DNA of 64,000 nucleotides from Allodiplogaster sudhausi (Eukaryota; Nematoda; Chromadorea; Rhabditida; Diplogasteridae), in assembly GCA_945643635.1 (NCBI GenBank), contig CALZFC010000027.1, positions 3,498,501 to 3,562,500 on the forward strand, in the 5' to 3' direction. The position numbers were made by a program, and so were the translations under genes. The stretch's first letter is position 1; each line of letters begins with the position of its first letter. Below, one piece after another: positions 1 through 64,000 of this stretch. The notes beneath the pieces are model-generated. The model was not told where the DNA came from and ran no database searches. It saw only the letters and a program-made list of their open reading frames with translations.

Positions 1-1125
1 GCCCAAATAAAACATTGTTTCATGGATGAATATTGTAGTGCTTGATAAATGTAATTTTCTTATTTAGAAAACAATTATCTGCCTCCAGATGCAATTATCC
101 TCACTCGGATTCGACACAATTAATGCTATTTGGCAATGCCTTCCAAATCGGCAACAACGACTCTACCGCATTTTCCAACTCGGCAAAACGACCCCTGAGG
201 TCGATCGGCAAAAGCAGGGGTTTAATAATTAATTCTGCTACTTATTTTATTGCGTCCCCTTGTTGTGCAAACAAAGTATTTTTTAATTAGAATAAGATCC
301 TATATTAATCAATCAATCTTTCTTGTTTTATTCGAATTTTGAAGCGAATCTATTACAATTAGATGAGATAAGCTTCGACTTTGAGATGGTAGAAGTTTGA
401 GTTTTTTCAGCACATTCAACGGCACTCTCCATCCTAGTTCACTTTCACTTTATCTCCATCATGCTCTCTCTCTCTCTCCCTCACTGTTAGCGCAACTTCA
501 TCGAATTGAGAGAAGATTCAGCAACAAGTTATGTAGACTGACAACGAAAAGGCTCCGATTTGTTTTCAATTGATTTTCAAAATCATAGCCTCAATTTCAA
601 AAACGTTTCCTAAACATTTGAGCTATTCTTTTAGTACCCCAAAAACCCGCTATTGATAGATGTGCCCACCAAATGCTGCTTTTCACTCACTTCTCTCTGT
701 TACCAACCAGCAGTAGGCAATAATTGAAGGGGAAAGAGCCTAACACAGTGTCGTTATTCCAATCTGCAAGCTGAGTACTACTTCTCGTGGTAGAACCTAC
801 AACAGGTACATCATAATAAAGGTCCCTGGTAGAAGCTATAGGCTCACACAAGAAAGGTAGCAGCTAGAGAGGAGTGTTTATAGAAATATCAAGTTGGATG
901 TCACTGCATACATATATTCTCCGCTCGAACATCTAAATATCATCAGTCACACTATTGAAATTGTAGCGACTTTGTGCTGAGAGAGGGGTAGATATTGATG
1001 AGAATCAACTGTAATATCTCTCTATCTCTCTGTACTCTGATTCCTCTCGAACGGTCACGGTTGCAAGAATGGGTGCATGATATTTCTTCGACGCGGAGAC
1101 CATTCGTACTTGGTTCTATCAAGAG
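1..1125. other. Intergenic / 5' flank, no gene recognised
   Basis: AT-rich sequence with a short CT run near 463-480. A small open frame at 42-290 has no signal peptide, no recognisable motif and no splice-compatible neighbour, so I do not call it a gene. The last part presumably holds the promoter and 5' UTR of the secreted-protein gene that starts at 1126. I see no clear TATA box or trans-splice site. Confidence 0.5.
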
Positions 1126-2185
1126 ATGAGGCTGCTTCTACTTTTCGTCTTCTTCTTTGCTTCCTTGCTTGCTCAAGGAGAAGCACAACAATGTGTTGGT
1201 TTTTTTCATTATTATTTCGAAATGATTTGTTTAATATAAAAATTCGCTCTAATGTTTTCTTAAGATGTCTTGTACATCTGCTAGCGAGTGCTATGCGTTC
1301 CTGGAAAACGGTCTTTGTAATTCCGACCGTTGCTGCTGTGACCCGGCAGAAGTGAGCGAAAACTTTTTCTTTTCTTTTATTTTCCTTAAAAATTGATCAA
1401 CCTAAATTGAGCAGCCAGCTTTTGTACTCTGTGTTTCACAGGCAGCTCCATGTGCAGCCACTTCGTCAAAGGCGCCAACGACTACCACGAATACCACGGA
1501 GGCACCCGCGACTACCACGGAAGCGTCCGCAACTACCACGGAAGCGTCCGCAACTACCACGGAAGAACCTGCGACTTCCACGGAAGCACCCGCGACTACC
1601 ACGGACGCGACCACGTCATCTACCACCACACCGCTTCCGTGCTCGAAATGTCCAACACTAAATTACATGGAGACAGAAACAGTTGGTTGAAGAGTATTTT
1701 AAATAAATTTTTTTTTATATTAATTTCTTAATCTTTTATACAATTATAATTTCTTTATTTCCAACAACTGAATAATGGCTTGCATTAATTTACATGTCAA
1801 AAGCCATAACAATGGTTGGGTGTACATTTCTAATTGTAAGATTTCTTTTAAGTCATTATTTATTCATTTTTTAATGAATCTGTTATGTCGCGACAAAAAT
1901 AAGTGAAATAAGTATTTGCAACATTGTTGCTTATGGATTCTGCCGAGAATATTTCAATGATTCCTTTCAAATAAAGGAATAAAAATGAAAGAAAATCATA
2001 GTAATTTTTTTTTAATCTGCTTGTTCTTCTCTTTTCTTTGCTACCTGTGAGAAGGGTTCTAACATTCTCCTCGTGCCTGCCATCGCAACCCATCTGCTTT
2101 GCCGCGGGGCAGAGAGAAAAAGCGAAAAGAGAGAGATAGAGAGAAAGGAAGAGAGAGGGGAGGGAGAGGAGAGAGAATGAGAGAA

Positions 2186-2235
<50 letters not shown>

Positions 2236-3724
2236 AGAGATAGAATTAGAGAAAGGAAGAGGGAAAGAGGGAAAAGGAGAGAAGGAGAGAGAATTAAAGA
2301 AAGGAAAAGAGATAGAAAGAGATACAAGAATAGAGAGGATATAGGACAGCACGAGATATATCGAAAGAAGGAGAGACATACAATCTGTCGAATTTTAGCG
2401 TGTCAAGCCGAAAACTGAAAAAAATGTAAAATTTTGGAGTCGATTTCCCATGAGTTGACTTTCAAGCACAAAAGTATAATCAATCGCAAAAATTAGTAAC
2501 TTATATTAGCAGAAGGTAATAGAAGATTTGGTTAGAATGCGAGATTGAAAATTGTCGTGTGTATTTTTTCAGCAATAGTTTATTGTTTATACATATATTC
2601 TTTAATTAAAATAATGTAATTATTATTCATTTATTCTTTCAGTGTGACTTACCAGAGGTCAACTGTGATGTAAGCCTGCTGATGACCGCGAAAACGCCGT
2701 GCGCCGTTGCAACTTGTACGGCTGGCAGCAAGATGTACTACAATAATATGGTGTGTTGATGTACCCCCCACCCCACCCCGTCCTGGTTGCAGATATCTGC
2801 TTCTTGTTGGAAGCTGTAGATCCGTCTAAGCAGTAGGTCACTTTTAAGTGAAAATGCGCCTCCTAGTTTGAGGTCTCCATTTATTTTATTTATTTTTTAT
2901 TTTTGTTTTTGGACAACATTTTGAGCGAATATAAAGTTGAAATGAAGGATCCATCCACATCGTCAACAATATTCGTTCACAAATATAAACTTGACATGCT
3001 GAATGCACATATTCACACCGACAACAACCTGTTTCAGGAAAACGAAGAGACGTTTTCAATCTCGAATTCTGGTGTTCGATGCAGGACGGACGGAGTAAGT
3101 TTCGAGGACGCCTCCGACCCTAGCGTGTTCTTCGAGGCGGCATCGGGCTCGGTCGTTTGCGTGAAACGTAAGCAGAGATGATTTTATTTGTTCTTTTTTT
3201 TATTTTAATTCTAGTAATACATGCATAATAACTTGTATTATTTATGTTTTTTAATGCAATTTTTTTAAGAAAAAAAAAACTGAATAAATAGAACTTTTAA
3301 CTCTGATACTATTTCTAGAGTGCGAGCCGCCGCCTGCCGGTCCCGGGTGCACGAACGCGGATGTTTTCGTGGCTAAGACGTGCAAATGGCCTGCGGTTGG
3401 CATTAATTTATAGTTTAAGATTAAGATTTTTCTAGTAGGAAAAAAACAACAACAAACAACAAAATGTTATTTGAATCCTGTCGATTGGAAAGCTTCTTTT
3501 TCTTCTCCGTTTGAATGCTCTACGAACAATATGCACACGTTTTTGAATGCACTTTTAAGATGACTCCCTCCGAACGCAAATGTTATGCGCCTCATTCGCT
3601 CTTCATTAATGACGTCGCAGTGGAGGGCTCCCTCACGTGTGTCAATGGATTCTGGAAGCAGGCGGATGGCACGCAACTGGCCGATGGCTTCACCGCTTAC
3701 TGCAAAGAGAAGGTTCCAGCATAA
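1126..3724 (+). CDS. Secreted mucin-like, Cys-rich protein, 7 exons
   Basis: Spliced model: 1126-1194, 1265-1351, 1442-1681, 2643-2750, 3038-3167, 3319-3395, 3560-3724, giving 291 residues ending in TAA. All introns are GT-AG and the reading frame stays open through every junction (phases 0,0,0,0,1,0), which is the main support. Residues 1-20 form a signal peptide (Met-Arg, then a run of Leu/Val/Phe). Residues 23-56 hold eight cysteines, including a CCC triplet. Residues about 60-120 are a Thr/Ala/Glu/Pro stalk with seven-residue repeats (EASATTT type), likely O-glycosylated. The C-terminal half has about 14 cysteines and two similar blocks, the second with a CxxGxW-type motif (TCVNGFW). This layout resembles nematode extracellular proteins with Thr-rich linkers and C6/DUF281-like modules, but I could not confirm a family. 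Its role is unknown; extracellular or surface-coat function is inferred. Exon 5 start is the least certain boundary. Confidence 0.75.
1499..1605 (+). repeat. 21-bp coding minisatellite (Thr-rich heptads)
   Basis: Five tandem 21-bp units inside exon 3 encode variants of Glu-Ala-(Pro/Ser)-Ala-Thr-Thr-Thr. Two middle units are identical at the nucleotide level. Such in-frame minisatellites change copy number easily, so stalk length may vary among individuals. Confidence 0.85.
2108..2345 (+). repeat. (GA)n-rich purine tract
   Basis: About 240 bp of almost pure purine on the plus strand, with a perfect GA run near 2205-2232 and degraded GA/GGA/AAGA around it. It lies in the long intron 3 of the secreted-protein gene (1682-2642). 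The long open frames that cross it on both strands are low-complexity artefacts. Confidence 0.95.
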
Positions 3725-3765
3725 AAAGTGGAGTCAGCTGATTGACAGTAAAGGCATATGTATGT

Positions 3766-3771
3766 AATAAA
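3766..3771 (+). promoter_or_regulatory. Polyadenylation signal AATAAA
   Basis: A canonical AATAAA lies 41 nt after the TAA stop of the secreted-protein gene, which fits the short 3' UTRs of compact animal genomes and supports the chosen stop. Confidence 0.7.
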
Positions 3772-5144
3772 GTGTTCAATGAGACATTGCATGTCATTAA
3801 ACACTTGACTGGTAATAGCTCTCTCTGTTCATCCTATTAATAAATATGGATAGACAATGCGTTCGAATGTACCTGCTTTGCAAAGTCGTCACAAATTTAA
3901 TTAAATATCCTAATGCACACGAATGCATACACTTGCTCGAATAAAGTAGCTCGTCAAAATTGTGTAAGTTGCACAACGTACAGGCCTGCCAGTGGTACAC
4001 AAGAAAGAGTTGCACGCGCTCAATGGAGTTTAATGGCCCGGCCATGATGTTGCTCTGCCAAATTTTTTTTAATTGCGGGAAAATAAAATATTCACGAATT
4101 CAAAGTAGAGAATACTGTTAATTTCCTCAGGGCAGAAAGAGAATTTTGTGACTTCAGGATACTTGCAATCGAAGTTTTTCTTGCTCAACCTGACCAAATA
4201 AGGCGAAAAACAAGACATTATCTATACGCCTCTTACCTCCTTTAAGCATACCAAGAATATAATGTGTGAGAATCTCCGCCACTTTATTATCTCCATTAAT
4301 GCCGTTTCAATACCGTTTTCCTATCAAATTCTAGGCCAGTCGTTGTCAGGTATGTACCCTGTATCCTGTCTCGTGACCTTTGTGTCCTTTGCCTAGAGCC
4401 GTGCTTCTTCTGTTCATCGGCTAAGCTCGTGTAACGGGTAATATCGTCTTTTTCTGTTCTGAATAAATCTTGCTACCTTCACGATCGGATACCATGCGCA
4501 TTAGTATTGTCCCCATGATTCTTTTTTTAGTTCTTCTTACTTTGCCAATCAGATCCAGCTGTGTCACACAAAGTTTCCTTTTATTTTTATCCGATCTCCT
4601 CAATACTTTCGCTTTGTGTACTTTTCGAAATTAAACACTCGCTTGACATTCGCTTTTTGCTTGGAAGATTTATGTAGATGAATAGCGATGGAATTGGGCA
4701 AAGGATGCTCTAAATGTCCTTGATGAAAAGGGTGAGCTGAGTGATCGCAGACAATGTGACGTTTCGGCATAGATATTCACCATGCGGCAGGCTCATTCAA
4801 AATGTTTTTTTTTCAAATCTAAATCTTTTTATACCAAACTTGACTCTCTATGTATATGTATGATAAGACTCAAAAAGATCTCTCATACATGCGAATATAC
4901 ATTCATATTATATATACATAGATATATGAATGTAATCTTTTTCATTATTACTTTAATTTCTAGGTAATTAATTATCCCCTTAATCCGGGGCAACTACTTG
5001 CAGTGCTTCATATGGGCAAAAAAATGGAAACGATGATATCATACGCATATCTAAATAGAACTGTCGTGTACAAGGGATGCAACGCTGCTCTTGTCTGCTG
5101 GATCTTTTAATCTAATCGTGTGGCGGAGAGAAGCCGCTTCTCTT

Positions 5145-5184
<40 letters not shown>

Positions 5185-6600
5185 CTTTCTCTCTCGCTTT
5201 TTTTCGCTCTCGAACAAGTTGAGAACTCGTCAACTCGTCAACTTGGCGCTGCTCTCTGCTCGTTTCGCTGCTGCTGCTGCTGCCACAATTAGCCATTGCT
5301 ACCTTTAATGTCTGTTGCAACACATCCGGGCGCCTGAGTATCGTGCGTAGGCGGGGTCATTGCGGATGGCGCAAGCTCGAGATGGGCGGTTTTTTTTGGG
5401 AAGGAGGCCCTTGCTCGACATGGCTCTAGAAAAGTGTGGGGAAGAGGCCACATTATACAACGATCTCTGTATTGTGTGGGAGACACTTTAATTTCAGAGC
5501 CGCGCCTCATGTAGTAGAGACTAGAGACTACTACGAAAATGTCGTCTGCCACTTACTCTATAACTACGTAGTATTTCCTGTTACTCCCCCCCCCCCTCCC
5601 CCCGCCCCGACGATGTTACGTATCCACCCTCCCGCCCACCCACCCAAAATGCTCTTGCAAACAACATGTCTGCCACTGGCACACACGTACTACGCAAAGA
5701 AACGCATCGTTTCAATTTGAATTGAGAGGAGAATTGAGCTCGTTTTAACATAGTCTCCGTTTTGGCTCCTTTCCGTGCACATCAAAGAGACATTTAATAA
5801 TTTATATATATGACAGGGCAAAAAAAAAAAAAAACGGATTTATCTCGTCTTCGAAGCATTTGGCACATTTGAGCAAAAATGTACATGTATTTTTGTTTTA
5901 TCAATTTGGTAGGTTCAGGTTGCATATGTATGAAAAATGTCCATGTACATTTTCAGTATTTTTTTTCTAGTTTGCCCCGTCATATATGTATGTATGTATG
6001 ACGCGAAAATGTGTATGGATACATAGTTAACACAAGACTCTTTGTCTTCCTTCTTCCATACGACTGCACTAATCGCGTCCCAAGCGTGCGCACTTTTGTT
6101 TCGCGCAGGTAGTCAGTCGCACTCCGAGTTCACTTCTATTCCATTTCAGGCCAAGTTCACTTCTATGCCATTCAGGTCCCTTGGCGGGTTCATAGATACG
6201 TAGAGTCCGCACAAGCTTGTGAGGAAAATTCAACAAATGACTTTTTTGAACATTGCGTCATGCAGAAGATTTTTCGCCCCTATTCAGAACAGATAATAAA
6301 AGAATTTTGATTTCTCTATGCCTCTCGCATTTTTGCGTCTAAATTCGCGGTCGTTCGAGAAGATTTGCACACAAGAATCCCATTATTCTTCGTCTATAAA
6401 AAAAGAAGTGAAAGCCAGGCGCTACTCTGATATATCTTTTGGATTATCTCGCCTAATCCGAGAGAGAGAGAGAGATGAAGACGTGCGCGCCTCTTGAAGG
6501 CAGCAGCAGCCTGCCTTCGCTGCGGAAACTGCGCCCTTCTTTGCTCCAGCATATCCACTCTCTTCATTCTCTTGTGTGCATTCAGACAGACACGGTCGAG
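3772..6600. other. Intergenic region, no gene recognised
   Basis: AT-rich sequence with microsatellites: a CT run near 5146-5200, a TGC run near 5264-5282, poly-C near 5587-5604, poly-A near 5820-5834 and TATG repeats near 5984-6000. A 23-24 bp direct duplication sits at 6127-6150 and 6154-6176. Short open frames here lack motifs, signal peptides or convincing splice partners. Confidence 0.5.
5146..5200 (+). repeat. (CT)n microsatellite
   Basis: A near-perfect CT dinucleotide run with a few G/T interruptions. It explains the Ser/Leu- and Arg/Glu-repeat open frames on both strands. Confidence 0.95.
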
Positions 6601-7197
6601 ATGCTCCGACTTCCGAGCGCGCTGCTCTGCTTGGCAATCATCTCCGCTCATTCCACAAGTACAGGTCGCTACGATTATAAGTATATTCTTTTTCTAAAGA
6701 AGCACATGTTAGTTGATAAGATATGCACTCAGATTTCACATGTGAACTTAATTTAGAATAAAAAAAGAATAATTAATAGAAATCAACTTGCAGCCTTCCT
6801 CGTCGAGCACATCAGCCTTCCTCCAACAGACGGGAACAACGGCCCGGTCGACGGAGCCATTCAGAGTGTCCCTGAAGTACTCGAAGACGGCTCGTTAGCC
6901 ATGCCACCAGAGAGGCCGGTCAGTGAGCATTCGAAGCATGAGGAGATTGCACAAGAGTCGCAGGCTGAAACTATTATATGAAATTCGACCATTAAATATT
7001 TGGATTTGCCTGACTATGGCAATCGCTTCTCTCTAAAACACACACGTACAAAAAGAAGCAATATCAATATTATTAATTTTTTCTCTTTTAGAAAACAAAT
7101 TAAAAATGTTAAAAAAAAACCTTTTCAGTCATGCTTCTGCTGCCGTGCCTTCCTGTGCAGACGGCAGACGTGCCCGTGCTCGCGCTTCTTCTTCTGA
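6601..7197 (+). CDS. Small secreted prepropeptide-like protein, 3 exons
   Basis: Exons 6601-6664, 6794-6918 and 7129-7197 join in frame (phase 1, then phase 0). The product of 85 residues starts with a hydrophobic signal peptide (residues 1 to about 18), continues with a Pro/Glu/Asp-rich acidic middle, and ends with a 22-residue segment of six cysteines in the pattern CxCCx4Cx4CxC, with four arginines and no acidic residue. Signal, acidic propiece and basic Cys-rich tail is the usual plan of secreted peptide precursors. If the second donor (GTCAGT at 6919) is not used, translation runs on to TGA at 6979-6981, giving an acidic 84-residue form without the Cys tail, followed by ATTAAA at 6991. 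Both forms may exist. I recognise no family. An antimicrobial, signalling or other role cannot be decided from sequence, and the third exon is the weaker part of the model. Confidence 0.55.
6991..6996 (+). promoter_or_regulatory. Possible polyadenylation signal ATTAAA
   Basis: This common variant signal lies 10 nt after the read-through stop of the small secreted-protein gene. It would suit a short transcript that ends in retained intron 2. Confidence 0.4.
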
Positions 7198-9265
7198 GCT
7201 AACAGTGAGAGTGCGACCAACCATGTGTCGAGTGTGCTTCATCAGCCTTTCTTGCCTCCTCTCCACACGTCATGAAACATGTTCTTTCGCTTCGGAAGCA
7301 CCAATCACGAACTTCTTCTAGCGAATAGCCATTATTAACATACATATATGTAATTTCGAGAATCTCATGTCTGCCCAGAGTTCTTCATTGTCTACAGATG
7401 GCTACAGCCGTAAAAAAAGCCAGCTTTATGTTGTTGAAGTACGCGGAATTCCTTGTACAAGACGTCAAAGAAACGAGACGGGGTTATTAAACCGGCGGCG
7501 ATTAATAGGTCAAAGAATTAGATTAGTGCAGAACAGCCATCCTCCATGTGGCTGCCGCGTTGTGTGAAATCCAATTAGTTCCCAGATCATGATGATATCA
7601 ACTCCATAAAAAGGCCTAATCTTCTTAGAAACCCTCCAATGGACTTTTTTGCTTTCATTATTGCCTCATATCCCTTGTGTTATGCTTTTTTTTGGTGTTC
7701 TCTCTGTCGTATACTGTAATAGTATGATTTATCGGAAGTGTTTGTCATATAACAAAAAACCCTAATAATACATGTCTACTGTAATCTTCTCAAGATGTAC
7801 GTAGCATGATTATTTCATACATATAGTGCAGACTAGTTTTTAGCTGAACTTTCTGCGATCTTAATGGTCGTTTATTTCAATTTCTGTAGTATAATATTTA
7901 CTTTATGTAGACATTGGCACTTTGCCAAATTCTTTGCTGTCTGGAATTGGCGTATAATTCAACTTGATTGCACATGAACATGATGACATGAAAAGAAAGC
8001 GACGAATACACTGGCTGTTAATATTTTATGCACATATGAAATTACATCATGACTTGACACAACCAACTCTCATAATCAAGCTTGGATGGAGGACATAACA
8101 CAGATGGCGTTGAAGAGAGAATATGATTCCATTGTTAGAACGAAAATAACATGACCTTTTCATTGCAAATTGACATATTCGGAAAGTACCTTTTTTGCAG
8201 CGCAAAATGTGCGCTGAGATAGAAGTAAGCTGAAGAAGAGAGGGAAAGAGGCATTACCACATTCTTTTCTTCTCATGCGAACCAGGACTCCGCGCTTACG
8301 AACGGAACATGAAATGGCAACTGACGTTGAGAGTATGTCAATTTAAATACACAAATAGCCACATGATAATTTACTTGTTAAAAATTCGTCAATTAACTAG
8401 ACATTTCTGAGAAATATGCAAATTTTTACCCGAAGAAATTCTTGTTCGTTTTGTAGATAAATATGACTGCAGAAAATATGACTAAAGAATTAGTGGCGTG
8501 CAAATTTCTGCATTGATGATATTAGCAATTTGTTAAATATATGTCGGTCACCAAAAGCATAATCGACCTGCAAAAAAAATTTCGAAAATGAATTACTGCC
8601 AGAGTATGAGACAAATAATAAGCAGTGAAAAAAGTAAAGAGATCTTAAAAAGAGCACCTATTAAACGTTCATGGAAACATTGCAGAAGTTTGATAGTATC
8701 GATTAATTTTCTACATGAAAGAAATACTTGGTGTCCTTCTATATATCGAGACGTAATATTTGTCGTTCGAAAGGAAATCAATATGAAATGATTGTCAATA
8801 CAATCGAAGTTAAGCGAAACGTAAAATTTTTTCTCCCACCCATTCCTCCTTTATTTTGTATCGTACATATATTTTCTCTTGTCATATCACACCTCTGTCA
8901 GTTTTGTCACATCTTAAAGGAAGTATCCGGCGAATAATTCTACAGTAGCGCTAGAGAACGCGTTTGAATGCGCGCACTCAGAAAGTTGCCTGTCGCTCGG
9001 TCGAGAGAGCGTGTGAAATAGGAGGGTGGCTCCGACCTATCGTAGCTAATTCTCTACCCGCCAGTTTTCACGTTACTATTTCTCAGAATGTAATAGAAGA
9101 AAATCGCTCAAACTTTCTGGAGACATGTTATAAGCCAAGATGAACATGTTCATGTAGAAAAAAACTTAGGTTAATTATTCAACGGATACCTCCTTAAAAA
9201 AGGTGGTAGATGAATAAATAATTAAATAAATTTCAAGACGACAAAAATGATTTTAAATGATTGTC
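7198..9265. other. Intergenic region, no gene recognised
   Basis: About 2 kb of AT-rich sequence between the plus-strand small gene and the 3' end of the minus-strand membrane-protein gene. Open frames at 7367-7567 and 8588-8937 show no motif, signal peptide or coherent splicing. I see no RNA gene or repeat of note. Confidence 0.5.
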
Positions 9266-11297
9266 TCAGCCACTCTCGCTGCTCAGGACGCGCACGACTG
9301 GCACGTGCTGTTGCTGTTGCTGCTGTGCTGGCTGGCCGTGCTGCTGTTGCGGATGACTCTTGCGGCCAAAGGACCAGTTCGTGGACGGCCGGCCACTGCT
9401 GCAGCCGTCGCCTCCGCCCGTTGGGCTGCTTCCGTAGCCGTCCACTTCTTCGTCTAGAGCCGTTCAACATGCACATTTCCGAGTTCGCTTTTCTTTTTTT
9501 GCATAATTAATTATGTAGAAAGTGTGAAGAAGATTTGCGGGAAATGGTATCATTCACCCACGTCGTTGACAGTCTTACACCTCAATTACCAACGTCAAAT
9601 ATTGGAAAGTGTACAAGATACATAATTCGTCATCGAACCTGGGTGTGAATAGAAGTAATCTTGAAAGAAGGCCGCGTCAACGATCACGAACAGCCTCAAA
9701 GGACGGACTATGGAAAGGATGATAAGAGAAAGATACAGGGGTGACGCGATTCCGGAAGAAGCTCACGGATTTGTTTTCATGGTGGTATGGATAGTATTTT
9801 TGAAAATAAAAAGAGATATGCACCTTCTGAAGTTCTAATGAATAGGATGACTTGAGCGGATAGGAATACCACAAGGGGGGGGGGCGGAGGCTACTGAGCT
9901 GGGGAAAGGAATAAGAAATGACTGGTATAGAGGCAGATGGATAGTGAAAGCGAGCGATGAGAGGGGGAGAGAGGGCTATCGGGAATAAGGGTGTGTGTAT
10001 GACAAAAATTAAACGATGAGGTGTTCCAAATTCAGGTGGTGTAATTCTAGTCAAATGTTTGGTGAAGCAGAAAAAAAAACCCCGGAGTAGTGCCAGAGCA
10101 GGAATGGGTTCTTCAGCTCTCCGAGTATATTTGAGCATTCCTCTAACAACAAAGCGCACTGACCACCAGCACTCGATGAGTATGACCAGGCCGACGATGG
10201 TGAGGATGACGCAGCCGGAGGAGACGATGAGCACGGGCTCGGGCCGCGCGGTCATGCCGCGCAGCACGCCGCGGCACAGGAACACCAGCGTGCACAGCAC
10301 TGCCACCTGCGCATACGACTGTTTCAGTCGCAATTCTTTTCCTCGCTTTATTTGTACATAAATACAGGCAAGCAAAATGGCAAATGCTAAGTACGCAAGT
10401 AAACGTAACTATTATTTGACTCCTTTGTATCCGTTTCCTACATGAAAGCATTTTTCCTAAATTCTTTTAGCTTCCTTGACTCCATTATCTCCACTACGTT
10501 TTCTAACGAAATTGCCAAAAAAAATTTCTTTTGCTCTTTAACACTTTAGGGAGCAAAAGAAAATTTAATCTCTCTCAAAGTTGAAATACTACACAATCAT
10601 CGCCGCGGGCACATCCTTCTTGCCTGATATGCCCATCTCTCTTTGTCTGACCGACCGACCTGCCAGAAGGCGTGGACGAGGTAGTACTTGGGCTCGCGAA
10701 GTCGCCACGCGAGAAAGGTGGCCGCTTCGACGAGCGCGGTGACGACGACGAAGCCGGCGAAGGCGTACGAGATGGCCGTGCCGTGGCCGCGAAGGAGAGA
10801 AGTGTAGAAGAGCGCGCCGTCCGTCAAGTAGATGTCAAAGACGATCACGGAAGCCATCGCTGAGGAAACATGGACATCATTTGTTTGCTGGTGAGAAAAG
10901 CGGAGAAAACAAACAGAAAATTATATTTTTTAAGGAAATTATTTTTAAAGCATGAATAGGCATTGAAATACGCATATAATGTGTATACATATATTTTTTA
11001 TGATTTGTAATTGTTTTGTGCACATATGTATGTATAAATATGCATAATGTCATCTGCAAAAGCGGAGAAAATGTAAGTAGAACTCATGTCTACATGTCAT
11101 ATTTCGACTCCTTATAGTTAAGTTTGAAGTTTAGTTATCATGATTACTTTCAAATCTTATAATATAGCAAAATTAATAAGCAAATAAAAAATTAGATGCC
11201 CACCGAGCATGATCAGCTCGGCGACGCAAATGAGCGGAATCGCATCGCGTAACGCGACGCAGCCAAGACAGCAGCGATGCCGCGAGAAGGGCGCTAC
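9266..11297 (-). CDS. Four-TM LAPTM4/5-like protein, 5' end missing
   Basis: Minus-strand exons 11297-11204, 10859-10660, 10318-10081 and 9453-9266 join in frame through GT-AG introns (phases 1, 0, 1) and give 239 residues ending in TGA. A short Cys-containing N-terminal segment (RHRCCLGC) precedes four hydrophobic spans, at about residues 18-43, 60-84, 99-117 and 127-150. A tail follows with Gly/Ser, His and six consecutive Gln. A CC-x-x-C start, four TM helices and a cytoplasmic tail are the plan of lysosomal LAPTM4/5-like proteins, which have divergent nematode relatives. The family call is tentative. The first exon opens after a TTCAG acceptor with an in-frame stop just upstream, and its first in-frame ATG falls at its very end. 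At least one upstream exon is therefore missing, and the tRNA array starts only about 15 bp away. The long uninterrupted frame down to 9677 is read-through of intron 3. Confidence 0.7.
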
Positions 11298-11312
11298 CTG
11301 AACTTACATATA

Positions 11313-11410
11313 TTGAGAGATAAAATTGTATAAAACAAAATCATCAAAACTCGTTCACGACTCTGCAGAGCAGGAAAAGGATTAAGAGATAAAATTTGAG
11401 AAAAGGATCT
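11313..11410 (-). pseudogene. Degenerate array edge: spacer without its tRNA
   Basis: AGAGATAAAATT followed by a diverged AAATCATCAAAACTCGTTCACGAC segment matches the two ends of a normal spacer with the tRNA gene absent between them. It is followed by a normal spacer leading into the first tRNA copy. It marks the outermost relic of the array beside the membrane-protein gene. Confidence 0.55.
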
Positions 11411-11485
11411 TGCGTTCGAGGGGAATCGAACCCCGTCGAATGCTTGAAAGGCATCCATCCATGCCGACCATTACACCACGAACGC
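11411..11485 (-). pseudogene. First tRNA copy, anticodon UUC, degenerate
   Basis: The acceptor stem and B box are recognisable, but the anticodon loop reads CTTTCAA instead of CTTCCAA, giving anticodon UUC (a Glu anticodon) on a Gly-type body. A 4-nt duplication (CATC) lies between the D and anticodon stems, and the T-arm has lost bases, so its length is 75 nt. It is probably non-functional. Confidence 0.8.
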
Positions 11486-11567
11486 ACATTTACAAGATCA
11501 TTTAAACTCTTTCACGACTCTGCAGAGCAGGAAAAGGATTAAGAGATAATATTTGAGAAAAGGATCT

Positions 11568-11639
11568 TGCGTTCGGGGGGAATCGAACCCCCGTCGAATG
11601 CTTGGAAGGCATCCATTTTGACCATTACACCACGAACGC
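11568..11639 (-). tRNA. tRNA-Gly(UCC), array copy 2, D-stem variant
   Basis: Full length of 72 nt with loop CTTCCAA, intact B box and seven-pair acceptor stem. The 3' strand of the D stem has GC changed to AA, which breaks one pair. The same variant recurs in several copies at 14.0-15.9 kb. Confidence 0.85.
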
Positions 11640-11721
11640 ACATTTGCAAGATCATCTAAACACTTTTACGACTCTGCAGAACATGAAAAGGATTAAGAGA
11701 TAAAATTTGAGAAAAGGATCT

Positions 11722-11793
11722 TGCGTTGGGGGGGAATCGAACCCCCGTCGAATGCTTGGAAGGCATCCATGCTGACCATTACACCACGAACGC
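11722..11793 (-). tRNA. tRNA-Gly(UCC), array copy 3, acceptor mismatch
   Basis: Length is 72 nt and the anticodon is UCC. One base in the 3' acceptor strand is changed (GTTGGG where the consensus has GTTCGG on the plus strand), giving one mismatch at pair 6-67. Probably weakened but recognisable. Confidence 0.8.
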
Positions 11794-11875
11794 ACATTTG
11801 CAAGATCATCTAAACTCTTTCACGACTCTGCAGAGCAGGAAAAGGATTAAGAGATAAAATTTGAGAAAAGGATCT

Positions 11876-11947
11876 TGCGTTCTGGGGGAATCGAACCCCC
11901 GTCGAATGCTTGGAAGGCATCCATGCTGACCATTACACCACGAACGC
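11876..11947 (-). tRNA. tRNA-Gly(UCC), array copy 4
   Basis: Length is 72 nt with anticodon UCC and intact A and B boxes. A single change in the run at the acceptor/T-stem junction leaves one mismatch. Confidence 0.85.
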
Positions 11948-12029
11948 ACATTTGCAAGATCATCTAAACTCTTTCACGACTCTGCAGAGCAGGAAAAGGA
12001 TTAAGAGATAAAATTTGAGAAAAGGATCT

Positions 12030-12101
12030 TGCGTTCGGGGGGAATCGAACCCCCGTCGAATGCTTGGAAGGCATCCATGCTGACCATTACACCACGAATG
12101 C
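12030..12101 (-). tRNA. tRNA-Gly(UCC), array copy 5
   Basis: Length is 72 nt with anticodon UCC, a perfect T-arm and B box. One substitution near the 5' end makes the acceptor begin GCATTCG, which turns one G-C pair into A-C. Confidence 0.85.
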
Positions 12102-12183
12102 ACATTTGCAAGGTCATCTAAACTCTTTTACGACTCTGCAGAGCAGGAAAAGGATTAAGAGATAAAATTTGAGAAAAGGATCT

Positions 12184-12254
12184 TGCGTTCGAGGGGAATC
12201 CAACCCCGTCGAATGCTTGGAAGGCATCCACGCTGACCATTACACCACAAACGC
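12184..12254 (-). pseudogene. tRNA-Gly copy 6 with mutated B box
   Basis: Length is 71 nt. The B box reads GGTTGGATTCC rather than GGTTCGATTCC, losing the invariant C of TTC. The T stem is shortened and the 5' acceptor strand is changed. Anticodon UCC remains. Poor Pol III transcription and poor folding are expected. Confidence 0.7.
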
Positions 12255-12336
12255 ACATTTGCAAGATCATCTAAACTCTTTTACGACTCTGCAGAACAGG
12301 AAAAGGATTAAGAGATAAAATTTGAGAAAAGGATCT

Positions 12337-12408
12337 TGCGTTCGGGGGGAATCGAGCCCCCCTCGAATGCTTGGAAGGCATCCATGCTGACCATTACACC
12401 ACTAACGC
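12337..12408 (-). tRNA. tRNA-Gly(UCC), array copy 7, diverged
   Basis: Length is 72 nt with anticodon UCC. Substitutions occur in the T loop (GAGCC on the plus strand), at the T-stem base, and in the 5' acceptor strand (CTAACGC). Function is doubtful. Confidence 0.65.
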
Positions 12409-13409
12409 ACATTTACAAGATCATCTAAACTCTTTCACGGCTCTGCAGAACAGGAAAAGGATTAAGAGATAAAATTTGAGAAAAGGATCTTGCGTTCGTG
12501 GGGAATCGAACCCCCGTCGAATGCTTGGAAGGCATCCATGCTGACCATTACACCACTAACGCACATTTACAAGATCATCTAAACTCTTTCACGGCTCTGC
12601 AGAACAGGAAAAGGATTAAGAGATAAAATTTGAGAAAAGGATCTTGCGTTCGGGGGGAATCGAACGATCGTCGAATGCTTGGAAGGCATCCATGCTGACC
12701 ATTACACCACGAATGCACATTTGCAAGATTATCTAAACTCTTTCACGGCTCTGCAGAGCAGGAAAAGGATTAAGAGATAAAATTTGAGAAAAGGATCTTG
12801 CGTTCGGGGGGAATCGAACCCCCGTCGAATGCTTGGAAGGCATCCATGCTGACCATTACACCACGAACGCACAATTGCAAGGTCATCTAAACTCTTTTAC
12901 GACTCTGCAGAGCAGGAAAAGGATTAAGAGATAAAATTTGAAAAAAGGATCTTGCGTTCGGGGGGAATCGAATGCCCGTCGAATGCTTGGAAGGCATCCA
13001 TGCTGACCATTACACCACTAACGCACATTTACAAGATCATTTAAACTCTTTCACGACTCTGCAGAGCAGGAAAAGGATTAAGAGATAAAATTTGAGAAAA
13101 GGATCTTGCGTTCGGGGGGAATCGAACCCCCGTCGAATGCTTGGAAGGCATCCATGCTGACCATTACACCACGAACGCACATTTGCAAGATCATCTAAAC
13201 TCTTTTACGACTCTGCAGAACATGAAAAGGATTAAGAGATAAAATTTGAGAAAAGGATCTTGCGTTCGGGTTGAATCGAAATCCCGTCGAATGCTTGGAA
13301 GGCATCCATGCTGACCATTACACCACGAACGCACATTTGCAAGATCATCTAAACTCTTTCACGACTCTGCAGAGCAGGAAAAGGATTAAGAGATAAAATT
13401 TGAGAAAAG

Positions 13410-15257
13410 GATCTTGCGTTCGGGGGGAATCGAACCCCCGTCGAATGCTTGGAAGGCATCCACGTTGACCATTACACCACAAACGCACATTTGCAAGATC
13501 ATCTAAACTCTTTTACGACTCTGCAGAACAGGAAAAGGATTAAGAGATAAAATTTGAGAAAAGGATCTTGCGTTCGGGGGGAATCGAAATCCCGTCGAAT
13601 GCTTGGAAGGCATCCATGCTGACCATTACACCACGAACGCACATTTGCAAGATTATCTAAACTCTTTCACGGCTCTGCAGAGCAGGAAAAGGATTAAGAG
13701 ATAAAATTTGAGAAAAGGATCTTGCATTCGGGGATAATCGAACCCCCGTCGAATGCTTGGAAGGCATCCATGCTGACCATTACACCACGAACGCACATTT
13801 GCAAGATCATCTAAACTCTTTCACGGCTCTGCAGAACAGGAAAAGGATTAAGCGATAAAATTTGAGAAAAGGATCTTGCGTTCGGGGGGAATCGAACCCC
13901 CGTCGAATGCTTGGAAGGCATCCATGCTGACCATTACACCACGAACGCACATTTGCAAGATCATCTAAACTCTTTTACGACTCTGCAGAACATGAAAAGG
14001 ATTAAGAGATAAAATTTGAGAAAAGGATCTTGCGTTCGGGGGGAATCGAACCCCCGTCGAATGCTTGGAAGGCATCCATTTTGACCATTACACCACGAAC
14101 GCACATTTGCAAGATCATCTAAACTCTTTTACGACTCTGCAGAACATGAAAAGGATTAAGAGATAAAATTTGAGAAAAGGATCTTGCGTTCGGGGGGAAT
14201 CGAACGCCCGTCGAATGCTTGGAAGGCATCCATGCTGACCATTACACCACGAACGCACATTTGCGAGATCATCTAAACTCTTTCACGACTCTGCAGAGCA
14301 GGAAAAGGATTAAGAGATAAAATTTGAGAAAAGGATCTTGCGTTCGGGGGGAATCGAACCCCCGTCGAATGCTTGGAAGGCATCCACGCTGACCATTACA
14401 CCACAAACGCACATTTGCAAGATCATCTAAACTCTTTTACGACTCTGCAGAACAGGAAAAGGATTAAGAGATAAAATTTGAGAAAAGGATCTTGCGTTCG
14501 GGGGGAATCGAAATCCCGTCGAATGCTTGGAAGGCATCCATGCTGACCATTACACCACGAACGCACATTTGCAAGATTATCTAAACTCTTTCACGGCTCT
14601 GCAGAGCAGGAAAAGGATTAAGAGATAAAATTTGAGAAAAGGATCTTGCATTCGGGGATAATCGAACCCCCGTCGAATGCTTGGAAGGCATCCATGCTGA
14701 CCATTACACCACGAACGCACATTTGCAAGATCATCTAAACTCTTTCACGGCTCTGCAGAACAGGAAAAGGATTAAGCGATAAAATTTGAGAAAAGGATCT
14801 TGCGTTTGGGGGGAATCGAACCCCCGTCGAATGCTTGGAAGGCATCCATGCTGACCATTACACCACGAACGCACATTTGCAAGATCATCTAAACTCTTTT
14901 ACGACTCTGCAGAACATGAAAAGGATTAAGAGATAAAATTTGAGAAAAGGATCTTGCGTTCGGGGGGAATCGAACCCCCGTCGAATGCTTGGAAGGCATC
15001 CATTTTGACCATTACACCACGAACGCACATTTGCAAGATCATCTAAACTCTTTTACGACTCTGCAGAACATAAAAAGGATTAAGAGATAAAATTTGAGAA
15101 AAGGATCTTGCGTTCGGGGGGAATCGAACGCCCGTCGAATGCTTGGAAGGCATCCATGCTGACCATTACACCACGAACGCACATTTGCAAGATCATCTAA
15201 ACTCTTTCACGACTCTGCAGAGCAGGAAAAGGATTAAGAGATAAAATTTGAGAAAAG
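13410..15257 (-). repeat. Two copies of a 924-bp, six-unit higher-order repeat
   Basis: An ordered set of variant units appears twice with a spacing of exactly 924 bp (6 x 154): a copy with ACCACAAACG, one with AAATCCCG in the T stem, one with GCATTCGGGGATA, a spacer TAAGCGATAAA, one with CCATTTTGACC and one with AACGCCCG. The GCATTCGGGGATA marker, for example, follows CTT at 13721 and 14645. A third partial start follows at about 15258. This records a block duplication. Confidence 0.85.
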
Positions 15258-18200
15258 GATCTTGCGTTCGGGGGGAATCGAACCCCCGTCGAATGCTTGG
15301 AAGGCATCCACGCTGACCATTACACCACAAACGCACATTTGCAAGATCATCTAAACTCTTTTACGACTCTGCAGAACAGGAAAAGGATTAAGAGATAAAA
15401 TTTGAGAAAAGGATCTTGCGTTCGGGGGGAATCGAACCCCCGTCGAATGCTTGGAAGGCATCCATGCTGACCATTACACCACGAACGCACATTTGCAAGA
15501 TCATCTAAACTCTTTCACGACTCTGCAGAGCAGGAAAAGGATTAAGAGATAAAATTTGAGAAAAGGATCTTGCGTTCGGGGGGAATCGAACCCCCGTCGA
15601 ATGCTTGGAAGGCATCCATGCTGACCATTACACCACGAACGCACATTTGCAAGATCATCTAAACTCTTTTACGACTCTGCAGAACATGAAAAGGATTAAG
15701 AGATAAAATTTGAGAAAAGGATCTTGCGTTCGGGGGGAATCGAACGCCCGTCGAATGCTTGGAAGGCATCCATGCTGACCATTACACCACGAACGCACAT
15801 TTGCAAGATCATCTAAACTCTTTCACGACTCTGCAGAACATGAAAAGGATTAAGAGATAAAATTTGAGAAAAGGATCTTGCGTTCGGGGGGAATCGAACC
15901 CCCGTCGAATGCTTGGAAGGCATCCATTTTGACCATTACACCACGAACGCACATTTGCAAGATCATCTAAACTCTTTTACGACTCTGCAGAACATGAAAA
16001 GGATTAAGAGATAAAATTTGAGAAAAGGATCTTGCGTTCGGGGGGAATCGAACGCCCGTCGAATGCTTGGAAGGCATCCATGCTGACCATTACACCACGA
16101 ACGCACATTTGCAAGATCATCTAAACTCTTTCACGACTCTGCAGAGCAGGAAAAGGATTAAGAGATAAAATTTGAGAAAAGGATCTTGCGTTCGGGGGGA
16201 ATCGAACCCCCGTCGAATGCTTGGAAGGCATCCATGCTGACCATTACACCACAAACGCACATTTGCAAGATCATCTAAACTCTTTTACGACTCTGCAGAA
16301 CAGGAAAAGGATTAAGAGATAAAATTTGAGAAAAGGATCTTGCGTTCGGGGGGAATCGAACCCCCGTCGAATGCTTGGAAGGCATCCATGCTGACCATTA
16401 CACCACGAACGCACATTTGCAAGATCATCTAAACTCTTTCACGACTCTGCAGAGCAGGAAAAGGATTAAGAGATAAAATTTGAGAAAAGGATCTTGCGTT
16501 CGGGGGGAATCGAACCCCCGTCGAATGCTTGGAAGGCATCCATGCTGACCATTACACCACGAACGCACATTTGCAAGATCATCTAAACTCTTTTACGACT
16601 CTGCAGAACATGAAAAGGATTAAGAGATAAAATTTGAGAAAAGGATCTTGCGTTCGGGGGGAATCGAACGCCCGTCGAATGCTTGGAAGGCATCCATGCT
16701 GACCATTACACCACGAACGCACATTTGCAAGATCATCTAAACTCTTTCACGACTCTGCAGAGCAGGAAAAGGATTAAGAGATAAAATTTGAGAAAAGGAT
16801 CTTGCGTTCGGGGGGAATCGAACCCCCGTCGAATGCTTGGAAGGCATCCATGCTGACCATTACACCACGAACGCACATTTGCAAGATCATCTAAACTCTT
16901 TTACGACTCTGCAGAACATGAAAAGGATTAAGAGATAAAATTTGAGAAAAGGATCTTGCGTTCGGGGGGAATCGAACCCCGTCGAATGCTTGGAAGGCAT
17001 CCATGCTGACCATTACACCACGAACGCACATTTGCAAGATCATCTAAACTCTTTCACGACTCTGCAGAGCAGGAAAAGGATTAAGAGATAAAATTTGAGA
17101 AAAGGATCTTGCGTTCGGGGGGAATCGAACCCCCGTCGAATGCTTGGAAGGCATCCATGCTGACCATTACACCACAAACGCACATTTGCAAGATCATCTA
17201 AACTCTTTTACGACTCTGCAGAACAGGAAAAGGATTAAGAGATAAAATTTGAGAAAAGGATCTTGCGTTCGGGGGGAATCGAACCCCCGTCGAATGCTTG
17301 GAAGGCATCCATGCTGACCATTACACCACGAACGCACATTTGCAAGATCATCTAAACTCTTTTACGACTCTGCAGAACATGAAAAGGATTAAGAGATAAA
17401 ATTTGAGAAAAGGATCTTGCGTTCGGGGGGAATCGAACCCCCGTCGAATGCTTGGAAGGCATCCATGCTGACCATTACACCACGAACGCACATTTGCAAG
17501 ATCATCTAAACTCTTTTACGACTCTGCAGAGCAGTAAAAGGATTAAGAGATAAAATTTGAGAAAAGGATCTTGCGTTCGGGGGAATCGAACCCCCGTCGA
17601 ATGCTTGGAAGGCATCCATGCTGACCATTACACCACGAACGCACATTTGCAAGATCATCTAAACTCTTTTACGACTCTGCAGAACATGAAAAGGATTAAG
17701 AGATAAAATTTGAGAAAAGGATCTTGCGTTCGGGGGGAATCGAACGCCCGTCGAATGCTTGGAAGGCATCCATGCTGACCATTACACCACGAACGCACAT
17801 TTGCAAGATCATCTAAACTCTTTCACGACTCTGCAGAGCAGGAAAAGGATTAAGAGATAAAATTTGAGAAAAGGATCTTGCGTTCGGGGGGAATCGAACC
17901 CCCGTCGAATGCTTGGAAGGCATCCATGCTGACCATTACACCACGAACGCACATTTGCAAGATCATCTAAACTCTTTTACGACTCTGCAGAACATGAAAA
18001 GGATTAAGAGATAAAATTTGAGAAAAGGATCTTGCGTTCGGGGGGAATCGAACCCCGTCGAATGCTTGGAAGGCATCCATGCTGACCATTACACCACGAA
18101 CGCACATTTGCAAGATCATCTAAACTCTTTCACGACTCTGCAGAGCAGGAAAAGGATTAAGAGATAAAATTTGAGAAAAGGATCTTGCGTTCGGGGGGAA

Positions 18201-21200
18201 TCGAACCCCCGTCGAATGCTTGGAAGGCATCCATGCTGACCATTACACCACGAACGCACATTTGCAAGATCATCTAAACTCTTTTACGACTCTGCAGAAC
18301 AGGAAAAGGATTAAGAGATAAAATTTGAGAAAAGGATCTTGCGTTCGGGGGGAATCGAACCCCCGTCGAATGCTTGGAAGGCATCCATGCTGACCATTAC
18401 ACCACGAACGCACATTTGCAAGATCATCTAAACTCTTTCACGACTCTGCAGAGCAGGAAAAGGATTAAGAGATAAAATTTGAGAAAAGGATCTTGCGTTC
18501 GGGGGAATCGAACCCCCGTCGAATGCTTGGAAGGCATCCATGCTGACCATTACACCACGAACGCACATTTGCAAGATCATCTAAACTCTTTTACGACTCT
18601 GCAGAACATGAAAAGGATTAAGAGATAAAATTTGAGAAAAGGATCTTGCGTTCGGGGGGAATCGAACCCCCGTCGAATGCTTGGAAGGCATCCATGCTGA
18701 CCATTACACCACGAACGCACATTTGCAAGATCATCTAAACTCTTTTACGACTCTGCAGAACATGAAAAGGATTAAGAGATAAAATTTGAGAAAAGGATCT
18801 TGCGTTCGGGGGGAATCGAACCCCCGTCGAATGCTTGGAAGGCATCCATGCTGACCATTACACCACGAACGCACATTTGCAAGATCATCTAAACTCTTTC
18901 ACGACTCTGCAGAGCAGGAAAAGGATTAAGAGATAAAATTTGAGAAAAGGATCTTGCGTTCGGGGGGAATCGAACCCCCGTCGAATGCTTGGAAGGCATC
19001 CATGCTGACCATTACACCACGAACGCACATTTGCAAGATCATCTAAACTCTTTTACGACTCTGCAGAACAGGAAAAGGATTAAGAGATAAAATTTGAGAA
19101 AAGGATCTTGCGTTCGGGGGAATCGAACCCCCGTCGAATGCTTGGAAGGCATCCATGCTGACCATTACACCACGAACGCACATTTGCAAGATCATCTAAA
19201 CTCTTTTACGACTCTGCAGAACATGAAAAGGATTAAGAGATAAAATTTGAGAAAAGGATCTTGCGTTCGGGGGGAATCGAACCCCCGTCGAATGCTTGGA
19301 AGGCATCCATGCTGACCATTACACCACGAACGCACATTTGCAAGATCATCTAAACTCTTTCACGGCTCTGCAGAGCAGGAAAAGGATTAAGAGATAAAAT
19401 TTGAGAAAAGGATCTTGCGTTCGGGGGGAATCGAACCCCGTCGAATGCTTGGAAGGCATCCATGCTGACCATTACACCACGAACGCACATTTGCAAGATC
19501 ATCTAAACTCTTTCACGACTCTGCAGAACAGGAAAAGGATTAAGAGATAAAATTTGAGAAAAGGATCTTGCGTTCGGGGGAATCGAACCCCCGTCGAATG
19601 CTTGGAAGGCATCCATGCTGACCATTACACCACGAACGCACATTTGCAAGATCATCTAAACTCTTTTACGACTCTGCAGAGCAGGAAAAGGATTAAGAGA
19701 TAAAATTTGAGAAAAGGATCTTGCGTTCGGGGGGAATCGAACCCCCGTCGAATGCTTGGAAGGCATCCATGCTGACCATTACACCACGAACGCACATTTG
19801 CAAGATCATCTAAACTCTTTCACGACTCTGCAGAGCAGGAAAAGGATTAAGAGATAAAATTTGAGAAAAGGATCTTGCGTTCGGGGGGAATCGAACCCCC
19901 GTCGAATGCTTGGAAGGCATCCATGCTGACCATTACACCACGAACGCACATTTGCAAGATCATCTAAACTCTTTCACGACTCTGCAGAACAGGAAAAGGA
20001 TTAAGAGATAAAATTTGAGAAAAGGATCTTGCGTTCGGGGGGAATCGAACCCCCGTCGAATGCTTGGAAGGCATCCATGCTGACCATTACACCACGAACG
20101 CACATTTGCAAGATCATCTAAACTCTTTTACGACTCTGCAGAGCAGGAAAAGGATTAAGAGATAAAATTTGAGAAAAGGATCTTGCGTTCGGGGGGAATC
20201 GAACCCCCGTCGAATGCTTGGAAGGCATCCATGCTGACCATTACACCACGAACGCACATTTGCAAGATCATCTAAACTCTTTTACGACTCTGCAGAACAG
20301 GAAAAGGATTAAGAGATAAAATTTGAGAAAAGGATCTTGCGTTCGGGGGGAATCGAACCCCCGTCGAATGCTTGGAAGGCATCCATGCTGACCATTACAC
20401 CACGAACGCACATTTGCAAGATCATCTAAACTCTTTCACGACTCTGCAGAGCAGGAAAAGGATTAAGAGATAAAATTTGAGAAAAGGATCTTGCGTTCGG
20501 GGGGAATCGAACCCCCGTCGAATGCTTGGAAGGCATCCATGCTGACCATTACACCACGAACGCACATTTGCAAGATCATCTAAACTCTTTTACGACTCTG
20601 CAGAACAGGAAAAGGATTAAGAGATAAAATTTGAGAAAAGGATCTTGCGTTCGGGGGGAATCGAACCCCCGTCGAATGCTTGGAAGGCATCCATGCTGAC
20701 CATTACACCACGAACGCACATTTGCAAGATCATCTAAACTCTTTTACGACTCTGCAGAACAGGAAAAGGATTAAGAGATAAAATTTGAGAAAAGGATCTT
20801 GCGTTCGGGGGGAATCGAACCCCCGTCGAATGCTTGGAAGGCATCCATGCTGACCATTACACCACGAACGCACATTTGCAAGATCATCTAAACTCTTTCA
20901 CGACTCTGCAGAGCAGGAAAAGGATTAAGAGATAAAATTTGAGAAAAGGATCTTGCGTTCGGGGGGAATCGAACCCCCGTCGAATGCTTGGAAGGCATCC
21001 ATGCTGACCATTACACCACGAACGCACATTTGCAAGATCATCTAAACTCTTTCACGGCTCTGCAGAACAGGAAAAGGATTAAGAGATAAAATTTGAGAAA
21101 AGGATCTTGCGTTCGGGGGGAATCGAACCCCCGTCGAATGCTTGGAAGGCATCCATGCTGACCATTACACCACGAACGCACATTTGCAAGATCATCTAAA

Positions 21201-24200
21201 CTCTTTTACGACTCTGCAGAACAGGAAAAGGATTAAGAGATAAAATTTGAGAAAAGGATCTTGCGTTCGGGGGGAATCGAACCCCCGTCGAATGCTTGGA
21301 AGGCATCCATGCTGACCATTACACCACGAACGCACATTTGCAAGATCATCTAAACTCTTTTACGACTCTGCAGAACAGGAAAAGGATTAAGAGATAAAAT
21401 TTGAGAAAAGGATCTTGCGTTCGGGGGGAATCGAACCCCCGTCGAATGCTTGGAAGGCATCCATGCTGACCATTACACCACGAACGCACATTTGCAAGAT
21501 CATCTAAACTCTTTTACGACTCTGCAGAGCAGGAAAAGGATTAAGAGATAAAATTTGAGAAAAGGATCTTGCGTTCGGGGGGAATCGAACCCCCGTCGAA
21601 TGCTTGGAAGGCATCCATGCTGACCATTACACCACGAACGCACATTTGCAAGATCATCTAAACTCTTTCACGACTCTGCAGAGCAGGAAAAGGATTAAGA
21701 GATAAAATTTGAGAAAAGGATCTTGCGTTCGGGGGGAATCGAACCCCCGTCGAATGCTTGGAAGGCATCCATGCTGACCATTACACCACGAACGCACATT
21801 TGCAAGATCATCTAAACTCTTTCACGACTCTGCAGAACAGGAAAAGGATTAAGAGATAAAATTTGAGAAAAGGATCTTGCGTTCGGGGGGAATCGAACCC
21901 CCGTCGAATGCTTGGAAGGCATCCATGCTGACCATTACACCACGAACGCACATTTGCAAGATCATCTAAACTCTTTTACGACTCTGCAGAACAGGAAAAG
22001 GATTAAGAGATAAAATTTGAGAAAAGGATCTTGCGTTCGGGGGGAATCGAACCCCCGTCGAATGCTTGGAAGGCATCCATGCTGACCATTACACCACGAA
22101 CGCACATTTGCAAGATCATCTAAACTCTTTCACGACTCTGCAGAGCAGGAAAAGGATTAAGAGATAAAATTTGAGAAAAGGATCTTGCGTTCGGGGGAAT
22201 CGAACCCCCGTCGAATGCTTGGAAGGCATCCATGCTGACCATTACACCACGAACGCACATTTGCAAGATCATCTAAACTCTTTCACGACTCTGCAGAACA
22301 GGAAAAGGATTAAGAGATAAAATTTGAGAAAAGGATCTTGCGTTCGGGGGGAATCGAACCCCCGTCGAATGCTTGGAAGGCATCCATGCTGACCATTACA
22401 CCACGAACGCACATTTGCAAGATCATCTAAACTCTTTTACGACTCTGCAGAACAGGAAAAGGATTAAGAGATAAAATTTGAGAAAAGGATCTTGCGTTCG
22501 GGGGGAATCGAACCCCGTCGAATGCTTGGAAGGCATCCATGCTGACCATTACACCACGAACGCACATTTGCAAGATCATCTAAACTCTTTTACGACTCTG
22601 CAGAACAGGAAAAGGATTAAGAGATAAAATTTGAGAAAAGGATCTTGCGTTCGGGGGGAATCGAACCCCCGTCGAATGCTTGGAAGGCATCCATGCTGAC
22701 CATTACACCACGAACGCACATTTGCAAGATCATCTAAACTCTTTTACGACTCTGCAGAGCAGGAAAAGGATTAAGAGATAAAATTTGAGAAAAGGATCTT
22801 GCGTTCGGGGGAATCGAACCCCCGTCGAATGCTTGGAAGGCATCCATGCTGACCATTACACCACGAACGCACATTTGCAAGATCATCTAAACTCTTTTAC
22901 GACTCTGCAGAGCAGGAAAAGGATTAAGAGATAAAATTTGAGAAAAGGATCTTGCGTTCGGGGGAATCGAACCCCGTCGAATGCTTGGAAGGCATCCATG
23001 CTGACCATTACACCACGAACGCACATTTGCAAGATCATCTAAACTCTTTTACGACTCTGCAGAGCAGGAAAAGGATTAAGAGATAAAATTTGAGAAAAGG
23101 ATCTTGCGTTCGGGGGGAATCGAACCCCCGTCGAATGCTTGGAAGGCATCCATGCTGACCATTACACCACGAACGCACATTTGCAAGATCATCTAAACTC
23201 TTTCACGACTCTGCAGAACAGGAAAAGGATTAAGAGATAAAATTTGAGAAAAGGATCTTGCGTTCGGGGGAATCGAACCCCCGTCGAATGCTTGGAAGGC
23301 ATCCATGCTGACCATTACACCACGAACGCACATTTGCAAGATCATCTAAACTCTTTCACGACTCTGCAGAACAGGAAAAGGATTAAGAGATAAAATTTGA
23401 GAAAAGGATCTTGCGTTCGGGGGGAATCGAACCCCCGTCGAATGCTTGGAAGGCATCCATGCTGACCATTACACCACGAACGCACATTTGCAAGATCATC
23501 TAAACTCTTTTACGACTCTGCAGAACAGGAAAAGGATTAAGAGATAAAATTTGAGAAAAGGATCTTGCGTTCGGGGGGAATCGAACCCCCGTCGAATGCT
23601 TGGAAGGCATCCATGCTGACCATTACACCACGAACGCACATTTGCAAGATCATCTAAACTCTTTTACGACTCTGCAGAACAGGAAAAGGATTAAGAGATA
23701 AAATTTGAGAAAAGGATCTTGCGTTCGGGGGAATCGAACCCCCGTCGAATGCTTGGAAGGCATCCATGCTGACCATTACACCACGAACGCACATTTGCAA
23801 GATCATCTAAACTCTTTTACGACTCTGCAGAGCAGGAAAAGGATTAAGAGATAAAATTTGAGAAAAGGATCTTGCGTTCGGGGGGAATCGAACCCCCGTC
23901 GAATGCTTGGAAGGCATCCATGCTGACCATTACACCACGAACGCACATTTGCAAGATCATCTAAACTCTTTTACGACTCTGCAGAGCAGGAAAAGGATTA
24001 AGAGATAAAATTTGAGAAAAGGATCTTGCGTTCGGGGGAATCGAACCCCGTCGAATGCTTGGAAGGCATCCATGCTGACCATTACACCACGAACGCACAT
24101 TTGCAAGATCATCTAAACTCTTTCACGACTCTGCAGAGCAGGAAAAGGATTAAGAGATAAAATTTGAGAAAAGGATCTTGCGTTCGGGGGGAATCGAACC

Positions 24201-27200
24201 CCCGTCGAATGCTTGGAAGGCATCCATGCTGACCATTACACCACGAACGCACATTTGCAAGATCATCTAAACTCTTTCACGACTCTGCAGAACAGGAAAA
24301 GGATTAAGAGATAAAATTTGAGAAAAGGATCTTGCGTTCGGGGGAATCGAACCCCCGTCGAATGCTTGGAAGGCATCCATGCTGACCATTACACCACGAA
24401 CGCACATTTGCAAGATCATCTAAACTCTTTCACGACTCTGCAGAACAGGAAAAGGATTAAGAGATAAAATTTGAGAAAAGGATCTTGCGTTCGGGGGGAA
24501 TCGAACCCCCGTCGAATGCTTGGAAGGCATCCATGCTGACCATTACACCACGAACGCACATTTGCAAGATCATCTAAACTCTTTTACGACTCTGCAGAAC
24601 AGGAAAAGGATTAAGAGATAAAATTTGAGAAAAGGATCTTGCGTTCGGGGGGAATCGAACCCCCGTCGAATGCTTGGAAGGCATCCATGCTGACCATTAC
24701 ACCACGAACGCACATTTGCAAGATCATCTAAACTCTTTCACGACTCTGCAGAGCAGGAAAAGGATTAAGAGATAAAATTTGAGAAAAGGATCTTGCGTTC
24801 GGGGGGAATCGAACCCCCGTCGAATGCTTGGAAGGCATCCATGCTGACCATTACACCACGAACGCACATTTGCAAGATCATCTAAACTCTTTTACGACTC
24901 TGCAGAACAGGAAAAGGATTAAGAGATAAAATTTGAGAAAAGGATCTTGCGTTCGGGGGGAATCGAACCCCCGTCGAATGCTTGGAAGGCATCCATGCTG
25001 ACCATTACACCACGAACGCACATTTGCAAGATCATCTAAACTCTTTTACGACTCTGCAGAACAGGAAAAGGATTAAGAGATAAAATTTGAGAAAAGGATC
25101 TTGCGTTCGGGGGGAATCGAACCCCCGTCGAATGCTTGGAAGGCATCCATGCTGACCATTACACCACGAACGCACATTTGCAAGATCATCTAAACTCTTT
25201 CACGACTCTGCAGAGCAGGAAAAGGATTAAGAGATAAAATTTGAGAAAAGGATCTTGCGTTCGGGGGGAATCGAACCCCCGTCGAATGCTTGGAAGGCAT
25301 CCATGCTGACCATTACACCACGAACGCACATTTGCAAGATCATCTAAACTCTTTCACGACTCTGCAGAACAGGAAAAGGATTAAGAGATAAAATTTGAGA
25401 AAAGGATCTTGCGTTCGGGGGAATCGAACCCCCGTCGAATGCTTGGAAGGCATCCATGCTGACCATTACACCACGAACGCACATTTGCAAGATCATCTAA
25501 ACTCTTTTACGACTCTGCAGAACAGGAAAAGGATTAAGAGATAAAATTTGAGAAAAGGATCTTGCGTTCGGGGGGAATCGAACCCCCGTCGAATGCTTGG
25601 AAGGCATCCATGCTGACCATTACACCACGAACGCACATTTGCAAGATCATCTAAACTCTTTCACGACTCTGCAGAACAGGAAAAGGATTAAGAGATAAAA
25701 TTTGAGAAAAGGATCTTGCGTTCGGGGGGAATCGAACCCCCGTCGAATGCTTGGAAGGCATCCATGCTGACCATTACACCACGAACGCACATTTGCAAGA
25801 TCATCTAAACTCTTTTACGACTCTGCAGAGCAGGAAAAGGATTAAGAGATAAAATTTGAGAAAAGGATCTTGCGTTCGGGGGGAATCGAACCCCCGTCGA
25901 ATGCTTGGAAGGCATCCATGCTGACCATTACACCACGAACGCACATTTGCAAGATCATCTAAACTCTTTTACGACTCTGCAGAGCAGGAAAAGGATTAAG
26001 AGATAAAATTTGAGAAAAGGATCTTGCGTTCGGGGGAATCGAACCCCGTCGAATGCTTGGAAGGCATCCATGCTGACCATTACACCACGAACGCACATTT
26101 GCAAGATCATCTAAACTCTTTTACGACTCTGCAGAGCAGGAAAAGGATTAAGAGATAAAATTTGAGAAAAGGATCTTGCGTTCGGGGGGAATCGAACCCC
26201 CGTCGAATGCTTGGAAGGCATCCATGCTGACCATTACACCACGAACGCACATTTGCAAGATCATCTAAACTCTTTCACGACTCTGCAGAGCAGGAAAAGG
26301 ATTAAGAGATAAAATTTGAGAAAAGGATCTTGCGTTCGGGGGGAATCGAACCCCCGTCGAATGCTTGGAAGGCATCCATGCTGACCATTACACCACGAAC
26401 GCACATTTGCAAGATCATCTAAACTCTTTCACGACTCTGCAGAACAGGAAAAGGATTAAGAGATAAAATTTGAGAAAAGGATCTTGCGTTCGGGGGGAAT
26501 CGAACCCCCGTCGAATGCTTGGAAGGCATCCATGCTGACCATTACACCACGAACGCACATTTGCAAGATCATCTAAACTCTTTCACGACTCTGCAGAACA
26601 GGAAAAGGATTAAGAGATAAAATTTGAGAAAAGGATCTTGCGTTCGGGGGGAATCGAACCCCCGTCGAATGCTTGGAAGGCATCCATGCTGACCATTACA
26701 CCACGAACGCACATTTGCAAGATCATCTAAACTCTTTTACGACTCTGCAGAACAGGAAAAGGATTAAGAGATAAAATTTGAGAAAAGGATCTTGCGTTCG
26801 GGGGGAATCGAACCCCCGTCGAATGCTTGGAAGGCATCCATGCTGACCATTACACCACGAACGCACATTTGCAAGATCATCTAAACTCTTTTACGACTCT
26901 GCAGAGCAGGAAAAGGATTAAGAGATAAAATTTGAGAAAAGGATCTTGCGTTCGGGGGAATCGAACCCCCGTCGAATGCTTGGAAGGCATCCATGCTGAC
27001 CATTACACCACGAACGCACATTTGCAAGATCATCTAAACTCTTTTACGACTCTGCAGAACAGGAAAAGGATTAAGAGATAAAATTTGAGAAAAGGATCTT
27101 GCGTTCGGGGGGAATCGAACCCCGTCGAATGCTTGGAAGGCATCCATGCTGACCATTACACCACGAACGCACATTTGCAAGATCATCTAAACTCTTTCAC

Positions 27201-30200
27201 GACTCTGCAGAGCAGGAAAAGGATTAAGAGATAAAATTTGAGAAAAGGATCTTGCGTTCGGGGGGAATCGAACCCCCGTCGAATGCTTGGAAGGCATCCA
27301 TGCTGACCATTACACCACGAACGCACATTTGCAAGATCATCTAAACTCTTTCACGACTCTGCAGAACAGGAAAAGGATTAAGAGATAAAATTTGAGAAAA
27401 GGATCTTGCGTTCGGGGGAATCGAACCCCCGTCGAATGCTTGGAAGGCATCCATGCTGACCATTACACCACGAACGCACATTTGCAAGATCATCTAAACT
27501 CTTTCACGACTCTGCAGAACAGGAAAAGGATTAAGAGATAAAATTTGAGAAAAGGATCTTGCGTTCGGGGGGAATCGAACCCCCGTCGAATGCTTGGAAG
27601 GCATCCATGCTGACCATTACACCACGAACGCACATTTGCAAGATCATCTAAACTCTTTTACGACTCTGCAGAACAGGAAAAGGATTAAGAGATAAAATTT
27701 GAGAAAAGGATCTTGCGTTCGGGGGGAATCGAACCCCCGTCGAATGCTTGGAAGGCATCCATGCTGACCATTACACCACGAACGCACATTTGCAAGATCA
27801 TCTAAACTCTTTTACGACTCTGCAGAACAGGAAAAGGATTAAGAGATAAAATTTGAGAAAAGGATCTTGCGTTCGGGGGAATCGAACCCCCGTCGAATGC
27901 TTGGAAGGCATCCATGCTGACCATTACACCACGAACGCACATTTGCAAGATCATCTAAACTCTTTTACGACTCTGCAGAACAGGAAAAGGATTAAGAGAT
28001 AAAATTTGAGAAAAGGATCTTGCGTTCGGGGGGAATCGAACCCCCGTCGAATGCTTGGAAGGCATCCATGCTGACCATTACACCACGAACGCACATTTGC
28101 AAGATCATCTAAACTCTTTCACGACTCTGCAGAGCAGGAAAAGGATTAAGAGATAAAATTTGAGAAAAGGATCTTGCGTTCGGGGGGAATCGAACCCCCG
28201 TCGAATGCTTGGAAGGCATCCATGCTGACCATTACACCACGAACGCACATTTGCAAGATCATCTAAACTCTTTCACGACTCTGCAGAGCAGGAAAAGGAT
28301 TAAGAGATAAAATTTGAGAAAAGGATCTTGCGTTCGGGGGGAATCGAACCCCCGTCGAATGCTTGGAAGGCATCCATGCTGACCATTACACCACGAACGC
28401 ACATTTGCAAGATCATCTAAACTCTTTCACGACTCTGCAGAGCAGGAAAAGGATTAAGAGATAAAATTTGAGAAAAGGATCTTGCGTTCGGGGGGAATCG
28501 AACCCCGTCGAATGCTTGGAAGGCATCCATGCTGACCATTACACCACGAACGCACATTTGCAAGATCATCTAAACTCTTTCACGACTCTGCAGAACAGGA
28601 AAAGGATTAAGAGATAAAATTTGAGAAAAGGATCTTGCGTTCGGGGGGAATCGAACCCCCGTCGAATGCTTGGAAGGCATCCATGCTGACCATTACACCA
28701 CGAACGCACATTTGCAAGATCATCTAAACTCTTTCACGACTCTGCAGAACAGGAAAAGGATTAAGAGATAAAATTTGAGAAAAGGATCTTGCGTTCGGGG
28801 GGAATCGAACCCCCGTCGAATGCTTGGAAGGCATCCATGCTGACCATTACACCACGAACGCACATTTGCAAGATCATCTAAACTCTTTCACGACTCTGCA
28901 GAACAGGAAAAGGATTAAGAGATAAAATTTGAGAAAAGGATCTTGCGTTCGGGGGAATCGAACCCCCGTCGAATGCTTGGAAGGCATCCATGCTGACCAT
29001 TACACCACGAACGCACATTTGCAAGATCATCTAAACTCTTTCACGACTCTGCAGAGCAGGAAAAGGATTAAGAGATAAAATTTGAGAAAAGGATCTTGCG
29101 TTCGGGGGGAATCGAACCCCGTCGAATGCTTGGAAGGCATCCATGCTGACCATTACACCACGAACGCACATTTGCAAGATCATCTAAACTCTTTTACGAC
29201 TCTGCAGAACAGGAAAAGGATTAAGAGATAAAATTTGAGAAAAGGATCTTGCGTTCGGGGGAATCGAACCCCCGTCGAATGCTTGGAAGGCATCCATGCT
29301 GACCATTACACCACGAACGCACATTTGCAAGATCATCTAAACTCTTTTACGACTCTGCAGAACAGGAAAAGGATTAAGAGATAAAATTTGAGAAAAGGAT
29401 CTTGCGTTCGGGGGGAATCGAACCCCCGTCGAATGCTTGGAAGGCATCCATGCTGACCATTACACCACGAACGCACATTTGCAAGATCATCTAAACTCTT
29501 TCACGACTCTGCAGAACAGGAAAAGGATTAAGAGATAAAATTTGAGAAAAGGATCTTGCGTTCGGGGGGAATCGAACCCCCGTCGAATGCTTGGAAGGCA
29601 TCCATGCTGACCATTACACCACGAACGCACATTTGCAAGATCATCTAAACTCTTTCACGACTCTGCAGAACAGGAAAAGGATTAAGAGATAAAATTTGAG
29701 AAAAGGATCTTGCGTTCGGGGGGAATCGAACCCCCGTCGAATGCTTGGAAGGCATCCATGCTGACCATTACACCACGAACGCACATTTGCAAGATCATCT
29801 AAACTCTTTTACGACTCTGCAGAACAGGAAAAGGATTAAGAGATAAAATTTGAGAAAAGGATCTTGCGTTCGGGGGGAATCGAACCCCCGTCGAATGCTT
29901 GGAAGGCATCCATGCTGACCATTACACCACGAACGCACATTTGCAAGATCATCTAAACTCTTTTACGACTCTGCAGAACAGGAAAAGGATTAAGAGATAA
30001 AATTTGAGAAAAGGATCTTGCGTTCGGGGGGAATCGAACCCCCGTCGAATGCTTGGAAGGCATCCATGCTGACCATTACACCACGAACGCACATTTGCAA
30101 GATCATCTAAACTCTTTTACGACTCTGCAGAACAGGAAAAGGATTAAGAGATAAAATTTGAGAAAAGGATCTTGCGTTCGGGGGGAATCGAACCCCGTCG

Positions 30201-33200
30201 AATGCTTGGAAGGCATCCATGCTGACCATTACACCACGAACGCACATTTGCAAGATCATCTAAACTCTTTCACGACTCTGCAGAACAGGAAAAGGATTAA
30301 GAGATAAAATTTGAGAAAAGGATCTTGCGTTCGGGGGGAATCGAACCCCCGTCGAATGCTTGGAAGGCATCCATGCTGACCATTACACCACGAACGCACA
30401 TTTGCAAGATCATCTAAACTCTTTTACGACTCTGCAGAACAGGAAAAGGATTAAGAGATAAAATTTGAGAAAAGGATCTTGCGTTCGGGGGAATCGAACC
30501 CCCGTCGAATGCTTGGAAGGCATCCATGCTGACCATTACACCACGAACGCACATTTGCAAGATCATCTAAACTCTTTCACGACTCTGCAGAACAGGAAAA
30601 GGATTAAGAGATAAAATTTGAGAAAAGGATCTTGCGTTCGGGGGGAATCGAACCCCCGTCGAATGCTTGGAAGGCATCCATGCTGACCATTACACCACGA
30701 ACGCACATTTGCAAGATCATCTAAACTCTTTCACGACTCTGCAGAGCAGGAAAAGGATTAAGAGATAAAATTTGAGAAAAGGATCTTGCGTTCGGGGGGA
30801 ATCGAACCCCGTCGAATGCTTGGAAGGCATCCATGCTGACCATTACACCACGAACGCACATTTGCAAGATCATCTAAACTCTTTCACGACTCTGCAGAAC
30901 AGGAAAAGGATTAAGAGATAAAATTTGAGAAAAGGATCTTGCGTTCGGGGGGAATCGAACCCCCGTCGAATGCTTGGAAGGCATCCATGCTGACCATTAC
31001 ACCACGAACGCACATTTGCAAGATCATCTAAACTCTTTTACGACTCTGCAGAACAGGAAAAGGATTAAGAGATAAAATTTGAGAAAAGGATCTTGCGTTC
31101 GGGGGAATCGAACCCCCGTCGAATGCTTGGAAGGCATCCATGCTGACCATTACACCACGAACGCACATTTGCAAGATCATCTAAACTCTTTCACGACTCT
31201 GCAGAACAGGAAAAGGATTAAGAGATAAAATTTGAGAAAAGGATCTTGCGTTCGGGGGAATCGAACCCCCGTCGAATGCTTGGAAGGCATCCATGCTGAC
31301 CATTACACCACGAACGCACATTTGCAAGATCATCTAAACTCTTTCACGACTCTGCAGAACAGGAAAAGGATTAAGAGATAAAATTTGAGAAAAGGATCTT
31401 GCGTTCGGGGGGAATCGAACCCCCGTCGAATGCTTGGAAGGCATCCATGCTGACCATTACACCACGAACGCACATTTGCAAGATCATCTAAACTCTTTCA
31501 CGACTCTGCAGAACAGGAAAAGGATTAAGAGATAAAATTTGAGAAAAGGATCTTGCGTTCGGGGGGAATCGAACCCCCGTCGAATGCTTGGAAGGCATCC
31601 ATGCTGACCATTACACCACGAACGCACATTTGCAAGATCATCTAAACTCTTTTACGACTCTGCAGAACAGGAAAAGGATTAAGAGATAAAATTTGAGAAA
31701 AGGATCTTGCGTTCGGGGGGAATCGAACCCCCGTCGAATGCTTGGAAGGCATCCATGCTGACCATTACACCACGAACGCACATTTGCAAGATCATCTAAA
31801 CTCTTTCACGACTCTGCAGAACAGGAAAAGGATTAAGAGATAAAATTTGAGAAAAGGATCTTGCGTTCGGGGGGAATCGAACCCCCGTCGAATGCTTGGA
31901 AGGCATCCATGCTGACCATTACACCACGAACGCACATTTGCAAGATCATCTAAACTCTTTCACGACTCTGCAGAGCAGGAAAAGGATTAAGAGATAAAAT
32001 TTGAGAAAAGGATCTTGCGTTCGGGGGAATCGAACCCCCGTCGAATGCTTGGAAGGCATCCATGCTGACCATTACACCACGAACGCACATTTGCAAGATC
32101 ATCTAAACTCTTTCACGACTCTGCAGAACAGGAAAAGGATTAAGAGATAAAATTTGAGAAAAGGATCTTGCGTTCGGGGGGAATCGAACCCCCGTCGAAT
32201 GCTTGGAAGGCATCCATGCTGACCATTACACCACGAACGCACATTTGCAAGATCATCTAAACTCTTTTACGACTCTGCAGAACAGGAAAAGGATTAAGAG
32301 ATAAAATTTGAGAAAAGGATCTTGCGTTCGGGGGGAATCGAACCCCCGTCGAATGCTTGGAAGGCATCCATGCTGACCATTACACCACGAACGCACATTT
32401 GCAAGATCATCTAAACTCTTTTACGACTCTGCAGAACAGGAAAAGGATTAAGAGATAAAATTTGAGAAAAGGATCTTGCGTTCGGGGGGAATCGAACCCC
32501 CGTCGAATGCTTGGAAGGCATCCATGCTGACCATTACACCACGAACGCACATTTGCAAGATCATCTAAACTCTTTCACGACTCTGCAGAACAGGAAAAGG
32601 ATTAAGAGATAAAATTTGAGAAAAGGATCTTGCGTTCGGGGGGAATCGAACCCCCGTCGAATGCTTGGAAGGCATCCATGCTGACCATTACACCACGAAC
32701 GCACATTTGCAAGATCATCTAAACTCTTTCACGACTCTGCAGAACAGGAAAAGGATTAAGAGATAAAATTTGAGAAAAGGATCTTGCGTTCGGGGGGAAT
32801 CGAACCCCCGTCGAATGCTTGGAAGGCATCCATGCTGACCATTACACCACGAACGCACATTTGCAAGATCATCTAAACTCTTTCACGACTCTGCAGAGCA
32901 GGAAAAGGATTAAGAGATAAAATTTGAGAAAAGGATCTTGCGTTCGGGGGGAATCGAACCCCCGTCGAATGCTTGGAAGGCATCCATGCTGACCATTACA
33001 CCACGAACGCACATTTGCAAGATCATCTAAACTCTTTTACGACTCTGCAGAGCAGGAAAAGGATTAAGAGATAAAATTTGAGAAAAGGATCTTGCGTTCG
33101 GGGGAATCGAACCCCCGTCGAATGCTTGGAAGGCATCCATGCTGACCATTACACCACGAACGCACATTTGCAAGATCATCTAAACTCTTTTACGACTCTG

Positions 33201-36200
33201 CAGAACAGGAAAAGGATTAAGAGATAAAATTTGAGAAAAGGATCTTGCGTTCGGGGGGAATCGAACCCCCGTCGAATGCTTGGAAGGCATCCATGCTGAC
33301 CATTACACCACGAACGCACATTTGCAAGATCATCTAAACTCTTTACGACTCTGCAGAACAGGAAAAGGATTAAGAGATAAAATTTGAGAAAAGGATCTTG
33401 CGTTCGGGGGGAATCGAACCCCCGTCGAATGCTTGGAAGGCATCCATGCTGACCATTACACCACGAACGCACATTTGCAAGATCATCTAAACTCTTTCAC
33501 GACTCTGCAGAGCAGGAAAAGGATTAAGAGATAAAATTTGAGAAAAGGATCTTGCGTTCGGGGGGAATCGAACCCCCGTCGAATGCTTGGAAGGCATCCA
33601 TGCTGACCATTACACCACGAACGCACATTTGCAAGATCATCTAAACTCTTTCACGACTCTGCAGAACAGGAAAAGGATTAAGAGATAAAATTTGAGAAAA
33701 GGATCTTGCGTTCGGGGGGAATCGAACCCCCGTCGAATGCTTGGAAGGCATCCATGCTGACCATTACACCACGAACGCACATTTGCAAGATCATCTAAAC
33801 TCTTTCACGACTCTGCAGAACAGGAAAAGGATTAAGAGATAAAATTTGAGAAAAGGATCTTGCGTTCGGGGGGAATCGAACCCCCGTCGAATGCTTGGAA
33901 GGCATCCATGCTGACCATTACACCACGAACGCACATTTGCAAGATCATCTAAACTCTTTCACGACTCTGCAGAACAGGAAAAGGATTAAGAGATAAAATT
34001 TGAGAAAAGGATCTTGCGTTCGGGGGGAATCGAACCCCCGTCGAATGCTTGGAAGGCATCCATGCTGACCATTACACCACGAACGCACATTTGCAAGATC
34101 ATCTAAACTCTTTCACGACTCTGCAGAACAGGAAAAGGATTAAGAGATAAAATTTGAGAAAAGGATCTTGCGTTCGGGGGGAATCGAACCCCCGTCGAAT
34201 GCTTGGAAGGCATCCATGCTGACCATTACACCACGAACGCACATTTGCAAGATCATCTAAACTCTTTCACGACTCTGCAGAGCAGGAAAAGGATTAAGAG
34301 ATAAAATTTGAGAAAAGGATCTTGCGTTCGGGGGAATCGAACCCCCGTCGAATGCTTGGAAGGCATCCATGCTGACCATTACACCACGAACGCACATTTG
34401 CAAGATCATCTAAACTCTTTCACGACTCTGCAGAACAGGAAAAGGATTAAGAGATAAAATTTGAGAAAAGGATCTTGCGTTCGGGGGGAATCGAACCCCC
34501 GTCGAATGCTTGGAAGGCATCCATGCTGACCATTACACCACGAACGCACATTTGCAAGATCATCTAAACTCTTTCACGACTCTGCAGAACAGGAAAAGGA
34601 TTAAGAGATAAAATTTGAGAAAAGGATCTTGCGTTCGGGGGGAATCGAACCCCCGTCGAATGCTTGGAAGGCATCCATGCTGACCATTACACCACGAACG
34701 CACATTTGCAAGATCATCTAAACTCTTTCACGACTCTGCAGAACAGGAAAAGGATTAAGAGATAAAATTTGAGAAAAGGATCTTGCGTTCGGGGGGAATC
34801 GAACCCCCGTCGAATGCTTGGAAGGCATCCATGCTGACCATTACACCACGAACGCACATTTGCAAGATCATCTAAACTCTTTCACGACTCTGCAGAACAG
34901 GAAAAGGATTAAGAGATAAAATTTGAGAAAAGGATCTTGCGTTCGGGGGGAATCGAACCCCCGTCGAATGCTTGGAAGGCATCCATGCTGACCATTACAC
35001 CACGAACGCACATTTGCAAGATCATCTAAACTCTTTCACGACTCTGCAGAACAGGAAAAGGATTAAGAGATAAAATTTGAGAAAAGGATCTTGCGTTCGG
35101 GGGGAATCGAACCCCCGTCGAATGCTTGGAAGGCATCCATGCTGACCATTACACCACGAACGCACATTTGCAAGATCATCTAAACTCTTTCACGACTCTG
35201 CAGAGCAGGAAAAGGATTAAGAGATAAAATTTGAGAAAAGGATCTTGCGTTCGGGGGGAATCGAACCCCCGTCGAATGCTTGGAAGGCATCCATGCTGAC
35301 CATTACACCACGAACGCACATTTGCAAGATCATCTAAACTCTTTCACGACTCTGCAGAGCAGGAAAAGGATTAAGAGATAAAATTTGAGAAAAGGATCTT
35401 GCGTTCGGGGGGAATCGAACCCCCGTCGAATGCTTGGAAGGCATCCATGCTGACCATTACACCACGAACGCACATTTGCAAGATCATCTAAACTCTTTCA
35501 CGACTCTGCAGAGCAGGAAAAGGATTAAGAGATAAAATTTGAGAAAAGGATCTTGCGTTCGGGGGGAATCGAACCCCCGTCGAATGCTTGGAAGGCATCC
35601 ATGCTGACCATTACACCACGAACGCACATTTGCAAGATCATCTAAACTCTTTCACGACTCTGCAGAACAGGAAAAGGATTAAGAGATAAAATTTGAGAAA
35701 AGGATCTTGCGTTCGGGGGGAATCGAACCCCCGTCGAATGCTTGGAAGGCATCCATGCTGACCATTACACCACGAACGCACATTTGCAAGATCATCTAAA
35801 CTCTTTCACGACTCTGCAGAGCAGGAAAAGGATTAAGAGATAAAATTTGAGAAAAGGATCTTGCGTTCGGGGGAATCGAACCCCCGTCGAATGCTTGGAA
35901 GGCATCCATGCTGACCATTACACCACGAACGCACATTTGCAAGATCATCTAAACTCTTTCACGACTCTGCAGAGCAGGAAAAGGATTAAGAGATAAAATT
36001 TGAGAAAAGGATCTTGCGTTCGGGGGGAATCGAACCCCCGTCGAATGCTTGGAAGGCATCCATGCTGACCATTACACCACGAACGCACATTTGCAAGATC
36101 ATCTAAACTCTTTCACGACTCTGCAGAGCAGGAAAAGGATTAAGAGATAAAATTTGAGAAAAGGATCTTGCGTTCGGGGGGAATCGAACCCCCGTCGAAT

Positions 36201-37557
36201 GCTTGGAAGGCATCCATGCTGACCATTACACCACGAACGCACATTTGCAAGATCATCTAAACTCTTTCACGACTCTGCAGAACAGGAAAAGGATTAAGAG
36301 ATAAAATTTGAGAAAAGGATCTTGCGTTCGGGGGGAATCGAACCCCCGTCGAATGCTTGGAAGGCATCCATGCTGACCATTACACCACGAACGCACATTT
36401 GCAAGATCATCTAAACTCTTTCACGACTCTGCAGAGCAGGAAAAGGATTAAGAGATAAAATTTGAGAAAAGGATCTTGCGTTCGGGGGGAATCGAACCCC
36501 CGTCGAATGCTTGGAAGGCATCCATGCTGACCATTACACCACGAACGCACATTTGCAAGATCATCTAAACTCTTTCACGACTCTGCAGAACAGGAAAAGG
36601 ATTAAGAGATAAAATTTGAGAAAAGGATCTTGCGTTCGGGGGAATCGAACCCCCGTCGAATGCTTGGAAGGCATCCATGCTGACCATTACACCACGAACG
36701 CACATTTGCAAGATCATCTAAACTCTTTCACGACTCTGCAGAGCAGGAAAAGGATTAAGAGATAAAATTTGAGAAAAGGATCTTGCGTTCGGGGGGAATC
36801 GAACCCCCGTCGAATGCTTGGAAGGCATCCATGCTGACCATTACACCACGAACGCACATTTGCAAGATCATCTAAACTCTTTCACGACTCTGCAGAGCAG
36901 GAAAAGGATTAAGAGATAAAATTTGAGAAAAGGATCTTGCGTTCGGGGGGAATCGAACCCCCGTCGAATGCTTGGAAGGCATCCATGCTGACCATTACAC
37001 CACGAACGCACATTTGCAAGATCATCTAAACTCTTTCACGACTCTGCAGAACAGGAAAAGGATTAAGAGATAAAATTTGAGAAAAGGATCTTGCGTTCGG
37101 GGGGAATCGAACCCCCGTCGAATGCTTGGAAGGCATCCATGCTGACCATTACACCACGAACGCACATTTGCAAGATCATCTAAACTCTTTCACGACTCTG
37201 CAGAGCAGGAAAAGGATTAAGAGATAAAATTTGAGAAAAGGATCTTGCGTTCGGGGGGAATCGAACCCCCGTCGAATGCTTGGAAGGCATCCATGCTGAC
37301 CATTACACCACGAACGCACATTTGCAAGATCATCTAAACTCTTTCACGACTCTGCAGAACAGGAAAAGGATTAAGAGATAAAATTTGAGAAAAGGATCTT
37401 GCGTTCGGGGGGAATCGAACCCCCGTCGAATGCTTGGAAGGCATCCATGCTGACCATTACACCACGAACGCACATTTGCAAGATCATCTAAACTCTTTCA
37501 CGACTCTGCAGAGCAGGAAAAGGATTAAGAGATAAAATTTGAGAAAAGGAAGGATCT

Positions 37558-37627
37558 TGCGGGAATCGATCGAACCCCCGTCGGAATGCTTGGAAGGCAT
37601 CCATGCTGACCATTACACCACGAACGC
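37558..37627 (-). pseudogene. Scrambled tRNA-Gly copy in the uniform core
   Basis: The 3' acceptor strand and part of the T stem are missing (GCGGGAATCG on the plus strand). ATCG is duplicated in the T loop, a G is inserted before the anticodon arm, and AAGG is duplicated just outside. The 5' half and anticodon are normal. The next spacer also lacks three bases (GCAGAAGG). Flanking copies on both sides are canonical. Confidence 0.85.
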
Positions 37628-40600
37628 ACATTTGCAAGATCATCTAAACTCTTTTACGACTCTGCAGAAGGAAAAGGATTAAGAGATAAAATTTGAGAAA
37701 AGGATCTTGCGTTCGGGGGGAATCGAACCCCCGTCGAATGCTTGGAAGGCATCCATGCTGACCATTACACCACGAACGCACATTTGCAAGATCATCTAAA
37801 CTCTTTCACGACTCTGCAGAACAGGAAAAGGATTAAGAGATAAAATTTGAGAAAAGGATCTTGCGTTCGGGGGGAATCGAACCCCCGTCGAATGCTTGGA
37901 AGGCATCCATGCTGACCATTACACCACGAACGCACATTTGCAAGATCATCTAAACTCTTTCACGACTCTGCAGAGCAGGAAAAGGATTAAGAGATAAAAT
38001 TTGAGAAAAGGATCTTGCGTTCGGGGGGAATCGAACCCCCGTCGAATGCTTGGAAGGCATCCATGCTGACCATTACACCACGAACGCACATTTGCAAGAT
38101 CATCTAAACTCTTTCACGACTCTGCAGAGCAGGAAAAGGATTAAGAGATAAAATTTGAGAAAAGGATCTTGCGTTCGGGGGGAATCGAACCCCCGTCGAA
38201 TGCTTGGAAGGCATCCATGCTGACCATTACACCACGAACGCACATTTGCAAGATCATCTAAACTCTTTCACGACTCTGCAGAACAGGAAAAGGATTAAGA
38301 GATAAAATTTGAGAAAAGGATCTTGCGTTCGGGGGGAATCGAACCCCCGTCGAATGCTTGGAAGGCATCCATGCTGACCATTACACCACGAACGCACATT
38401 TGCAAGATCATCTAAACTCTTTTACGACTCTGCAGAGCAGGAAAAGGATTAAGAGATAAAATTTGAGAAAAGGATCTTGCGTTCGGGGGAATCGAACCCC
38501 CGTCGAATGCTTGGAAGGCATCCATGCTGACCATTACACCACGAACGCACATTTGCAAGATCATCTAAACTCTTTCACGACTCTGCAGAGCAGGAAAAGG
38601 ATTAAGAGATAAAATTTGAGAAAAGGATCTTGCGTTCGGGGGGAATCGAACCCCGTCGAATGCTTGGAAGGCATCCATGCTGACCATTACACCACGAACG
38701 CACATTTGCAAGATCATCTAAACTCTTTCACGACTCTGCAGAGCAGGAAAAGGATTAAGAGATAAAATTTGAGAAAAGGATCTTGCGTTCGGGGGAATCG
38801 AACCCCCGTCGAATGCTTGGAAGGCATCCATGCTGACCATTACACCACGAACGCACATTTGCAAGATCATCTAAACTCTTTCACGACTCTGCAGAGCAGG
38901 AAAAGGATTAAGAGATAAAATTTGAGAAAAGGATCTTGCGTTCGGGGGGAATCGAACCCCCGTCGAATGCTTGGAAGGCATCCATGCTGACCATTACACC
39001 ACGAACGCACATTTGCAAGATCATCTAAACTCTTTCACGACTCTGCAGAGCAGGAAAAGGATTAAGAGATAAAATTTGAGAAAAGGATCTTGCGTTCGGG
39101 GGGAATCGAACCCCCGTCGAATGCTTGGAAGGCATCCATGCTGACCATTACACCACGAACGCACATTTGCAAGATCATCTAAACTCTTTCACGACTCTGC
39201 AGAACAGGAAAAGGATTAAGAGATAAAATTTGAGAAAAGGATCTTGCGTTCGGGGGGAATCGAACCCCCGTCGAATGCTTGGAAGGCATCCATGCTGACC
39301 ATTACACCACGAACGCACATTTGCAAGATCATCTAAACTCTTTCACGACTCTGCAGAACAGGAAAAGGATTAAGAGATAAAATTTGAGAAAAGGATCTTG
39401 CGTTCGGGGGGAATCGAACCCCCGTCGAATGCTTGGAAGGCATCCATGCTGACCATTACACCACGAACGCACATTTGCAAGATCATCTAAACTCTTTCAC
39501 GACTCTGCAGAACAGGAAAAGGATTAAGAGATAAAATTTGAGAAAAGGATCTTGCGTTCGGGGGGAATCGAACCCCCGTCGAATGCTTGGAAGGCATCCA
39601 TGCTGACCATTACACCACGAACGCACATTTGCAAGATCATCTAAACTCTTTCACGACTCTGCAGAACAGGAAAAGGATTAAGAGATAAAATTTGAGAAAA
39701 GGATCTTGCGTTCGGGGGGAATCGAACCCCCGTCGAATGCTTGGAAGGCATCCATGCTGACCATTACACCACGAACGCACATTTGCAAGATCATCTAAAC
39801 TCTTTCACGACTCTGCAGAGCAGGAAAAGGATTAAGAGATAAAATTTGAGAAAAGGATCTTGCGTTCGGGGGGAATCGAACCCCCGTCGAATGCTTGGAA
39901 GGCATCCATGCTGACCATTACACCACGAACGCACATTTGCAAGATCATCTAAACTCTTTCACGACTCTGCAGAGCAGGAAAAGGATTAAGAGATAAAATT
40001 TGAGAAAAGGATCTTGCGTTCGGGGGGAATCGAACCCCGTCGAATGCTTGGAAGGCATCCATGCTGACCATTACACCACGAACGCACATTTGCAAGATCA
40101 TCTAAACTCTTTCACGACTCTGCAGAGCAGGAAAAGGATTAAGAGATAAAATTTGAGAAAAGGATCTTGCGTTCGGGGGGAATCGAACCCCCGTCGAATG
40201 CTTGGAAGGCATCCATGCTGACCATTACACCACGAACGCACATTTGCAAGATCATCTAAACTCTTTCACGACTCTGCAGAGCAGGAAAAGGATTAAGAGA
40301 TAAAATTTGAGAAAAGGATCTTGCGTTCGGGGGGAATCGAACCCCCGTCGAATGCTTGGAAGGCATCCATGCTGACCATTACACCACGAACGCACATTTG
40401 CAAGATCATCTAAACTCTTTCACGACTCTGCAGAGCAGGAAAAGGATTAAGAGATAAAATTTGAGAAAAGGATCTTGCGTTCGGGGGGAATCGAACCCCC
40501 GTCGAATGCTTGGAAGGCATCCATGCTGACCATTACACCACGAACGCACATTTGCAAGATCATCTAAACTCTTTCACGACTCTGCAGAGCAGGAAAAGGA

Positions 40601-43236
40601 TTAAGAGATAAAATTTGAGAAAAGGATCTTGCGTTCGGGGGGAATCGAACCCCCGTCGAATGCTTGGAAGGCATCCATGCTGACCATTACACCACGAACG
40701 CACATTTGCAAGATCATCTAAACTCTTTCACGACTCTGCAGAGCAGGAAAAGGATTAAGAGATAAAATTTGAGAAAAGGATCTTGCGTTCGGGGGGAATC
40801 GAACCCCCGTCGAATGCTTGGAAGGCATCCATGCTGACCATTACACCACGAACGCACATTTGCAAGATCATCTAAACTCTTTCACGACTCTGCAGAACAG
40901 GAAAAGGATTAAGAGATAAAATTTGAGAAAAGGATCTTGCGTTCGGGGGGAATCGAACCCCCGTCGAATGCTTGGAAGGCATCCATGCTGACCATTACAC
41001 CACGAACGCACATTTGCAAGATCATCTAAACTCTTTCACGACTCTGCAGAGCAGGAAAAGGATTAAGAGATAAAATTTGAGAAAAGGATCTTGCGTTCGG
41101 GGGGAATCGAACCCCCGTCGAATGCTTGGAAGGCATCCATGCTGACCATTACACCACGAACGCACATTTGCAAGATCATCTAAACTCTTTCACGACTCTG
41201 CAGAGCAGGAAAAGGATTAAGAGATAAAATTTGAGAAAAGGATCTTGCGTTCGGGGGGAATCGAACCCCCGTCGAATGCTTGGAAGGCATCCATGCTGAC
41301 CATTACACCACGAACGCACATTTGCAAGATCATCTAAACTCTTTCACGACTCTGCAGAGCAGGAAAAGGATTAAGAGATAAAATTTGAGAAAAGGATCTT
41401 GCGTTCGGGGGGAATCGAACCCCCGTCGAATGCTTGGAAGGCATCCATGCTGACCATTACACCACGAACGCACATTTGCAAGATCATCTAAACTCTTTCA
41501 CGACTCTGCAGAGCAGGAAAAGGATTAAGAGATAAAATTTGAGAAAAGGATCTTGCGTTCGGGGGGAATCGAACCCCCGTCGAATGCTTGGAAGGCATCC
41601 ATGCTGACCATTACACCACGAACGCACATTTGCAAGATCATCTAAACTCTTTCACGACTCTGCAGAGCAGGAAAAGGATTAAGAGATAAAATTTGAGAAA
41701 AGGATCTTGCGTTCGGGGGGAATCGAACCCCCGTCGAATGCTTGGAAGGCATCCATGCTGACCATTACACCACGAACGCACATTTGCAAGATCATCTAAA
41801 CTCTTTCACGACTCTGCAGAACAGGAAAAGGATTAAGAGATAAAATTTGAGAAAAGGATCTTGCGTTCGGGGGAATCGAACCCCCGTCGAATGCTTGGAA
41901 GGCATCCATGCTGACCATTACACCACGAACGCACATTTGCAAGATCATCTAAACTCTTTCACGACTCTGCAGAGCAGGAAAAGGATTAAGAGATAAAATT
42001 TGAGAAAAGGATCTTGCGTTCGGGGGGAATCGAACCCCCGTCGAATGCTTGGAAGGCATCCATGCTGACCATTACACCACGAACGCACATTTGCAAGATC
42101 ATCTAAACTCTTTCACGACTCTGCAGAACAGGAAAAGGATTAAGAGATAAAATTTGAGAAAAGGATCTTGCGTTCGGGGGGAATCGAACCCCCGTCGAAT
42201 GCTTGGAAGGCATCCATGCTGACCATTACACCACGAACGCACATTTGCAAGATCATCTAAACTCTTTCACGACTCTGCAGAACAGGAAAAGGATTAAGAG
42301 ATAAAATTTGAGAAAAGGATCTTGCGTTCGGGGGGAATCGAACCCCCGTCGAATGCTTGGAAGGCATCCATGCTGACCATTACACCACGAACGCACATTT
42401 GCAAGATCATCTAAACTCTTTCACGACTCTGCAGAGCAGGAAAAGGATTAAGAGATAAAATTTGAGAAAAGGATCTTGCGTTCGGGGGGAATCGAACCCC
42501 CGTCGAATGCTTGGAAGGCATCCATGCTGACCATTACACCACGAACGCACATTTGCAAGATCATCTAAACTCTTTCACGACTCTGCAGAGCAGGAAAAGG
42601 ATTAAGAGATAAAATTTGAGAAAAGGATCTTGCGTTCGGGGGGAATCGAACCCCCGTCGAATGCTTGGAAGGCATCCATGCTGACCATTACACCACGAAC
42701 GCACATTTGCAAGATCATCTAAACTCTTTCACGACTCTGCAGAGCAGGAAAAGGATTAAGAGATAAAATTTGAGAAAAGGATCTTGCGTTCGGGGGGAAT
42801 CGAACCCCCGTCGAATGCTTGGAAGGCATCCATGCTGACCATTACACCACGAACGCACATTTGCAAGATCATCTAAACTCTTTCACGACTCTGCAGAACA
42901 GGAAAAGGATTAAGAGATAAAATTTGAGAAAAGGATCTTGCGTTCGGGGGGAATCGAACCCCCGTCGAATGCTTGGAAGGCATCCATGCTGACCATTACA
43001 CCACGAACGCACATTTGCAAGATCATCTAAACTCTTTCACGACTCTGCAGAACAGGAAAAGGATTAAGAGATAAAATTTGAGAAAAGGATCTTGCGTTCG
43101 GGGGGAATCGAACCCCCGTCGAATGCTTGGAAGGCATCCATGCTGACCATTACACCACGAACGCACATTTGCAAGATCATCTAAACTCTTTCACGACTCT
43201 GCAGAGCAGGAAAAGGATTAAGAGATAAAATTTGAG

Positions 43237-43240
43237 AAAA
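43237..43240 (-). terminator. Pol III T4 terminator (representative unit)
   Basis: TTTT begins 7 nt after the discriminator base on the minus strand. Two further TTTT runs follow in the same spacer (AATTTTAT and CCTTTTCC), so each unit has one main and two back-up terminators before the next gene. Confidence 0.8.
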
Positions 43241-43257
43241 GGATCTTGCGTTCGGGG

Positions 43258-43268
43258 GGAATCGAACC
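43258..43268 (-). promoter_or_regulatory. Pol III B box (representative unit)
   Basis: GGTTCGATTCC is a perfect match to the eukaryotic B-box consensus GGTTCGANTCC and overlaps the T arm. Only some copies near the array edges lose it. Confidence 0.9.
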
Positions 43269-43300
43269 CCCGTCGAATGCTTGGAAGGCATCCATGCTGA

Positions 43301-43311
43301 CCATTACACCA
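43301..43311 (-). promoter_or_regulatory. Pol III A box (representative unit)
   Basis: TGGTGTAATGG, starting at tRNA position 8, fits the A-box consensus TRGYNNANNGG and is preserved in nearly all copies. Confidence 0.85.
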
Positions 43312-43400
43312 CGAACGCACATTTGCAAGATCATCTAAACTCTTTCACGACTCTGCAGAGCAGGAAAAGGATTAAGAGATAAAATTTGAGAAAAGGATCT

Positions 43401-43472
43401 TGCGTTCGGGGGGAATCGAACCCCCGTCGAATGCTTGGAAGGCATCCATGCTGACCATTACACCACGAACGC
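43401..43472 (-). tRNA. tRNA-Gly(UCC), canonical copy
   Basis: Identical to the copy at 43247-43318 and offset by exactly 154 bp. It shows the period and uniformity of the core. Confidence 0.97.
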
Positions 43473-43554
43473 ACATTTGCAAGATCATCTAAACTCTTTC
43501 ACGACTCTGCAGAGCAGGAAAAGGATTAAGAGATAAAATTTGAGAAAAGGATCT

Positions 43555-43626
43555 TGCGTTCGGGGGGAATCGAACCCCCGTCGAATGCTTGGAAGGCATC
43601 CATGCTGACCATTACACCACGAACGC
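43555..43626 (-). tRNA. tRNA-Gly(UCC), canonical copy
   Basis: The next unit at 154-bp spacing, identical in the tRNA body, with all promoter and cloverleaf elements intact. Confidence 0.97.
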
Positions 43627-46600
43627 ACATTTGCAAGATCATCTAAACTCTTTCACGACTCTGCAGAGCAGGAAAAGGATTAAGAGATAAAATTTGAGAA
43701 AAGGATCTTGCGTTCGGGGGGAATCGAACCCCCGTCGAATGCTTGGAAGGCATCCATGCTGACCATTACACCACGAACGCACATTTGCAAGATCATCTAA
43801 ACTCTTTCACGACTCTGCAGAGCAGGAAAAGGATTAAGAGATAAAATTTGAGAAAAGGATCTTGCGTTCGGGGGGAATCGAACCCCCGTCGAATGCTTGG
43901 AAGGCATCCATGCTGACCATTACACCACGAACGCACATTTGCAAGATCATCTAAACTCTTTCACGACTCTGCAGAGCAGGAAAAGGATTAAGAGATAAAA
44001 TTTGAGAAAAGGATCTTGCGTTCGGGGGGAATCGAACCCCCGTCGAATGCTTGGAAGGCATCCATGCTGACCATTACACCACGAACGCACATTTGCAAGA
44101 TCATCTAAACTCTTTCACGACTCTGCAGAACAGGAAAAGGATTAAGAGATAAAATTTGAGAAAAGGATCTTGCGTTCGGGGGGAATCGAACCCCCGTCGA
44201 ATGCTTGGAAGGCATCCATGCTGACCATTACACCACGAACGCACATTTGCAAGATCATCTAAACTCTTTCACGACTCTGCAGAACAGGAAAAGGATTAAG
44301 AGATAAAATTTGAGAAAAGGATCTTGCGTTCGGGGGGAATCGAACCCCCGTCGAATGCTTGGAAGGCATCCATGCTGACCATTACACCACGAACGCACAT
44401 TTGCAAGATCATCTAAACTCTTTCACGACTCTGCAGAGCAGGAAAAGGATTAAGAGATAAAATTTGAGAAAAGGATCTTGCGTTCGGGGGGAATCGAACC
44501 CCCGTCGAATGCTTGGAAGGCATCCATGCTGACCATTACACCACGAACGCACATTTGCAAGATCATCTAAACTCTTTCACGACTCTGCAGAGCAGGAAAA
44601 GGATTAAGAGATAAAATTTGAGAAAAGGATCTTGCGTTCGGGGGGAATCGAACCCCCGTCGAATGCTTGGAAGGCATCCATGCTGACCATTACACCACGA
44701 ACGCACATTTGCAAGATCATCTAAACTCTTTCACGACTCTGCAGAGCAGGAAAAGGATTAAGAGATAAAATTTGAGAAAAGGATCTTGCGTTCGGGGGGA
44801 ATCGAACCCCCGTCGAATGCTTGGAAGGCATCCATGCTGACCATTACACCACGAACGCACATTTGCAAGATCATCTAAACTCTTTCACGACTCTGCAGAG
44901 CAGGAAAAGGATTAAGAGATAAAATTTGAGAAAAGGATCTTGCGTTCGGGGGGAATCGAACCCCCGTCGAATGCTTGGAAGGCATCCATGCTGACCATTA
45001 CACCACGAACGCACATTTGCAAGATCATCTAAACTCTTTCACGACTCTGCAGAGCAGGAAAAGGATTAAGAGATAAAATTTGAGAAAAGGATCTTGCGTT
45101 CGGGGGGAATCGAACCCCCGTCGAATGCTTGGAAGGCATCCATGCTGACCATTACACCACGAACGCACATTTGCAAGATCATCTAAACTCTTTCACGACT
45201 CTGCAGAACAGGAAAAGGATTAAGAGATAAAATTTGAGAAAAGGATCTTGCGTTCGGGGGGAATCGAACCCCCGTCGAATGCTTGGAAGGCATCCATGCT
45301 GACCATTACACCACGAACGCACATTTGCAAGATCATCTAAACTCTTTCACGACTCTGCAGAGCAGGAAAAGGATTAAGAGATAAAATTTGAGAAAAGGAT
45401 CTTGCGTTCGGGGGGAATCGAACCCCCGTCGAATGCTTGGAAGGCATCCATGCTGACCATTACACCACGAACGCACATTTGCAAGATCATCTAAACTCTT
45501 TCACGACTCTGCAGAGCAGGAAAAGGATTAAGAGATAAAATTTGAGAAAAGGATCTTGCGTTCGGGGGGAATCGAACCCCCGTCGAATGCTTGGAAGGCA
45601 TCCATGCTGACCATTACACCACGAACGCACATTTGCAAGATCATCTAAACTCTTTCACGACTCTGCAGAGCAGGAAAAGGATTAAGAGATAAAATTTGAG
45701 AAAAGGATCTTGCGTTCGGGGGGAATCGAACCCCCGTCGAATGCTTGGAAGGCATCCATGCTGACCATTACACCACGAACGCACATTTGCAAGATCATCT
45801 AAACTCTTTCACGACTCTGCAGAGCAGGAAAAGGATTAAGAGATAAAATTTGAGAAAAGGATCTTGCGTTCGGGGGGAATCGAACCCCCGTCGAATGCTT
45901 GGAAGGCATCCATGCTGACCATTACACCACGAACGCACATTTGCAAGATCATCTAAACTCTTTCACGACTCTGCAGAGCAGGAAAAGGATTAAGAGATAA
46001 AATTTGAGAAAAGGATCTTGCGTTCGGGGGGAATCGAACCCCCGTCGAATGCTTGGAAGGCATCCATGCTGACCATTACACCACGAACGCACATTTGCAA
46101 GATCATCTAAACTCTTTCACGACTCTGCAGAGCAGGAAAAGGATTAAGAGATAAAATTTGAGAAAAGGATCTTGCGTTCGGGGGGAATCGAACCCCCGTC
46201 GAATGCTTGGAAGGCATCCATGCTGACCATTACACCACGAACGCACATTTGCAAGATCATCTAAACTCTTTCACGACTCTGCAGAGCAGGAAAAGGATTA
46301 AGAGATAAAATTTGAGAAAAGGATCTTGCGTTCGGGGGGAATCGAACCCCCGTCGAATGCTTGGAAGGCATCCATGCTGACCATTACACCACGAACGCAC
46401 ATTTGCAAGATCATCTAAACTCTTTCACGACTCTGCAGAGCAGGAAAAGGATTAAGAGATAAAATTTGAGAAAAGGATCTTGCGTTCGGGGGGAATCGAA
46501 CCCCCGTCGAATGCTTGGAAGGCATCCATGCTGACCATTACACCACGAACGCACATTTGCAAGATCATCTAAACTCTTTCACGACTCTGCAGAGCAGGAA

Positions 46601-49600
46601 AAGGATTAAGAGATAAAATTTGAGAAAAGGATCTTGCGTTCGGGGGGAATCGAACCCCCGTCGAATGCTTGGAAGGCATCCATGCTGACCATTACACCAC
46701 GAACGCACATTTGCAAGATCATCTAAACTCTTTCACGACTCTGCAGAGCAGGAAAAGGATTAAGAGATAAAATTTGAGAAAAGGATCTTGCGTTCGGGGG
46801 GAATCGAACCCCCGTCGAATGCTTGGAAGGCATCCATGCTGACCATTACACCACGAACGCACATTTGCAAGATCATCTAAACTCTTTCACGACTCTGCAG
46901 AGCAGGAAAAGGATTAAGAGATAAAATTTGAGAAAAGGATCTTGCGTTCGGGGGGAATCGAACCCCCGTCGAATGCTTGGAAGGCATCCATGCTGACCAT
47001 TACACCACGAACGCACATTTGCAAGATCATCTAAACTCTTTTACGACTCTGCAGAGCAGGAAAAGGATTAAGAGATAAAATTTGAGAAAAGGATCTTGCG
47101 TTCGGGGGGAATCGAACCCCCGTCGAATGCTTGGAAGGCATCCATGCTGACCATTACACCACGAACGCACATTTGCAAGATCATCTAAACTCTTTCACGA
47201 CTCTGCAGAGCAGGAAAAGGATTAAGAGATAAAATTTGAGAAAAGGATCTTGCGTTCGGGGGGAATCGAACCCCCGTCGAATGCTTGGAAGGCATCCATG
47301 CTGACCATTACACCACGAACGCACATTTGCAAGATCATCTAAACTCTTTCACGACTCTGCAGAACAGGAAAAGGATTAAGAGATAAAATTTGAGAAAAGG
47401 ATCTTGCGTTCGGGGGGAATCGAACCCCCGTCGAATGCTTGGAAGGCATCCATGCTGACCATTACACCACGAACGCACATTTGCAAGATCATCTAAACTC
47501 TTTCACGACTCTGCAGAACAGGAAAAGGATTAAGAGATAAAATTTGAGAAAAGGATCTTGCGTTCGGGGGGAATCGAACCCCCGTCGAATGCTTGGAAGG
47601 CATCCATGCTGACCATTACACCACGAACGCACATTTGCAAGATCATCTAAACTCTTTCACGACTCTGCAGAGCAGGAAAAGGATTAAGAGATAAAATTTG
47701 AGAAAAGGATCTTGCGTTCGGGGGGAATCGAACCCCCGTCGAATGCTTGGAAGGCATCCATGCTGACCATTACACCACGAACGCACATTTGCAAGATCAT
47801 CTAAACTCTTTCACGACTCTGCAGAGCAGGAAAAGGATTAAGAGATAAAATTTGAGAAAAGGATCTTGCGTTCGGGGGGAATCGAACCCCCGTCGAATGC
47901 TTGGAAGGCATCCATGCTGACCATTACACCACGAACGCACATTTGCAAGATCATCTAAACTCTTTCACGACTCTGCAGAGCAGGAAAAGGATTAAGAGAT
48001 AAAATTTGAGAAAAGGATCTTGCGTTCGGGGGGAATCGAACCCCCGTCGAATGCTTGGAAGGCATCCATGCTGACCATTACACCACGAACGCACATTTGC
48101 AAGATCATCTAAACTCTTTCACGACTCTGCAGAGCAGGAAAAGGATTAAGAGATAAAATTTGAGAAAAGGATCTTGCGTTCGGGGGGAATCGAACCCCCG
48201 TCGAATGCTTGGAAGGCATCCATGCTGACCATTACACCACGAACGCACATTTGCAAGATCATCTAAACTCTTTTACGACTCTGCAGAGCAGGAAAAGGAT
48301 TAAGAGATAAAATTTGAGAAAAGGATCTTGCGTTCGGGGGGAATCGAACCCCCGTCGAATGCTTGGAAGGCATCCATGCTGACCATTACACCACGAACGC
48401 ACATTTGCAAGATCATCTAAACTCTTTCACGACTCTGCAGAGCAGGAAAAGGATTAAGAGATAAAATTTGAGAAAAGGATCTTGCGTTCGGGGGGAATCG
48501 AACCCCGTCGAATGCTTGGAAGGCATCCATGCTGACCATTACACCACGAACGCACATTTGCAAGATCATCTAAACTCTTTCACGACTCTGCAGAGCAGGA
48601 AAAGGATTAAGAGATAAAATTTGAGAAAAGGATCTTGCGTTCGGGGGGAATCGAACCCCCGTCGAATGCTTGGAAGGCATCCATGCTGACCATTACACCA
48701 CGAACGCACATTTGCAAGATCATCTAAACTCTTTCACGACTCTGCAGAGCAGGAAAAGGATTAAGAGATAAAATTTGAGAAAAGGATCTTGCGTTCGGGG
48801 GGAATCGAACCCCCGTCGAATGCTTGGAAGGCATCCATGCTGACCATTACACCACGAACGCACATTTGCAAGATCATCTAAACTCTTTCACGACTCTGCA
48901 GAGCAGGAAAAGGATTAAGAGATAAAATTTGAGAAAAGGATCTTGCGTTCGGGGGGAATCGAACCCCCGTCGAATGCTTGGAAGGCATCCATGCTGACCA
49001 TTACACCACGAACGCACATTTGCAAGATCATCTAAACTCTTTCACGACTCTGCAGAGCAGGAAAAGGATTAAGAGATAAAATTTGAGAAAAGGATCTTGC
49101 GTTCGGGGGGAATCGAACCCCCGTCGAATGCTTGGAAGGCATCCATGCTGACCATTACACCACGAACGCACATTTGCAAGATCATCTAAACTCTTTCACG
49201 ACTCTGCAGAGCAGGAAAAGGATTAAGAGATAAAATTTGAGAAAAGGATCTTGCGTTCGGGGGGAATCGAACCCCCGTCGAATGCTTGGAAGGCATCCAT
49301 GCTGACCATTACACCACGAACGCACATTTGCAAGATCATCTAAACTCTTTCACGACTCTGCAGAGCAGGAAAAGGATTAAGAGATAAAATTTGAGAAAAG
49401 GATCTTGCGTTCGGGGGGAATCGAACCCCCGTCGAATGCTTGGAAGGCATCCATGCTGACCATTACACCACGAACGCACATTTGCAAGATCATCTAAACT
49501 CTTTCACGACTCTGCAGAACAGGAAAAGGATTAAGAGATAAAATTTGAGAAAAGGATCTTGCGTTCGGGGGGAATCGAACCCCCGTCGAATGCTTGGAAG

Positions 49601-52600
49601 GCATCCATGCTGACCATTACACCACGAACGCACATTTGCAAGATCATCTAAACTCTTTCACGACTCTGCAGAACAGGAAAAGGATTAAGAGATAAAATTT
49701 GAGAAAAGGATCTTGCGTTCGGGGGGAATCGAACCCCGTCGAATGCTTGGAAGGCATCCATGCTGACCATTACACCACGAACGCACATTTGCAAGATCAT
49801 CTAAACTCTTTCACGACTCTGCAGAGCAGGAAAAGGATTAAGAGATAAAATTTGAGAAAAGGATCTTGCGTTCGGGGGGAATCGAACCCCCGTCGAATGC
49901 TTGGAAGGCATCCATGCTGACCATTACACCACGAACGCACATTTGCAAGATCATCTAAACTCTTTCACGACTCTGCAGAGCAGGAAAAGGATTAAGAGAT
50001 AAAATTTGAGAAAAGGATCTTGCGTTCGGGGGGAATCGAACCCCCGTCGAATGCTTGGAAGGCATCCATGCTGACCATTACACCACGAACGCACATTTGC
50101 AAGATCATCTAAACTCTTTCACGACTCTGCAGAGCAGGAAAAGGATTAAGAGATAAAATTTGAGAAAAGGATCTTGCGTTCGGGGGGAATCGAACCCCCG
50201 TCGAATGCTTGGAAGGCATCCATGCTGACCATTACACCACGAACGCACATTTGCAAGATCATCTAAACTCTTTCACGACTCTGCAGAGCAGGAAAAGGAT
50301 TAAGAGATAAAATTTGAGAAAAGGATCTTGCGTTCGGGGGGAATCGAACCCCCGTCGAATGCTTGGAAGGCATCCATGCTGACCATTACACCACGAACGC
50401 ACATTTGCAAGATCATCTAAACTCTTTCACGACTCTGCAGAGCAGGAAAAGGATTAAGAGATAAAATTTGAGAAAAGGATCTTGCGTTCGGGGGGAATCG
50501 AACCCCCGTCGAATGCTTGGAAGGCATCCATGCTGACCATTACACCACGAACGCACATTTGCAAGATCATCTAAACTCTTTCACGACTCTGCAGAACAGG
50601 AAAAGGATTAAGAGATAAAATTTGAGAAAAGGATCTTGCGTTCGGGGGGAATCGAACCCCCGTCGAATGCTTGGAAGGCATCCATGCTGACCATTACACC
50701 ACGAACGCACATTTGCAAGATCATCTAAACTCTTTCACGACTCTGCAGAGCAGGAAAAGGATTAAGAGATAAAATTTGAGAAAAGGATCTTGCGTTCGGG
50801 GGGAATCGAACCCCCGTCGAATGCTTGGAAGGCATCCATGCTGACCATTACACCACGAACGCACATTTGCAAGATCATCTAAACTCTTTCACGACTCTGC
50901 AGAGCAGGAAAAGGATTAAGAGATAAAATTTGAGAAAAGGATCTTGCGTTCGGGGGGAATCGAACCCCCGTCGAATGCTTGGAAGGCATCCATGCTGACC
51001 ATTACACCACGAACGCACATTTGCAAGATCATCTAAACTCTTTCACGACTCTGCAGAACAGGAAAAGGATTAAGAGATAAAATTTGAGAAAAGGATCTTG
51101 CGTTCGGGGGGAATCGAACCCCCGTCGAATGCTTGGAAGGCATCCATGCTGACCATTACACCACGAACGCACATTTGCAAGATCATCTAAACTCTTTCAC
51201 GACTCTGCAGAGCAGGAAAAGGATTAAGAGATAAAATTTGAGAAAAGGATCTTGCGTTCGGGGGGAATCGAACCCCCGTCGAATGCTTGGAAGGCATCCA
51301 TGCTGACCATTACACCACGAACGCACATTTGCAAGATCATCTAAACTCTTTCACGACTCTGCAGAGCAGGAAAAGGATTAAGAGATAAAATTTGAGAAAA
51401 GGATCTTGCGTTCGGGGGGAATCGAACCCCCGTCGAATGCTTGGAAGGCATCCATGCTGACCATTACACCACGAACGCACATTTGCAAGATCATCTAAAC
51501 TCTTTCACGACTCTGCAGAGCAGGAAAAGGATTAAGAGATAAAATTTGAGAAAAGGATCTTGCGTTCGGGGGGAATCGAACCCCCGTCGAATGCTTGGAA
51601 GGCATCCATGCTGACCATTACACCACGAACGCACATTTGCAAGATCATCTAAACTCTTTCACGACTCTGCAGAGCAGGAAAAGGATTAAGAGATAAAATT
51701 TGAGAAAAGGATCTTGCGTTCGGGGGGAATCGAACCCCCGTCGAATGCTTGGAAGGCATCCATGCTGACCATTACACCACGAACGCACATTTGCAAGATC
51801 ATCTAAACTCTTTTACGACTCTGCAGAACAGGAAAAGGATTAAGAGATAAAATTTGAGAAAAGGATCTTGCGTTCGGGGGGAATCGAACCCCCGTCGAAT
51901 GCTTGGAAGGCATCCATGCTGACCATTACACCACGAACGCACATTTGCAAGATCATCTAAACTCTTTCACGACTCTGCAGAACAGGAAAAGGATTAAGAG
52001 ATAAAATTTGAGAAAAGGATCTTGCGTTCGGGGGGAATCGAACCCCCGTCGAATGCTTGGAAGGCATCCATGCTGACCATTACACCACGAACGCACATTT
52101 GCAAGATCATCTAAACTCTTTCACGACTCTGCAGAGCAGGAAAAGGATTAAGAGATAAAATTTGAGAAAAGGATCTTGCGTTCGGGGGAATCGAACCCCC
52201 GTCGAATGCTTGGAAGGCATCCATGCTGACCATTACACCACGAACGCACATTTGCAAGATCATCTAAACTCTTTCACGACTCTGCAGAACAGGAAAAGGA
52301 TTAAGAGATAAAATTTGAGAAAAGGATCTTGCGTTCGGGGGGAATCGAACCCCCGTCGAATGCTTGGAAGGCATCCATGCTGACCATTACACCACGAACG
52401 CACATTTGCAAGATCATCTAAACTCTTTCACGACTCTGCAGAGCAGGAAAAGGATTAAGAGATAAAATTTGAGAAAAGGATCTTGCGTTCGGGGGGAATC
52501 GAACCCCCGTCGAATGCTTGGAAGGCATCCATGCTGACCATTACACCACGAACGCACATTTACAAGATCATCTAAACTCTTTCACGACTCTGCAGAACAG

Positions 52601-55600
52601 GAAAAGGATTAAGAGATAAAATTTGAGAAAAGGATCTTGCGTTCGGGGGAATCGAACCCCCGTCGAATGCTTGGAAGGCATCCATGCTGACCATTACACC
52701 ACGAACGCACATTTGCAAGATCATCTAAACTCTTTCACGACTCTGCAGAGCAGGAAAAGGATTAAGAGATAAAATTTGAGAAAAGGATCTTGCGTTCGGG
52801 GGGAATCGAACCCCCGTCGAATGCTTGGAAGGCATCCATGCTGACCATTACACCACGAACGCACATTTGCAAGATCATCTAAACTCTTTCACGACTCTGC
52901 AGAACAGGAAAAGGATTAAGAGATAAAATTTGAGAAAAGGATCTTGCGTTCGGGGGGAATCGAACCCCCGTCGAATGCTTGGAAGGCATCCATGCTGACC
53001 ATTACACCACGAACGCACATTTGCAAGATCATCTAAACTCTTTTACGACTCTGCAGAACAGGAAAAGGATTAAGAGATAAAATTTGAGAAAAGGATCTTG
53101 CGTTCGGGGGGAATCGAACCCCCGTCGAATGCTTGGAAGGCATCCATGCTGACCATTACACCACGAACGCACATTTGCAAGATCATCTAAACTCTTTCAC
53201 GACTCTGCAGAACAGGAAAAGGATTAAGAGATAAAATTTGAGAAAAGGATCTTGCGTTCGGGGGGAATCGAACCCCCGTCGAATGCTTGGAAGGCATCCA
53301 TGCTGACCATTACACCACGAACGCACATTTGCAAGATCATCTAAACTCTTTCACGACTCTGCAGAGCAGGAAAAGGATTAAGAGATAAAATTTGAGAAAA
53401 GGATCTTGCGTTCGGGGGGAATCGAACCCCCGTCGAATGCTTGGAAGGCATCCATGCTGACCATTACACCACGAACGCACATTTGCAAGATCATCTAAAC
53501 TCTTTTACGACTCTGCAGAACAGGAAAAGGATTAAGAGATAAAATTTGAGAAAAGGATCTTGCGTTCGGGGGGAATCGAACCCCCGTCGAATGCTTGGAA
53601 GGCATCCATGCTGACCATTACACCACGAACGCACATTTGCAAGATCATCTAAACTCTTTCACGACTCTGCAGAGCAGGAAAAGGATTAAGAGATAAAATT
53701 TGAGAAAAGGATCTTGCGTTCGGGGGGAATCGAACCCCCGTCGAATGCTTGGAAGGCATCCATGCTGACCATTACACCACGAACGCACATTTGCAAGATC
53801 ATCTAAACTCTTTCACGACTCTGCAGAGCAGGAAAAGGATTAAGAGATAAAATTTGAGAAAAGGATCTTGCGTTCGGGGGGAATCGAACCCCCGTCGAAT
53901 GCTTGGAAGGCATCCATGCTGACCATTACACCACGAACGCACATTTGCAAGATCATCTAAACTCTTTTACGACTCTGCAGAACAGGAAAAGGATTAAGAG
54001 ATAAAATTTGAGAAAAGGATCTTGCGTTCGGGGGGAATCGAACCCCCGTCGAATGCTTGGAAGGCATCCATGCTGACCATTACACCACGAACGCACATTT
54101 GCAAGATCATCTAAACTCTTTCACGGCTCTGCAGAGCAGGAAAAGGATTAAGAGATAAAATTTGAGAAAAGGATCTTGCGTTCGGGGGGAATCGAACCCC
54201 CGTCGAATGCTTGGAAGGCATCCATGCTGACCATTACACCACGAACGCACATTTACAAGATCATCTAAACTCTTTCACGGCTCTGCAGAACAGGAAAAGG
54301 ATTAAGAGATAAAATTTGAGAAAAGGATCTTGCGTTCGGGGGGAATCGAACCCCCGTCGAATGCTTGGAAGGCATCCATGCTGACCATTACACCACGAAC
54401 GCACATTTGCAAGATCATCTAAACTCTTTCACGGCTCTGCAGAGCAGGAAAAGGATTAAGAGATAAAATTTGAGAAAAGGATCTTGCGTTCGGGGGGAAT
54501 CGAACCCCCGTCGAATGCTTGGAAGGCATCCATGCTGACCATTACACCACGAACGCACATTTGCAAGATCATCTAAACTCTTTCACGACTCTGCAGAGCA
54601 GGAAAAGGATTAAGAGATAAAATTTGAGAAAAGGATCTTGCGTTCGGGGGGAATCGAACCCCCGTCGAATGCTTGGAAGGCATCCATGCTGACCATTACA
54701 CCACGAACGCACATTTGCAAGATCATCTAAACTCTTTTACGACTCTGCAGAACAGGAAAAGGATTAAGAGATAAAATTTGAGAAAAGGATCTTGCGTTCG
54801 GGGGGAATCGAACCCCCGTCGAATGCTTGGAAGGCATCCATGCTGACCATTACACCACGAACGCACATTTGCAAGATCATCTAAACTCTTTCACGACTCT
54901 GCAGAGCAGGAAAAGGATTAAGAGATAAAATTTGAGAAAAGGATCTTGCGTTCGGGGGGAATCGAACCCCCGTCGAATGCTTGGAAGGCATCCATGCTGA
55001 CCATTACACCACGAACGCACATTTACAAGATCATCTAAACTCTTTCACGACTCTGCAGAACAGGAAAAGGATTAAGAGATAAAATTTGAGAAAAGGATCT
55101 TGCGTTCGGGGGGAATCGAACCCCCGTCGAATGCTTGGAAGGCATCCATGCTGACCATTACACCACGAACGCACATTTGCAAGATCATCTAAACTCTTTC
55201 ACGACTCTGCAGAGCAGGAAAAGGATTAAGAGATAAAATTTGAGAAAAGGATCTTGCGTTCGGGGGGAATCGAACCCCCGTCGAATGCTTGGAAGGCATC
55301 CATGCTGACCATTACACCACGAACGCACATTTGCAAGATCATCTAAACTCTTTTACGACTCTGCAGAACAGGAAAAGGATTAAGAGATAAAATTTGAGAA
55401 AAGGATCTTGCGTTCGGGGGGAATCGAACCCCCGTCGAATGCTTGGAAGGCATCCATGCTGACCATTACACCACGAACGCACATTTGCAAGATCATCTAA
55501 ACTCTTTCACGACTCTGCAGAGCAGGAAAAGGATTAAGAGATAAAATTTGAGAAAAGGATCTTGCGTTCGGGGGGAATCGAACCCCCGTCGAATGCTTGG

Positions 55601-56579
55601 AAGGCATCCATGCTGACCATTACACCACGAACGCACATTTGCAAGATCATCTAAACTCTTTCACGACTCTGCAGAGCAGGAAAAGGATTAAGAGATAAAA
55701 TTTGAGAAAAGGATCTTGCGTTCGGGGGGAATCGAACCCCCGTCGAATGCTTGGAAGGCATCCATGCTGACCATTACACCACGAACGCACATTTGCAAGA
55801 TCATCTAAACTCTTTTACGACTCTGCAGAACAGGAAAAGGATTAAGAGATAAAATTTGAGAAAAGGATCTTGCGTTCGGGGGGAATCGAACCCCCGTCGA
55901 ATGCTTGGAAGGCATCCATGCTGACCATTACACCACGAACGCACATTTGCAAGATCATCTAAACTCTTTCACGACTCTGCAGAGCAGGAAAAGGATTAAG
56001 AGATAAAATTTGAGAAAAGGATCTTGCGTTCGGGGGGAATCGAACCCCCGTCGAATGCTTGGAAGGCATCCATGCTGACCATTACACCACGAACGCACAT
56101 TTACAAGATCATCTAAACTCTTTCACGGCTCTGCAGAACAGGAAAAGGATTAAGAGATAAAATTTGAGAAAAGGATCTTGCGTTCGGGGGGAATCGAACC
56201 CCCGTCGAATGCTTGGAAGGCATCCATGCTGACCATTACACCACGAACGCACATTTGCAAGATCATCTAAACTCTTTCACGGCTCTGCAGAGCAGGAAAA
56301 GGATTAAGAGATAAAATTTGAGAAAAGGATCTTGCGTTCGGGGGGAATCGAACCCCCGTCGAATGCTTGGAAGGCATCCATGCTGACCATTACACCACGA
56401 ACGCACATTTGCAAGATCATCTAAACTCTTTCACGACTCTGCAGAGCAGGAAAAGGATTAAGAGATAAAATTTGAGAAAAGGATCTTGCGTTCGGGGGGA
56501 ATCGAACCCCCGTCGAATGCTTGGAAGGCATCCATGCTGACCATTACACCACGAACGCACATTTGCAAGATCATCTAAA

Positions 56580-59500
56580 CTCTTTTACGACTCTGCAGAA
56601 CATGGAAAAGGATTAAGAGATAAAATTTGAGAAAAGGATCTTGCGTTCGGGGGGAATCGAACCACCGTCGAATGCTTGGAAGGCATCCATGCTGACCATT
56701 ACACCACGAACGCACATTTACAAGATCATCTAAACTCTTTCACGGCTCTGCAGAACAGGAAAAGGATTAAGAGATAAAATTTGAGAAAAGGATCTTGCGT
56801 TCGGGGGGAATCGAACCCCCGTCGAATGCTTGGAAGGCATCCATGCTGACCATTACACCACGAACGCACATTTGCAAGATCATCTAAACTCTTTCACGAC
56901 TCTGCAGAGCAGGAAAAGGATTAAGAGATAAAATTTGAGAAAAGGATCTTGCGTTCGGAGGGAATCGAACCCCCGTCGAATGCTTGGAAGGCATCCATGC
57001 TGACCATTACACCACGAACGCACATTTGCAAGATCATCTAAACTCTTTTACGACTCTGCAGAACAGGAAAAGGATTAAGAGATAAAATTTGAGAAAAGGA
57101 TCTTGCGTTCGGGTTGAATCGAACCCCCGTCGAATGCTTGGAAGGCATCCATGCTGACCATTACACCACGAACGCACATTTACAAGATCATCTAAACTCT
57201 TTCACGACTCTGCAGAGCAGGAAAAGGATTAAGAGATAAAATTTGAGAAAAGGATCTTGCGTTCGGGGGGAATCGAACCCCCGTCGAATGCTTGGAAGGC
57301 ATCCATGCTGACCATTACACCACGAACGCACATTTACAAGATCATCTAAACTCTTTCACGGCTCTGCAGAACAGGAAAAGGATTAAGAGATAAAATTTGA
57401 GAAAAGGATCTTGCGTTCGGGGGGAATCGAACCCCCGTCGAATGCTTGGAAGGCATCCATGCTGACCATTACACCACGAACGCACATTTACAAGATCATC
57501 TAAACTCTTTCACGACTCTGCAGAGCAGGAAAAGGATTAAGAGATAAAATTTGAGAAAAGGATCTTGCGTTCGGGGGGAATCGAACCCCCGTCGAATGCT
57601 TGGAAGGCATCCATGCTGACCATTACACCACGAACGCACATTTATAAGATCATCTAAACTCTTTCACGGCTCTGCAGAACAGGAAAAGGATTAAGAGATA
57701 AAATTTGAGAAAAGGATCTTGCGTTCGGGGAGAATCGAACCCCCGTCGAATGCTTGGAAGGCATCCATGCTGACCATTACACCACGAACGCACATTTACA
57801 AGATCATCTAAACTCTTTCACGACTCTGCAGAGCAGGAAAAGGATTAAGAGATAAAATTTGAGAAAAGGATCTTGCGTTCGGGGGAATCGAACCCCCGTC
57901 GAATGCTTGGAAGGCATCCATGCTGACCATTACACCACGAACGCACATTTACAAGATCATCTAAACTCTTTCACGGCTCTGCAGAACAGGAAAAGGATTA
58001 AGAGATAAAATTTGAGAAAAGGATCTTGCGTTCGGGGGGAATCGAACCCCCGTCGAATGCTTGGAAGGCATCCATGCTGACCATTACACCACGAACGCAC
58101 ATTTGCAAGATCATCTAAACTCTTTCACGACTCTGCAGAGCAGGAAAAGGATTAAGAGATAAAATTTGAGAAAAGGATCTTGCGTTCGGGGGAATCGAAC
58201 CCCCGTCGAATGCTTGGAAGGCATCCATGCTGACCATTACACCACGAAAGCACATTTGCAAGATCATCTAAACTCTTTTACGACTCTGCAGAACAGGAAA
58301 AGGATTAAGAGATAAAATTTGAGAAAAGGATCTTGCGTTCGGGGGAATCGAACCCCCGTCGAATGCTTGGAAGGCATCCATGCTGACCATTACACCACGA
58401 ACGCACATTTACAAGATCATCTAAACTCTTTCACGACTCTGCAGAGCAGGAAATGGATTAACGTAAGAGATAAGATTTGAGAAAAGGATCTTGCGTTCGG
58501 TGGGGAATCGAACCCCCGTCGAATGCTTGGAAGGCATCCATGCTGACCATTACACCATGAACGCACATTTACAAGATCATCTAAACTCTTTCACGGCTCT
58601 GCAGAACAGGAAAAGGATTAAGACATAAAATTTGAGAAAAGGATCTTGCGTTCGGGTTGAATCGAACCCCCGTCGAATGCTTGGAAGGCATCCATGCTGA
58701 CCATTACACCACGAACGCACATTTACAAGATCATCTAAACTCTTTCACGACTCTGCAGAGCAGGAAAAGGATTAACGTAAGAGATAAGATTTGAGAAAAG
58801 GATCATGCGTTCGGTGGGGAATCGAACCCCCGTCGAATGCTTGGAAGACATCCATGCTGACCATTACACCACGAACGCACATTTATAAGATCATCTAAAC
58901 TCTTTCACGGCTCTGCAGAACAGGAAAAGGATTAAGAGATAAAATTTGAGAAAAGGATCTTGCGTTCGGGGAGAATCGAACCCCCGTCGAATGCTTGGAA
59001 GGCATCCATGCTGACCATTACACCACGAACGCACATTTACAAGATCATCTAAACTATTTCACGACTCTGCAGAGCAGGAAAAGGACTAAGAGATAAAATT
59101 TGGAAAAGGATCTTGCGTTCGGGGGGAATCGAACCACCGTCGAATGCTTGGAAGGCATCCATGCTGACCATTACACCACGAACGCACATTTACAAGATCA
59201 TCTAAACTCTTTCACGGCTCTGCAGAACAGGAAAAGGATTAAGAGATAAAATTTGAGAAAAGGATCTTGCGTTCGGGGGGAATCGAACCCCCGTCGAATG
59301 CTTGGAAGGCATCCATGCTGACCATTACACCACGAACGGACATTTGCAAGATCATCTAAACTCTTTCACGACTCTGCAGAGCAGGAAAAGGATTAAGAGA
59401 TAAAATTTGAGAAAAGGATCTTGTGTTCGGAGGGAATCGAACCCCCGTAGAATGCTTGGAAGGCATCCATGCTGACCATTACACCACGAAAGCACATTTG

Positions 59501-62500
59501 CAAGATCATCTAAACTCTTTTACGACTCTGCAGAACAGGAAAAGGATTAAGACATAAAATTTGAGAAAAGGATCTTGCGTTCGGGTTGAATCGAACCCCC
59601 GAAGAATGCTTGGAAGGCATCCATGCTGACCATTACACCACGAACGCACATTTACAAGATCATCTAAACTCTTTCACGACTCTGTAGAGCAGGAAATGGA
59701 TTAACGTAAGAGATAAGATTTGAGAAAAGGATCATGCGTTCGGTGGGGAATCGAACCCCCGTCGAATGCTTGGAAGACATCCATGCTGACGATTACACCA
59801 TGAACGCACATTTACAAGATCATCTAAACTCTTTCACGGCTCTGCAGAACAGGAAAAGGATTAAGACATAAAATTTGAGAAAAGGATCTTGCGTTCGGGT
59901 TGAATCGAACCCCCGTAGAATGCTTGGAAGGCATCCATGCTGACCATTACACCACGAACGCACATTTACAAGATCATCTAAACTCTTTCACGACTCTGTA
60001 GAGCAGGAAAAGGATTAACGTAAGAGATAAGATTTGAGAAAAGGATCATGCGTTCGGTGGGGAATCGAACCCCCGTCGAATCCTTGGAAGACATCCATGC
60101 TGACCATTACACCACGAACGCACATTTATAAGATCATCTAAACTCTTTCACGGCTCTGCAGAACAGGAAAAGGATTAAGAGATAAAATTTGAGAAAAGGA
60201 TCTTGCGTTCGGGGAGAATCGAACCCCCGTCGAATGCTTGGAAGGCATCCATGCTGACCATTACACCACGAACGCACATTTACAAGATCATCTAAACTAT
60301 TTCACGACTCTGCAGAGCAGGAAAAGGACTAAGAGATAAAATTTGGGAAAAGGATCTTGCGTTCGGGGGGAATCGAACCCCCGTCGAATGCTTGGAAGGC
60401 ATCCATGCTGACCATTACACCACGAACGCACATTTACTAGATCATCTAAACTCTTTCACGACTCTGCAGAGCAGGAAAATTACTAAGAGATAAATTTTGG
60501 GAAAAGGATCTTGCGTTCGGGGGGAATCGAACCCCCGTCGAATGCTTGGAAGGCATCCATGCTGACCATTACACCACGAACGCACATTTACTAGATCATC
60601 TAAACTCTTTCACGACTCTGCAGAGCAGGAAAATTACTAAGAGATAAATTTTGGGAAAAGGATCTTGCGTTCGGGGGGAATCGAACCCCCGTCGAATGCT
60701 TGGAAGGCATCCATGCTGACCATTACACCACGAACGAACATTTGCAAGATCATCTAAACTCTTTTACGACTCTGCAGAACATGAAAAGGATTAAGAGATA
60801 AAATTTGAGAAAAGGATCTTGCGTTCGGGGGGAATCGAACCACCGTCGAATGCTTGGAAGGCATCCATGCTGACCATTACACCACGAACGAACATTTGCA
60901 AGATCATCTAAACTCTTTTACGACTCTGCAGAACATGAAAAGGATTAAGAGATAAAATTTGAGAAAAGGATCTTGCGTTCGGGGGGAATCGAACCACCGT
61001 CGAATGCTTGGAAGGCATCCATGCTGACCATTACACCACGAACGCACATTTACAAGATCATCTAAACTCTTTCACGGCTCTGCAGAACAGGAAAAGGATT
61101 AAGAGATAAAATTTGAGAAAAGGATCTTGCGTTCGGGGGGAATCGAACCCCCGTCGAATGCTTGGAAGGCATCCATGCTGACCATTACACCACGAACGCA
61201 CATTTGCAAGATCATCTAAACTCTTTCACGACTCTGCAGAGCAGGAAAAGGATTAAGAGATAAAATTTGAGAAATGGATCTTGTGTTCGGAGGGAATCGA
61301 ACCCCCGTAGAATGCTTGGAAGGCATCCATGCTGACCATTACACCACGAAAGCACATTTGCAAGATCATCTAAACTCTTTTACGACTCTGCAGAACAGGA
61401 AAAGGATTAAGACATAAAATTTGAGAAAAGGATCTTGCGTTCGGGTTGAATCGAACCCCCGTCGAATGCTTGGAAGGCATCCATGCTGACCATTACACCA
61501 CGAACGCACATTTACAAGATCATCTAAACTATTTCACGACTCTGCAGAGCAGGAAAAGGACTAAGAGATAAAATTTGGGAAAAGGATCTTGCGTTCGGGG
61601 GGAATCGAACCCCCGTCGAATGCTTGGAAGGCATCCATGCTGACCATTACACCACGAACGCACATTTACTAGATCATCTAAACTCTTTCACGACTCTGCA
61701 GAGCAGGAAAATTACTAAGAGATAAATTTTGGGAAAAGGATCTTGCGTTCGGGGGGAATCGAACCCCCGTCGAATGCTTGGAAGGCATCCATGCTGACCA
61801 TTACACCACGAACGCACATTTACAAGATCATCTAAACTCTTTCACGGCTCTGCAGAACAGGAAAAGGATTAAGACATAAAATTTGAGAAAAGGATCTTGC
61901 GTTCGGGGGGAATCGAACCCCCGTCGAATGCTTGGAAGGCATCCATGCTGACCATTACACCACGAACGCACATTTACAAGATCATCTAAACTCTTTCACG
62001 ACTCTGTAGAGCAGGAAAAGGATTAACGTAAGAGATAAGATTTGAGAAAAGGATCATGCGTTCGGTGGGGAATCGAACACCCGTCGAATGCTTGGAAGAC
62101 ATCCATGCTGACCATTACACCACGAACGCACATTTACAAGATCATCTAAAGTCTTTCACGGCTCTGCAGAACAGGAAAAGGATTAAGAGATAAAATTTGA
62201 GAAAAGGATCTTGCGTTCGGGGGGAATCGAACCCCCGTCGAATGCTTGGAAGGCATCCATGCTGACCATTACACCACGAACGCACATTTACAAGATCATC
62301 TAAACTATTTCACGACTCTGCAGAGCAGGAAAAGGACTAAGAGATAAAATTTGGGAAAAGGATCTTGCGTTCGGGGGGAATCGAACCCCCGTCGAATGCT
62401 TGGAAGGCATCCATGCTGACCATTACACCACGAACGCACATTTACTAGATCATCTAAACTCTTTCACGACTCTGCAGAGCAGGAAAAGGACTAAGAGATA

Positions 62501-63763
62501 AATTTTGGGAAAAGGATCTTGAGTTCGGGGGGAATCGAACCCCCGTCGAATGCTTGGAAGGCATCCATGCTGACCATTACACCACGAACGCACATTTACA
62601 AGATCATCTAAACTCTTTCACGGCTCTGCAGAACAGGAAAAGGATTAAGACATAAAATTTGAGAAAAGGATCTTGCGTTCGGGGGGAATCGAACCCCCGT
62701 CGAATGCTTGGAAGGCATCCATGCTGACCATTACACCACGAACGCACATTTACAAGATCATCTAAACTCTTTCACGACTCTGTAGAGCAGGAAAAGGATT
62801 AACGTAAGAGATAAGATTTGAGAAAAGGATCATGCATTCGGTGGGGAATCGAACACCCGTCGAATGCTTGGAAGACATCCATGCTGACCATTACACCACG
62901 AACGCACATTTACAAGATCATCTAAAGTCTTTCACGGCTCTGCAGAACAGGAAAAGGATTAAGAGATAAAATTTGAGAAAAGGATCTTGCGTTCGGGGGG
63001 AATCGAACCCCCGTCGAATGCTTGGAAGGCATCCATGCTGACCATTACACCACGAACGCACATTTACAAGATCATCTAAACTATTTCACGACTCTGCAGA
63101 GCAGGAAAAGGACTAAGAGATAAAATTTGGGAAAAGGATCTTGCGTTCGGGGGGAATCGAACCCCCGTCGAATGCTTGGAAGGCATCCATGCTGACCATT
63201 ACACCACGAACGCACATTTACTAGATCATCTAAACTCTTTCACGACTCTGCAGAGCAGGAAAAGGACTAAGAGATAAATTTTGGGAAAAGGATCTTGAGT
63301 TCGGGGGGAATCGAACCCCCGTCGAATGCTTGGAAGGCATCCATGCTGACCATTACACCACGAACGCACATTTACAAGATCATCTAAACTCTTTCACGGC
63401 TCTGCAGAACAGGAAAAGGATTAAGACATAAAATTTGAGAAAAGGATCTTGCGTTCGGGGGGAATCGAACCCCCGTCGAATGCTTGGAAGGCATCCATGC
63501 TGACCATTACACCACGAACGCACATTTACAAGATCATCTAAACTCTTTCACGACTCTGTAGAGCAGGAAAAGGATTAACGTAAGAGATAAGATTTGAGAA
63601 AAGGATCATGCGTTCGGTGGGGAATCGAACACCCGTCGAATGCTTGGAAGACATCCATGCTGACCATTACACCACGAACGCACATTTACAAGATCATCTA
63701 AACTCTTTCACGGCTCTGCAGAACAGGAAAAGGATTAAGAGATAAAATTTGAGGAAAGGATCT
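56580..63763 (-). repeat. Diverged right-hand part of the array with higher-order repeats
   Basis: Unit variants rise sharply here: TTTACAAG, TTTACTAG or TTTATAAG in the spacer, AAATTACTAAGAG, ACCACCG in the T stem, GGGTTGAATCG, and a 160-bp class with GATTAACGTAAGAG and CGGTGGGG. The long class recurs at about 58456, 58770, 59699, 60013, 62021, 62797 and 63573. Spacings show a 1243-bp (eight-unit) and a 776-bp (five-unit) higher-order repeat. Most copies still carry anticodon UCC. Confidence 0.9.
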
Positions 63764-63835
63764 TGCGTTCGGGGGGAATCGAACCCCCGTCGAATGCTTG
63801 GAAGGCATCCATGCTGACCATTACACCACGAACGC
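63764..63835 (-). tRNA. tRNA-Gly(UCC), canonical copy near right edge
   Basis: A 72-nt copy with the consensus body. The spacer to its right has the AAGATTATC variant otherwise seen near 12.7, 13.6 and 14.6 kb at the left side of the array. Confidence 0.95.
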
Positions 63836-63917
63836 ACATTTGCAAGATTATCTAAACTCTTTCACGGCTCTGCAGAGCAGGAAAAGGATTAAGAGATAAA
63901 ATTTGAGAAAAGGATCT

Positions 63918-63989
63918 TGCGTTCGGGGGGAATCGAACCCCCGTCGAATGCTTGGAAGGCATCCATGCTGACCATTACACCACGAACGC
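63918..63989 (-). tRNA. tRNA-Gly(UCC), last complete copy in window
   Basis: A full consensus copy, followed by the first 11 bp of the next spacer at the window end. The array therefore continues beyond 64,000. Confidence 0.95.
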
Positions 63990-64000
63990 ACATTTGCAAG

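Follow-up and report, generated by a model that had tools for sequence, protein, structure and literature searches.

A tandem array of at least 342 tRNA-Gly(UCC) gene units at a duplicated locus of the nematode Allodiplogaster sudhausi

A stretch of 64,000 nucleotides of the Allodiplogaster sudhausi genome (hereafter the window) carries a single head-to-tail array of tRNA-Gly(UCC) genes. The array (C27) and a second one (C35) form one duplicated locus, flanks included, each with its own unit, and the Gly-UCC array is one of several giant tRNA arrays in this genome. Taking the evidence together, we think it probable that these are Pol III tRNA genes that have been amplified and homogenised, the tRNA being under selection while copy number does not follow codon demand.

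Results

How many genes does the array hold? ARAGORN called 340 tRNA genes in the window, every one of them minus-strand: tRNA-Gly(tcc) in 339 cases and Glu(ttc) in one. Tandem Repeats Finder (TRF) returned a single array (table 1) of period 154 and 342 copies, with 98% matches. A wrap-around alignment resolved 342 complete units, each about 154 bp long, together with two partial end pieces that we excluded from unit counts. ARAGORN made no call in two of the units, one near 13.3 kb and the other near 37.6 kb, which show up as two 308-bp spacings. The 342 units and the array length are minimum values, since a 5,000-N scaffold gap (C27:3562501-3567500), beginning with the first base beyond the window, interrupts the C27 array. 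With that reservation as to length, the homogeneous array of at least 52 kb and some 340 genes given in the preliminary description is confirmed. The three methods agree, and the reversed tRNA core pattern, used as a control, has no match genome-wide; chance or a repeat-calling artefact is therefore rejected. That the array is purely an invention of the assembly is also unlikely, a different array being found at the syntenic C35 place with both flanks assembled. The C27 array is thus a row of head-to-tail repeats of one isoacceptor, in many tens of copies or more.

Table 1. Features of the window (position 1 is its first nucleotide).
Feature	Position	Strand	Basis or remark
Non-array flank	1..11335	.	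Genome search with piece 6700-8600
Left flank bordering the array	11091..11335	.	About 76% homologous to the C35 array flank
Head-to-tail array, 342 full units (tRNA 72 bp + spacer 82 bp)	11336..64000	-	TRF, ARAGORN, unit alignment
Outermost copy, decayed	11410..11486	-	D-arm insertions; anticodon changed to UUC (called Glu)
Downstream edge zone	11410..16570	-	Per-bin substitution counts
154-bp array stretch taken as query	30018..30171	-	Unit alignment
Most homogeneous bin	42920..48190	-	Per-bin substitution counts
Upstream edge zone, variant units	58492..63990	-	Unit alignment, per-bin counts

Is each unit a complete gene? The consensus unit has an A box (TGGTGTAATGG), the anticodon TCC and a B box (GGTTCGATTCC), followed by AGATCC and a TTTT terminator. 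Its spacer holds two further T runs, and no microsatellite was seen inside the 154-bp unit in the alignment. The identical 72-nt tRNA gene is present in 238 of the 342 copies. The A box is intact in 341 and the B box in 315; the UCC anticodon is retained in 341 and the TTTT terminator in 340. Rfam cloverleaf scoring covered 18 of the 342 copies, among which six perfect copies scored 68.2 bits; ARAGORN calls cover 340. These are the features of a eukaryotic tRNA-Gly(UCC) gene: cloverleaf, A and B boxes, UCC anticodon and Pol III terminator. As first supposed, most copies would appear, judged by these counts, to be transcribable.

Is the array uniform along its length? In the most homogeneous bin all 34 units carry the perfect tRNA, and spacer differences average 0.24. 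The edges are decayed. In bin 11300-16570 tRNA substitutions occur in 27 of 34 units (the decayed outermost copy included) and 7 of 34 are perfect; in the last bin (58730-64000) they occur in 20 of 34. The upstream edge zone has six inserted bases in seven units, and a five-unit pattern recurs. The outermost copy scores 38.1 bits against the Rfam tRNA model, versus 68.2 for perfect copies; we take the Glu(ttc) call at this left edge to be a decayed Gly copy and not a separate tRNA-Glu. This combination of homogeneous core, decayed edges and local multi-unit repeats is the pattern behind the exchange and conversion proposed below.

Single copies of C27 seem to mutate freely. Distinct substitutions number 46 over the 72 tRNA sites (0.64 per site) and 41 over the 82 spacer sites (0.50 per site), so that the tRNA has no deficit of them. 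No more than 8 of the 342 copies, however, share any one tRNA substitution, against up to 163 for spacer variants. The variant-frequency test between tRNA and spacer was not significant in C27 (Mann-Whitney p = 0.14) and gave p = 0.03 in C35. In the latter array 10 of 129 units share one tRNA variant, and the variability of the A box (0.016) exceeds the tRNA mean (0.0079). One-base deletions in the G/C runs of the T stem are carried by up to 18 and 34 copies of C27. Homopolymer deletions are unevenly distributed, at 2, 7, 11, 13, 4, 5, 0, 4, 3 and 0 of 34-35 units in successive bins, which suggests that they are inherited, although G/C runs are also prone to long-read errors. Some damaged copies would thus have spread within C27, unless the T-stem deletions are sequencing errors.

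What lies beside the array? Searched against the genome, piece 6700-8600 of the flank has a sizeable counterpart at a single further site, next to the C35 array (83%); a 40-bp match on C16 was also found. The C35 array itself, bounded by its gene calls at C35:529306-565073 (about 36 kb), holds 173 tRNA calls, has both flanks assembled and contains flank-derived inserts. Synteny between the two loci extends to either side of the arrays, with identities of roughly 73-93%; in the right flank 3 kb are collinear at 79-93%. One 235-bp match in the C35 right-flank comparison was not collinear and was disregarded. A Pfam search of ten flank reading frames found no family above the cut-off. An Arthropod_7SK match at 8328-8429 (21.5 bits, against a cut-off of 44) was taken as chance.

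Between the two arrays the consensus tRNA differs at 0 of 72 positions and the spacer at 8 of 82 (Fisher p = 0.007), the differences lying at unit positions 93, 110, 122, 130, 138, 143, 146 and 148. Among the matches listed outside C27 and C35, the unit query aligned to the tRNA only, extending at most a few bases beyond it. The tRNA is thus conserved and the spacer locus-specific. Compared between arrays, the unit is not free of constraint; the density of mutations per copy shows no constraint.

Exact Gly-UCC cores number 500 genome-wide: 327 in the C27 array, 159 in C35 and 14 dispersed. The same 72-nt tRNA stands at four of the six dispersed loci read (on C261, C131, C45 and C5). Lys-UUU has the largest count found, 1,059 exact cores; Gly-GCC has 497 and Arg-UCG 307. 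In one sample the Gly-GCC genes alternate with Leu-CAG. Five tRNA species were seen in arrays. An RF00005 profile search of the genome scored 63 of 47,110 first-look candidates, which is not a census, and a tRNA-Asp pattern gave 0 matches and is uninformative.

Does the number of genes follow the use of codons? The genome has at least 150 places that match PF01484, the cuticle-collagen N-terminal domain, a nematode family, as would be expected of a nematode genome; the 14 controls of the search tool, bacteria and archaea without a match, do not bear on this. Codon usage was read from 12 of the 150 matches, selected because their open frames were long; a script picked the frames, some of which are short or continue into non-collagen sequence. 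In these 12 loci GGC makes up 433 of 860 glycine codons (50%) and GGA 302 (35%). AAA accounts for 9 of 82 lysine codons (11%) and CGA for 24 of 235 arginine codons (10%). Set against 500, 1,059 and 307 cores for the tRNAs that read GGA, AAA and CGA, these values do not fit a copy number driven by demand.

Discussion

How might such an array arise and persist? We propose that an ordinary Pol III tRNA-Gly(UCC) gene family was amplified in tandem. Each 154-bp unit is a complete gene, in which internal A and B boxes form the promoter; a TTTT terminator lies 6 bp beyond the tRNA, and the spacer is short. Units would have multiplied, and been homogenised within one locus, by unequal exchange and gene conversion. 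The locus is present twice with its flanks, each array having its own unit. The spacer has drifted while the tRNA remained unchanged, so that enough copies are presumably transcribed and put to use for the array consensus to be held functional by selection. Conversion by the dispersed genes could account for part of this constancy. Copy number, from the comparison of counts with codon usage, would be set mainly by recombination dynamics, as in the Lys-UUU, Arg-UCG and Gly-GCC/Leu-CAG arrays.

Could the unit be an inert satellite, spreading as tandem DNA that carries a tRNA, with most or all copies silent? Its behaviour is indeed satellite-like, as the preliminary description allowed: the core is homogenised and the edges decayed, multi-unit repeats are local, C35 has flank-derived inserts, distinct mutations in the tRNA are not in deficit and deletion-bearing copies seem to have spread. 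But an unconstrained satellite does not agree with a tRNA free of differences between arrays whose spacers differ, with the low frequency of each tRNA substitution in C27 beside that of spacer variants, or with a terminator kept in nearly every copy, and we hold this explanation unlikely. Still less credit can be given to the array as a row of TFIIIC/Pol III sites that serves as insulator, boundary or replication-pause region, the tRNA product being secondary. The human 1q23.3 tRNA tandem repeat has been proposed as a boundary element (PMC4041453, in excerpt), and the near-universal A box would suit such a role. We nevertheless judge it very improbable, for the anticodon is conserved as well, beyond the needs of a TFIIIC site, and when seven samples from other arrays were searched with one 82-bp spacer, nothing matched.

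What of supply? It had been suggested that selection expanded the array so that tRNA-Gly(UCC) would be available for the GGA codons of collagens and of other proteins made in large amounts. The number of Gly-UCC cores, the conserved tRNA consensus and the high count of cuticle-collagen matches, from which glycine demand is probably high, speak for it, and GGA is the most frequent glycine codon in many of the nematodes tabulated in the excerpted part of PMC1779591. The suggestion is weakened because GGC exceeds GGA in the 12 loci, Gly-GCC is about as numerous as Gly-UCC, and Lys-UUU, with the largest count, and Arg-UCG serve codons that are minor in those loci; we regard it as improbable.

The amplified and homogenised Pol III gene family may be part of something wider. 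It is possible, though we put it forward tentatively, that the bulk of the tRNA genes has been relocated to giant arrays of one or two tRNAs, hundreds to a thousand copies each, which have stayed functional through genome duplication with gene number uncoupled from codon demand. If so, tRNA supply would have to depend on most copies being silenced or on Pol III being limited, or else the arrays would serve chromosome structure. The copy number of tRNA genes is a widely used proxy for tRNA supply. Tallies of exact cores such as those for the AAA- and CGA-reading tRNAs, whose codons are minor in the collagens, strain this proxy, and how cells cope with them is a question. With the same tRNA and different spacers and flanks, C27 and C35 are naturally tagged: the trailer of a precursor can be traced to its array of origin, so that a silent satellite could be told directly from a working gene bank.

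How does the array compare with known systems, as described in excerpts of the papers cited? The human 1q23.3 VNTR is likewise a tandem tRNA array and, between human and mouse, conserves its tRNA and almost nothing else of the unit; it differs in its 7.3-kb unit, 9-43 copies and CTCF sites (PMC4041453). In Entamoeba almost all tRNA genes stand in tandem arrays, in units of up to five genes with intervening short tandem repeats (PMC2652664), whereas here there is one gene per microsatellite-free unit. Phytophthora infestans, an oomycete and not an animal, has single-gene, dimeric and trimeric tRNA tandem arrays genome-wide, for example 271 genes for tRNA-Cys with a repeat length of 513 nt, longer than the present unit; unequal crossing-over was given as the cause of array growth (PMC9584435). 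Hydractinia, a cnidarian, has tandem arrays of ncRNA genes (PMC11067881). A close parallel is the nematode Nippostrongylus brasiliensis, with massive tRNA tandem repeats (VeCTRs) of close to 150 tRNA-Trp and 90 tRNA-Ser copies, compacted in an earlier reference assembly (PMC5765664). These too involve single isoacceptors and combine, in a unit of about 200 bp, a conserved tRNA with a species-specific spacer (80 bp in tRNA-Ser). Huge and homogeneous as it is, the C27 array is less exceptional for an animal than was first thought, given the Nippostrongylus and Hydractinia arrays. It is a large new case of the array type known from Nippostrongylus, Hydractinia and Phytophthora, set apart from the N. 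brasiliensis repeats by its isoacceptor, by a single row of no fewer than 342 copies, by its counterpart at a duplicated locus and by the further giant arrays of other tRNAs in its genome.

The array in the window

The window lies at 3498501–3562500 of contig CALZFC010000027.1 (C27) in an assembly of 351.8 Mb and 382 contigs. As the preliminary description held, one large homogeneous tRNA-Gly(UCC) array reaches its end: a single tandem array with a period of 154 bp. ARAGORN makes 340 calls in it, all on the minus strand; 339 are Gly(tcc), and the other, Glu(ttc), is a decayed array copy at the edge. Alignment to the array's own consensus gives 342 full units, on which our unit counts are based, and two partial end pieces, which were left out of them.

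How far does the array extend? A gap of 5,000 N begins at the base directly after the window, and the C27 DNA past this gap contains no tRNA calls. Another C27 gap (3635001–3640000) is also exactly 5,000 N, which suggests a placeholder of fixed size, so that the gap gives no measure of the missing length. Since the units at the right end of the window are diverse again, the actual end of the array may be close by.

In gene direction the unit comprises a 72-bp tRNA with A box TGGTGTAATGG, anticodon TCC and B box GGTTCGATTCC, followed, within the 82-bp spacer, by AGATCC and then TTTT and two further T runs. The exact consensus tRNA is present in 238 of the 342 units; the A box and the anticodon are each kept in 341, TTTT in 340 and the B box in 315. 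The Rfam tRNA model (cut-off 29), applied to 18 of the 342 copies, scored six perfect copies at 68.2 bits, three with one T-arm deletion at 58.6 bits, two with two such deletions at 60 bits and seven left-edge copies at 38.1–63.2 bits, the minimum being the decayed outermost copy. Judged by their sequence, the majority of copies could be transcribed and folded, which bears out the earlier remark that most look transcribable.

A perfect tRNA is found in 7 of 34 units in the left-edge bin, in all 34 units between 42.9 and 48.2 kb and in 14 of 34 in the final bin; the last zone also holds a recurring five-unit pattern and seven units into which six bases have been inserted. Unequal exchange usually leaves tandem arrays with a homogenised middle and decayed ends.

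A duplicated locus on contig C35

The second Gly-UCC array, on C35, has 173 calls (172 Gly-tcc and one Arg-tcg) and both its flanks are present in the assembly. With the C35 locus inverted, one flank matches the left flank of the window in pieces of about 73–86% identity, and the other is collinear over 3 kb (79–93%) with C27 DNA past the window's gap. Window positions 6700–8600 have a single other substantial match in the genome, adjoining the C35 array (83%), besides a 40-bp match on C16. Since both C35 flanks match those on C27, we infer that the Gly-UCC locus was duplicated together with the array or an array seed.

Measured gene to gene, 43 of the 172 C35 units are long (41 of 320–385 bp, two of 216 bp). 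The inserted DNA aligns with the left flank of this same array (81.5% over 119 bp) and has an incomplete tRNA at its end, which is what exchange at the edge of an array should produce. The 41 units of 320–385 bp, with flank-like insert and truncated tRNA, are now dispersed through the array (separately read stretches L015–L018 and L026).

Several other features surround these loci. A 672-bp repeat, in three copies 99% identical, adjoins the array in the C35 flank (L026:317-2335). To the left of the window, C27:3488501–3498500 (L023) is matched twice by C35, about 6.2 kb apart, which points to a tandem duplication there. Window positions 9677–10920, minus strand, hold probable exons of a membrane protein, in which Pfam found no family above cut-off; the stretch is 77% conserved beside the C35 array. 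Duplicated blocks occur on C1/C17, C27/C35, C5/C110 and C5/C119 in two classes, one about 78–80% identical, to which the C17/C1 collagen pair belongs (67 of 205 four-fold sites differ), and one about 96–98% identical. The two classes suggest an ancient duplication of the genome, or a hybrid origin, together with retained haplotypes.

Constraint on tRNA and spacer

Is the tRNA held more firmly than the spacer? We compared the arrays using 129 C35 units, the 43 long ones having been dropped beforehand. Between the consensus units, none of the 72 tRNA sites differs, as against 8 of 82 in the spacer (Fisher p = 0.007). The C27 units show a diversity of 0.0094 in their tRNA and 0.0240 in their spacer; the corresponding C35 values are 0.0079 and 0.0327. 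In C27 the most frequent tRNA substitution is carried by 8 of 342 copies and the most frequent spacer variant by 163; the C35 figures are 10 of 129 and 53. At thresholds picked post hoc, C27 variants in at least seven copies number 1 of 46 in the tRNA versus 9 of 41 in the spacer (p = 0.004), and those in at least five copies 8 of 46 versus 14 of 41 (p = 0.06).

On the other hand, distinct substitutions per site are not rarer in the tRNA of C27 (0.64 versus 0.50 in the spacer; 0.18 versus 0.21 in C35), and a rank test of tRNA against spacer variants is not significant there (p = 0.14; C35, p = 0.03). The A box in C35 is rather variable (0.016), and one-base T-stem deletions occur in 18 and 34 C27 copies; these too count against constraint. 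Individual copies would be free to decay, and variants that damage the tRNA would seldom spread, so that the consensus of the array would remain functional.

tRNA genes elsewhere in the genome

Exact cores of the array tRNA (matches to a fixed sequence pattern) number 500 genome-wide, of which 486 lie in the two arrays (327 on C27, 159 on C35); the 14 dispersed ones form small clusters or a single gene on C261, C131, C45 and C5. About 20 further, diverged matches to the tRNA portion occur elsewhere, and two of these (L024, L025) we take to be genes of another Gly-UCC version. At C261:606650–607986 (L019), nine tRNA-Gly(UCC) calls form a two-gene repeat of 331 bp with partial tRNA copies between; this small cluster resembles the C27 array through the tRNA only.

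Gly-UCC is not special among the tRNAs of this genome, since others also form giant arrays. A family scan and pattern counts, with places taken from the first 100 matches listed per count, gave 1,059 exact cores for Lys-UUU (1,056 on one strand), 497 for Gly-GCC and 307 for Arg-UCG.

Positions of tRNA arrays in the A. sudhausi assembly
Array	Position	Spacing or period
tRNA-Gly(UCC), C27	window 11,336 to window end	154 bp
tRNA-Gly(UCC), C35	C35:529,306 to 565,073 (gene calls)	
tRNA-Lys(UUU)	C19:2294302 to at least 2500169 (L044, L048)	137/259 bp
tRNA-Arg(UCG)	C21:1782247-1889203 (L040-L043)	231/345 bp
tRNA-Arg(UCG), smaller	C9:5848109-5855058	
tRNA-Gly(GCC)/tRNA-Leu(CAG), alternating	C27:842098 to at least 886899 (L047), the window's own contig	~470 bp

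The Lys-UUU array was sampled at 2.40 and 2.48 Mb, between which we infer that it is continuous; with tRNA-family matches up to 2.50 Mb, it apparently exceeds 200 kb. The Gly-GCC/Leu-CAG array has 6 and 5 genes per sampled 2.5 kb. The spacings differ, and seven samples of other tRNA arrays contain nothing that matches the Gly-UCC spacer, so the giant arrays of different isoacceptors probably arose separately.

Codon usage

Did the array expand to supply GGA codons in collagens, as had been raised as a possibility? Pfam PF01484, which we take to be nematode-typical and on which we base treating the genome as a nematode's, has at least 150 matches (14 prokaryote controls). From 150 matches, 12 collagen loci were selected for long open frames, chosen by script without gene models. 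Their 860 Gly codons are GGC 433, GGA 302, GGT 107 and GGG 18; AAA accounts for 9 of 82 Lys codons and CGA for 24 of 235 Arg codons. Removal of two near-identical partners left these shares roughly unchanged. A thirteenth collagen exon (L020:9164-9976), with two tRNA-Gly(UCC) genes some 4 kb away, also prefers GGC (GGC 21, GGA 13, GGT 13 and GGG 5 of 52). In the collagen sample, then, the commonest codons are not those read by the tRNAs with the most genes, Lys-UUU and its rare AAA included. This weakens the supply idea but leaves it standing, since the gene set is small and special.

Comparison with known arrays

The initial observation is thus confirmed and its interpretation supported in part only. 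On sequence grounds, the best explanation of the C27 array is a tandem family of real tRNA genes that has become homogenised, part of this genome's wider tendency to form tRNA arrays.

Beyond Nippostrongylus brasiliensis, no further nematode reports of giant tRNA arrays were found among the best-ranked open-licence literature; the cited passages on Onchocerca lupi (PMC12931274) and Meloidogyne hapla (PMC12643312) concern mitochondrial tRNA genes. Giant tRNA arrays are a kind already known, given earlier arrays in other organisms. In Phytophthora infestans (PMC9584435), 271 tRNA-Cys genes are arranged as a 513-nt repeat, and arrays of two and of three genes also occur. Entamoeba (PMC2652664) and human 1q23.3 (PMC4041453) provide older cases, and Bermudez-Santana et al. 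(PMC2888827) mention clusters in Nematostella and teleosts that are exceptionally large, with fifty members and more. What is new in A. sudhausi is the size of the array, the pairing of duplicated arrays and the presence of several giant arrays in one nematode.
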